From assembly GCA_947172415.1 (NCBI GenBank), contig OX359197.1:434001-498000 (forward strand): DNA of 64,000 nt, read 5' to 3'. Shown in pieces: positions 1 to 64,000 of the stretch. Position 1 is the stretch's first letter, and each line of letters begins with the position of its first letter. Made by a program: the position numbers and the translations under genes. Below the pieces are notes generated by a model. The model ran no database searches. It saw nothing but the letters and a program-made list of their open reading frames with translations, and was not told the DNA's origin. The DNA is from Chondrosia reniformis. Lineage: Eukaryota > Porifera > Demospongiae > Chondrillida > Chondrillidae.

Positions 1-569
1 TTCTATTGTTTGACAGTAAACAACTACTGTACTCACTCGCTTTACCGCGTTTCTCGACTCAATTGATTGGCAGAAATCTTGTCTGTTAAAGTGCAAACTT
101 AACTTGACTGCACTGAGCTCCAACGTTAACTATATACGATACATGTACATTTGCATACACGTACATATTCAATACCTTTACAGCGCTGTCATATAAATTT
201 CGTAGATAATCCACATCGAGGTGCACTCCATACTACTCGTATATATCACGCTTGCTTCTATAGTGTATTACATAGTCACAGTTAAGGAAACAAACGCCAC
301 GTACGATAATATCCTCATGGAACAGCTTACAATTTGGGGTGCTGGTAATCATTTGTTAACACTTTAACGCGGTCGAATCGCGCTCACCATAATTCAAAGC
401 AGTCTTGCGACAAGAAGATTTCGTGTATGCAGTCCGGAAAGGAGCAGCATCTTCATTATCCGCTTATCTCTTCGGTTACCTGTGTAAACAGACAGTAGAT
501 GTCAACTTTAAAGACTAACTGGGCAATCTCTTCGCACACATCGGACAGGCATTGACAACGTGTGCTCCC
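1..569. other. Left-end non-coding sequence
   Basis: No convincing long reading frame. A short reverse-strand stretch around 365-480 ends in a donor-like ATG|GTGAGC near 390, so it could be the 5' exon of a gene lying to the left, but its open frame is only about 20 codons. CpG is more frequent here than in most of the window, which fits a promoter area. Confidence 0.35.
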
Positions 570-610
570 TAGATCGACGTCATGCGCGTGCGAGGTTTTA
601 TGACGTCACG
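570..610. promoter_or_regulatory. CRE-like palindromes
   Basis: A perfect CRE palindrome TGACGTCA lies at 601-608, and a second near-match GACGTCA lies at 576-582, in a CpG-rich patch. CREB/ATF-family factors bind TGACGTCA in animals. The sites are about 1.7 kb downstream of the start of the reverse-strand gene at 2278, so they more likely serve a gene outside the left edge. Function is inferred from motif only. Confidence 0.35.
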
Positions 611-863
611 AAGTGTTGTAATACATACATGGCGCTTGGAATCTCATGAATCTCATTAATCTCTTGCATAATACTGTAACAACAAATCAATCATTGTTTA
701 AAAATTACACATTAAATGATGTTCAAAGATACAGAGTTATTATATTAGTAGAAATATATATACGTATGCTATATACAAAAACCTATCAAATGGCCTGTGT
801 ATATATGTTTCTATATACATCAGCTTCTGCAGCATCTCACACCATATCGCACTATTCAAGTCA

Positions 864-2278
864 CTATTTGTATCGACAAAACAATTTCCACAGTGTTGGT
901 AAAACTTCCTTCAGTTCATTACACAGATGAGTTCTGTCTATGGTGACCTTATTGAAATCCTCTTTTGGCAGTTTGGGCAAGACATCTACCACAGTTTCGT
1001 TCCTTGCTTCATCAAAGAAGGAGTAAAGGACCCTACTCCCCAAGCTACCGATAATCTCAATGTCACCTACAAAGGTTGCATGGTAGAATGATGCTGAGGA
1101 TTCTGTGTTTGTATTCTCCTCAAACATGGCAGTTGCATTGTAACAGATAAGCCTTTTGGACTGGTTGTCATGGAAACAAAAGATCCCACCCTTCTGCGTG
1201 AAGACTCCCTCCTTAAATTGTCCTTTAGGTACCGAGGCATAACTAGTGAGAAATGAATTTCCATGTGGCTTAATAAATACAATGATGTCGGGGTCATTGG
1301 TGGATTTAGCAGGTTTGACAGTGGCAAATATAGTAGGGCTGGTGTTTTCGTACAACTCCAGTGATGTACATGCAGACCGTCTGGGCGGGTACATATGAAT
1401 CAAGTCAGACCATTCACCAGTGTTTGGATCATACAATACGACCCCCTTTGAACATTCTAGAATAATTCTTGCTGATTTAGTGGAAAAGATGTTTTCCACT
1501 TTGGGACATTTTGATTTTGGAATTACAATGTCATAACTGCTTCCAAAATCAAGTGGTGTGAAGGTGAGCATTAATTGGCCACTATCAGTCACATACACGA
1601 GCCAGATTTCGCCATAATAGTCCTCAAATGAAGTAATTCTAGACCTCGCTTGATGAAACAGGCTATCTGAATTGGTGAAGGTGAAGACTGATTGAAGAAG
1701 CGACAGTTCTCCAGTGTTAATGTCCTCTTGGATTATTCCATACCCACTTCCCAAGGCAGCAGTCTTATAGATAACTAGGATTGATTGGTAGTATTCTACC
1801 ATTAATATGACTGGGTGGGGGAGGGTTAGCGTGACAGTCCAGTCATTTTGCAGGGCTACCATTAACAGATTTGTATTGTATACTAAGATACAGTGGTCTT
1901 TCATAATCTTTAGAATAATGGAATCTGATTGGTCACAATCCGAGCAACTGATGTTGAAAGGCACAGCGACAGTTTTAAAGATTGAGACATCATTTTCCTC
2001 TACTCTGTAACATACCAGTTCACCTCTGGAACACTCTAATCTGCAGAGATGACTGTCATCTGGAATAAAGGACAAAAGGAGGAAGCTTGAAGATAAAGTG
2101 CTCTGACAAAAGTAATGTAATGTGTATATACATTGTGATGATTTATTATTGACATTAAATTGCCGAAATTACTGTGCACTTTGACCCATCAAAACTCACC
2201 AGTAGCAGTGACGTCATGAGTTACTGTTAAACTTGAACAAGATATAATCAATATAAAAATCCAAAAGAGTTGGTCCAT
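864..2278 (-). CDS. Secreted protein of unknown function, two exons
   Basis: Reverse-strand gene built from two exons. Exon 1 (2278-2200) starts at an ATG and encodes a signal peptide with a hydrophobic core (MDQLFWIFILIISCSS). It ends in a donor G|GTGAGT. A 140-bp intron (2199-2060) ends in a pyrimidine-rich acceptor ...TTTATTCCAG. Exon 2 (2059-864) runs to TAG. The phases agree (79 + 1196 nt), giving 424 residues. The open frame extends past the acceptor into intron sequence and begins there with TTG, so the spliced start is preferred. Several N-glycosylation sequons (NIS, NTS, NQS, NAT, NET) fit an extracellular product. There is no transmembrane segment after the signal peptide. I do not recognise the family; alternating short hydrophobic strands could suit a beta-propeller, but that is a guess. 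It is unrelated to the cluster to its right. Confidence 0.75.
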
Positions 2279-2289
2279 CTGATTGCTGT

Positions 2290-2820
2290 CAGTTTCCAAA
2301 GCTAGCTATAGTTTGGCCTTCACTTCTTCCAAGCTAAAGCTTTCAGAATGTGAAATTTTGCTGCCGTTCTTCAATTTATATAGGTACTCAAAGGTCATTC
2401 TAAGGGGAATTTCCTACTTTGTAACAGGAACTTGCTTATAGAGTCTTTGCTTGCAAGTTGTTATATTTAGAAATGACATCACCATTAGGATAATTTTCAA
2501 TAACCTGTAGAGCTTGATATTACATACATATACATCTTCAATTTATTCAATGTTAAACTACTTATGCATATATGGCTTACCTTTATACTGTATATACAGA
2601 GGAACCACAAACCAAAGTGTAAATTAATAGATCAAAACAGCAACATAATCAAATCATGATCAGGTGAGCAAGGCAAGCAGTAAACCATTGTTTTACACTC
2701 TGAGTCAGCACTCACAGAACATATAGTTTTTATATATACGTAATGCCCTGAGCTGTTCATATGATTCAATACATTTTCAGTCTGGAAACACACTGTCTGA
2801 CCACAAGAGGTTTCATCAGA
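2290..2820. other. AT-rich intergenic DNA
   Basis: Upstream region of the reverse-strand gene at 2278. No gene or clear repeat was seen. The last bases (about 2771-2780, TTTTCAG) could be the remnant acceptor of the cadherin fragment that follows. Confidence 0.4.
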
Positions 2821-3027
2821 ATTATCATGATCTTAAATATCTCCTACAGCAACTCAGTGGATGAACCAGATGCTGCCCAACATTGAACTGTGACTTTAGT
2901 CTTCTCTGATGGTCAAGATAGCTCGAGCTACGAGATCAATATAGAAATAGTTTTAGTGAATGATAATCCGCCCACGTTTATTAGGACTGAGTCCTTTTTT
3001 CAAGCAACACTATTTGTAAAAAAATGA
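2821..3027 (+). pseudogene. Cadherin-like repeat fragment (dead)
   Basis: A plus-strand frame reads ILNISYSNSVDEPD, then a TGA stop at 2884-2886, then continues in the same frame through VTLVFSDGQ to VNDNPPTF (2956-2979), ending at TGA 3025-3027. The words I.Y.N..DEP, V..SDG and VNDNPPTF are hallmarks of cadherin or cadherin-like extracellular repeats; the last is the Ca2+-binding linker. A TTTTCAG acceptor-like site lies just upstream at about 2774-2780. Only one repeat is present and it has an internal stop, so I call it a stranded exon or pseudogene fragment. It could instead be an exon of a larger gene if the stop is a sequencing error. Confidence 0.55.
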
Positions 3028-3599
3028 TTACAAGTTATCTTTCTGTTTAGCTCTGATTTGAATGGATCTAGACAACATGCCTTGTGGGTATATGTACATA
3101 GCACAAGCTATAATTATAAGCTATAAGGCTATAAGAGTCATGTGATCATGATCAAGTTATAATATTACATTACAAAGCATCTATCAGCAACCAATAAGGA
3201 TGTGACCCTTGTACTTAAAATAACTATGGAGAAATGATTTAGGTTGTATATTTCTTACATTTACAGAATTACAATATACGTAGCTACAGATGAGGAAATG
3301 TTGTTGTATAATATTGCAATCCAATTGCATATAAAGTTGCAATACTACTGAGAATGACTTCAAATGGTGCAATACATGCCTTTATACAGTGCAAGTTACA
3401 ATATACTAATTATAAGATAATCTAAACTCATATGATATCATATGATATAGACATAGATACATATACATCATGTATGCTAGATAATATTGTACCTTGTATA
3501 TATGTATAAAGAGACAGTTGCCCAATTGGTCCGCATTTTCAATTGAAACAAAATCAATCTTCTCAGAAATTACAGATTATGCACCTCATTTATACGTAC
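3028..3599. other. Intergenic DNA with short palindrome
   Basis: No gene seen. A perfect 16-bp palindrome CATATGATATCATATG lies at 3429-3444. The rest is AT-rich and unremarkable. Confidence 0.3.
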
Positions 3600-3724
3600 C
3601 ATCTCCCTTAGACTTCCTTTGAGACTTTCTCCCTTCTCCTCCTCTATCCTCTGGGTCAGTTCACTGTCCAGAATTCCATTACTGTTCATGTAGTCACCTC
3701 CTTGGAACCAAATATGTACAAGTC
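3600..3724 (-). CDS. Candidate isolated coding exon, unknown gene
   Basis: Reverse strand: acceptor-like AATAAG|GA at 3725-3726, 41 open codons, then a donor ATG|GTACGT at 3599-3594. The peptide is charged and probably helical (for example NGILDSELTQRIEEEKGE). Its composition differs sharply from the AT-rich flanks. It could be the next exon after the reverse-strand exon at 6027-6137, but that exon ends in phase 0 and this one would begin in phase 1 with the acceptor chosen, so the link is unproven. Family not recognised. Confidence 0.4.
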
Positions 3725-3803
3725 CTTATTAGGGGTGGTTCACAGTGCAGTTCAAATTTGGGTAGTTACATAAGCCCCCAAATACCAGCTCCAACTGGTT
3801 TTG

Positions 3804-4067
3804 TACTACTTTATTGTACAGTTTACAGACAATATACGTATGCTCCTACAAGTGGGGTTTGATGATAACACGTACTACTTTATTGTACAGTTTACAGACA
3901 ATATATGCTCCTACAAGTGGGGTTTGATGATAACACATACTACTTTATTGTACAGTTTACAGACAATATATGCTCCTACAAGTGGGGTTTGATGATAACA
4001 CATACTACTTTATTGTACAGTTTACAGACAATATATGCTCCTACAAGTGGGGTTTGACGATAACACA
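3804..4067 (+). repeat. 65-bp minisatellite, four units
   Basis: Head-to-tail units begin at 3804, 3873, 3938 and 4003, each starting TACTACTTTATTGTACAG. Units 2-4 are 65 bp and almost identical; unit 1 is 69 bp because it carries an extra CGTA at 3837-3840 (TATACGTATG against TATATG). The reading frame crossing the array shifts between units, so it is not protein coding. Confidence 0.9.
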
Positions 4068-6026
4068 TGTTCCCATGTCTGCAAACATATGGAGGTCCAT
4101 TACATAATACTTCAATTCATTCCATTAATCCTGCATGGCGCCAGTCGTTTAGAGGGAAAGTTTCATTACAGCTGTTCCAATTAAACCATAGACATTGTAG
4201 CTATTACACAATTACTCAATTACACCGTATGTACAGTAGGCAACAAATATTAAGTAACTATATGTGTACAGAGCATACGTATATACCCTCCTCTTTGTAT
4301 ATTTATATATATACATCCAAGATCACAGGACACTTTACTTACTCACACTCATTGTGGACATATCCTTTGAAATTGGAATGACATATGTACAAAACACACT
4401 ACTATACTACACTGGTCTAAAGATTACTATAAAATCTGATCACTACTTTTAATATAGGAGTACTGACCAATATAATATTATATGTGCGCATATATACAAT
4501 ACTAAATCACCTCTATATATGATCTCAACATGACAGCAGATGGTGGATGCATAAAGGAATCACATATATAGTAAGCATGCTATGCATCCCCATACTAAGT
4601 GACACACTGCATGTGACACCAATTATGGGCTGTTAGATCTAATAGGTAGTTTCCCCAGAAAAGTACCTAAACATGGTCATCAGTATACCAAATAAGGAAA
4701 CATTAAAGCCATTGAAAGTTCCCTCAGAATTGAGTAGGAGTGCTTAATATGTCTAGGACCTGGTGATCTTCTTTGTATAGCTTCCAAGTCAAACTGCATA
4801 GTTAGCTCTGTATATAGGTCTGGTATGTCAAATGAATATCATTATACATGTATATAAGTCCCTGGGAAAACACCTCATATGATACCATGTGTTATTATAA
4901 AGTGAGTGTAGACTACAGGCTACTTCAACTTTTAACCTTTCTATGACTGCTTTCAACTGAACTCATGGTGTTAATTAGATTGGTAAGAGTTTATGTACTA
5001 CAGTACACACATACGTACATATATATAAATATCTAGCAGCAGATATGTAGATGAAACATTTCCAAACTAATTTATAGGACCGAAAAAATTTAGACAAAAT
5101 TTTCAATTTTGTCTAAATTGTAGCATGCATATCTAAAATAAACTTTTGATCTTATGACATTTTTGAAAGCCTTGAAATAGATAACAATATTAATCCACTC
5201 TAGGTAAGTTTATATATATATCTGACTATAGCTAAGTTATTTCAAACTCTTTACATCATATGGACTTTCCTGACTTAAGGATAGTATGATGCAATGATAA
5301 TCTCAATTACATAACCAAAGAGAATGGGATGTCTTGCTGGTCACAAGGTACATCACTCCAGACATGATGTAATGGGGACTTTATCCTGGAAAACCCCTTG
5401 TGGTTAAAATTCCAGGCCTGATAGGGCAGGCTACGCACTAATCATAACTGGCGACTATATCATGATGTACATAACATGAAAGTATGTTTCCTTCCATGAT
5501 GCAATTAATAGTGAGTGGACATGTTTTAGCATATTTAGCATATATAATACATACATGGAATTGATAGAATTCACTAAGACTGCTTAACTCAGCTAATATC
5601 TTATTACCTAATAAAGTGTATGTACATATTATATTTATATGCTCAGGGGCTAATCTATTCACTATATACTGTATATTAATCTAGTTATATGGCAGTGTAC
5701 TCTCTAAACTGGGATGGCTGAAAAAAACATGGCAACTCTATTCAATGAAATTATTGCATAGCAACTAAAATATATTTATTAGGAGTGGATACCAATGTAC
5801 ACCACTATATCAGGGAGTATGGTAGTACTGTCTAAGTAGGAATGTATAAATACAAGCTACAATATTATCTATAAATAGGATACATGCTCTATGTATAATA
5901 TATAATATTTGTAGGTTATGTCACTAGAAGAAATTGGTTTCACAATACCAGACAACTAACTTCAGAGATACAAAGAAGAACTTAGTACAAAGGTAAACAT
6001 AAATATAGCACATAAAATAAACTTAC
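4068..6026. other. AT-rich intergenic DNA with hairpin
   Basis: No gene supported. A perfect 15-bp inverted repeat AATTTAGACAAAATT with a 3-nt spacer lies at 5087-5119. A less AT-rich patch at about 5330-5440 looks like a relic of a dispersed element or exon but shows no convincing frame. Short open frames here (for example 4067-4381 and 5438-5662) have no coding character. Confidence 0.35.
5087..5119. repeat. Perfect 15-bp hairpin
   Basis: Left arm 5087-5101 and right arm 5105-5119 are exact reverse complements with a TTC loop. It could be a small foldback element core or a structured transcript end. No gene ends next to it. Confidence 0.6.
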
Positions 6027-6137
6027 CCTTACAGTAGTCTGTTCCTCTGGAGGAGGAGTAACACTAAAGAGATTACTCCCTACCACATCACTACACTCCT
6101 CAGTCTCACTAGATGGCAACACAGTTAGAGCTCTCAA
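6027..6137 (-). CDS. Exon B of a duplicated reverse-strand gene
   Basis: Reverse strand, 37 open codons between an acceptor-like TTGCAG (6143-6138) and a donor AGG|GTAAGT (6026-6021). It reads LRALTVLPSSE..., then CSDVVGSNLFSVTPPPEEQ, then TTVR. The same exon recurs at 26717-26840, 38971-39094 and 61924-62047 and partly at 12872-12901, always opposite in orientation to the FReD-like genes. This copy differs from the others upstream of LRA (extra bases, different acceptor) and has no recognisable exon A next to it. It may be the most ancestral copy. Function unknown. Confidence 0.5.
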
Positions 6138-6944
6138 CTGCAAGTGATTCTTGATGACTGAATATATATATAGAAGGAATAACCTCTAAAGATATACATA
6201 TTTAGCCATATTTTGGATGAGATCATGAAAATTCTGCCTCGACAGCACATGGCATCAATCATGTACGAGGAATACAATGTGACAATTTAGTATTGGTAAT
6301 AAAATTCTTTAAAAGGAGACCTTTCAATCATACATGTAGATTGGATCAGGTAATTTCCCAATAAAAGTACCTTACATACAGTATGTAATCCATAATATAC
6401 CCAATAGTTAAGTGACCTTTCAAAGTCACATACCTACGTATATATATATATCTTGGCTGGGAGACTGTAGTCCTATTGAAGTGACAAACACTGGTTTCCC
6501 AGTCATCCAAAAATAATCAAATAACAGACAGCTGTTTAACCCACCTCATGGCTCATCAATTTGGTCTGTGTATACACTTTGGTGGTAGACCATACCATCT
6601 TTCTGTGATTATTAACTTTAATTTTATCATACCTTTCCCACATGCTTCATAAAAGTTGAAGGTGGAGATTATATACGTATGGTGTAAATGAGACACAGCA
6701 TTAAAGGGATTAAGTTAATTGCTCTAGCGTTTCACTTGTGATGAAATCAAGTTGAAGGCAGTCATTCAAAACTCACTACCAAAGTGAGTTTCAAGAAGGT
6801 ATATATAAACACACAATTATGCAATTGTCATTAGATAGAGTCCAAATATATGCACTTCTAAAGATCACTAACTTGTAAAGTGAAGGTATTTTCCAAGGGG
6901 AAGTACCTTTTTTGTGGTTAGGGTTTGATGGGGCAAGCCATATC
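6138..6944. other. Intergenic DNA, nothing recognised
   Basis: No exon, repeat or regulatory signal that I can support. Confidence 0.3.
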
Positions 6945-7262
6945 ATTCATGTACATTAAATTCTGGTATACCAACTTATGTAAGGTGAGAGATAGGGCAG
7001 ATATTGACATACTTCATGATCAAAATTTCTAAAACTCATTGGACATGCTTTATGGTTGTCTGTAAAGTAATAGCTTCATATCTTTCCACTTGACAGAGTT
7101 ACAGCCCTAAATGTACTTTAAATTCTGGTATACCAACTTATGTATGTATGGTGAGATATAGGGTACATATTGACATACTTCAAAATTTCTAAAACTCATT
7201 GGGCATGCTTTATAGTTACATATGTTTCCATAGTAACAGCATGGTTGAATTTTTCCTTTTTT
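6945..7262 (+). repeat. Two decayed 169-bp satellite-like monomers
   Basis: Two tandem units share diagnostic words with the large satellite arrays: a TTGACAGAGTTACAGC word, CTAAATGTAC, ATTCTGGTATACCAA, GGTGAGATATAGGG, CAAAATTTCTAAAACTC and GGCATGCTTTAT. They are much more diverged than any monomer in the arrays and lie directly upstream of a decayed copy of the 723-bp core, repeating the satellite-then-core order seen later. They are an old relic of the same composite element. Confidence 0.75.
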
Positions 7263-7610
7263 ATAACCGCATAATTGCGTAATACTATAAATGGCCTACC
7301 GTAAGAAGGACAAGTAATAATTTGGTACTATATTCCAAAAAATAGAGAACTTTTAAGGATTTTTTAACCCCGTGTATATGCACTATATAGTACTTGATTG
7401 TTGTTGAAGTAGTATCTATCCATACATAATATATGGAAGTCGAAATTTCGCCAACTCCAAAGAAAAAAAGTTGGGCCATACCGAAACGTTACCATCCACG
7501 ACGTAAAGAAGCCGGGATCGTTGGTAACGTTCAGCTTATCGAATCTGCCGAAGCAAATTACTGCCGAGTTTTGGATGTCACTTTCGTGAGAAGAACATAA
7601 TGAATAACGC
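7263..7610 (+). mobile_element. Decayed solo copy of the 723-bp core element
   Basis: Aligns by eye to the first half of the cores at 18399, 21064 and elsewhere: TATAAATGGCC, TACTTGATTGTT, GAAGTAGTATCT, ATAATATATGGA, CATACCGAA, TACCATCCACGACG, AGCCGGGATCG, GATGTCACTT and GTGAGAAGAAC occur in the same order. An ATG frame at 7433-7600 (55 codons) begins at the same ATATATGG-A site as a 51-codon frame in each core. It has a lysine-rich stretch (PTPKKKSWAIPK). The second half of the core is missing. The frame could descend from a small protein or a captured exon. Confidence 0.65.
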
Positions 7611-7688
7611 CCCCCTTTTGGGCACCAGGTTATGGCCATGTAATAGCAACATTGCAACAGGGAATTTAAAGATTTTTGTAGCTGCAAG

Positions 7689-7826
7689 ATGTTCCTGGTA
7701 CTAGTAATGACTGCTCATGTAAATGTTCTGTTGAATAAAGGAAAATGCCATAACTTTCCATCACTGCATATCATCCCAGGTCCACCTGGTCCTCCCGGTC
7801 TGCCAACCTACTACTACAGTCACTGA
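7689..7826 (+). pseudogene. Truncated type A gene start
   Basis: Duplicate of the 5' end of the collagen-type gene at 8159. ATG at 7689 is followed by a shortened signal peptide (MFLVLVMTAHVNV), then [21 protein letters not shown], followed by a deletion that jumps into the linker sequence out of frame and stops at 7824-7826 (45 codons). Sequence past the stop continues with the linker (TCACTGAAACAGTTTATATAAC). It lies about 470 bp upstream of the intact gene and is therefore a local duplication remnant. Confidence 0.75.
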
Positions 7827-8041
7827 AACAGTTTATATAACTACGTATAAACACGTAGTTCTTGTCATTGATAAGTAGTTGTAAGATGTTGCCTGCCTGT
7901 GCATGACTATGTCAAATATTAAATTCAATGAAGGAGCTTACACTTTGGACTACATATACTCACCCACGTGCACACACCTCCTACATATATATATGTTAAA
8001 GAAGTCACTCTATTATATATTAATAAAATTCCTTAGAAGAG
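7827..8041. other. Upstream region of type A gene
   Basis: Shared with about 36350-36575 in front of the second type A gene (for example AAGATGTTGCC, CACACACCTCCTACATATAT, AATAAAATTCCTTAGAAGAG). It therefore moved with the gene in the duplication. Confidence 0.5.
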
Positions 8042-8047
8042 TATAAA
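8042..8047 (+). promoter_or_regulatory. TATA box of type A gene
   Basis: TATAAA in the context GAGTATAAATATGTGTCC, about 110 bp before the ATG at 8159. The same motif and spacing recur at 36576-36581 before the other type A gene, which supports a promoter role. Confidence 0.55.
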
Positions 8048-8158
8048 TATGTGTCCAGTTTTATTCTCTGCTTCAGAGAACAAATCAGACAGTTATAGTG
8101 TCTTGAGGGAATACAGCAATCTCAGATATATCAGCCAAGCTCCACCTGTAGCTGCAAG

Positions 8159-9247
8159 ATGTTCCTGCTGTATGTACTAGTACTAGTATTGACTGCTTAT
8201 GTAAATGCTCAGTCAAATGAAGGAAAATGCCATAACTTTCCATCACTGCATATCATCCCAGGTCCACCTGGTCCACCTGGTCCACCTGGTCCTCCTGGTA
8301 CATCCAATCAGTGCCAACCTACTACTACAGTCACTGAAACAGTTTATATAACTACAGAAACTCCCATAGAGACCACTACTTACTATGTACCTTCACCAAG
8401 TCCTTCTCCATCAAGTTCTCCTTGTATTGGCTCCACTCCAGACCAGCCTGCTTCTTCCTGCCGTGATGTCTACCAGAACAATAACCTTTGTCCTTCTGGT
8501 CTCTATTGGATCTCCACTGAATCATCTCCTCAACAAGTCTACTGTGATATGGATACCACAGCATGTGGAGTGAGAGGAGTCATGCGTATAGCCTATCTGG
8601 ATACCAGTGTATCAGATACCTGTCCCAGTAATCTTACTAAGTATGAGGTCAATGGTACAACTATGTGTGGCAGACGTAATCTAACAGTTCCATGTGATTC
8701 TGCATATTATCCATCTCATGGAGTAGAGTACAGTAATATTTGTGGTAGAGCAGTTGGTTACAGTCAGAAGGGGAGAGCTGTTTGTGGTTTTTACTGGACT
8801 ACCACAACTAGCTACTGGCATGACAACTCCATTAATGGTCTCTATGTATCTGGTGTCACAATAACAAGAGGTCCTTCTAATGATCGTACTCATGTCTGGA
8901 CATTTGCTTCCGGTCGACAAGAAGCCAATTATGATCTTTGTAGCTGTCCCTGTGCTCCAGGTGGAGATGCTGCTCCCAGTTTTGTTGGAAACAATTATTT
9001 CTGTGAATCAGCCACAAAATACTATCCTCCAGTAAGTGATGGACATCAATGGTACACTAACTACACATTGTGGCAAGGCAATTGTTATGAAGGTAGCAAC
9101 TGTTGTCCCGACGATGGAAGACCATGGTTTAATGTTGCACTGGACAATCCCACTACTCAAGATCTAGAAGTACGCTGGTGTGGCTATACAAGGCTTAATC
9201 ACTATGGCAACATAGCAACAGAGATTTTGGAACTTTTTGTGTACTGA
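8159..9247 (+). CDS. Type A: collagen-tract FReD-like secreted protein
   Basis: 362 residues in one exon. Residues 1-17 are a signal peptide (MFLLYVLVLVLTAYVNA). Residues 35-47 are four Gly-Pro-Pro triplets, a very short collagen-like tract. Residues 50-97 are a Thr/Ser/Pro-rich linker likely to be O-glycosylated. Residues 101-131 form a fibrinogen N-terminal half-module (CRDVY..., SGLYWI, QQVYCDM). Residues 132-362 form the shared Cys-rich C-terminal domain, with [38 protein letters not shown] and EVRWCG, ending ILELFVY. The classical fibrinogen GGWTVIQ segment is replaced by [14 protein letters not shown], so this is FReD-like rather than a canonical fibrinogen domain. The collagen plus FReD layout recalls ficolins; trimerisation through the tract is inference. 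No lesions seen. Confidence 0.85.
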   Translation: MFLLYVLVLVLTAYVNAQSNEGKCHNFPSLHIIPGPPGPPGPPGPPGTSNQCQPTTTVTETVYITTETPIETTTYYVPSPSPSPSSSPCIGSTPDQPASSCRDVYQNNNLCPSGLYWISTESSPQQVYCDMDTTACGVRGVMRIAYLDTSVSDTCPSNLTKYEVNGTTMCGRRNLTVPCDSAYYPSHGVEYSNICGRAVGYSQKGRAVCGFYWTTTTSYWHDNSINGLYVSGVTITRGPSNDRTHVWTFASGRQEANYDLCSCPCAPGGDAAPSFVGNNYFCESATKYYPPVSDGHQWYTNYTLWQGNCYEGSNCCPDDGRPWFNVALDNPTTQDLEVRWCGYTRLNHYGNIATEILELFVY

Positions 9248-9634
9248 AATGATAGATGCATAGTTAAGTCACTTTTCAACAGAGAAATAGATAAGATAAA
9301 TCTTATATTTCCAATATTAACTGGAAATATGTTTGCATTATCACTATTAAGATCCATTGTAATTGCACTTTATAATACAACATAATACTTTATAGGCTAT
9401 ACTGTACCTATCATACTATATATATGCATACCATATTGTATAATGTACGTATGACACATTGATTGTTATAAGGCACACACCTCATTCACCCCTCAAGCTG
9501 CAGCAGTGTGATGACCACTCAATGTGACTTATAAATCAAATCTGATTTGGTCATTGTTAACAAGTCTGTGAATGCAAATTAAAGAAGACAAAATATACTT
9601 TCAATAGTAACTATAATAGAATACCGCATAGTAG
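9248..9634 (+). other. 3' flank of type A gene
   Basis: Contains a stretch shared with the flanks beyond satellite arrays 1 and 3 (ATTGTTATAAGGCACAC, CATTCACCCCTCAAGCT, TGTGATGACCACTCAATGTG at about 9460-9530, matching about 25640-25705 and 60850-60920). No AATAAA was found close to the stop. Confidence 0.45.
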
Positions 9635-9913
9635 ACTCTTGCCTTATCTTGCTCTAAGTACTGCTATGAACTGTCACAGATAATACCAGGCCGCATTCTG
9701 AGCTCGACCAGTGAACTAAGACTGCAGCCTGGTGTCATGTTGAATATCAGAACTCAGTGGGAGGGTTGGTCCTCACTAGTTCCGGGATCTGACGGCACAG
9801 AGAGTGAGGTGATCGCGTATCTATGTAAGTTGAAGTCGGTTGTCAACACTGGCCTGATTTGGGCAGTTGTTTTACCAGTCCCCTACGCATTTCAAAGACG
9901 TTATCCAATCTAG
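9635..9913 (+). CDS. Candidate foreign exon, unknown gene
   Basis: Plus-strand frame open from 9635 to TAG at 9911-9913 (92 codons), without an ATG at its start. Within it, acceptor TGTCACAG|ATAATACC (exon start 9680) and a consensus donor CTAT|GTAAGT (intron start 9825) frame a 145-bp exon that reads IIPGRILSSTSELRLQPG... and QWEGWSSLVPGSDGTESE. GC content and codon use are clearly richer than the surroundings. It is single copy in the window. It could be an exon of an unannotated gene or a captured fragment. Family not recognised. Confidence 0.4.
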   Translation, partial: TLALSCSKYCYELSQIIPGRILSSTSELRLQPGVMLNIRTQWEGWSSLVPGSDGTESEVIAYLCKLKSVVNTGLIWAVVLPVPYAFQRRYPI

Positions 9914-11785
9914 ATCTATATATAGCTGAGATTTGATGTCAACATTCACACACATTCATAAATCATACACATGATCAAGGAGTTTTGCAATTTTTGAAGT
10001 TCACCCATATTATATATACCTATCAGATAGCTATATATAATTATAAGGAGCTATATGAAGATATATATGCATGGTGTCAACATTTATGATCACACATATC
10101 CAATTATAATTGCGCCCATAATTTTTTTGTAAATGAATTATATTAATAATCAACTGTGATAATGTTCATATTGTCCATGCTATAAATATAGTCAACTGTA
10201 TTAAGTCAGCTCCTAGCAACCTTGTTAGCCAATAAAACTTTACAAGGACTTTCTTCACATGACCTACCTAGAATTACAAATAAAAAAGTGATAAGTTAAT
10301 CAACGATTAATATTGCATTAAAGTAATCAGTAATAAAAGTACAGAGATTCAAACTGCTGGTTATGCAATTATCATTTCAAAGAGCACCAATTAGATATAC
10401 ATATGTACATGATATATATGACATTGTCATTCAGCAGGTATTTAAAACTATTATAATTTTTAAACATACTGTACATAAATGGGGAAAAATGCTAACAACA
10501 TTTTTATGCACTCTTTTGCTATATACTGGCAGTACCACTTTTATATTTAGATTGCTTATAATGGCCCTGAATAAGTCTAGAAAACATCAGATCCGTATTA
10601 TGTTTCTTTGCCACATACTATGTCCATACATTAACCATACATATCTAGGAAAATGTGTTGCAGACTATATAGTCATCTAGGAAAGCCTTGTTCCTAATGC
10701 ACAACTATGAAACTGTTCTCTTCCTGGTGATTGTCACATGACATGAAGCAGAAATGGAGGGAAAAATGAGAGACAACCTCCAGCAGTCACTGAAGAAGGG
10801 TCAAAGCATCTGATTTAAAGAAATAAACTGTATTAATTTGTGGTGAGGTAATGATAAAATTTACTCCTTAAATAGATGACCTGTGTCATATGTATATATA
10901 TGAGTAGAATATATAACAAAACATCTATATGTACTTTCACAAAAATATGGTGCTATATAGCTTTACGTATATACTGTACCTCAAGGATTGCTGATAACAA
11001 GAAAGAGTAGTAGACATTCTCTACTACTACCAGAATCTTCTTCCTACATAAACACTTACATAATACTCTAAAATGTACATAATATAATTAATTTGTAAGA
11101 TGTAATAATACTCTTGCAAAATAGGAATGCATGAAAAAGATGAAAAAGATGAAATGATCAAAGCTGATCTCCTGAATGGGGTTATCCTAAAGAGCTCTTA
11201 TAGAGCAGTACTTTAAGTTGGACTGGAGTGAGGTATAGCCTGCATGTTTCCAGTGTGAACGTTGTAGCCTAAGTTACCAATCTATCCTAGCTGACTGTAA
11301 ATACAATGACCACTTAAGTATGAGCTAAGTTAGTGCTCTGTTGTGCCTAGCAGTAGTAGGGCTTCATAATATTCCAATTTTCAGAGTGTTATGTAATACA
11401 TACTTAAAGGTATAATGCATATAGGAAGCTTTGTTATGGCCATTAACATAAAAAACATATATACTATACGTACTAGATGCTATGTAGTTACAGTATTATA
11501 TATAAAAGGGCGCAATTAGTAAATTCCCAATTGCAAAGAAGAGACATATATACAAGGAACTTTTACTCTATAGAAGAGAAATTAATAGTTTCTGGAGAAT
11601 TCAAATTGGATTGTATGAATTATTGTATATATCTATGTGTAGTCCCTTCAATCTGGTAAACTATATACTTTTTAATGAATTATTATCTTAGTTATTATAT
11701 TGTTTGACTATATACTACGTAGGAAATAAAGTCTTAGGAAATAACAAATCTGAATACTATAAGATGTTAATTTGTTATTTCATAT
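9914..11785 (+). repeat. Duplicon copy I (rearranged)
   Basis: Intergenic block sharing segments in order with copies at 25.5-29.0, 38.3-41.0 and 60.7-63.1 kb (GTCAACTGTATTAAGTCAGC; CCTACCTAGAATTACAAATA; AGAGCACCAATTAGATATAC; AAAGAAATAAACTG; AATTTGTGGTGAGGTAATG; TCCTGAATGGGGTTATCC). It differs by an insertion at about 10430-10770 and by a deletion at about 10829 that removes the reverse-strand exons A and B found in the other copies. The open frame at 10363-10680 crosses the insertion boundary and is not credited. Confidence 0.65.
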
Positions 11786-11793
11786 TATATAAG
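11786..11793 (+). promoter_or_regulatory. Possible TATA element of type B gene
   Basis: TATATAAG 75 bp before the ATG at 11868. Equivalent TATAAG sites precede the type B genes at 29005 (28923-28928) and 41057 (40979-40984) at 73-77 bp. Conservation is partly trivial because the whole leader is duplicated. Confidence 0.4.
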
Positions 11794-11867
11794 ATTGTTC
11801 CTATATACTTGATCATGATGAATGTGTATTTAGTGTTGTAAAGGTTCCTTCACATTATTTGTAGAAG

Positions 11868-12856
11868 ATGAAGCTCCTGTGTTCTTTGGTGTGTGTCTTC
11901 TTGTTACTGTCTGGTCAAGTGACCTCTCAGCAGTCTCAAGAGAGTTCTTCTTGTATCAAAACCTGTCCTGGTCTATCTGATGAATCTCCTGCAGTTTGCT
12001 GTTACCAGATCTTTAGATGCAACTCTCTCAGTCCTTCTGGATACTACTGGATCAGGACTAATGGAACAGTCCAAGCAACTCACTGTGAAATGGACCTCGT
12101 GAAGATCACTTCTAAAACTCCAGGATCAAGTGAAGACTATCCAGCAGACTCATGCTTTGATGTGTACGACTGTGACCCTTATACTAAAAATGGTAACTAT
12201 TGGATTAAGTCATCTTCACATCCTAGTCAGGTGTATTGTAATATTAACAACATTGCTAGACTCAGATCACCATATGGAAAAAGTATTGCTACACCAGCCA
12301 ATTCGTGTAGTGCCATCTATAATTACAATCCTTCAAGTCCTTCTGGGTACTATTGGATTAAGACATCTTCATCTCCTCAACAAGTCTACTGTGATATGGA
12401 TACCACAGCATGTGGAGTGAGAGGAGTCATGCGTATAGCCTATCTGGATACCAGTATATCAGATACCTGTCCCAGTAATCTTACTAAGTATGAGGTCAAT
12501 GGTACAACTATGTGTGGAAGGAAGCTCACCTATAATCCTTGGGATGCTGTACATTATCCATCTCATGGAGTAGAGTACAGTAATATTTGTGGTACAGCAG
12601 TTGGGTATTCTTATGTAAAACGTCATGATTGTGCATTCTATTGGTCTAGAGGGCATTGGCCATTCACTGGCTCCACTGCAAATGATTTATATGTGTATGG
12701 TATCTCAATAACAAGAGGTCCTTCTAATAATCGTACTCATGTCTGGACTTATGCTGCTGGACGTTCTGATACAAATAATTTTAGTAATGTTTGTAACTGC
12801 TGCTCCTAGTTTTATTGGAAACAACTATTTCTGTGAATCGGCCACAAAGTACAGAC
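11868..12856 (+). pseudogene. Type B FReD-like gene, C-terminally broken
   Basis: The open frame runs 11868-12809 (313 codons). It has a signal peptide MKLLCSLVCVFLLLSGQVTS and three half-modules of the form C..I/V...SG.YWI...Q..C.M (about residues 45-75, 96-126 and 147-176). The shared C-terminal domain follows, with the NPWDAV and WPFTGS variable segments also seen at 41057. A deletion inside the CNCPCAP segment at about 12802 shifts the frame and gives an early TAG at 12807-12809; the lost sequence includes [16 protein letters not shown]-related bases follow out of frame to about 12856, where homology stops abruptly at the reverse-strand exon B remnant. The last third of the domain is therefore missing. 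Probably non-functional, though a short secreted product is possible. Confidence 0.8.
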
Positions 12857-13995
12857 ATCCACATTATTTGTACAGTTAGAGCTCTCAAGTAGTTCTGGTG
12901 ACTAAATACAGAAGAGATAATTTCTGAATACATATGCTTGAATGAAAACAGACTTGCAAGAAAAAAATTAAATGTGGTCATTACTTCAATGATATCATTG
13001 TTAATAAAGATTGGTCTTATCAGCATATGACATTGATGAAGTGAAATGAATCACACACATCTAAAATGTGACAATGCAGTATTAGGAGTCCAAGATGAGT
13101 GTTCAGTCACTTGGCTGGTTAGGTATAATAACTCCAGTGATTATCTCTTTTATAATCTGTATACTTTCACTCACCTAAATCCCTGTGGCATGAGAGAGTC
13201 AAGTTCTTCTTGAAACTGTACATATTGTCCTCCCTATACAATATATTAGTATTGTTATATATACATATGTACTGTACGAATATAATTGCTGATTAATTAT
13301 ATAGGAGGTGTACATGTGAAGTATCTAGTACCTACGTAGGTGAGTCACAAACCATCAAATATAAAATAATGTTTCAGTCTATACTATTAGTATACTTTTT
13401 AGCCTCCTATATGTATACGTACGTATATTACGTATATACATGTCATGATGACATCTATAGTGAAGTGGTTTTACAGGTTGTTATTATATACAGAATCATC
13501 ATAAATAACAGATTAGATAGTAAACAACATTTGGTGACTATATTTGTGCAACACAAACTACATAAACATAAACAACATTTAATTTGTGGTGAGGTAATGA
13601 TAAAATTTACTCGTGACCCGTGTCATATGTACGTATATGTATATATATGAGTAGAATATAACAAAACATCTATATGTACTTTCACAAAAATATGGTGCTA
13701 TAAACACATACATAAATAATATAATTAATTTGTAAGATGTAGCAATATACGTACTCTTGCAAAAATAGATATATGTCAAAGCTGATCTCCTGAATGGGGT
13801 TATCCTAAAGAGCTCTTATAGGTCTTGAAGTTGGACTGGAGTGAGATATAGCCTGCATGTTTCCATTGTGAATGTTGCAGCTAAAGTTATCAATCTATAC
13901 TAGTTACTGTGACCACTTATCTATGAACTAATTGCTCTGTTGTGCCTAGCAGTAGTAAGGCTTCATAATATTCCAATTTTCAGAATGTTATATTG
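12857..13995 (+). repeat. Duplicon copy II
   Basis: Begins at a breakpoint inside exon B (remnant 12872-12901 on the reverse strand, ending at the TTTAG acceptor). It then follows copies III, IV and V through exon A (13175-13233) and the AATTTGTGGTGAGG and TCCTGAATGGGG landmarks. The open frames 13369-13650 and 12781-13026 are by-products of this repeat. It carries extra CGTA tetranucleotides at 13334-13337 and 13750-13753 that sister copies lack. Confidence 0.75.
13175..13233 (-). CDS. Exon A, duplicon copy II
   Basis: Reverse strand, 59 bp: acceptor TATAG|GGAGG, then GGQYVQFQEELDSLMPQGF, then donor TTTAG|GTGAGT. The phase (ends with 2 nt) fits exon B, which starts with one T before CACCAGAAT in intact copies. 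In this copy exon B is cut off at about 12872, so the pair is broken. Function unknown. Confidence 0.5.
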
Positions 13996-14430
13996 CTATT
14001 TGAACCACTTAATATTTGAAAATTGAAATACTAATTCACTGCTAATTGACCATCAGTTTTAACCAAAACACTATATTATGTGTTAGATGAACACAACACA
14101 AAGGAGAATCATGTACACTGTTCATGAATATTATGACATTGTTACCTTGACAACATATATTGGATTACTTATATATATACATACATATGTACGTATATAT
14201 ATAAGGTAAAAGTATATTTTCATTATTATTGTATACGTATATGGCCAAGGTTAACGTATAAACATTAGTATATAGTCAAGCTGTGTATATTATAGAAAAG
14301 AGTGAATTTAGTAAATAAAGATTTCCAAAGAAAAGATAAAGAAGAGAAATAGTTGCTGGAGAATTCAAGTTGGATTGTATGAGGTATTGTACATACGTAT
14401 ATCTGTGTGTAGTCCCTTTAATCCAGTCAA
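13996..14430 (+). other. Leader region before truncated type B gene
   Basis: Shared with about 28030-28800 and 40360-40860 (for example AGGAGAATCATGTACACTG, TTGACAACATATATTGG, GCTGGAGAATTCAAGTTGG). The last part, including promoter and signal peptide, has been deleted relative to those copies. Confidence 0.5.
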
Positions 14431-15597
14431 GTGACCTCTCAGCAGTCTCAAGAGAGTTCTTCTTGTTTCAAAAGCTGTCCTGGTCTATCTGATGAATCTC
14501 CTGCAGTTTGCTGTTACCAGATCTTTAGATGCAACTCTCTCAGTCCTTCTGGATACTACTGGATCAGGAATAATGGAACAGTCCAAGCAACTCACTGTGA
14601 AATGGACCTCGTGAAGATCACTTCTACAACTCCAGGTTCAAGTGCAGACTATCCAGCAGACTCATGCTTTGATGTGTACGACTGTGACCCTTACACTAAA
14701 AATGGTAACTATTGGATTAAGTCATCTTCACATCCTAGTCAGGTATATTGTAATATTAACAACATTCCAAGACTTAGGTTACTGTATGGAAAACGTATTG
14801 CTACACCAGCTGATTCATGTAGTACCATCTATAAGTACAATCCTTCAATAGCATCTGGGTACTATTGGATTAAGACTTCTTCATCTCCTCAACAAGTCTA
14901 CTGTGATATGGATACCACAGCATGTGGAGTGAGAGGAGTTATGCGTATAGCCTATCTGGATACCAGTGTATCAGATACTTGTCCCAGTAATCTTACTAAG
15001 TATGAGGTCAATGGTAAAACTATGTGTGGAAGGAGAAACCTAAGAGATACATATGCATGTGATTCTGTATATTATCCATCTGAAGGTGTAGAGTACAGTA
15101 ATATCTGTGGTAGAGCAGTGGGGTATGCTCACAGCGGAAGTGGGAGTGGTTTCTTCACTTGTGGATTTTGGTGGATTGCCTTAGGTAATGATATTAATGG
15201 TCTCTATGTATCTGGTGTCACAATAACAAGAGGTCCTTCTACCGATCGTACTCATGTCTGGACGTATGCTGCTGGTAGACAAGAGGTCTCAGGTCCTAAT
15301 TGTAACTGTCCCTGTGCTCCAACCAATGGAGCCGATCCTCCAAATTTTGTTGGAAACAACTATTTCTGTGAATCAGCCACAAAATACCAACCTCCTGCAG
15401 AAGGTCAATGGTTCACAAACTACACAATGTGGCAAGGCAATTGTTATGAAGGTAGCGACTGTTGTCCCGATGATGGAAGACCATGGTTTAATGTAGATCT
15501 TGACAGTCCTACCAATGAAGATATAGAAGTACGCTGGTGTGGTAGTATAACTAATGATAATATAGCAACAGAGCTTTTGGAGATTTTTGTGTACTAA
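14431..15597 (+). pseudogene. Type B FReD-like gene lacking promoter and signal peptide
   Basis: 388 open codons but no start: the frame opens with GTG ACC TCT CAG, an in-frame TAA lies at 14419-14421 and no ATG intervenes. Compared with 11868, a deletion joins the far leader (TGTAGTCCCTTTAATC) straight to TCAAGTGACCTCTCAGCAG, removing the proximal promoter, the ATG and the hydrophobic signal. Everything downstream is intact: three half-modules and the full C-terminal domain ending LLEIFVY, with its own variable segments (RDTYACDS, GSGSGFFTCGFWW, EVSGPNCNCPCAP). An AATAAA at 15691-15696 lies about 95 bp past the stop. It is best seen as a silent copy that could donate sequence by gene conversion, unless an upstream exon supplies a new start. 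Confidence 0.8.
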
Positions 15598-16410
15598 CAT
15601 TAGTTATAACATGCTTAAATATTCATAACTCATTCCTTTTTCTGCACACCTTACTATCTGAGCATATTCAATTGTAATAATATGACTCTAAATAAAGTGT
15701 AATCTATAATATGTATATGAACACAGTCATGTACATCTTTCAGATGTCTTTAAACTTCACAGGTAATATAATTCAAGTTAAAACTCGTGGGGCTGCTGTA
15801 TGTCCCGCGCTTTGTTGGGTATATATATTTAAACGTCATAACCTTAATGATTTAGTGAAGAATGGTAGAAAAGCTTTAGTTACATAACTTAAGTGTTGTA
15901 ACAATAGGAAGTAATAATGAAAACAACATATGGGCTATATATATACATGTATATGAATATATAGTCTCGCTTAGCCCAGACCGCTATTTTGCCTCAATAT
16001 ACCATGGTTACAGGATGGTTCCACTACTGAAGATATAGAAGTACACTGGTATAGTTATTCAAATACATCCGACACTGCGGCAGTAGAGTTTTTGATAGAA
16101 ATATAAAAATAACCATATGCATATGTGTATATAAATTTGATACACATTTCTATAGATCTGTTTCTAGAACATATATACTGTAAGGTTAGGAATATGACAT
16201 AGTATTTCAATGTTAAGAATGTTACATACAACATTATGTGTCACTAATATTTAATGGAAAGCTTCATAAAGGATGTTGTGTACTCAGCTAAGCAATAAAC
16301 AACCAAATTGCATTCTTACTTCATTGCTAATAGACTTGTGATAGCCATAATGTAACAAATAATACAGTATATATATATGTATAAGCCATAACTCTTTTAC
16401 TAGTGACTAA
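15598..16410 (+). other. Spacer with FReD C-terminal relic
   Basis: Contains a decayed tail of another family member at about 16018-16106 (ACTGAAGATATAGAAGTAC, then GTTATTCAAATACATCCGACAC), matching the tail that follows the broken type B gene at 42150-42270. The part at 15770-15830 (AACTCGTGGGGCTG, TATGTCC) is shared with 31195-31270, showing that this gene and the 30399 gene are sister copies. Confidence 0.55.
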
Positions 16411-16418
16411 TATATAAA
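16411..16418 (+). promoter_or_regulatory. TATA box of type C genes
   Basis: TATATAAA 62 bp before the ATG at 16480. The same box sits at 31903-31910 and 42604-42611 with the identical 62-bp spacing, and at 44755-44762 with 53 bp. Flanking bases (TTTTACTAGTGACTAAT, AAGAGCTCCAGTTGAGGC) are also conserved. Confidence 0.55.
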
Positions 16419-16479
16419 CACATTATATGCATTATCAAAATATAGGAACACATTAGTAAGAGCTCCAGTTGAGGCTACG

Positions 16480-17397
16480 ATGCATTACAGAGAAACTTCA
16501 TTACTTATCTTCTTATTCTGCCTCCTGAACTATGATCTAGTTCACTGTGCAGAGGAGAGGAGAGTGATGCGTGATTTACAAGATGGGGAACAAAACTGCA
16601 CTAGTGCCACTTGTCCTGGTATATCTATCCACTGTCCTGCTACCTCCTGTTTTGAAGTGCTGAAATGTAACTCTCTCAGTCCATCAGGATATTACTGGAT
16701 CAGGACATCTTCGTGTGTACAGAGAATGTACTGTAAAATGGAGAAGATTACTTGCAACTTTCCTGGGTCATGTGCTGAATATCCTGCAGAATCTTGTCGT
16801 TCCATATTTGAATGTGATCCTTCAATAACTTCAGGAGACTATTGGATTAAGACTTCTTCATCTCCTCAACAAGTCTATTGTGATATGGATACCACAGCAT
16901 GTGGAGTGAGAGGAGTCATGCGTATTGCCTATCTGGATACCAGTGTATCAGATACCTGTCCCAGTAATCTTACTAAGTATGAGGTCAATGGTACAACTAT
17001 GTGTGGCAGACATAATTTAACAGTTCCATGTGATTCTGTATATTATCCATCTCGTGGAGTAGAGTACAGTAATATTTGTGGTAGAGCAGTTGGTTACAGT
17101 CAGAAGGGAATAGCTGTTTGTGGTTTTTGGTGGAGTACTGCTATTGCCTCCTGGGACTTCATCTCCATCAATGATCTCTATGTATCTGGTGTCACAATAA
17201 CAAGAGGTCCTTGTTATGATCGCACTCATGTCTGGACTTATGCTGCTGGACATTCTGCTACAGTAGATGATGCTTGTAACTGTCCCTGTGCCCCAAATGG
17301 TACTACTGCTCCCAGTTTTGTTGGAAACAATTATTTCTGTGAATCAGCCACAAAATACGAACCTCCAGTAGGTGATGGACATGTGAGAGATACGTAG
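16480..17397 (+). pseudogene. Type C FReD-like gene cut by satellite array
   Basis: 305 codons: signal peptide (MHYRETSLLIFLFCLLNYDLVHC), two half-modules, then the shared domain with SQKGIAVCGFWWSTA and DACNCPCAPNG. At PVGDGH (about 17383) the coding sequence stops matching its sisters (which continue QWYTNYTLWQGNCY...) and runs into satellite DNA, adding VRDT and a stop. About 60 residues containing [12 protein letters not shown] and EVRWCG are lost. The missing 3' end is not found at the far side of the array. The junction reads CAT|GTGAGAGA, so the satellite happens to supply a donor-like GTGAGA. Function of the truncated product is doubtful. Confidence 0.8.
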
Positions 17398-18398
17398 GGC
17401 AAATATGAGTGAACATCAAAATTTGCAAAACTCTTTGGATATGTTTTATGGATGTCTGTGAATGCTGAACGCAAGTTTCAGCTTCACATCTTTCCAATTG
17501 ACAGAGTTACAGCACTAAATGTACATTAGATTCTTGTATACAAATTTAAAGTATGGTGAGAGATAGGGCAAATATGAGTGAACATCAAAATTTGTAAAAC
17601 TCTTTGGATATGCTTTAAGGATAGCTATAAATGCTGACAACAAGTTTCAGCTTCACATCTTTCCAATTGACAGAGTTACAGCACTAAATGTACATTAGAT
17701 TCTTGTATACAAATTTAAAGTATGGTGAGATATAGGACAAATATGAGTGAACATCAAAATTTGCAAAACTCTTTGGATATGCTTTAAGGATAGCTGTGAA
17801 TGCTGACAGCAAGTTTCAGCTTCATATCTTTCCAATTGACAGAGTTACAGCACTAAATGTACATTAGATTCTTGTATACAAATTTAATGTATGGTGAGAG
17901 ATAGGACAAATATGAGTGAACATCAAAATTTGCAAAACTCTTTGGATATGCTTTAAGGATAGCTGTGAATGCTGACAGCAAGTTTCAGCTTTACATCTTT
18001 CCAATTGACAGAGTTACAGCACTAAATGTACATTAGATTCTTGTATACAAATTTAAAGTATGGTGAGAGATAGAGCAAATATGAGTGAACATCAAAATTT
18101 GTAAAACTCTTTGGATATGCTTTAAGGATGTCTGTGAATGCTGACAACAAGTTTCAGCTTCACATCTTTCCAATTGACAGAGTTACAGCACTAAATGTAC
18201 ATTAGATTCTTGTATACAAATTTAATGTATGGTGAGAGATAGGACAAATATGAGTGAACATCAAAATTTGCAAAACTCTTTGGATATGCTTTAAGGATAG
18301 CTGTGAATGCTGACAGCAAGTTTCAGCTTCACATCTTTCCAATTGACAGAGTTACAGCACTAAATGTACATTAGATTCTTGTATAGAAATTTAATGTA

Positions 18399-19121
18399 CG
18401 GGAGTTTCGTAATAATATAAATGGCCGACCTAGAGAAGGGAATATTGAAAATACGTTACTTTTATATGTATATTTGAATGACGAGAACGCTTTTAAAGAT
18501 TTTAATGCACATGGATATTCACTCTGTAATACTTGATTGTTTTGAAGTAGTATCTGTCCATATTATAATATATGGATGTCGCTAAAGTGAAAAATCGTCA
18601 ATCGACTGCTAAAGAAACTCCAAAGGAAAAAAATTGGACCATACCGAACGCTACCATCCACGACGCTCAGAGGCCGGGATCGGTGGTAACGCTCTGCCGA
18701 GTTGAGCTTTGGGTGTCACTTGCGTGAGAAGAACCAGTTCTTCTCGATATGGCCGACTCATATGAATCCTAAGATATCAGATGCCAATCCCACATTACGT
18801 GGAACCCCCCCGAAATCCGGATTATTGGTGAGCACGTCTCTATGGCACCAACCGATTAGGAGACAGCTTCAGAGTCTAAGCGCTACCAACCTCTATGGGA
18901 ACCGCAACCACCATAGAGATGTGTCCAGGTAGGCCTACTATTATAAGGTTTTATCTTCTATTTAAATAAAGTAATTGCCTATGAAAACGCTTGTGGTTGT
19001 CGAATCTTCAATACTTTAGAATAGGGTATTTTTCGACCTGCAGTAACTCGGGTATCCTTTTTTGAAATTTTACAAAACTAGCAGGATATACTGTATAGCT
19101 ATATGTGCATACAGCCAAGAG
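18399..19121 (+). mobile_element. 723-bp core element, copy 1
   Basis: Unique-sequence insert interrupting the satellite at AATGTA|CGGGAGTTTCG and ending CAGCCAAGAG|GTTTCAGC. The monomer phase resumes after it with one stretch replaced. Contents in order: a TATAAATGG-like box near the left end, an ATG frame at 18572-18727 (51 codons, MDVAKVKNRQ..., lysine-rich), a second overlapping open stretch of 76 codons from 18702 that starts at TTG and ends VSR, and a polyadenylation-like AATAAA at 18965-18970. There is no transposase and there are no obvious terminal inverted repeats. It may be a captured mini-gene or a non-autonomous element whose flanks expanded into satellite. Confidence 0.75.
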
Positions 19122-21063
19122 GTTTCAGCTTCATATCTTTCCAATTGACAGAGTTACGGCACTAAATGTAGATTAGATTCTTGTATACAAATTTAAAGTA
19201 TGGTGAGATATAGGGCAAATATGAGTGAACATCAAAATTTGCAAAACTCTTTGGATATGTTTTATGGATGTCTGTGAATGCTGACAGCAAGTTTCAGCTT
19301 CACATCTTTCCAATTGACAGAGTTACAGCACTAAATGTACATTAGATTCTGCTATACAAATTTAATGTATGGTGAGAGATAGGGCAAATAATAGTGAACA
19401 TCAAAATTTGTAAAACTCTTTGGATATGTTTTATGGATGTCTGTGAATGCTGACAACAAGTTTCAGCTTCACATCTTTCCAATTGACAGAGCTACAGCAC
19501 TAAATGTACATTAGATTCTTGTATACAAATTTAATGTATGGTGAGAGATAGGGCAAATATGAGTGAACATCAAAATTTGTAAAACTCTTTGGATATGCTT
19601 TAAGGATGTCTGTGAATGCTGACAACAAGTTTCAGCTCCACATCTTTCCAATTGACAGAGTTACAGCACTAAATGTACATTAGATTCTTGTATACAAATT
19701 TAAAGTATGGTGAGATATAGGGCAAATATGAGTGAACATCAAAATTTGCAAAACTCTTTGGATATGCTTTAAGGATGTCTGTGAATGCTGACAACAAGTT
19801 TCGGCTTCACATCTTTCCAATTGACAGAGTTACAGCACTAAATGTACATTAGATTCTGCTATACAAATTTAATGTATGGTGAGAGATAGGGCAAATATGA
19901 GTGAACATCAAAATTTGTAAAACTCTTTGGATATGCTTTAAGGATGTCTGTGAATGCTGACAACAAGTTTCAGCTCCACATCTTTCCAATTGACAGAGTT
20001 GCAGCACTAAATGTACATCAGATTCTTGTATACAAATTTAATGTATGGTGAGAGATAGGGCAAATATGATAGAACATCAAAATTTGTAAAACTCTTTGGA
20101 TATGCTTTAAGGATAGCTGTGAATGCTGACAACAAGTTTCAGCTCCACATCTTTCCAATTGACAGAGTTACAGCACTAAATGTACATTAGATTCTTGTAT
20201 ACAAATTTAAAGTATGGTGAGATATAGGGCAAATATGAGTGAACATCAAAATTTGCAAAACTCTTTGGATATGCTTTAAGGATAGCTGTGAATGCTGACA
20301 GCAAGTTTCAGCTTCACATCTTTCCAATTGACAGAGTTACAGCACTAAATGTACATTAGATTCTTGTATACAAATTTAATGTATGGTGAGAGATAGGGCA
20401 AATATGATAGAACATCAAAATTTGTAAAACTCTTTGGATATGCTTTAAGGATGTCTGTGAATGCTGACAACAAGTTTCAGCTTCACATCTTTCCAATTGA
20501 CAGAGTTACAGCACTAAATGTACATTAGATTCTTGTATACAAATTTAAAGTATGGTGAGATATAGGGCAAATATGAGTGAACATCAAAATTTGCAAAACT
20601 CTTTGGATATGCTTTAAGGATAGCTGTGAATGCTGACAGCAAGTTTCAGCTTCACATCTTTCCAATTGACAGAGTTATTGCACTAAATGTACATTAGATT
20701 CTTGTATACAAATTTAAAGTATGGTGAGATATATATAGGGCAAATAATAGTGAACATCAAAATTTGCAAAACTCTTTGGATATGTTTTATGGATGTCTGT
20801 GAATGCTGACAACAAGTTTCAGCTTCACATCTTTCCAATTGACAGAGTTACAGCACTAAATGTACATTAGATTCTTGTATACAAATTTAATGTATGGTGA
20901 GATATAGGGCAAATATGAGTGAACATCAAAATTTGCAAAACTCTTTGGATATGCTTTAAGGATAGCTGTGAATGCTGACAGCAAGTTTCAGCTTCACATC
21001 TTTCCAATTGACAGAGTTACAGCACTAAATGTACATTAGATTCTTGTATAGAAATTTAATGTA

Positions 21064-21786
21064 CGGGAGTTTCGTAATAATATAAATGGCCGACCTAGAG
21101 AAGGGAATATTGAAAATACGTTACTTTTATATGTATATTTGAATGACGAGAACGCTTTTAAAGATTTTAATGCACATGGATATTCACTCTGTAATACTTG
21201 ATTGTTTTGAAGTAGTATCTGTCCATATTATAATATATGGATGTCGCTAAAGTGAAAAATCGTCAATCGACTGCTAAAGAAACTCCAAAGGAAAAAAATT
21301 GGACCATACCGAACGCTACCATCCACGACGCTCAGAGGCCGGGATCGGTGGTAACGCTCTGCCGAGTTGAGCTTTGGGTGTCACTTGCGTGAGAAGAACC
21401 AGTTCTTCTCGATATGGCCGACTCATATGAATCCTAAGATATCAGATGCCAATCCCACATTACGTGGAACCCCCCCGAAATCCGGATTATTGGTGAGCAC
21501 GTCTCTATGGCACCAACCGATTAGGAGACAGCTTCAGAGTCTAAGCGCTACCAACCTCTATGGGAACCGCAACCACCATAGAGATGTGTCCAGGTAGGCC
21601 TACTATTATAAGGTTTTATCTTCTATTTAAATAAAGTAATTGCCTATGAAAACGCTTGTGGTTGTCGAATCTTCAATACTTTAGAATAGGGTATTTTTCG
21701 ATCTGCAGTAACTCGGGTATCCTTTTTTGAAATTTTACAAAACTAGCAGGATATACTGTATAGCTATATGTGCATACAGCCAAGAG
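21064..21786 (+). mobile_element. 723-bp core element, copy 2
   Basis: Almost identical to copy 1 over its full length with the same junctions to the satellite. It lies 2665 bp after copy 1, and flanking monomers are similar, so tandem duplication of a satellite-plus-core block is more likely than a second insertion. Confidence 0.75.
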
Positions 21787-24700
21787 GTTTCAGCTTCATA
21801 TCTTTCCAATTGACAGAGTTACGGCACTAAATGTAGATTAGATTCTTGTATACAAATTTAAAGTATGGTGAGATATAGGGCAAATATGAGTGAACATCAA
21901 AATTTGTAAAACTCTTTGGATATGTTTTATGGATGTCTGTGAATGCTGACAGCAAGTTTCAGCTTCACATCTTTCCAATTGACAGAGTTACAGCACTAAA
22001 TGTACATTAGATTCTTGTATACAAATTTAAAGTATGGTGAGATATAGGGCAAATATGAGTGAATATCAAAATTTGCAAAACTCTTTGGATATGCTTTAAG
22101 GATAGCTGTGAATGCTGACAACAAGTTTCAGCTTCACATCTTTCCAATTGACAGAGTTACAGCACTAAATGTAGATTAGATTCTTGTATACAAATTTAAA
22201 GTATGGTGAGATATATATAGGGCAAATATGAGTGAACATCAAAATTTGTAAAACTCTTTGGATATGTTTTATGGATGTCTGTGAATGCTGACAGCAAGTT
22301 TCAGCTTCACATCTTTCCAATTACATTAGATTCTGCTATACAAATTTAATGTATGGTGAGAGATAGGGCAAATATGAGTGAACATCAAAATTTGCAAAAC
22401 TCTTTGGATATGCTTTAAGGATAGCTGTGAATGCTGACAGCAAGTTTCAGCTTCACATCTTTCCAATTGACAGAGTTACAGCACTAAATGTACATTAGAT
22501 TCTTGTATACAAATTTAAAGTATGGTGAGATATAGGGCAAATATGAGTGAACATCAAAATTTGTAAAACTCTTTGGATATGTTTTATGGATGTCTATGAA
22601 TGCTGACAGCAAGTTTCAGCTTCACATCTTTCCAATTGACAGAGTTACAGCACTAAATGTACATTAGATTCTTGTATACAAATTTAATGTATGGTGAGAG
22701 ATTGGGCAAATATGAGTGAACATCAAAATTTGTAAAACTCTTTGGATATGTTTTATGGATGTCTGTGAATGCTGAACGCAAGTTTCAGCTTCACATCTTT
22801 CCAATTGACAGAGTTACAGCACTAAATGTACATTAGATTCTGCTATACAAATTTAATGTATGGTGAGAGATAGGGCAAATATGATAGAACATCAAAATTT
22901 GTAAAACTCTTTGGATATGCTTTAAGGATGTCTGTGAATGCTGACAACAAGTTTCGGCTTCACATCTTTCCAATTGACAGAGTTACAGCACTAAATGTAC
23001 ATTAGATTCTTGTATACAAATTTAAAGTATGGTGAGATATAGGGCAAATATGAGTGAACATCAAAATTTGCAAAACTCTTTGGATATGCTTTAAGGATAG
23101 CTGTGAATGCTGACAACAAGTTTCAGCTTCACATCTTTCCAATTGACAGAGTTACAGCACTAAATGTAGATTAGATTCTTGTATACAAATTTAAAGTATG
23201 GTGAGATATATATAGGGCAAATATGAGTGAACATCAAAATTTGTAAAACTCTTTGGATATGTTTTATGGATGTCTGTGAATGCTGACAGCAAGTTTCAGC
23301 TTCACATCTTTCCAATTGACAGAGTTACAGCACTAAATGTACATTAGATTCTTGTATACAAATTTAAAGTATGGTGAGATATAGGGCAAATATGAGTGAA
23401 CATCAAAATTTGCAAAACTCTTTGGATATGCTTTAAGGATAGCTGTGAATGCTGACAACAAGTTTCAGCTTCACATCTTTCCAATTGACAGAGTTACAGC
23501 ACTAAATGTAGATTAGATTCTTGTATACAAATTTAAAGTATGGTGAGATATATATAGGGCAAATATGAGTGAACATCAAAATTTGTAAAACTCTTTGGAT
23601 ATGTTTTATGGATGTCTGTGAATGCTGACAGCAAGTTTCAGCTTCACATCTTTCCAATTACATTAGATTCTGCTATACAAATTTAATGTATGGTGAGAGA
23701 TAGGGCAAATATGAGTGAACATCAAAATTTGTAAAACTCTTTGGATATGTTTTATGGATGTCTGTGAATGCTGACAGCAAGTTTCAGCTTCACATCTTTC
23801 CAATTACATTAGATTCTGCTATACAAATTTAATGTATGGTGAGAGATAGGGCAAATATGAGTGAACATCAAAATTTGCAAAACTCTTTGGATATGCTTTA
23901 AGGATAGCTGTGAATGCTGACAGCAAGTTTCAGCTTCACATCTTTCCAATTGACAGAGTTACAGCACTAAATGTACATTAGATTCTTGTATACAAATTTA
24001 AAGTATGGTGAGATATAGGGCAAATATGAGTGAACATCAAAATTTGTAAAACTCTTTGGATATGTTTTATGGATGTCTATGAATGCTGACAGCAAGTTTC
24101 AGCTTCACATCTTTCCAATTGACAGAGTTACAGCACTAAATGTACATTAGATTCTTGTATACAAATTTAATGTATGGTGAGAGATTGGGCAAATATGAGT
24201 GAACATCAAAATTTGTAAAACTCTTTGGATATGTTTTATGGATGTCTGTGAATGCTGAACGCAAGTTTCAGCTTCACATCTTTCCAATTGACAGAGTTAC
24301 AGCACTAAATGTACATTAGATTCTGCTATACAAATTTAATGTATGGTGAGAGATAGGGCAAATATGATAGAACATCAAAATTTGTAAAACTCTTTGGATA
24401 TGCTTTAAGGATGTCTGTGAATGCTGACAACAAGTTTCGGCTTCACATCTTTCCAATTGACAGAGTTACAGCACTAAATGTACATTAGATTCTTGTATAC
24501 AAATTTAAAGTATGGTGAGATATAGGGCAAATATGAGTGAACATCAAAATTTGCAAAACTCTTTGGATAAGCTTTAAGGATAGCTGTGAATGCTGACAGC
24601 AAGTTTCAGCTTCACATCTTTCCAATTGACAGAGTTACAGCACTAAATGTAGATTAGATTCTTGTATACAAATTTAAAGTATGGTGAGATATAGGGCAAA

Positions 24701-26716
24701 TATGAGTGAACATCAAAATTTGTAAAACTCTTTGGATATGTTTTATGGATGTCTGTGAATGCTGACAGCAAGTTTCAGCTTCACATCTTTCCAATTGACA
24801 GAGTTACAGCACTAAATGTACAATAAATTCTTGTATACAAATTTAATGTATGGTGAGTGATAGGACAAATATGAGTGAACATCAAAATTTGTAAAACTCC
24901 TTGGATATGCTTTATGTATGTCTGTGAATGCTGACAACAAGTTTCAGCTTCACATCTTTCCAATTGACAGAGTTATTGAACTAAATGTACAATAGATTCT
25001 TGCATACAAATTTAAAGTATGGTGAGAGATAGGACAAATATGAGTGAACATCAAAATTTGTAAAACTCTTTGGATATGCTTTAAGGATGTCTGTGAATGC
25101 TGACAACAAGTTTCAGCTTCACATCTTTCCAATTGACAGAGTTGCAGCACTAAATGTACATCAGATTCTTGTATACAAATTTAAAGTATGGTGAGATATA
25201 GGGCAAATATGAGTGAACATCGAAATTTGTAAAACTCTTTGGATATGCTTTAAGGATAGCTGTGAATGCTGACAGCAAGTTTCAGCTTCACATCTTTCCA
25301 ATTGACAGAGTTACAGCACTAAATGTACATTAGATTCTTGTATACAAATTTAAAGTATGGTGAGATATATATAGGGCAAATATGAGTGAACATCAAAATT
25401 TGTAAAACTCTTTGGATATGCTTTAAGGATAGCTGTGAATGCTGACAGCAAGTTTCAGCTTCAGATCTTTCCAATTGACAGAGTTACAGCACTAAATGTA
25501 CAATAGATTCTTGTATACAAATTTAAAGTATGGTGAGATATATATATCCCTCATAATACAATATTTACCATTTATTTAGGGTATATATACTATACGTATG
25601 CATAATAACGTATATTGTTTAGTGTACGTATGACACATTGATTGTTATAAGGCACACACCTCATTCACCCCTCAAGCTACAGTAGTGTGATGACCACTCA
25701 ATGTGACTTATAAACCAAATCTGATTGGGCCATTTTTAACTATAAGTCTGTGGATGCAAATTAAAGTCATTTTCAGAAAACAAAATGTACTTTCAATAGT
25801 AACTAGAAACATTAACATGCATTGTTATTACATTATTACATAGCTAGGTTAATATTCAAAGCAGTATATATATACGTAGAGCAAAAGGCATAATAGATAT
25901 GGTATATTTATCCTATAATAATGATTATCTGCATGCATGTGCTACAATATAATATGATAATGAGTATTTACATACTTACGTACGTAAGTGGCAGAAAGTA
26001 TATATACCAGTTATAAGAGGCTGTTTAATTCCTGCTGAGGACACCTCTGATAGGTCAATTATCAAAAAGGTGTTATGTTTACCAAGGTTCAAAAATATAT
26101 ATACAAAATGTTAGAAGTGAATAAATTACAGAAGCTTTGGTTATTGTTGAATAGATGTGGAAATAAAATCACTCAATTTTCAAATCCAGCTACTTTTCTG
26201 TAAATGAATTATACTTCATTACATTAGTAATCAAATATAATAATGCTTCATATTACCATAGTCAACTGTATTAATTAAGTTAGCTCCTAACGACTTTATC
26301 AGCCAATAACTTTACAAGGACTTTCTTCACATGACCTACCTAGTATTACAAATAAAAAGTGATAAGTTAAACAACAACATTGCATTGAAGTAATCAGTAA
26401 TGAAAGTACAGAGATTAAAACTGCTGATTATGCAATCATCACTTCAAAGAGCACCAATTAGATATACATATGTACATGTATATGATATATATGACATTCC
26501 CTGTATGAGAATACTTCCCTCAGCCTCCAGCAGCCACATCAGTCACTGAAGAAGACCCCAAGGGTCAAAATGTCTGATTCTAAAGAAATAAACTGCATCT
26601 TTAGATGCTCAAAGGACTAAAGATGAACCATCTCAAAGATAGGTTTGGCACAGTTTAGAAGAAATCCCTACCAACTAAGAAATTGTAATAGAATGTGCGA
26701 CTGATGCACCACTTAC

Positions 26717-26840
26717 CCTTACAGTAGTCTGATCCTCTGGAGGAGGAGTAACACTAAAGAGATCACTCCCCACTACATCACTACACTCCTCACTCTCACT
26801 AGATGGCAACACAGTTAGAGCTCTCAAGTAATTCTGGTGA
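26717..26840 (-). CDS. Exon B, duplicon copy III
   Basis: Reverse strand, 124 bp: strong acceptor CTCTTCTGTATTTAG|T, then HQNYLRALTVLPSSESEE, then CSDVVGSDLFSVTPPPED, then QTTVR, then donor AGG|GTAAGT. One leading nucleotide plus 41 codons joins in phase to exon A upstream (27119-27177). No continuation downstream was found, so this is probably a gene fragment carried by the duplicon. Family not recognised. Confidence 0.55.
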
Positions 26841-27118
26841 CTAAATACAGAAGAGATAACTTCTGAATATATATACGTATGCTTGAATGAATACAGACTT
26901 GGAAGAAAAAATTTAAATGTGGTCATCATTTCAATGATATCATTATTAATAAAGATTGTTCTTATCAGCATATGACATTGATGAAGTGAAATGAATCACA
27001 CACATCTAAAATGTAACAGTGCAGTATTAGGAGTCCAAGATGAGTGTTCAGTCACTTGGCTGGTAGGTATATTAACTCCAATGTTTATCTCTTTTACAAT
27101 CTGTATACTTTCACTCAC

Positions 27119-27177
27119 CTAAATCCCTGTGGCATGAGAGAGTCAAGTTCTTCTTGAAACTGTACATATTGTCCTCC
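27119..27177 (-). CDS. Exon A, duplicon copy III
   Basis: Reverse strand, 59 bp, TATAG acceptor and GTGAGT donor; encodes GGQYVQFQEELDSLMPQGF. Its last two bases plus the first base of exon B make the joining Ser codon. The intron to exon B would be 278 bp. Confidence 0.5.
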
Positions 27178-28234
27178 CTATGCAATATATTAGTATAGTT
27201 ATATATACATATGTATTGTATATAATTACTGATTAATTATATAGGAGGTGTACATGTGAAGTATCTAGTACCTAGGTGAGTCACAAACCATCAAAATTTA
27301 ATATATAATAGTGTTTCAGTCTATACTATTAGTATACTTCTTAGCCTCCTATACGTATACATATATACATGTCATGATGACGTCTATAGTGAAGTGGTTT
27401 TACAGGTTGTTATTATACAGAATCATCATAAATAACAGATTAGATAGTAAACAACATTTGGTGACTATATTTGTGCAACACAAACTACATAAACATAAAC
27501 AACATTTAATTTGTGGTGAGGTAATGATAAAATCTACTCCTTAAATAGATGACCCGTGTAATATGTATATATATGAGTAGAATATAACAAAACATCTATA
27601 TGTACTTTCACAAAAATATGGTGCTAGCTTTATATACAGTACCTCAAGGATTGCTGATAACAAGAAAGAGTAGTAAACGCATTCTTTACTATTACCAGAA
27701 TCTTCTTCCTACATTAACACATACATAATAAATTCGTATGATGTAGCAATATATGTATTCTTGCAAAATAGGAATGCATGAAAAAGATAAAAATGGTCAA
27801 AGCTGATCTCCTGAATAGGGTTATCCTAAAGAACTCTTATAGATCTTAAAGTTGGACTGGAGTGAGGTAGCCTGCATGTTTCCAGTGTGAACATTGCAGC
27901 TAAAGTTACCAATCTATACTAGCTGTCCCTATAATTACAATGACCACTTCTGTATGAGCTAAGTTAATGCTCTATTGTGCCTAGCAGTAGTAAGGCTTCT
28001 TAATATTCTAATTTTTCAGAATATTATATCTCTATTTGAACCACTAATTATTTGAAAAATGAATTACTAATTCACTGCTAATTGATCATCAGTTTTAACC
28101 AAAACACTATAATATGTGTATGATGAACAAAACACAAAGGAGAATCATGTACACTGTTCATGAATATTACGACATTGTTACCTTGACAACATATATTGGA
28201 TTAATTTAGTGTGTAAAAGAATGTACATATTATC

Positions 28235-28345
28235 TTTGAAATAATTCATTTTTAGTCTTTTGAACATCTATTTAGAGATGCAGTTTGTTTCTTGATAATT
28301 TGATGTTTCGACCTTCTTCAGTGACTAATGTATACATTCTAGTGA
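28235..28345 (-). repeat. Dispersed repeat with CTGAAGAAGGTCGAAAC word
   Basis: Reverse-strand copy of a repeat also present in plus orientation at about 10770-10830, 26540-26640, 38835-38880 and 61735-61830. All share CAGTCACTGAAGAAG, a GGTC(A/G)AAA word and usually AAAGAAATAAACTGCATCT. The inverted copy sits only in this block and is absent from the matching place at about 40540, so it is an independent insertion. Confidence 0.6.
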
Positions 28346-29004
28346 AGACTTATTATAGTGAAATAAATCAAAGATCTTTAGCTTTTAAATATATACACAC
28401 TTAAAGGTTTAATGTAGGAAGCTTATTCACAGGAGATTTTATTAATATACACTTACATATGTACGTAACTGTTTGTACATACATATACATATATCCCTGT
28501 AATCAAATTCATTTTGACTATAATATTATACTGTTAGTATAATATGTATTTTAATTATTATTGTATGGCCAAGATTAATGTATAAATATTAGTTCAGTAG
28601 ATATATAGAGGCTATATTAGTAGTCACAGTGTATATTATAGAAAATTAAGTGTAAAGGTAGCCTAAGTGTAAGAAGAGATCTATACAAGGATTTGTTTGC
28701 TTTATAGAAGAGAATTAGTTGTTGGAGAATTTAAATTGGATTGTATGAATTATTTATACATGTGTGTAGTCCTTTCAATCTGGTAAACTGACTATTTTAA
28801 TGAATTATCATTTTAGTTATTATATTGTTTGACTATATACTACATAGGAAATAAAGTCTTATAGGAAATAACTAATCTGAATACTAACATCTACTTTGTT
28901 GTATTGTTAATTTGTTATTTCCTATAAGATTGTTCCTATATACATACTTAATTGATGAATGTGTATTTAGTGCTGTAAAGGTTCCTTCACATTATTTGTA
29001 GAAG
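28346..29004 (+). other. Leader of type B gene
   Basis: Aligns with the leaders at 11400-11867 and 40620-41056 (ATTATATTGTTTGACTATAT, TAGGAAATAA, AAGGTTCCTTCACATTATTT). No other gene was seen. Confidence 0.5.
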
Positions 29005-30228
29005 ATGAAGCTCCTGTGTTCTTTGGTGTCTGTCTTCTTGTTACTGTCTGGTCAAGTGACCTCTCAGCAGTTTCAAGAGAGTTCTTCTTGTATCAAAACC
29101 TGTCCTGGTCTATCTGATGAATCTCCTGCAGTTTGCTGCTACCAGATCTTTAGATGCAACTCTCTCAGTCCTTCTGGATACTACTGGATCAGGACTAATG
29201 GGACAGTCCAAGCAACTCACTGTGAAATGGACCTCGTGAAGATCACTTCTACAACTCCAGGTTCAAGTGCAGACTATCCAGCAGACTCATGCTTTGATGT
29301 GTACGACTGTGACCCTTACACTAAAAATGGTAACTATTGGATTAAGTCATCTTCACGTCCTAGTCAGGTGCATTGTAATATTGACAAGATTGCTAAACTC
29401 GGATCATCATATGGAAAAAGTATTGCTACATCAGCTGATTCATGTAGAGCCATCTATAGTCACAATCCTTCAAGTCCTTCTGGGTATTACTGGATTAAGA
29501 CATCTTCATCTCCTCAACAAGTCTACTGTGATATGGATACCACAGCATGTGGAGTGAGAGGAGTCATGCGTATAGCCTATCTGGATACCAGTGTATCAGA
29601 TACCTGTCCCAGTAATCTTACTAAGTATGAAGTCAATGGTACAACTATGTGTGGCAGACAAAATCGAACAGTTCCGTGTGATTCCGTATATTATCCATCT
29701 CGTGGAGTAGAGTACAGTAATATTTGTGGTAGAGCAGTGGGGTATGCTCACAGCGGAAGAGCTACTTTTGGCTTCTGGTATTCTACCAATACTCACTACT
29801 GGGACGACAACTCCATTAATGGTTTCTATGTATCTGGTGTCACAATAACAAGAGGTCCTTCTAATGATCGTACTCATGTCTGGACTTATGCTGCTGGTTA
29901 TAATGAAGTCACCAGCGCTGTTGGTAACTGTCCCTGTGCTCAAAGTGGAGCACAACCTCCTTCCTTTGTTGGAAACAACTATTTCTGTGAATCAGCCACT
30001 AAGTATTCTCCCTCAAGTTATGGTGAGTGGTACACTAACTACACAATGTGGCAAGGCAATTGTTATGAAGGTAGCAACTGTTGTCCTGACGATGGAAGAC
30101 CATGGTTTAATGTAGATCTTGACAGTCCCACTACTCAAGATATAGAAGTACGCTGGTGTGGAATTAAAGGGGGGCTTTCATGGATTGATATTATTGGTCT
30201 GAGATATTTAGAGATATTGATTTATTAA
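29005..30228 (+). CDS. Type B: three-module FReD-like secreted protein
   Basis: 407 residues and the only intact type B gene. Signal peptide 1-20 (MKLLCSLVSVFLLLSGQVTS). Half-modules lie at about 45-75 (CCYQIFRC, SGYYWI, HCEM), 96-126 (CFDVYDC, GNYWI, HCNI) and 147-176 (CRAIYSH, SGYYWI, QQVYCDM). The complete shared domain follows, ending LEILIY instead of the usual LEIFVY. Two cysteines that nearly all relatives keep are both missing: the one before GF.W (TFGFW against VCGFW) and the first of CNCPC (GNCPC), suggesting loss of one disulfide pair. The three modules probably arose by internal triplication. Extracellular binding role inferred from fold resemblance only. Confidence 0.85.
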   Translation: MKLLCSLVSVFLLLSGQVTSQQFQESSSCIKTCPGLSDESPAVCCYQIFRCNSLSPSGYYWIRTNGTVQATHCEMDLVKITSTTPGSSADYPADSCFDVYDCDPYTKNGNYWIKSSSRPSQVHCNIDKIAKLGSSYGKSIATSADSCRAIYSHNPSSPSGYYWIKTSSSPQQVYCDMDTTACGVRGVMRIAYLDTSVSDTCPSNLTKYEVNGTTMCGRQNRTVPCDSVYYPSRGVEYSNICGRAVGYAHSGRATFGFWYSTNTHYWDDNSINGFYVSGVTITRGPSNDRTHVWTYAAGYNEVTSAVGNCPCAQSGAQPPSFVGNNYFCESATKYSPSSYGEWYTNYTMWQGNCYEGSNCCPDDGRPWFNVDLDSPTTQDIEVRWCGIKGGLSWIDIIGLRYLEILIY

Positions 30229-30362
30229 TTTAATTTTTGTGTGTTTCAGAATTACATACTGTAAAACCATTAATACTAACGTCCATTATATTTAACATTT
30301 TTTCATATACGACTGATCATCCATTAAATTAATAAGCATGCTTATAGCCTGAATCCAATCCA

Positions 30363-31088
30363 TCCACTAAATCATCTCCTCAACAAGTCTACTGTGATAT
30401 GGATACCACAGCATGTGGAGTGAGAGGAGTCATGCGTATAGCCTATCTGGATACCAGTGTATCAGATACCTGTCCCAGTAATCTTACTAAGTATGAGGTC
30501 AATGGTAAAACTATGTGTGGAAGGAAGAACCTAGTAGATACATATGCATGTGATTCTGTATATTATCCATCTGAAGGTGTAGAGTACAGTAATATCTGTG
30601 GTAGAGCAGTGGGGTATGCTCACAGCGGAAGTGGGGGTGCTTACTACACTTGTGGATTTTGGTGGCCTCAAGGTAGAAATAACATTAATGCTCTTTATGT
30701 GTCTGGCATCACAATAGTAAAAGGTCCTTCAAATGATCGCATGTACATCTGGACTTATGCTGCTGGTAGACAAGAGGTCTCAGGTCCTGATTGTAACTGT
30801 CCCTGTGCTCCAACCGATGGAGCCGATCCTCCAAGTTTTGTTGGAAACAACTATTTCTATGAATCAGCCACAAAATACCAACCTCCTGCAGAAGGTCAGT
30901 GGTACACTAACTACACAATGTGGCAAGGCAATTGTTATGAAGGTAGCGACTGTTGTCCTGATGATGGAAGACCATGGTTTAATGTAAATCTTGACAGTTC
31001 TACCAATGAAGATATAGAAGTACGCTGGTGTGGTAGTATAACTAATGATAATATAGCAACAGAGTTTTTAGAGATTTTTGTGTACTAA
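30363..31088 (+). pseudogene. 5'-truncated FReD-like gene
   Basis: Homology begins abruptly at about 30363 (AATCATCTCCTCAACAAGTC) with no signal peptide or upstream modules. The frame has a TAA just upstream, and the first ATG (30399) is the conserved Met of the module word YCDMD. From there 229 codons run to the normal end FLEIFVY. Variable segments (VDTYACDS, GSGGAYYTCGFWW, EVSGPDCNCPCAP) are closest to the gene at 14431, and the 3' flank also matches that gene. A cysteine is replaced in the FVGNNYFYES word. Without a signal peptide it cannot be secreted conventionally. Confidence 0.8.
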
Positions 31089-31902
31089 CATTAGTTACAA
31101 CATGCTTAAATATTCACAACTAATTCCTTTTCTGCCTTACTATCTGAGTGTGTACTGTAATTTAATAGAATGTTTGATGTCTTAACAAGAAATATAATTC
31201 AAGTTAAAACTCGTGGGGCTGTCGTATGTCCTGCACTCTCGAATTACTTGGTCACTTTGTTGGGCATATATAATAGTCGTAATCTTAACATTTTTGACCC
31301 TAAAGTGTCCTCAAAATTATAAAGAATGATAGAAAAGCTTAGTTACATTACGTAAGTGTTGTAACAACTGGAAGTAATAATGAAACCAACATATGCTATA
31401 TTGTATATACGTATAGTCTCGCTTATCCCAGACTGATATTTTGTCTCCATATTTTGAATACCATGGTTACTGGACAGTTTTACTACTCATAATATAGAAG
31501 TACACTGGTGTGGTTATCCAAATATATACATCCGGCACTGTCGCAGTAGAGTGTTTGATAGAAACATATATAAAAAAAACGACCATATGCATAAATGTGC
31601 ATGTTCAGTTAGGAAGTGCAATATTTATGATACACATTTCTATAGATCTGCTTCTGGGACATATATACTGTAAGGTTAGGTATTAGTCATAGTATATATA
31701 TTACAATGTTAAGATTGTTACAAACAACATTATGTGTCACTAATATTTAATGGAATGCTTCATAAAGGATATTGTGTACTCAGCTAAGCAATAAACAACC
31801 AAATTGCATTATTACTTCATTGCATGCTAATAGACTTGTGGTAGCCATAATGTAACAAATAATACAGTATATATAAGCCATGACTCTTTTACTAGTGACT
31901 AA
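31089..31902 (+). other. Spacer with FReD C-terminal relic
   Basis: A decayed gene tail lies at about 31480-31570 (AATATAGAAGTACACTGG, then GTTATCCAAATATATACATC), equivalent to 16018-16106. The rest is the type C leader. Confidence 0.5.
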
Positions 31903-31971
31903 TATATAAACACATTATATGCATTATCAAAATATAGGAACACATTAGTAAGAGCTCCAGTTGAGGCTACA

Positions 31972-33075
31972 ATGCATTACAGAGAAACATCATTACTTAT
32001 CTTCTTATTCTGCCTCCTGAACTATGACTTGGTTCACTGTGCAGAGGAGAGGAGAGTGATGCGTGATTTACAAGGTGGGGAACAAAACTGCACTAGTGCC
32101 GCTTGTCCTGGTATATCTATCCACTGTCCTGCTACCTCCTGTTTTGAAGTGCTGAAATGTAACTCTCTCAGTCCATCAGGATATTACTGGATCAGGACAT
32201 CTTCGTGTGTACAGAGAATGTACTGTAAAATGGAGAAGATTACTTGCAACTTTCCTGGGTCATGTGCTGAATATCCTGCAGAATCTTGTCGTTCTATATT
32301 TGAATGTGATCCTTTAATAACTTCAGGAGACTATTGGATTAAGACTTCTTCATCTCCTCAACAAGTCTACTGTGATATGGATACCACAGCATGTGGAGTG
32401 AGAGGAGTCATGCGTATAGCCTATCTGGATACCAGTGTATCAGATACCTGTCCCAGTAATCTTACCAAGTATGAGGTCAATGGTACAATTATGTGTGGTA
32501 GACATAATCGAACAGTTCCATGTGATTCTGTATATTATCCATCTCGTGGAGTAGAGTACAGTAATATTTGTGGTAGAGCAGTTGGTTATAGTCAGAAGGG
32601 AATAGCTGTTTGTGGTTTTTGGTGGAGTACTGCTATTGCCTCCTGGGACTTCATCTCCATCAATGATCTCTATGTTTCTGGTGTCACAATAACAAGAGGT
32701 CCTTGTTATGATCGCACTCATGTCTGGACTTATGCTGCTGGACATTCTGCTACAGTAGATGATGCTTGTAACTGTCCCTGTGCCCCAAATGGTACTACTG
32801 CTCCCAGTTTTGTTGGAAACAATTATTTCTGTGAATCGGCCACAAAATACGAACCTCCAGTAGGTGATGGACATCAGTGGTACACTAACTACACATTGTG
32901 GCAAGGCAATTGTTATGAAGGTAGCAACTGTTGTCCTGACGATGGAAGACCATGGTTTAATGTAGCACTGTTCAGTCCTGCCAATCAGGATATAGAAGTA
33001 CGCTGGTGTGGATATCCAGGGCTTAATTTATATGGCAATGTAGCAACAGAGATTTTGGAACTTTTTGTGTACTGA
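31972..33075 (+). CDS. Type C: two-module FReD-like secreted protein
   Basis: 367 residues, one exon, intact. Signal peptide 1-23 (MHYRETSLLIFLFCLLNYDLVHC). Half-modules lie at about 57-86 (CFEVLKC, SGYYWI, RMYCKM) and 106-135 (CRSIFEC, SGDYWI, QQVYCDM). The shared Cys-rich domain runs to ILELFVY. N-glycosylation sequons occur at NCT, NLT, NRT and NYT sites. TATA box at 31903-31910. Nearly identical to 42673 and to the pseudogenes at 16480 and 44815; a V1 difference is NRTVPC against NLTVPC. It is directly upstream of satellite array 2. Predicted extracellular recognition-type protein (inference). Confidence 0.85.
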   Translation: MHYRETSLLIFLFCLLNYDLVHCAEERRVMRDLQGGEQNCTSAACPGISIHCPATSCFEVLKCNSLSPSGYYWIRTSSCVQRMYCKMEKITCNFPGSCAEYPAESCRSIFECDPLITSGDYWIKTSSSPQQVYCDMDTTACGVRGVMRIAYLDTSVSDTCPSNLTKYEVNGTIMCGRHNRTVPCDSVYYPSRGVEYSNICGRAVGYSQKGIAVCGFWWSTAIASWDFISINDLYVSGVTITRGPCYDRTHVWTYAAGHSATVDDACNCPCAPNGTTAPSFVGNNYFCESATKYEPPVGDGHQWYTNYTLWQGNCYEGSNCCPDDGRPWFNVALFSPANQDIEVRWCGYPGLNLYGNVATEILELFVY

Positions 33076-33237
33076 AATGATAGTAGCATAGTTTAGTCAC
33101 TTTCTCAAGACAAAAATATATTCGTCTTGGGAGATACGTATACGTAGATACGTACGTATGCAAGTTAAATCTTATATTTTCAATATTAACTGGAAATATG
33201 TTTGCATTTTCACTCTTAAGATCCATATTAATTGTAA

Positions 33238-35905
33238 ATAGGGCAAATATGAGTGAACATCAAAATTTGTAAAACTCTTTGGATATGCTTTAAGGATAGC
33301 TGTGAATGCTGACAGGAAGTTTCAGCTTCACATCTTTCCAATTGACAGAGTTACAGCACTAAATGTACATTAGATTCTTGTATACAAATTTAATGTATGG
33401 TGAGAGATACGTAGGGCAAATATGAGTGATCATCAAAATTTGCAAAACTCTTTGGATATGTTTTATGGATGTCTGTGAATGCTGAACGCAAGTTTCAGCT
33501 TCACATCTTTCCAATTGACAGAGTTACACCACTAAATGTACATTCTGCTATACAAATTTAATGTATGGTGAGAGATAGGGCAAATATGATAGAACATCAA
33601 AATTTGTAAAACTCTTTGGATATGCTTTAAGGATGTCTGTGAATGCTGACAACAAGTTTCAGCTTCACATCTTTCCAATTGACAGAGTTACAGCACTAAA
33701 TGTACATTAGATTCTTGTATACAAATTTAAAGTATGGTGAGATATATATAGGGCAAATATGAGTGAACATCAAAATTTGTAAAACTCTTTGGATATGCTT
33801 TAAGGATAGCTGTGAATGCTGACAGCAAGTTTCAGCTTCACATCTTTCCAATTGACAGAGTTATTGCACTAAATGTACATTAGATTCTTGTATACAAATT
33901 TAAAGTATGGTGAGAGATAGGGCAAATATGAGTGAACATCAAAATTTGCAAAACTCTTTGGATATGCTTTAGGGATAGCTGTAAATGCTGACAACAAGTT
34001 TCAGCTTCACATCTTTCCAATTGACAGAGTTACAGCACTAAATGTACATTAGATTCTTGTATACAAATTTAAAGTATGGTGAGATATAGGGCAAATATGA
34101 GTGAACATCAAAATTTGCAAAACTCTTTGGATATGCTTTAAGGATAGCTGTGAATGCTGACAGCAAGTTTCAGCTTCATATCTTTCCAATTGACAGAGTT
34201 ACAGCACTAAATGTACATTAGATTCTTGTATACAAATTTAATGTATGGTGAGAGATAAGGCAAATATGAGTGAACATCAAAATTTGCGAAACTCTTTGGA
34301 TATGTTTTATGGATGTCTGTGAATGCTGACAGGAAGTTTCAGCTTCACATCTTTCCAATTGACAGAGTTATTGCACTAAATGTACATTAGATTCTGCTAT
34401 ACAAATTTAATGTATGGTGAGAGATAGAGCAAATATGAGTGAACATCAAAATTTGCAAAACTCTTTGGATATGCTTTAAGGATGTCTGTGAATGCTGACA
34501 ACAAGTTTCAGCTTCACATCTTTCCAATTGACAGAGTTACAGCACTAAATGTACATTAGATTCTTGTATACAAATTTAATGTATGGTGAGAGATAGGACA
34601 AATATGAGTGAACATCAAAATTTGCAAAACTCTTTGGATATGCTTTAAGGATAGCTGTGAATGCTGACAGCAAGTTTCAGCTTCACATCTTTCCAATTGA
34701 CAGAGTTACAGCACTAAATGTACATTAGATTCTTGTATAGAAATTTAATGTACGGGAGTTTCGTAATAATATAAATGGCCGACCTAGAGAAGGGAATATT
34801 GAAAATACGTTACTTTTAGATGTATATTTGAATGACGAGAACGCTTTTAAAGATTTTAATGCACATGGATATTCACTCTGTAATACTTGATTGTTTTGAA
34901 GTAGTATCTGTCCATATTATAATATATGGATGTCGCTAAAGTGAAAAATCGTCAATCGACTGCTAAAGAAACTCCAAAGGAAAAAAATTGGACCATACCG
35001 AACGCTACCATCCACGACGCTCAGAGGCCGGGATCGGTGGTAACGCTCTGCCGAGTTGAGCTTTGGGTGTCACTTGCGTGAGAAGAACCAGTTCTTCTCG
35101 ATATGGCCGACTCATATGAATCCTAAGATATCAGATGCCAATCCCACATTACGTGGAACCCCCCCGAAATCCGGATTATTGGTGAGCACGTCTCTATGGC
35201 ACCAACCGATTAGGAGACAGCTTCAGAGTCTAAGCGCTACCAACTTCTATGGGAACCGCAACCACCATAGAGATGTGTCCAGGTAGGCCTACTATTATAA
35301 GGTTTTATCTTCTATTTAAATAAAGTAATTGCCTATGAAAACGCTTGTGGTTGTCGAATCTTCAATACTTTAGAATAGGGTATTTTTCGATCTGCAGTAA
35401 CTCGGGTATCCTTTTTTGAAATTTTACAAAACTAGCAGGATATACTGTATAGCTATATGTGCATACAGCCAAGAGGTTTCAGCTTCATATCTTTCCAATT
35501 GACAGAGTTACGGCACTAAATGTAGATTAGATTCTTGTATACAAATTTAATGTATGGTGAGAGATAGGGCAAATAATAGTGAACATCAAAATTTGCAAAA
35601 CTCTTTGGATATGTTTTATGGATGTCTGTGAATGGTGACAGCAAGTTTCAGCTTCACATCTTTCCAATTGACAGAGTTACAGCACTAAATGTACATTAGA
35701 TTCTTGTATACAAATTTAATGTATGGTGAGAGATAGGGCAAATATGAGTGAACATCAAAATTTGCAAAGCTCTTTGGATATGCTTTAAGGATAGCTGTGA
35801 ATGCTGACAGCAAGTTTCAGCTTCACATCTTTCCAATTGACAGAGTTACAGCACTAAATGTACATTAGATTCTTGTATACAAATTTAAAGTATGGTGAGA
35901 TATAT
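33238..35905 (+). repeat. Satellite array 2 (169-bp monomer) with one core
   Basis: Begins TAGGGCAAATATGAG about 160 bp behind the stop of the type C gene and ends GGTGAGATATATATATCCCTC. After removing the 723-bp core about 11-12 monomers remain. One unit carries an extra CGTA at 33410-33413 (GATACGTAGGG). Confidence 0.95.
34753..35475 (+). mobile_element. 723-bp core element, copy 3
   Basis: Same junctions, length and content as the other four cores. One missense difference (Leu to Phe) lies in the 76-codon open stretch near 35247. The only core in array 2. Confidence 0.75.
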
Positions 35906-35980
35906 ATATCCCTCATAATATAATATATACCATTTATTTAGGGTATATATACTATACGTATGCATAATAACGTATATTGT

Positions 35981-36188
35981 TGCCTCTCCCAGTATTTTTG
36001 GAAATAACTATTTCTGTGAATCAGCCACAATAAAATACCAACCTCCAGAAGGTGATGGATATCAGTGGTACACTGACTACACATTGTGGCAAGGTAATTG
36101 TTATGAAGGTAGCAACAGTTGTCCGGATGACGCATTCCATGGCAACATTGTATGGCCAACAGAGATTTGGGAACTTTTTGTGTACTGA
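35981..36188 (+). pseudogene. FReD C-terminal remnant with internal deletion
   Basis: Frame open from CCCAGT through [27 protein letters not shown] and NSCPDDA to FHGNIVWPTEIWELFVY and stop TGA 36186-36188. The stretch normally reading GRPWFNV...EVRWCG is deleted in frame, and one Cys of the CC pair is Ser. No start or signal. It lies just past the right flank of array 2. Confidence 0.75.
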
Positions 36189-36233
36189 AGTGATAGATGC
36201 ATAGTAAAGTCACTTTCTCAAGACAAAAATATC

Positions 36234-36374
36234 TTCTATGTGTCTGGTATTACAATAACAAGAGGTCCTTCTAATGGTTCATCCAATCAGAGCCAACCTA
36301 CTACCACAGTCACTGAAACAGTTTATATAACTATATATAAACATGTAGTTCTTGTCATTGATAAGCAGCTGTAA
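36234..36374 (+). pseudogene. Chimeric fragment: FReD middle fused to type A linker
   Basis: A single frame reads [14 protein letters not shown] (middle of the C-terminal domain) and continues without a break into [19 protein letters not shown] (linker that normally follows the collagen tract), then stops at TAA 36372-36374. The join lies at GGTTCATCC. It is a direct product of recombination between non-equivalent parts of family genes. Confidence 0.75.
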
Positions 36375-36575
36375 GATGTTGCCTTATCCTAATTTGGATG
36401 CAGTACGAAGAAATCCCTACCCCAAGAAGTTGCCTGTCTGCACATGACTATGTCAAACATTCAAATAAATGAAGGAAACTCCACATTGATTACATAGACT
36501 AACCATATACACACACCTCCTACATATATATATGTTACAGAAGTCACTCCTTATTAATAAAATTCCTTAGAAGAG

Positions 36576-36581
36576 TATAAA
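36576..36581 (+). promoter_or_regulatory. TATA box of second type A gene
   Basis: TATAAA in GAGTATAAATATGTGTCC, 115 bp before the ATG at 36696, matching 8042-8047. Confidence 0.55.
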
Positions 36582-36695
36582 TATGTGTCCAGTTTCATTC
36601 TCTGCTTCAGTGAACAAATCAATCAGTTATAGTGTCTTGAGGGAATACAGCAATCTCAGATATTATATCAGCCAAGCTCCATCTGTAGCTGCAAG

Positions 36696-37832
36696 ATGTT
36701 CCTGCTGCATGTACTAGTACTAGCATTGACTGCTTATGTAAATGCTCAGTCGAATGAAGGAAAATGCCATACTTTTCCATCACTGCATATCATCCCTGGT
36801 CCGCCTGGTCCTCCTGGTCCACCTGGTCCCCCTGGTCCACCTGGTCCACCTGGTCCATCTAGTCCCCCTGGTCCTCCTGGTCCACCCGGTCCACCTGGTT
36901 CATCCAATCAGTGCCAAGCTACTACTACAGTCACTGAAACAGTTTATATAACTACAGAAATTCCCGTAGAGACCCCTACTTACTACGTACCTTCACCAAG
37001 TCATTCTCCATCAAGTTCTCCTTGTATTGGTTCCTCTCCATACCAGCCTGCTTCTTCCTGCCGTGATGTCTACAAGAACAATAATCTTTGTCCTTCTGGT
37101 CTCTATTGGATCTCCACTGAATTATTTCCTCAACAAGTCTACTGTGATATGGATACCACAGCATGTGGAATGAGAGGAGTTATGCGTATAGCCTATCTGG
37201 ATACCAGTGTATCAGATACCTGTCCCTGTAATCTTACTAAGTATGAGGTTAATGGTAAAACTATGTGTGGCAGACATAATCTAACAGTTCCATGTGATTC
37301 TGTATATTACCCATCTCATGGAGTAGAGTACAGTAATATTTGTGGTAGAGCAGTGGGGTATGCTCACAGTGGAGTTTTCTCATGTGCATTTTTCTGGAAT
37401 TCAACTGGTACGGTCTATTGGCATGACACCTCCATTAATGGTCTCTATGCAACTGGTGTCACAATAACAAGAGGTCCTTCTAATGATCGTACTCATGTCT
37501 GGACATTTGCTTCCGGTCGACGAGAAGTCGGTCATGATGGTTGTAACTGTCCCTGTGTTCCAGATGGAACTGCTGCTCCCAGTTTTGTTGGAAACAACTA
37601 TTTCTGTGAATCAGCCACAAAATACTATCCTCAAAATCAGTGGTACACTAACTATACAATGTGGCAAGGTAATTGTTATGAAGGTAGCAACTGTTGTCCT
37701 GACGATGGAAGACCATGGTTCAATGTAACACTGGACAGTCCTACCAATCAAGATATAGAAGTACGCTGGTGTGGATATACAACTCAGTTTGACAACATTG
37801 CAACAGAGAGTTTGGAGATTTTTGTCTACTAA
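36696..37832 (+). CDS. Type A: collagen-tract FReD-like secreted protein
   Basis: 378 residues, intact. Signal peptide [17 protein letters not shown]. The collagen-like tract at about 35-68 is longer than in the gene at 8159: five GPP triplets, GPS, an interrupting SPP (Gly replaced by Ser), three GPP and GSS. A Thr/Ser/Pro linker, one half-module ([14 protein letters not shown]..., QQVYCDM) and the full shared domain follow, ending LEIFVY. Variable segments are [16 protein letters not shown] and [15 protein letters not shown]. An extra Cys occurs in DTCPCNLTK (Ser in relatives). The tract is built from 9-bp GGTCCACCT-type units, so length change by slippage is likely. Confidence 0.85.
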
Positions 37833-38055
37833 TAAGAGAAGTAGTTTAATATACACACTTGATCATTACATTCAATTCTTTAATTAAAGATCTACTGAAC
37901 ACATATGTACTACATGTACTAGACAAGTACATTAATCACTCTGAAGTTGTGGTTTAGATTATCAGTAATTTAAATATAATGTATATATATGCAAATAATT
38001 AAGGTATATCTAAGACTGCAGGTTGTCAGTATATAGAGTTTACAGTACTTTTGGG
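37833..38055. other. 3' flank of type A gene
   Basis: AT-rich; not shared with other blocks as far as I can see. No clear AATAAA near the stop. Confidence 0.3.
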
Positions 38056-38197
38056 TCGGTTGTCCAGACTGGATGTTGCAATCAGTAACTAGCTCGTGAC
38101 TACCATTTGAACAAACTTTCCACTAGAATGACATCACCATGCATACGGTGATGACCTTTTATAATTACTGATTGCAATGTCAAGTCTGGACAATCGA
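38056..38197. mobile_element. MITE-like foldback element
   Basis: About 30-bp imperfect terminal inverted repeats: 38059-38088 (GTTGTCCAGACTGG... CAATCAGTAA) and 38165-38194 (TTACTGATTG...AGTCTGGACAAT), about 26 of 30 positions matching, separated by 76 bp. It is single copy in the window and absent behind the sister gene at 8159. No clear target duplication was identified. Confidence 0.6.
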
Positions 38198-38970
38198 TAC
38201 ATACCGTATATATGGAATTGAATATGTGTGTCAAAAGAAAGCAAATTGCGAGTTTTGCCTGTATGCGCAATCTTTTGACACGTATTGATTTGACAATGAT
38301 AGATAATAGTTAAGTCACTTTCTCAGGACAAAAGTAGCTGTTTAATTCCTGCTGAGGACACCTCTGGGTCAAATATCAAAGGTGCTAATGTATGTATGTT
38401 TACCAAGGTTCAAAAATATACAAAGTGTTAGAAGCTAATAAATTACAGAAGTTTTGGTTATTATTGAAGAGATTCAGAAATAAAATCACTCAATTTTCAA
38501 ATCCAGCAAAGTTTCTGTAAATGAATTATACTTCATTACATTAGTAATCAAATGTAATAATGCTTCATATTGTCCATAGTCAACTGTATATATTAAGTCA
38601 GCTCCTAGCAACCTTATCAGCCAATAACTTTACAAGGACTTTCTTCACATGACCTACCTAGAATTACAAATAAAAAGTGATAAGTTAAACAACAATATTG
38701 CATTAAAGTAATCAGTAATAAAAGTAGAGATTAAACTGCTGATTATGCAATCATCACTTCAAAGAGCACCAATTAGATATACATATGTACATGATGACAT
38801 TCTCTGTATGAGAATACTTCCCTCAACCTCCAGCAGCCACATCAGTCACTGAAGAAGACCCCAAGGGTCAAAATGAACCATCTCAAAGATAAGTTTGGCA
38901 CAGTTTAGAAGAAATCCCTATCAACTAAGAAACCGCATTATTACGTATATGCGATTGATACACCACTTAC

Positions 38971-39094
38971 CCTTACAGTGGTCTGGTCCTCTGGAGGAGG
39001 AGTAACACTAAAGAGATCACTCCTTACTACATCACTACACTCCTCAGTCTCACTAGATGGCAACACAGTTAGAGCTCTCAAGTAATTCTGGTGA
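38971..39094 (-). CDS. Exon B, duplicon copy IV
   Basis: Reverse strand, 124 bp with donor AGG|GTAAGT and the same coding words (LRALTVLPSSETEE, then CSDVV, then FSVTPPPED). The acceptor is altered to TTCAG (TTTAG in copies III and V) but still AG. In phase with exon A at 39373-39431. Confidence 0.55.
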
Positions 39095-39372
39095 CTGAAC
39101 ACAGAAGAGATAACTTCTGAATATATATACTTATGCTTGAATGAATACAGACTTGGAAGAAAAATTCAAATGTGGTCATCATTTCAATGATATCATTATT
39201 AATAAAGATTGTTCTTATCAGCACATGACATTGATGAAGTGAAATGAATCACACACATCTAAAATGTAACAGTGCAGTACTAGGAGTCCAAGATGAGTAT
39301 TCAGTCACTGGGCTGGTTAGGTAGAATAACTCCAGTGTTTATCACTTTCATAATCTGTATACTTTCACTCAC

Positions 39373-39431
39373 CTAAATTCCCGTGGCATGAGAGAGTCAA
39401 GTTCTTCTTGAAACTGTACATATTGTCCTCC
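39373..39431 (-). CDS. Exon A, duplicon copy IV
   Basis: Reverse strand, 59 bp, GGQYVQFQEELDSLMPREF-like (CACGGGAATTTAG at its end replaces CACAGGGATTTAG), with acceptor TATAG and donor GTGAGT retained. Confidence 0.5.
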
Positions 39432-41056
39432 CTATACAATATATTAGTATACATATGTACTGTATATAAGTTCTGTATGTATATAATTGCTGATTAATTA
39501 AATAGGAGGTGTACATGTGAAGTATCTAGTACCTAGGTATATAGTCACAAACCATCAAATACAAAATAGTGTTTCAGTCTATTCTATTAGTATAGCCTCC
39601 TATATGTATGTACTGTATATAATATAACTAAATAACAGATTATATATTACGTATATATATGTATATACATGTCATGATGTCGATAGTGAAGTGGTTTTAC
39701 AGGTTGTTATTATACAGAATCACCAGATTATATATATAGTAGATAGTAAAGAAATTGATATTTGGTGACTATATTTGTGCAACACAAATTACATAAACAT
39801 CAACAGCATTTAATTTGTGGTGAGGTAATGATAAAATTTACTCCTTAAATAGATGACCCGTGTCATATGTATATATATGAGTAGAATATAACAAAACATC
39901 TATATGTACTTTCACAAAAATATGGTGCTAGCTTTATATGCAGTACCTCAAGGATTGCTGATAACAAGAAAGAGTAGTAAACGCATTCTTTACTACTACC
40001 AGAATCTTCTTCCTACATAAACACATACATAATACTCTAAAATGTAGATTCATAATATAATTAATTTGTAAGATGTGGTAATATACTCTTGCAAAATAGG
40101 AATGCATGAAAAAGATGAAAAAGATAAAAATGATCAAAGCTGCATGATCTCCTGAATGGGGTTATCCTAAAGAGCTCTTATAGAGCAGTACTTGAAGTTG
40201 GACTGGAGTGAGGTAGCCTGCATGTTTCCACTGTGAACATTGCAGCTAAAGTTACCAATCTATACTAGCTACGGTGACCACTTAAGTATGAGCTAAGTTA
40301 GTGCTCTGTTGTGCCTAGCAGTAGTAGGGCTTCATAATATTCCAATTTTCAGAATGTTAGATCTCTATTTGAACCACTTAATATTTGAAAATTGAATAAC
40401 TAATTCACTGCTAATTGACCATCAGTTTTAGCCAAAACACTATAATACGTGTTTGATGTATTCAACACAAAGGAGAATCATGTACACTGTTCATGAATAT
40501 TACAACATTGTTACCTTGACAACATATATTGGATTACCTATACATATACGTACATATATATATATATATATATGTAACTATATAGGCATACATATACATA
40601 AGAATATATATAAGGTAAAAATGGTGCATTATTTTCATTATTATTGTATATATGGCCAAGATTAACGTATAAACATTAGTAGATATACATATATAGTAAA
40701 GCTGTGTATATTATAGAAAAGAGTGAAATTAGTAAATAAAGATTCCCAAAGAAGAGATATAGAAGAGAAATAGTTGCTGGAGAATTCAAGTTGGATTGTA
40801 TGAATTATTGTACATACGTATATCTCTGTGTGTAGTCCCTTTAATTCGGAAATTTTTATGAATTATCATTTTAGTTATTATATTGTTTGACTATATACTA
40901 CGTAGGAAATAAGGTCTTAGGAAATAACTAATCTGAATACTAATATCTACTTTGTTGTATTGTTGATTTGTTATTTCCTATAAGATTGTTCCTATATACA
41001 TACTTGATGAATGTGTATTTAGTGTTGTAAAGGTTCCTTCATATTATTTGTAGAAG

Positions 41057-42270
41057 ATGAAGCTCCTGTGTTCTTTGGTGTCTGTCTTCTTGTTACTGTC
41101 TGGTCAAGTGACCTCTCAGCAGTCTCAAGAGAGTTCTTCCTGTATCAAAACCTGTCCTGGTCTATCTGATGAATCTCCTGCAGTTTGCTGCTACCAGATC
41201 TTTAGATGCAACTCTCTCAGTCCTTCTGGATACTACTGGATCAGGAATAATGGAACAGTCCAAGCAACTCACTGTGAAATGGACCTCGTGAAGATCACTT
41301 CTATAACTCCAGGTTCAAGTGAAGACTATCCAGCTGACTCATGCTTTGATGTGTACGACTGTGACCCTTACACTAAAAATGGTAACTATTGGATTAGGTC
41401 ATCTTCACATCCTAGTCAGGTGTATTGTAATATTAACAACATTCCAAGACTTAGGTTACTGTATGGAAACCGTATTGCTACACCAGCTGATTCGTATAGT
41501 GCCATCTATAAGTACAATCCTTCAAGTCCTTCTGGGTACTACTGGATAAAGACTTCTTCATCTCCTCAACAAGTCTACTGTGATATGGATACAACAGCAT
41601 GTGGAGTGAGAGGAGTCATGCGTATAGCCTATCTGGATACCAGTGTATCAGATACCTGTCCCAGTAATCTTACTAAGTATGAAGTTAATGGTACAACTAT
41701 GTGTGGAAGGAAGAACACCAATAATCCTTGGGATGCTGTATATTATCACTCTCAAGGAATAGAGTACAGTAATGTTTGTGGTAGAGCAGTTGGGTATACA
41801 TATGTAAATAATCATAATTGTGCCTTCTATTGGTCTATAGGGAATTGGCCACGCACTGGCTCTACTGGAAATGATTTACATGTGTATGGTATCTCAATAA
41901 CAAGAGGTCCTTCAAATAATCGTACTCATGTCTGCACTTATGCTGCTGGTTATAAAGAAGACCAACCTAATCCTTGTAACTGTCCCTGCGCTCCAGGTGG
42001 AACAGCTTCTCCCAGTTTTGTTGGAAATAACTATTTCTGTGAATCAGCCACAAAATATGAACCTCAAGATCAGTGGTACACTAACTACACAATGTGGCAA
42101 GGCAATTGTTATGAAGGTAGCAACTGTTGTCCTAACAATGGCCATTGAAAACCATGATTTAATGTAGCACTGGACAATTCTACTACTCAAGATATAGAGG
42201 TACGCTGGTGTGGTTATCCAAATACGCCCGACACTGTGGCAGTAGAGTTATTGGAGATCCTTGTTTTTTG
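41057..42270 (+). pseudogene. Type B FReD-like gene with premature stops
   Basis: The open frame 41057-42148 (363 codons) has the MKLLCSLVSVFLLLSGQVTS signal, three half-modules and most of the shared domain. It ends at SNCCPNNGH followed by TGA because the DDGRPW site is altered (extra bases CCATTG at about 42140). A second in-frame TGA replaces the conserved Trp codon (42156). Beyond these the frame is recognisable to VAVELLEILVF and TGA at about 42270. Other losses: Cys to Tyr in the third module (DSYSAIYK) and Trp to Cys in THVCTYAAG. Variable segments (NPWDAV, WPRTGS) match the gene at 11868. A shortened product could be made, but accumulated changes point to decay. Confidence 0.75.
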
Positions 42271-42672
42271 ATAGAAACATAAAAAACACAACCATATGCA
42301 TAGAGGATGTATGTTCAATTAGAAACTGTATTGCTAATATGATACACATTTCTATAGATCTGCTTCTAGGACAATAAGGTTAGGAATTTGACATAGTATT
42401 GCAATGTTAAGAATGTTACATAAAAGATTACGTGTCACCAATACTTAATGGAAAGCTTCATAAAGGATATTGTGTACTTAACTAAGCTATAAACAACCAA
42501 ATTGCATTCTTACTTCATTGCTAATAGACTTGTGGTAGCCATAATGTAACAAATAATACATTATATATTATGTATAAGCCATAACTCTTTTACTAGTGAC
42601 TAATATATAAACACATTATATGCATTATCAAAATATAGGAACACATTAGTAAGAGCTCCAGTTGAGGCTACG
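42271..42672 (+). other. Type C leader
   Basis: Same leader as before 16480 and 31972 (CTTTTACTAGTGACTAATA, AAGAGCTCCAGTTGAGGC), with a TATA box at 42604-42611, 62 bp before the ATG. Confidence 0.5.
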
Positions 42673-43767
42673 ATGCATTACAGAGAAACTTCATTACTTA
42701 TCTTCTTATTCTGTCTCCTGAACTATGATCTAGTTCACTGTGCAGAGGAGAGGAGAGTGATGCGTGATTTACAACAAAACTGCACTAGTGCCGCTTGTCC
42801 TGGTATATCTATACACTGTCCTGCTACCTCCTGTTTTGAAGTGCTGAAATGTAACTCTCTCAGTCCATCAGGATATTACTGGATCAGGACATCTTCGTGT
42901 GTACAGAGAATGTACTGTAAAATGGAGAAGATTACTTGCAACTTTCCTGGGTCATGTGCTGAATATCCTGCAGAATCTTGTCGTTCTATATTTGAATGTG
43001 ATCCTTCAATAACTTCAGGAGACTATTGGATTAAGACTTCTTCATCTCCTCAACAAGTCTATTGTGATATGGATACAACAGCATGTGGAGTGAGAGGAGT
43101 CATGCGTATAGCCTATCTGGATACTAGTGTATCAGATACCTGTCCCAGTAATCTTACTAAGTATGAGGTCAATGGTACAACTATGTGTGGTAGACATAAT
43201 CTAACAGTTCCATGTGATTCTGTATATTATCCATCTCATGGAGTAGAGTACAGTAATATTTGTGGTAGAGCAGTTGGTTACAGTCAGAAGGGAATAGCTG
43301 TTTGTGGTTTTTGGTGGAGTACTGCTATTGCCTCCTGGGACTTCATCTCCATCAATGATCTCTATGTTTCTGGTGTCACAATAACAAGAGGTCCTTGTTA
43401 TGATCGCACTCATGTCTGGACTTATGCTGCTGGACATTCTGCTACAGTAGATGATGCTTGTAACTGTCCCTGTGCCCCAAATGGTACTGCTGCTCCCAGT
43501 TTTGTTGGAAACAATTATTTCTGTGAATCGGCCACAAAATACGAACCTCCAGTAGGTGATGGCCATCAGTGGTACACTAACTACACATTGTGGCAAGGCA
43601 ATTGTTATGAAGGTAGCAACTGTTGTCCTAACGATGGAAGACCATGGTTTAATGTAGCACTGTTCAGTCCTACCAATCAAGATATAGAAGTACGCTGGTG
43701 TGGATATCCAGGGCTTAATTTATATGGCAATGTAGCAACAGAGATTTTGGAACTTTTTGTGTACTGA
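42673..43767 (+). CDS. Type C: two-module FReD-like secreted protein
   Basis: 364 residues, intact. Same architecture as the gene at 31972: signal peptide MHYRETSLLIFLFCLLNYDLVHC, two half-modules, complete shared domain ending ILELFVY. It lacks three residues after MRDLQ (relatives have DGE or GGE) and has CCPNDG instead of CCPDDG, a change shared with the pseudogene at 44815. Unlike the other three type C genes it is not followed by a satellite array; its 3' flank preserves what looks like the uninterrupted insertion site (about 43.91 kb). Confidence 0.85.
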   Translation: MHYRETSLLIFLFCLLNYDLVHCAEERRVMRDLQQNCTSAACPGISIHCPATSCFEVLKCNSLSPSGYYWIRTSSCVQRMYCKMEKITCNFPGSCAEYPAESCRSIFECDPSITSGDYWIKTSSSPQQVYCDMDTTACGVRGVMRIAYLDTSVSDTCPSNLTKYEVNGTTMCGRHNLTVPCDSVYYPSHGVEYSNICGRAVGYSQKGIAVCGFWWSTAIASWDFISINDLYVSGVTITRGPCYDRTHVWTYAAGHSATVDDACNCPCAPNGTAAPSFVGNNYFCESATKYEPPVGDGHQWYTNYTLWQGNCYEGSNCCPNDGRPWFNVALFSPTNQDIEVRWCGYPGLNLYGNVATEILELFVY

Positions 43768-44046
43768 AATGATAGATTCATATAGTTAAGTCATTTAATC
43801 AAAACAAAAATATCTTTTCAAAAGAGAAATAGATAAGATACATCTTATATTTTCAATATTAACTGGAAATATGTTTGCATTATCACTATTAAGACCCATA
43901 TTAAGTGTATATACCCCTCATAATACAATATATACCATTTATTTAGGGTATACTATACGTACGTATGCATAATAACGAGAAGAGAGAAAAAGAGAATTTA
44001 ATAGTTGCTGGAGAATTCAAATTGGATTGTATGAATTATTAAATAT
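43768..44046 (+). other. 3' flank with apparent empty satellite site
   Basis: Reads CATATTAAGTGTATATACCCCTCATAATAC at 43898-43927. The left part equals the sequence just before array 3 (46078), and the right part equals the sequence just after all three arrays. At about 43983 it switches to a piece of the type B leader (TTGCTGGAGAATTCAAATTGG). Confidence 0.7.
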
Positions 44047-44416
44047 ATGTATCTATGTAAAAAAGTCTTGACCGTACTCATGTCTGGACATTTGCTTCCG
44101 GTCGACATGAAGCCTATAGTAATGATTGTAACTGTCCCTGTGTTCCAAGTGGAACTGCTTCTCCCAGTTTTGTTGGAAATAACTATTTCTGTGAATCAGC
44201 CACAAAATACTGGCCTCAAAATCAGTGGTACACCAACTACACAATGTGGCAAGGCAATTGTTATGAAGGTAGTGACTGTTGTCCTGATGATGGAAGACCA
44301 TGATTTAATGTAGCACTGGACAGTCCTACTACTCAAGATATAAAAGTACTCTGGTGTGGTTATCCAAATACACCCAACACTATGGCAGTAGAGTTATTGG
44401 AGATCTTTGTTTTTTG
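44047..44416 (+). pseudogene. FReD C-terminal half fused to type B leader
   Basis: Homology starts at about 44070 ([15 protein letters not shown]) directly after a type B leader fragment, with no start, signal or modules. It contains [36 protein letters not shown] and DCCPDDGRP, then TGA in place of the Trp codon (44303-44305), then frame to VAVELLEIFVF and TGA at about 44416. The same Trp-to-stop change occurs in the gene at 41057. Confidence 0.75.
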
Positions 44417-44814
44417 ATAGAAACATAAAAAACACAACCATATGCATAGAGGATGTATGTTCAATTAGAAACTGTATTGCTTATATGATACACATTTCTA
44501 TTGATCTGCTTCTAGGACATATATGCTGTAAGGTTAGAAATTTGACGTAGTACGTATTTCAATGTTATTATGTTAATGTTACATACAACATTATGTGTCA
44601 CTAATATTTAATGGAAAGCTTCATAAAGGATATTTTGTACTTAGCTATAAACAACTAAATTGCATTATTACTTCATTGCTAATAGACTTGTGATACCCAT
44701 AATGTAACAAATAATACAGTATATATAAGCCATGACTCTTTTACTAGTGATTAATATATAAACACATTATCAAAATATAGTAACACATTAGTAAGAGCTC
44801 CAGTTGAGGCTACG
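44417..44814 (+). other. Type C leader
   Basis: Matches the other type C leaders; TATATAAA at 44755-44762, with 9 bp missing between it and the ATG compared with sisters. It carries an extra CGTA at 44553-44556 relative to 16200. Confidence 0.45.
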
Positions 44815-45914
44815 ATGCATTACAGAGAAACTTCATTACTTATCTTCTTATTCTGCCTCCTGAACTATGACCTAATTCACTGTGCAGAGGAGAGGAGAGT
44901 GATGCGTGATTTACAAGATGGAGAACAAAACTGCACTAGTGCCGCTTGTCCTGGTATATCTATCCACTGTCCTGCTACCTCCTGTTTTGAAGTGCTGAAA
45001 TGTAACTCTCTCAGTCCATCAGGATATACTGGATTAGGACATCTTCGTGTGTACAGAGAATGTACTGTAAAATGGAGAAGATTACTTGCAACTTTCCTGG
45101 GTCATGTGCTGAATATCCTGCAGAGTCGTGTCGTTCTATATTTGAATGTGATCCTTCAATAACTTCCGGAGACTATTGGATTAAGACTTCTTCATCTCCT
45201 CAACAAGTCTACTGTGATATGGATACCACAGCATGTGGAGTGAGAGGAGTCATGCGTATAGCCTATCTGGATACCAGTGTATCAGATACCTGTCCCAGTA
45301 ATCTTACTAAGTATGAGGTCAATGGTACAACTATGTGTGGCAGACATAATTTAACAGTTCCATGTGATTCTGTATATTATCCATCTCATGGAGTAGAGTA
45401 CAGTAATATTTGTGGTAGAGCAGTTGGTTACAGTCAAAAGGGAATAGCTGTTTGTGGTTTTTGGTGGAGTACTGCTATTGCCTCCTGGGACTTCATCTCC
45501 ATCAATGATCTCTATGTATCTGGTGTCACAATAACAAGAGGTCCTTGTTATGATCGTACTCATGTCTGGACTTATGCTGCTGGACATTCTGCTACAGTAA
45601 ATGATGCTTGTAACTGTCCCTGTGCCCCAAATGGTACTACTGCTCCCAGTTTTGTTGGAAACAATTATTTCTGTGAATCAGCCACAAAATACGAATCTCC
45701 AGTAGGTGATGGACATCAGTGGTACACTAACTACACATTGTGGCAAGGCAATTGTTATGAAGGTAGCAACTGTTGTCCTAACGATGGAAGACCATGGTTT
45801 AATGTAGCACTGTTCAGTCCTACCAATCAAGATATAGAAGTACGCTGGTGTGGATATCCGGGCTTAATTTATATGGCAATGTAGCAACAGAGATTTTGGA
45901 ACTTTTTGTGTACT
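44815..45914 (+). pseudogene. Type C FReD-like gene with two frameshifts
   Basis: Starts like the other type C genes (signal peptide, first module). A one-base deletion at about 45025 (GGATATACTGG against GGATATTACTGG) breaks the frame within the first SGYYWI word. The correct frame resumes as a 274-codon stretch from an internal ATG at 45060. A second one-base deletion at about 45860 (CCGGGCTT against CCAGGGCTT) removes the last residues; the ILELFVY tail follows out of frame to TGA at 45914. Otherwise almost identical to 42673, including CCPNDG, so the lesions are recent. Array 3 begins about 160 bp downstream. Confidence 0.85.
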
Positions 45915-47764
45915 GAAATGATAGTAGCATAGTTTAGTCAATTTCTCAAGACAAAAATATATTTGTCTTGGGAGATACGTATATGTAGATACATACGTAT
46001 ACAAGTTAAATCTTATATTTTCAATATTAACTGGAAATATGTTTGCATTATCACTATTAAGACCCATATTAAGTGTATATAGGGCAAATATGAGTGAACA
46101 TCAAAATTTGCAAAACTCTTTGGATATGTTTTATGGATATCTGTGAATGCTGACAGCAAGTTTCAGCTTCACATCTTTCTAATTAACAGAGTTACACAAC
46201 TAAATGTACATTCTGCTATACAAATTTAATGTATTGTGAGAGATAAGGCAAATATGAGTGAACATCAAAATTTGTAAAACTCTTTGGATATGCTTTAAGG
46301 ATGTCTGTGAATGCTGACAACAAGTTTCAGCCCCACATCTTTCCAATTGACAGAGTTACAGCACTAAATGTACGTTAGATTCTTGTATACAAATTTAATG
46401 TATGGTGAGAGATATAGGGCAAATATGAGTGAACATCAAAATTTGTAAAACTCTTTGGATATGTTTTATGGATGTCTGTGAATGCTGACAGCAAGTTTCA
46501 GCATCACATCTTTCCAATTGACAGAGTTACAGTACTAAATGTACATTAGATTCTGCTATACAAATATAATGTATGGTGAGAGATAGGGCAAATATGAGTG
46601 AACATCAAAATTTGTAAAACTCTTTGGATATGCTTTAAGGATGTCTGTGAATGCTGACAACAAGTTTCAGCCCCACATCTTTCCAATTGACAGAGTTACA
46701 GCACTAAATGTACGTTAGATTCTTGTATACAAATTTAATGTATGGTGAGAGATAGGGCAAATATGAGTGAACATCAAAATTTGTAAAACTCTTTGGATAT
46801 GTTTTATGGATGTCTGTGAATGCTGACAGCAAGTTTCAGCTTCACATCTTTCCAATTGACAGAGTTACAGTACTAAATGTACATTAGATTCTGCTATACA
46901 AATTTAATGTACGTATGGTGAGAGATAGGGCAAATATGAGTGAACATAAAAATTTTTAAAACTCTTTGGATATACTTTATGTATGTCTGTGAATGCTAAC
47001 ACCAAGTTTCAGCTTCACATCTTTCCAATTGACAGAGTTACAGCACTAAATGTACAATAGATTCTTGCATACAAATTTAATGTATGATGAGAGATATATA
47101 GGGCAAATATGAGTGAACATCAAAATTTGTAAAACTCTTTGGATATGCTTTATGTATGTCTGTGAATGCTAACACCAAGTTTCAGCTTCACATCTTTCTA
47201 ATTGACAGAGTTACAGTACTAAATGTACATTAGATTCTTGTATACAAATTTAATGTATGGTGAGAGATAGGGCAAATATGAGTGAACATCAAAATTTTTA
47301 AAACTCTTTGGATATGCTTTATGTATGTCTGTGAATGCTAACACCAAGTTTCAGCTTCACATCTTTCCAATTGAGAGAGTTACAGCACTAAATGTACAAT
47401 AGATTCTTGCATACAAATTTAATGTATGATGAGAGATAGGACAAATATGAGTGAACATCAAAATTTGTAAAACTCTTTGGATATGCTTTATGTATGTCTG
47501 TGAATGCTAACACCAAGTTTCAGCTTCACATCTTTCTAATTGACAGAGTTACAGCACTAAATGTACATTAGATTCTGCTATACAAATTTAATGTATGGTG
47601 AGAGATAGAGCAAATATGAGTACACATCAAAATTTGTAAAACTCTTTGGATATGCTTTAAGGATGTCTGTGAATGATAACACCAAGTTTCAGCTTCACAT
47701 CTTTCCAATTGACAGAGTTACAGCACTAAATGTACATTAGATTCTTGTATAGAAATTTAATATA

Positions 47765-48487
47765 CGGGAGTTTCGTAATAATATAAATGGCCGACCTAGA
47801 GAAGGGAATATTGAAAATACGTTACTTTTATATGTATATTTGAATGACGAGAACGCTTTTAAAGATTTTAATGCACATGGATATTCACTCTGTAATACTT
47901 GATTGTTTTGAAGTAGTATCTGTCCATATTATAATATATGGATGTCGCTAAAGTGAAAAATCGTCAATCGACTGCTAAAGAAACTCCAAAGGAAAAAAAT
48001 TGGACCATACCGAACGCTACCATCCACGACGCTCAGAGGCCGGGATCGGTGGTAACGCTCTGCCGAGTTGAGCTTTGGGTGTCACTTGCGTGAGAAGAAC
48101 CAGTTCTTCTCGATATGGCCGACTCATATGAATCCTAAGATATCAGATGCCAATCCCACATTACGTGGAACCCCCCCGAAATCCGGATTATTGGTGAGCA
48201 CGTCTCTATGGCACCAACCGATTAGGAGACAGCTTCAGAGTCTAAGCGCTACCAATCTCTATGGGAACCGCAACCACCATAGAGATGTGTCCAGGTAGGC
48301 CTACTATTATAAGGTTTTATCTTCTATTTAAATAAAGTAATTGCCTATGAAAACGCTTGTGGTTGTCGAATCTTCAATACTTTAGAATAGGGTATTTTTC
48401 GATCTGCAGTAACTCGGGTATCCTTTTTTGAAATTTTACAAAACTAGCAGGATATACTGTATAGCTATATGTGCATACAGCCAAGAG
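47765..48487 (+). mobile_element. 723-bp core element, copy 4
   Basis: Same junctions and content as copy 1; the left junction reads AATATA|CGGGAG rather than AATGTA. All ATG, TATA-like and AATAAA features are kept. Confidence 0.75.
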
Positions 48488-51400
48488 GTTTCAGCTTCAT
48501 ATCTTTCCAATTGACAGAGTTACGGCACTAAATGTACATTAGATTCTTGTATACAAATTTAAAGTATGGTGAGAGATAGGGCAAATATGAGTGAACATCA
48601 AAATTTGTAAAACTCTTTGGATATGTTTTATGGATGTCTGTGAATGCTGACAACAAGTTTCAGCTTCACATCTTTCCAATTGACAGAGTTATTGAACTAA
48701 ATGTACAATAGATTCTTGCATACAAATTTAATGTATGGTGAGAGATAGGGCAAATATGAGTGAACATCAAAATTTGTAAAACTCTTTGGATATGCTAGGA
48801 TGTCTGTGAATGCTGACAACAAGTTTCAGCTTCACATCTTTCTAATTGACAGAGTTACAGCACTAAATGTACATTAGATTCTTGTATACAAATTTAAAGT
48901 ATGGTGAGAGATAGGGCAAATATATATGAGTGAACATCAAAATTTGTAAAACTCTTTGGATATGCTTTAAGGATAGCTGTGAATGCTGACAACAAGTTTC
49001 AGCTTCACATCTTTCTAATTGACAGAGCTACAGCACTAAATGTACATTAGATTCTTGTATACAAATTTAATGTATGGTGAGAGATAGGGCAAATATGATA
49101 GAACATCAAAATTTGTAAAACTCTTTGGATATGCTTTAAGGATAGCTGTGAATGCTGACAACAAGTTTCAGCTTCACATCTTTCAAATTGACAGAGTTAC
49201 AGCACTAAATGTACATTAGATTCTGCTATACAAATTTAATGTACGTACGTATGGTGAGAGATAAGGCAAATATGAGTTAACATCACAATTTGTAAAATTC
49301 TTTGGATATGCTTTATGTATGTCTGTGAATGCTGACAGCAAGTTTCAGCTTCACATCTCTCCAATTGACAGAGTTACAGCACTAAATGTACATTAGATTT
49401 TTGTATAGAAATTTAATGTATGATGAGAGATAGGGCAAATATGAGTGAACATAAAAATTTGCAAAACTCTTTGGGTATGCTTTAAGGATGTCTGTGAATG
49501 CTGACAAGCAGTTTCAGCTTCACATCTTTCCAATTGACAGAGTTACAGCACTAAATGTACAATAGATTCTGCTATACAAATTTAATGTATGTATGGTGAG
49601 AGATAGGGCAAATATGAGTGAACATCAAAATTTGTAAAACTCTTTGGATATGCTTTATGTATGTCTGTGAATGCTAACACCAAGTTTCAGCTTCACATCT
49701 TACCAATTGACAGAGTTATAGCACTAAATGTACATTAGATTCTGCTATACAAATTTAATGTATGGTGAGAGATAGGGCAAATATGAGTGAACATCAAAAT
49801 TTGTAAAACTCTTTGGATATGCTTTAAGGATAGCTGTGAATGCTGACAACAAGTTTCAGCTTCACATCTTTCCAATTGACAGAGTTACAGCACTAAATTT
49901 ACATTAGATTCTTGTATACAAATTTAATGTATGGTGAGAGATAGGGCAAATATGAGTGAACATCAAAATTTGTAAAACTCTTTGGATATGCTTTATGTAT
50001 GTCTGTGAATGCTGACAGCAAGTTTCAGCTTCATATCTCTCCATTTGACAGAGTTACAGCACTAAATGTACATTAGATTTTTGTATAGAAATTTAATGTC
50101 TGATGAGAGATAGGGCAAATATGAGTGAACATAAAAATTTGTAAAACTTTTTGGATATGCTTTAAGGATGTCTGTGAATGCTGACAACAAGTTTCAGCTC
50201 CACATCTTTCCAATTGACAGAGTTACAGCACTAAATGTACGTTAGATTCTTGCATACAAATTTAATGTATGGTGAGAGATAGGGCAAATATGAGTGAACA
50301 TCAAAATTTGTAAAACTCTTTGGATATGCTTTATGTATGTCTGTGAATGCTAACACCAAGTTTCAGCTTCACATCTTTCTAATTGACAGAGTTACAGCAC
50401 TAAATGTACATTAGATTCTGGTATACAAATTTAATGTATGGTGATAGATAGGGCAAATATGAGTGAACATCAAAATTTGTAAAACTCTTTGGATATGCTT
50501 TAAGGATAGCTGTGAATGCTGACAGCAAGTTTCAGCTTCACATCTTTCTAATTGACAGAGTAACAGCACTAAATGTACATTAGATTCTTGTATACAAATT
50601 TAATGTATGGTGAGAGATAGGGCAAATATGAGTGAACATCAAAATTTGTAAAACTCTTTGGATATGCTTTAAGGATAGCTGTGAATGCTGACAGCAAGTT
50701 TCAGCTTCACATCTTTCTAATTGACAGAGTTACAGCACTAAATGTACATTAGATTCTTGTATACAAATTTAATGTATGGTGAGAGATAGGGCAAATATGA
50801 GTGAACATCAAAATTTGTAAAACTCTTTGGATATGCTTTAAGGATGTCTGTGAATGCTGACAACAAGTTTCAGCTTCACATCTTTCCAATTGACAGAGTT
50901 ACAGCACTAAATGTACATTAGATTCTTGTATACAAATTTAAAGTATGGTGAGATATAGGGCAAATATGAGTGAACATCAAAATTTGTAAAACTCTTTGGA
51001 TATGCTTTAAGGATAGCTGTGAATGCTGACAGCAAGTTTCAGCTTCACATCTTTCTAATTGACAGAGTTACAGCACTAAATGTACATTAGATTCTTGTAT
51101 ACAAATTTAATGTATGGTGAGAGATAGGGCAAATATGAGTGAACATAAAAATTTGTAAAACTCTTTGGATATGCTTTAAGGATGTCTGTGAATGCTGACA
51201 ACAAGTTTCAGCTTCACATCTTTCCAATTGACAGAGTTACAGCACTAAATGTACATTAGATTCTTGTATACAAATTTGAAGTATGGTGAGATATAGGGCA
51301 AATATGAGTGAACATCAAAATTTGCAAAACTCTTTGGATATGCTTTAAGGATAGCTGTGAATGCTGACAGGAAGTTTCAGCTTCACATCTTTCCAATTGA

Positions 51401-53488
51401 CAGAGTTACAGCACTAAATGTACATTAGATTCTTGTATACAAATTTAATGTATGGTGAGAGATAGGGCAAATATGAGTGAACATCAAAATTTGTAAAACT
51501 CTTTGGATATGCTTTAAGGATAGCTGTGAATGCTGACAGCAAGTTTCAGCTTCACATCTTTCTAATTGACAGAGTTACAGCACTAAATGTACATTAGATT
51601 CTTGTATACAAATTTAATGTATGGTGAGAGATAGGGCAAATATGAGTGAACATAAAAATTTGTAAAACTCTTTGGATATGCTTTAAGGATGTCTGTGAAT
51701 GCTGACAACAAGTTTCAGCTTCACATCTTTCCAATTGACAGAGTTACAGCACTAAATGTACATTAGATTCTTGTATACAAATTTAAAGTATGGTGAGATA
51801 TACGTACGTAGGGCAAATATGAGTGAACATCAAAATTTGCAAAACTCTTTGGATATGCTTTAAGGATAGCTGTGAATGCTGACAGGAAGTTTCAGCTTCA
51901 CATCTTTCCAATTGACAGAGTTACAGCACTAAATGTACATTATATTCTTGTATACAAATTTAATGTATGGTGAGAGATAGGGCAAATATGAGTGAACATC
52001 AAAATTTGCAAAACTCTTTGGATATGCTTTAAGGATGTCTGTGAATGCTGACAACAAGTTTCAGCTTCACATCTTTCCAATTGACAGAGTTACAGCACTA
52101 AATGTACATTAGATTCTTGTATACAAATTTAATGTATGGTGAGATATAGGGCAAATATGAGTGAACATCAAAATTTGCAAAACTCTTTGGATATGCTTTA
52201 AGGATAGCTGTGAATGCTGACAGGAAGTTTCAGCTTCACATCTTTCCAATTGACAGAGTTACAGCACTAAATGTACATTAGATTCTTGTATACAATTTTA
52301 ATGTATGGTGAGAGATAGAGCAAATATGATAGAACATCAAAATTTGTAAAACTCTTTGAATATGTTTTATGGATGTCTGTGAATGCTGACAGCAAGTTTC
52401 AGCTTCATATCTTTCTAATTGACAGAGTTACAGCACTAAATGTACATTAGATTCTTGTATACAATTTTAATGTATGGTGAGAGATAGAGCAAATATGATA
52501 GAACATCAAAATTTGTAAAACTCTTTGAATATGTTTTATGGATGTCTGTGAATGCTGACAGCAAGTTTCAGCTTCATATCTTTCTAATTGACAGAGTTAC
52601 AGCACTAAATGTACATTAGATTCTTGTATACAATTTTAATGTATGGTGAGAGATAGGGCAAATATGATAGAACATCAAAATTTGTAAAACTCTTTGGATA
52701 TGTTTTATGGATGTCTGTGAATGCTGACAGAAAGTTTCAGCTTCACATCTTTCCAATTGACAGAGTTACAGCACTAAATGTACATTAGATTCTTGTATAC
52801 AATTTTAATGTATGGTGCGAGATAGGGCAAATATGAAAGAACATCAAAATTTGAAAAACTCTTTGGATATGTTTTATGGATGTCTGTGAATGCTGACAGC
52901 AAGTTTCAGCTTCATATCTTTCTAATTGACAGAGTTACAGCACTAAATGTACATTAGATTCTTGTATACAAATTTAATGTATGGTGAGAGATAGGGCAAA
53001 TATGAGTGAACATCAAAATTTGTAAAACTCTTTGGATATGTTTTATGGATGTCTGTGAATGCTGACAGCAAGTTTCAGCTTCACATCTTTCCAATTGACA
53101 GAGTTACAGCACTAAATGTACATTAGATTCTGCTTTACAAATTTAATGTATGGTGAGAGATAGGGCAAATAATTGTGAACATTAAAATTTGCAAAACTCT
53201 TTGGATATGTTTTATGGATGTCTGTGAATGCTGACAGCAAGTTTCAGCTTCACATCTTTCCAATTGAGAGAGTTACAGCACTAAATGTACATTAGATTCT
53301 GCTATACAAATTTAATGTATGGTGAGAGATAGGGCAAATATGATAGAACATCAAAATTTGTAAAACTCTTTGGATATGCTTTAAGGATGTCTGTGAATGC
53401 TGACAACAAGTTTCAGCTTCACATCTTTCCAATTGACAGAGCTACAGCACTAAATGTACATTAGATTCTTGTATACAAATTTAATGTA

Positions 53489-54211
53489 CGGGAGTTTCGT
53501 AATAATATAAATGGCCGACCTAGAGAAGGGAATATTGAAAATACGTTACTTTTATATGTATATTTGAATGACGAGAACGCTTTTAAAGATTTTAATGCAC
53601 ATGGATATTCACTCTGTAATACTTGATTGATTTGAAGTAGTATCTGTCCATATTATAATATATGGATGTCGCTAAAGTGAAAAATCGTCAATCGACTGCT
53701 AAAGAAACTCTAAAGGAAAAAAATTGGACCATACCGAACGCTACCATCCACGACGCTCGGAGGCCGGGATCGGTGGTAACGCTCTGCCGAGTTGAGCTTT
53801 GGGTGTCACTTGCGTGAGAAGAACCAGTTCTTCTCGATATGGCCGACTCATATGAATCCTAAGATATCAGATGCCAATCCCACATTACGTGGAACCCCCC
53901 CGAAATCCGGATTATTGGTGAGCACGTCTCTATGGCACCAACCGATTAGGAGACAGCTTCAGAGTCTAAGCGCTACCAACCTCTATGGGAACCGCAACCA
54001 CCATAGAGATGTGTCCAGGTAGGCCTACTATTATAAGGTTTTATCTTCTATTTAAATAAAGTAATTGCCTATGAAAACGCTTGTGGTTGTCGAATCTTCA
54101 ATACTTTAGAATAGGGTATTTTTCGACCTGCAGTAACTCGGGTATCCTTTTTTGAAATTTTACAAAACTAGCAGGATATACTGTATAGCTATATTTGCAT
54201 ACAGCCAAGAG
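53489..54211 (+). mobile_element. 723-bp core element, copy 5
   Basis: Same length and content; a few substitutions (for example GATTGATTTGAAG, ACTCTAAAGG, GCTCGGAGG). It is followed by the same monomer variants as copy 4, so it arose by duplication of a 5.7-kb block. Confidence 0.75.
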
Positions 54212-57200
54212 GTTTCAGCTTCATATCTTTCCAATTGACAGAGTTACGGCACTAAATGTACATTAGATTCTTGTATACAAATTTAAAGTATGGTGAGAGA
54301 TAGGGCAAATATGAGTGAACATAAAAATTTGTAAAACTCTTTGGATATGTTTTATGGATGTCTGTGAATGCTGACAACAAGTTTCAGCTTCACATCTTTC
54401 CAATTGACAGAGTTATTGAACTAAATGTACAATAGATTCTTGCATACAAATTTAATGTATGGTGAGAGATAGGGCAAATATGAGTGAACATCAAAATTTG
54501 TAAAACTCTTTGGATATGCTAGGATGTCTGTGAATGCTGACAACAAGTTTCAGCTTCACATCTTTCTAATTGACAGAGTTACAGCACTAAATGTACATTA
54601 GATTCTTGTATACAAATTTAAAGTATGGTGAGAGATAAGGCAAATATATATGAGTGAACATCAAAATTTGTAAAACTCTTTGGATATGCTTTAAGGATAG
54701 CTGTGAATGCTGACAACAAGTTTCAGCTTCACATCTCTCCAATTGACAGAGTTACAGCACTAAATGTACATTAGATTTTTGTATAGAAATTTAATGTATG
54801 ATGAGAGATAGGGCAAATATGAGTGAACATCAAAATTTGCAAAACTCTTTGGGTATGCTTTAAGGATGTCTGTGAATGCTGACAAGCAGTTTCAGCTTCA
54901 CATCTTTCCAATTGACAGAGTTACAGCACTAAATGTACAATAGATTCTGCTATACAAATTTAATGTATGTATGGTGAGAGATAGGGCAAATATGAGTGAA
55001 CATCAAAATTTGTAAAACTCTTTGGATATGCTTTATGTATGTCTGTGAATGCTAACACCAAGTTTCAGCTTCACATCTTACCAATTGACAGAGTTATAGC
55101 ACTAAATGTACATTAGATTCTGCTATACAAATTTAATGTATGGTGAGAGATAGGGCAAATATGAGTGAACATCAAAATTTGTAAAACTCTTTGGATATGC
55201 TTTAAGGATGTCTGTGAATGCTGACAACAAGTTTCAGCTTCACATCTTTCCAATTGACAGAGTTACAGCACTAAATGTACATTAGATTCTTGTATACAAA
55301 TTTAAAGTATAGTGAGATATACGTACGTAGGGCAAATATGAGTGAACATCAAAATTTGCAAAACTCTTTGGATATGCTTTATGTATGTCTGTGAATGCTA
55401 ACACCAAGTTTCAGCTTCACATCTTTCTAATTGACAGAGTTACAGCACTAAATGTACATTAGATTCTTGTATACAAATTTAATGTATGGTGAGAGATAGG
55501 GCAAATATGAGTGAACATCAAAATTTGTAAAACTCTTTGGATATGCTTTAAGGATAGCTGTGAATGCTGACAGCAAGTTTCAGCTTCACATCTTTCTAAT
55601 TGACAGAGTTACAGCACTAAATGTACATTAGATTCTTGTATACAAATTTAATGTATGGTGAGAGATAGGGCAAATATGAGTGAACATCAAAATTTGTAAA
55701 ACTCTTTGGATATGCTTTAAGGATGTCTGTGAATGCTGACAACAAGTTTCAGCTTCATATCTCTCCAATTGACAGAGTTACAGCACTAAATGTACATTAG
55801 ATTTTTGTATAGAAATTTAATGTATGATGAGAGATAGGGCAAATATGAGTGAACATAAAAATTTGCAAAACTCTTTGGGTATGCTTTAAGGATGTCTGTG
55901 AATGCTGACAAGCAGTTTCAGCTTCACATCTTTCCAATTGACAGAGTTACAGCACTAAATGTACAATAGATTCTGCTATACAAATTTAATGTATGTATGG
56001 TGAGAGATAGGGCAAATATGAGTGAACATCAAAATTTGTAAAACTCTTTGGATATGCTTTATGTATGTCTGTGAATGCTAACACCAAGTTTCAGCTTCAC
56101 ATCTTTCTAATTGACAGAGTTACAGCACTAAATGTACATTAGATTCTTGTATACAAATTTAATGTATGGTGAGAGATAGGCAAATATGAGTGAACATCAA
56201 AATTTGTAAAACTCTTTGGATATGCTTTAAGGATAGCTGTGAATGCTGACAGCAAGTTTCAGCTTCACATCTTTCTAATTGACAGAGTTACAGCACTAAA
56301 TGTACATTAGATTCTTGTATACAAATTTAATGTATGGTGAGAGATAGGGCAAATATGAGTGAACATCAAAATTTGTAAAACTCTTTGGATATGCTTTAAG
56401 GATGTCTGTGAATGCTGACAACAAGTTTCAGCTTCACATCTTTCCAATTGACAGAGTTACAGCACTAAATGTACATTAGATTCTTGTATACAAATTTAAT
56501 GTATGGTGAGAGATAGGGCAAATATGAGTGAACATCAAAATTTGTAAAACTCTTTGGATATGCTTTAAGGATAGCTGTGAATGCTGACAGCAAGTTTCAG
56601 CTTCACATCTTTCTAATTGACAGAGTTACAGCACTAAATGTACATTAGATTCTTGTATACAAATTTAAAGTATGGTGAGATATAGGGCAAATATGAGTGA
56701 ACATCAAAATTTGCAAAACTCTTTGGATATGCTTTAAGGATAGCTGTGAATGCTGACAGGAAGTTTCAGCTTCACATCTTTCTAATTGACAGAGTTACAG
56801 CACTAAATGTACATTAGATTCTTGTATACAAATTTAAAGTATGGTGAGATATAGGGCAAATATGAGTGAACATCAAAATTTGCAAAACTCTTTGGATATG
56901 CTTTAAGGATAGCTGTGAATGCTGACAGGAAGTTTCAGCTTCACATCTTTCTAATTGACAGAGTTACAGCACTAAATGTACATTAAATTCTTGTATACAA
57001 ATTTAATGTATGGTGAGAGATAGGGCAAATATGAGTGAACATCAAAATTTGTAAAACTCTTTGGATATGCTTTAAGGATAGCTGTGAATGCTGACAACAA
57101 GTTTCAGCTTCACATCTTTCTAATTGACAGAGTTACAGCACTAAATGTACATTAGATTCTTGTATACAAATTTAAAGTATGGTGAGATATAGGGCAAATA

Positions 57201-60200
57201 TGAGTGAACATCAAAATTTGCAAAACTCTTTGGATATGCTTTAAGGATAGCTGTGAATGCTGACAGGAAGTTTCAGCTTCACATCTTTCCAATTGACAGA
57301 GTTACAGCACTAAATGTACATTAGATTCTTGTATAGAAATTTAATGTATGGTGAGAGATAGGGCAAATATGAGTGAACATCAAAATTTGTAAAACTCTTT
57401 GGATATGCTTTAAGGATAGCTGTGAATGCTGACAACAAGTTTCAGCTTCACATCTTTATAATTGACAGAGTTACAGCACTAAATGTACATTAGATTCTTG
57501 TATACAAATTTAAAGTATGGTGAGATATAGGGCAAATATGAGTGAACATCAAAATTTGCAAAACTCTTTGGATATGCTTTAAGGATAGCTGTGAATGCTG
57601 ACAGGAAGTTTCAGCTTCACATCTTTCCAATTGACAGAGTTACAGCACTAAATGTACATTAGATTCTTGTATACAAATTTAATGTATGGTGAGAGATAGG
57701 GCAAATATGAGTGAACATCAAAATTTGTAAAACTCTTTGGATATGCTTTAAGGATAGCTGTGAATGCTGACAGCAAGTTTCAGCTTCACATCTTTCTAAT
57801 TGACAGAGTTACAGCACTAAATGTACATTAGATTCTTGTATACAAATTTAATGTATGGTGAGAGATAGGGCAAATATGAGTGAACATCAAAATTTGTAAA
57901 ACTCTTTGGATATGCTTTAAGGATGTCTGTGAATGCTGACAACAAGTTTCAGCTTCACATCTTTCCAATTGACAGAGTTACAGCACTAAATGTACATTAG
58001 ATTCTTGTATACAAATTTAAAGTATGGTGAGATATAGGGCAAATATGAGTGAACATCAAAATTTGCAAAACTCTTTGGATATGCTTTAAGGATAGCTGTG
58101 AATGCTGACAGGAAGTTTCAGCTTCACATCTTTCTAATTGACAGAGTTACAGCACTAAATGTACATTAAATTCTTGTATACAAATTTAATGTATGGTGAG
58201 AGATAGGGCAAATATGAGTGAACATCAAAATTTGTAAAACTCTTTGGATATGCTTTAAGGATAGCTGTGAATGCTGACAACAAGTTTCAGCTTCACATCT
58301 TTCTAATTGACAGAGTTACAGCACTAAATGTACATTAGATTCTTGTATACAAATTTAAAGTATGGTGAGATATAGGGCAAATATGAGTGAACATCAAAAT
58401 TTGCAAAACTCTTTGGATATGCTTTAAGGATAGCTGTGAATGCTGACAGGAAGTTTCAGCTTCACATCTTTCCAATTGACAGAGTTACAGCACTAAATGT
58501 ACATTAGATTCTTGTATACAAATTTAATGTATGGTGAGAGATAGGGCAAATATGAGTGAACATCAAAATTTGTAAAACTCTTTGGATATGCTTTAAGGAT
58601 AGCTGTGAATGCTGACAGCAAGTTTCAGCTTCACATCTTTCTAATTGACAGAGTTACAGCACTAAATGTACATTAGATTCTTGTATACAAATTTAATGTA
58701 TGGTGAGAGATAGGGCAAATATGAGTGAACATCAAAATTTGTAAAACTCTTTGGATATGCTTTAAGGATGTCTGTGAATGCTGACAACAAGTTTCAGCTT
58801 CACATCTTTCCAATTGACAGAGTTACAGCACTAAATGTACATTAGATTCTTGTATACAAATTTAAAGTATGGTGAGATATAGGGCAAATATGAGTGAATA
58901 TCAAAATTTGTAAAACTCTTTGGATATGCTTTAAGGATAGCTGTGAATGCTGACAGGAAGTTTCAGCTTCACATCTTTCCAATTGACAGAGTTACAGCAC
59001 TAAATGTACATTAGATTCTTGTATACAAATTTAATGTATGGTGAGAGATAAGGCAAATATGAGTGAACATCAAAATTTGTAAAACTCTTTGGATATGCTT
59101 TAAGGATGTCTGTGAATGCTGACAACAAGTTTCAGCTTCACATCTTTCCAATTGACAGAGTTACAGCACTAAATGTACATTAGATTCTTGTATACAAATT
59201 TAAAGTATGGTGAGATATAGGGCAAATATGAGTGAACATCAAAATTTGTAAAACTCTTTGGATATGCTTTAAGGATAGCTGTGAATGCTGACAGGAAGTT
59301 TCAGCTTCACATCTTTCCAATTGACAGAGTTACAGCACTAAATGTACATTAGATTCTTGTATACAATTTTAATGTATGGTGAGAGATTGGGCAAATATGA
59401 TAGAACATCAAAATTTGTAAAACTCTTTGGATATGTTTTATGGATGTCTGTGAATGCTGACAGCAAGTTTCAGCTTCATATCTTTCTAATTGACAGAGTT
59501 ACAGCACTAAATGTACATTAGATTCTTGTATACAATTTTAATGTATGGTGAGAGATAGGGCAAATATGATAGAACATCTAAATTTGTAAAACTCTTTGGA
59601 TATGTTTTATGGATGTCTGTGAATGCTGACAGAAAGTTTCAGCTTCACATCTTTCCAATTGACAGAGTTACAGCACTAAATGTACATTAGATTCTTGTAT
59701 ACAATTTTAATGTATGGTGCGAGATAGGGCCAATATGAAAGAACATCAAAATTTGTAAAACTCTTTGGATATGTTTTATGGATGTCTGTGAATGCTGACA
59801 GCAAGTTTCAGCTTCATATCTTTCTAATTGACAGAATTACAGCACTAAATGTACATTAGATTCTTGTATACAAATTTAATGTATGGTGAGATATTGGGCA
59901 AATATGAGTGAACATCAAAATTTGTAAAACTCTTTGGATATGCTTTATGTATGTCTGTGAATGCTGACAGCAAGTTTCAGCTTCACATCTCTCCAATTGA
60001 CAGAGTTATTGAACTAAATGTACAATAGATTCTTGCATACAAATTTAATGTATGGTGAGAGATAGGGCAAATATGAGTGAACATCAAAATTTGTAAAACT
60101 CTTTGGATATGCTTTAAGGATGTCTGTGAATGCTGACAACAAGTTTCAGCTTCACATCTTTCTAATTGACAGAGCTACAGCACTAAATGTACATTAGATT

Positions 60201-61923
60201 CTTGTATACAAATTTAATGTATGGTGAGAGATAGGGCAAATATGAGTGAACATCAAAATTTGTAAAACTCTTTGGATATGCTTTAAGGATAGCTGTGAAT
60301 GCTGACAACAAGTTTCAGCTTTACATCTTTCAAATTGACAGAGTTACAGCACTAAATGTACGTTAGATTCTGCTATACAAATTTATTGTACGTACGTATG
60401 GTGAGAGATAAGGCAAATATGAGTTAACATCAAAATTTGTAAAACTCTTTGGATATGCTTTATGTATGTCTGTGAATGCTGACAGCAAGTTTCAGCTTCA
60501 CATCTCTCCAATTGACAGAGTTACAGCACTAAATGTACATTAGATTTTTGTATAGAAATTTAATGTATGATGAGAGATAGGGCAAATATGAGTGAACATA
60601 AAAATTTGCAAAACTCTTTGGGTATGCTTTAAGGATGTCTGTGAATGCTGACAAGCAGTTTCAGCTTCACATCTTTCCAATTGACAGAGTTACAGCACTA
60701 AATGTACATTAGATTCTTGTTTACAAATTTAAAGTATGGTGAGATATATATATCCCTCATAATACAATATATACCATTTATTTAGGGTATATATACTATA
60801 CGTATGCATAATAACGTATATTGTTTAGTGTACGTATGACACATTGATTGTTATAAGGTACACTCCTCATTCATTCACCCCTCAAGCTACAGTAGTGTGA
60901 TGACCACTCAATGTGACTTATAAACCAAATCTGATTGGGCCATTTTTAACTATAACTCTGTGGATGCAAATTAAAGTCATTTTCAGAAGACAAAATGTAC
61001 TTTCAATAGTAACTAGAAGCATTAACATGCATATGTCTGCATTATTATTACATTATTACATACGTAGCTAGGTTAATATTCAAAGCAGTATTGTATAGAG
61101 CAAAAGGCATAATAGATATGGTATATTTATCCTATAATAATGATTATCTGCATGCATGTGCTACAATATAATATGATAATGAGTATTTACATACGTACGT
61201 AAGTGGCAGAAAGTATATATACCAGTTATAAGAGGCTGTTTATTTCCTGCTGAGGACACCTCTGATAGGTCAGTTATCAAAAAGGTGTTATGTTTACCAA
61301 GGTTCAAAAATATATATACAAAATGTTAGAAGTGAATAAATTACAGAAGCTTTGGTTATTGTTGAATAGATTTGGAAATAAAATCACTCAATTTTCAAAT
61401 CCAGCAACTTTTCTGTAAATGAATTATACTTCATTACATTAGTAATCAAATGTAATAATGCTTCATATTGTCCATAATCAATTGTATTAAGTTAGCTCCT
61501 AACGACTTTATCAGTCAATAACTTTACAAGGACTTTCTTCACATGACCTACCTAGAATTACAAATAAAAAGTGATAAGTTAAACAATAATATTGCATTAA
61601 AGTAATATAAGTACAGAGATTCAAACTGCTGATTATGCAATCATCACTTTAAGAGCACCAATGAGATATACATATGTACATGATATATATGACATTCCCT
61701 GTATGAGAATACTTCCCTCAACCTCCAGCAGCCACATCAGTCACTGAAGAAGACCCCCAAGGGTCAAAATGTCTGATTCTAAAGAAATAAACTGCATCTC
61801 TAGATGCTCAAAAGACTAAAGATGAACCATCTCAAGGATAGGTTTGGTACAGTTTATATAATTAGAAGAAATCCCTATCTTCTAAGAAGTTGTAATAGTA
61901 TATGCGACTGATACTCCACTTAC

Positions 61924-62047
61924 CCTTACAGTGGTCTGGTCCCCTGGAGGAGGAGTAACACTAAAGAGATCACTCCCTACCACACCACTACACTCCTCAG
62001 TCTCACTAGATGGCAACACAGTTAGAGCTCTCAAGAAATTCTGGTGA
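61924..62047 (-). CDS. Exon B, duplicon copy V
   Basis: Reverse strand, 124 bp, acceptor TTTAG and donor AGG|GTAAGT retained. Reads HQNFLRALTVLPSSETEE, then CSGVV, then FSVTPPPGDQTTVR. In phase with exon A at 62326-62384. Confidence 0.55.
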
Positions 62048-62325
62048 CTAAATACAGAAGAGATAACTTCTGAATATATATACGTATGCTTGAATGAATA
62101 CAGACTTGGAAGAAAACTTTAAATGTACATGTGGTTATCATTTCAATGATATCATTATTAATAAAGAGTGTTCTTATCAGCATATGACATTGATGAATGA
62201 ATCACACACATCTAAAATGTAACAGTGAAGTATTAGGAGTCCAAGATGAGTCTTCAGTCACTTGGCTGGTTAGGTATAAGAACTCCAGTGTTTATCTCTT
62301 TTACAATCTGTATACTTTCACTCAC

Positions 62326-62384
62326 CTAAATCCCCGTGGCATCAGAGAGTCAAGTTCTTCTTGAAACTGTACATATTGTCCTCC
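62326..62384 (-). CDS. Exon A, duplicon copy V
   Basis: Reverse strand, 59 bp with TATAG acceptor and GTGAGT donor; same GGQYVQFQEELDSL word as copies II-IV, with small changes near its end. Confidence 0.5.
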
Positions 62385-63114
62385 CTATACAATATATTAG
62401 TATAGTTATATATACATATGTACTGTATATAATTACTGATTAATTATATAGGAGGTGTACATGTGAAGTATCTAGTACCTAGGTGAGTCACAAACCATCA
62501 AAATTTAATATATAATAGTGTTTCAGTCTATACTATTAGTATACTTCTTAGCCTCCTATACGTATACATATATACATGTCATGATGACGTCTATAGTGAA
62601 GTGGTTTTACAGGTTGTTATTATACAGAATCATCATAAATAACAGATTAGATAGTAAACAACATTTGGTGACTATATTTGTGCAACACAAACTACTTAAA
62701 CATAAACAACATTTACTTTGTGGTGAGGTAATGATAAAATTTACTCCTTAAATAGATGACCCGTGTCATACGTATATATATGAGTAGAATATAACAAAAC
62801 ATCTATATGTACTCTCACAAAAATATGATGCTAGCTTTATATACAGTACCTCAAGGATTGCTGATAACAAGAAAGAGTAGTAAACACATTCTTTACTACT
62901 GCCAGAATCTTCTTCCTACATTAACACATACATAATAAATTCGTATGATGTAGCAATATATGTATTCTTGCAAAATAGGAATGCATGAAAAAGATAAAAA
63001 TGGTCAAAGCTGATCTCCTGAATAGGGTTATCCTAAAGAACTCTTATAGATCTTAAAGTTGGACTGGAGTGAGGTAGCCTGCATGTTTCCAGTGTGAACA
63101 TTGCAGCTGGTATA

Positions 63115-63937
63115 TACTGGAAAACGTATTGCTACACCAGCCAATTCGTGTAGTGCCATCTATAACTACAATCCTTCAAGTCCTTCTGGGTACTACTGGA
63201 TAAAGACTTCTTCATCTCCTCAACAAGTCTACTGTGATATGGATACCACAGCATGTGGAGTGAGAGGAGTCATGCGCATAGCCTATCTGGATACCAGTGT
63301 ATCAGATACCTGTCCCAGTAATCTTACTAAGTATGAGGTCAATGGTAAAACTATGTGTGGCAGACATAATCGAACAGTTCCATGTGATTCTGTATATTAC
63401 CCATCTCATGGAGTAGAGTACAGTAATATTTGTGGTAGAGCAGTTGGTTACAGTCAGAAGGGTACAGTAGCTTGTGGTTTTTGGTGGAGTAGCAATACTT
63501 TCTACTGGCACAACAACTCAATTAATGGTCTCTATGCAACTGGTGTCATAATAACAAGAGGTCCTTCTAATGATCGTAATCATGTCTGGACATTTGCTTC
63601 CGGTCGACAAGAAGCGAATTATGATGTTTGTAACTGTCCCTGTGCTTCAGGTGGAGATGCTGCTCCCAGTTTTGTTGGAAACAACTATTTCTGTGAATCA
63701 GCCACAAAATACGAACCTCCAGTAGGTGATGGACATCAGTGGTACACTAACTACACATTGTGGCAAGGTAATTGTTATGAAGGTAGCTACTGTTGTCCTG
63801 ACGATGGAAGACCATGGTTTAATGTAGATCTTGACTGTCCCACTACTCAAGATATAGAAGTACGCTGGTGTGGATATCCAGGGCTTAATTTATATGGCAA
63901 TATAGCAACAGAGATTTTGGAACTTTTTGTGTACTGA
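63115..63937 (+). pseudogene. 5'-truncated type B FReD-like gene
   Basis: Homology begins at GGAAAACGTATTGCTACACC, in the spacer before the third half-module. An in-frame TGA lies at 63095-63097 and the open frame starts without an ATG. Present are one half-module (CSAIYNYN, SGYYWI, QQVYCDM) and the complete C-terminal domain ending ILELFVY and TGA at 63935-63937. Variable segments (NRTVPC, SQKGTVACGFWWSSN, EANYDVCNCPCASGG) mix features of type A and type C genes. The signal peptide and first two modules are missing because the duplicon is joined directly to the gene middle. Confidence 0.8.
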
Positions 63938-64000
63938 AATGATAGATACATAGTTAAGTCACTTTCTCAACACAAAAATATCTTTTCAACAGAGAAATAC
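63938..64000. other. Right edge, gene 3' flank
   Basis: Matches the 3' flank of the type A gene at 8159 and type C genes (TGAAATGATAGAT, TAGTTAAGTCACTTT). The window ends here. Confidence 0.4.

Follow-up and report, generated by a model that had tools for sequence, protein, structure and literature searches.

What is the function of a row of sponge genes that join one C-terminal domain to several different N-terminal stalks, and how did the combinations arise? The locus lies on chromosome 9 of Chondrosia reniformis, in a stretch of 64,000 nucleotides (C9:434001-498000, hereafter the window) of the odChoReni1.1 assembly, which is described as 14 chromosomes and a mitochondrion (PMC12181767). 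The whole genome comprises 117,379,552 bases in 15 contigs. An earlier reading, made from the letters of the window alone (the sequence-only reading), had proposed about 13 FReD-like secreted protein genes and pieces forming a diversifying recognition locus. Our analysis suggests, short of proof, that the cluster encodes proteins for recognizing microbes which are inherited as a diversified set.

Organization of the cluster

A tblastn search of the window with four of its proteins revealed copies or pieces at 16 sites between 7689 and 63937, every one of them on the plus strand. The tandem arrangement in one orientation and the five intact copies claimed before are therefore confirmed, while the count of about 13 was slightly low. 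Each intact copy is one single open frame. The tblastn pieces and their reading frames show that 11 of the 16 are damaged or partial, by loss of the signal peptide, stops, frameshifts or truncation, in agreement with the eight or more previously proposed; three-frame inspection covered part of these. The 11 other C-domains compared are 66-99% identical to that of a reference copy, far beyond chance. Introns were rejected as the source of the broken frames, because no complete copy is split into several frames and no break is shared between copies. The features are as follows, the copies being named hereafter by their first position.

7689..7845, plus strand: collagen-type remnant, signal peptide and short collagen tract (tblastn pieces 7695-7784 and 7801-7845, in differing frames)
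8159..9247, plus strand: intact collagen-type gene, 362 aa; one module and the core, with a tract of 5 uninterrupted G-X-Y triplets (ORF, tblastn, Pfam)
11868..12867, plus strand: three-module copy with a frameshift and truncated core (tblastn, three-frame inspection)
14431..15597, plus strand: three-module copy, 388-codon open frame without signal peptide (tblastn, three-frame inspection)
16480..17397, plus strand: two-module copy truncated at the start of a 169-bp satellite array (three-frame inspection)
17395..25544, no strand: 169-bp satellite arrays, with a ~724-bp spacer element separating the blocks (repeat search)
29005..30228, plus strand: intact three-module gene, 407 aa; COLFI 2e-10 across three module stretches (ORF, Pfam, tblastn)
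30366..31088, plus strand: piece with the core alone, without signal peptide (tblastn, three-frame inspection)
31972..33075, plus strand: intact two-module gene, 367 aa, 29 Cys (ORF, Pfam)
33238..35904, no strand: 169-bp satellite arrays, single spacer (repeat search)
35979..36185, plus strand: core-end fragment (tblastn)
36276..36332, plus strand: fragment of a collagen-type copy (tblastn)
36696..37832, plus strand: intact collagen-type gene, 378 aa; the collagen tract is a 9-bp minisatellite of 11.7 copies (ORF, Pfam)
41057..42271, plus strand: three-module copy, interrupted by stops towards the end of the core (tblastn, three-frame inspection)
42673..43767, plus strand: intact two-module gene, 364 aa (ORF, tblastn)
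44043..44417, plus strand: C-terminal core fragment (tblastn)
44815..45916, plus strand: frameshifted two-module copy (tblastn, three-frame inspection)
46079..60748, no strand: 169-bp satellite arrays and spacers (repeat search)
63068..63937, plus strand: copy with the last module of the three-module type and a C-part nearest to collagen-type 8159, without upstream modules (tblastn, tree, MaxChi)

The 169-bp satellite fills about 22.6 kb of the cluster span (arrays summed). Among the best 12 of 859 candidates it was located on contigs C2, C3, C4, C5, C9 and C14, mostly near their ends, and since it occurs on at least five other chromosomes too, we treat it as a neighbour rather than a part of the gene system. 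The tandem blocks themselves are duplicated, and their non-coding stretches also share about 81-91% identity. A TATA-like hexamer, a loose motif in AT-rich DNA, lies 60-120 bases upstream of the start codon in all nine copies checked. Searches for RNA genes and tRNAs found none.

Stalks and secretion features

The three N-terminal architectures and the shared C-terminal domain described earlier were both recovered in the window copies: a collagen tract (8159, 36696), two modules (31972, 42673) or three modules (29005) precede the common part. Signal peptides were judged by eye, and the three intact proteins counted contain 20-29 Cys residues and 4-6 N-glycosylation sequons. The proposal of secretion-type proteins is supported.

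The pattern SC..I....SG.YWI....V.C.M assigns the module to the COLFI/GGGWT type. The module matched COLFI (PF01410) at 5.3e-11 and the fibrinogen-like NCBIfam family NF040941 (GGGWT) at 1.4e-11, the latter being matched in six of eight relatives. A PDB search with a profile of 26 family members returned intelectins (2.8e-6), collagen C-propeptides (1.2e-4) and angiopoietin (8.5e-4), all within the first 70 positions. COLFI exceeded its cut-off in two of the five window family proteins, both of the three-module type (42.7 and 40.8 bits, against 26.2), by short repeated stretches of which the best covers about 50 of 233 profile positions. Uninterrupted G-X-Y runs amount to 5-7 triplets in the window and 5-46 across the family loci read, and Pfam Collagen gave a sub-cut-off match in 36696 only. 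Fibrillar collagen was thus rejected as an identity, given triplet runs far from a long helix and an incomplete COLFI domain. Annotators should be aware that the Pfam cut-off would label some family proteins as such.

The same features could indicate extracellular-matrix proteins with a structural or assembly role in the mesohyl, multiplied in a collagen-built species and with loop variation due to drift. The COLFI scores and the collagen tracts are in favor of this explanation, as is the description of C. reniformis as a dense collagenous matrix (PMC7459819). We nevertheless consider it unlikely, although it survives better than the other alternatives: the COLFI stretches are short and repeated, the collagen runs are short for fibres, the core is also found on coiled-coil stalks or no stalk and in phage and bacterial proteins, and a lattice protein is not expected to diversify its loops.

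The core domain differs from the FReD in sequence

The core comprises about 210 residues, organized as conserved blocks (K1, K2, K3 and so on) and five variable loops, while the FReD-like/COLFI/GGGWT/intelectin-like module comprises only about 50. The two are separable, as the relatives L059-L061 and L079-L084 have no module. True FReD genes (PF00147) are a separate set of 142 places genome-wide, none of which lies in the window. PF00147 matched 2 of 26 family members (best 0.0051), and a profile-profile comparison with it gave 1.8% probability over 31 columns, in the module. Against Pfam, the cores of 16 members gave single-member matches only, at 0.02 or worse, and no relevant family, and a core-only profile matched 0 of 177,635 PDB sequences. 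The FReD-like label of the sequence-only reading therefore holds for the module and fails for the recognition-sized part. Intelectin (X-type lectin) was likewise rejected, because the similarity is limited to 62 positions at the module end and the core has no PDB match. For a bacterial homologue, a model of medium confidence folds as a beta-sandwich. Structural comparison of this model gave nothing significant, the nearest matches including carbohydrate-binding modules and lectins, and the absence of FReD and intelectin from the fold matches listed excludes neither.

A genome-wide family

The core family occupies at least 224 genome places, some of them pieces of one gene (143 places, with 142 of 310 candidates scored, plus 81 new ones, counted by eye, from a second list of 145). 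It is spread over contigs C1 to C14, often as tandem clusters, and most family places listed outside the window have no internal stop. A neighbouring cluster (C9:335-363 kb), whose genes point the other way, lies about 80 kb from the window on chromosome 9. Other stalks, identified by eye, consist of long heptad-like repeats after a hydrophobic segment (L080, L081) or of a leader alone (L084). No description of the family was found in the chiefly open-access literature searched. Similar uncharacterised proteins probably occur in other sponges and cnidarians.

Stalks and tips are reassorted between genes

The diversifying nature ascribed to the locus is supported by a new observation: judging from the sequences, N-terminal architecture and C-terminal half are reassorted between genes. 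The pair, tree and dN/dS tables comprise 22 C-domains of the close family and leave out 30366, 41057, 45060, 11868 and 16480; the MaxChi analysis included 41057 and left out 11868 and 16480. In the 22-domain set, module identity reaches 84-93% among copies of the three-module type and drops to about 51% when these are compared with the collagen type, while the similarity of the C-parts is the same whether copies share a type (mean 0.80) or not (0.78). The four three-module rows of the C-part tree fall into four separate starred groups: 14431 pairs with the collagen-type L026 of the neighbouring cluster; L030, a three-module copy from that cluster, pairs with L033; 63068 joins 8159 and the two-module pair; and 29005 joins L027, L029, L031 and L035. 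A single clade of these four C-parts was rejected (p-AU 4.6e-12). MaxChi gave one and the same outcome for L030 and for four three-module copies of the window: none of 5000 shuffles scored as high as the data. The breakpoints of these five lie between codon columns 31 and 91, in or beside K1 (columns 36-82), a block located at the module-core junction. No exchange signal was obtained for 31972 (616 of 5000 shuffles as high).

The 5' flanks of full copies match same-stalk copies best, while the 3' flank follows the tip in 14431, with 97.6% identity to L026 over 209 bases, and in 8159, which matches the two-module copies. The 3' flank of L030 matches its partner L033 over just 26 bases, and for that of 29005 no match to its C-part partners was found.

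A cluster on chromosome 13 shows the same reassortment. Its two N-types, of eight genes each, are split with full support in the N-part; in the C-part, the split is unsupported (p-AU 0.0056; one starred branch), although the C-part still tracks N-type beyond shuffled labels (13 of 500 as low). Between L073 and L074, identity rises from 63.4% in the N-part to 98.9% in the C-part. In each of the three triplets tried by MaxChi, 0 of 5000 shuffles scored as high as the data; one breakpoint falls where K1 ends, and the other two fall where the next block, K2, ends. We read the pattern as ectopic exchange or conversion tracts, some of which appear to extend beyond the stop codon.

Selection on the core

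Pooled over the 22 C-domains, dN/dS is 0.39, with 0.11-0.44 in the conserved blocks and 0.39, 0.44, 0.69, 1.04 (V3) and 1.25 (V4) in the loops, a contrast that is partly circular because loop borders were themselves set by eye from the variation in amino acids. In a held-out cluster, loops exceed blocks 2.4-fold in dN and 1.8-fold in dS, and the ratio is 0.60 versus 0.45. The values above 1 for V3 and V4 were not repeated there, and we do not claim positive selection; as dS is also raised in the held-out loops, diversifying selection on the loops is possible at most. dS is 0.24 in K1 and 0.28 in K3, compared with 0.49 overall, and such low values are expected if exchange homogenises the blocks.

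These ratios also bear on the idea of a decaying tandem array of little function, in which unequal exchange creates and kills copies and mosaicism is passive concerted evolution. The prevalence of damaged pieces and the satellite, which cuts one copy and resides on other chromosomes as well, fit such a history. However, the five full-length open frames, the pooled and block ratios well below 1 and the scarcity of internal stops at family places elsewhere make it improbable, somewhat more so than a matrix role.

Relatives in bacteria and phages

In a record titled Myxococcota bacterium, module and core lie within a 670-residue lipoprotein-like protein. Of 188 genomes of that phylum, 90 contain at least one match, mostly to the module (at most 14 best candidates per genome), and seven contain at least 12 near-full-length matches between them, a recurrence which shows that the Myxococcota protein does not stem from stray contamination. 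When 15 sponge cores were combined into a profile, without the Myxococcota row, it scored 8 bacterial and 19 viral ORFs among 361 from loci preselected as relatives, and 0 of the 361 when reversed; two of the bacterial ORFs are the same gene, and several of the viral ones are near-identical, two being from the same record.

One sponge core searched against 50,697 phage records (limit 0.01) matched only four, all representing one cyanophage gene (1e-3 to 5e-3), and the L091 query detected relatives of that gene in 94 records. In one record it follows a gene annotated as phage tail fiber-like protein. On the viral contig L087, the core protein lies between two ORFs matching tail-fibre families, largely via collagen-like repeats. 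Neither the first family profile nor the Myxococcota query led to a confirmed relative on viral contigs, the L087 query had no match in named phages, and PF09215 gave no signal in four viral records, where controls were equally silent. The core domain, for which no relevant Pfam family and no PDB sequence match was obtained, ties together animal, bacterial and phage proteins.

Proposed function and origin of the diversity

On balance, we slightly favor a germline family of binding proteins that are secreted, rich in disulfides and probably oligomeric, and that owe their diversity to duplication and ectopic exchange. In the sequence, the stalk is either a short collagen tract or a set of one to three modules of the COLFI/GGGWT type. 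It would form trimers or higher oligomers, and the five variable loops of the core, at the tip, would bind a ligand, with glycans on microbes or on sponge cells as the likeliest candidates. Tandem duplication with ectopic exchange or gene conversion would join the stalk and promoter side of one gene to the tip of another, at points in or beside conserved blocks (K1 in the window family, K1 or K2 in the chromosome 13 cluster). The damaged copies would be a by-product and possibly serve as donors. The best indirect support for a recognition role of the tips comes from the presence of the core in phage proteins beside tail-fibre genes and from the beta-sandwich model of the homologue, with its non-significant resemblance to carbohydrate-binding modules and lectins. 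Self/non-self or allorecognition between sponge individuals, instead of microbe binding, would also suit a family that is large, diversified in the germline and variable at its tips, and whose members are secreted or, in some relatives and as judged by eye, anchored in the membrane. This alternative is very unlikely, given that the analysed sequences bear no sign of homotypic binding and the window proteins appear secreted.

More tentatively, the family of binders may constitute a large recognition repertoire that is combinatorial in the germline and uses an adhesion domain common to phage tail regions and bacterial surface-type proteins, with stalks and variable tips exchanged at conserved blocks. 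An animal rich in microbes would thereby possess an innate counterpart to diversified antigen-binding repertoires. C. reniformis is described as a high-microbial-abundance sponge (PMC12181767). If the tips bind microbes, such a sponge would hold hundreds of secreted binders built by stalk-tip swaps, and the sorting of microbes by animals without adaptive immunity would be open to gene-by-gene testing.

Comparison with known systems

Like ficolins, the window proteins have a signal peptide, a collagen tract (in 8159 and 36696) and a C-terminal, disulfide-rich globular domain that opens with a FReD-like module. Unlike ficolins, whose recognition domain is PF00147, they have a different core, and their collagen runs are limited to 5-7 triplets. 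One survey places collagen ficolins in vertebrates and urochordates, and its introduction also names amphioxus (PMC11312191). The Biomphalaria FREPs are likewise secreted and diversified, and their diversity has been attributed to gene conversion and point mutation (PMC12074976). However, FREPs combine IgSF domains with a FReD, whereas the sponge family combines collagen or repeated modules with another core; FREP membership was rejected, as a Pfam scan of five family proteins gave no IgSF match.

The placozoan intelectin-like genes, compared by description, are similarly clustered, secreted and FReD/intelectin-like in an early-branching animal. They have been proposed to act in defence (PMC6321704, PMC11452194), and the set is described as 31 genes with no collagen or coiled coil (PMC6321704). 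In the sponge Dysidea avara, Fibrinogen_C (PF00147) genes, which encode a domain different from the core, are reported to respond to microbial signals (PMC6208332). Resemblance to the fibrillar collagen C-propeptide (COLFI) and to NF040941 is limited to the ~50 residues at the start, and COLFI is otherwise unmatched. Finally, the cyanophage tail-region protein T4-GC_349 (AFD02876.1), annotated as hypothetical and retrieved by a sponge core from the 50,697 phage records, has core motifs in common with the sponge proteins at about 25-28% identity.

Repeats in and around the gene cluster

The collagen tract of the collagen-type genes is encoded by a 9-bp minisatellite, present in the window at two sites:
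8261-8299, 4.3 copies
36795-36899, 11.7 copies

Together with the GPP count, which ranges from 4 to 26 among close collagen-type relatives, this coding repeat suggests that slippage may be a route to altered stalk length in these genes.

A 169-bp satellite, interrupted by an element of about 724 bp, is arrayed over these stretches of the window:
17395-25544
33238-35904
46079-60748

Elsewhere in the C. reniformis genome, the matches listed place this satellite on contigs C2, C3, C4, C5, C9 (53-67 kb) and C14, and most of these places lie towards chromosome ends. By eye, a partial, diverged copy of the 724-bp spacer is present at 7400-7600, directly upstream of the first collagen-type remnant, and the spacer is therefore dispersed.

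Two other features were recorded in the window:
a 65-bp unit repeated 4 times in tandem at 3804-4068, its copies agreeing at 97% matches
an open frame of 403 codons on the minus strand at 864-2075, whose only match, Kelch-like, is weak at 0.15

True FReD places, and relatives of the module and the core

True FReD (PF00147) places number 142 in the whole sponge genome, including a large cluster on contig C6 (2.12-2.64 Mb).

GGGWT-type modules are frequent in the phylum of the Myxococcota bacterium, with matches in 90 of 188 genomes, and in some genomes the module is accompanied by the core (bacterial loci L086, L106-L114). In two viral loci, a gene with PHROG family matches precedes the core homologue:
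L090, 1178-2206
L115, 7678-8709

This gene shares PHROG families (phrog_1325) with the module of the window proteins, and in the cyanophage it is annotated as tail fiber-like.
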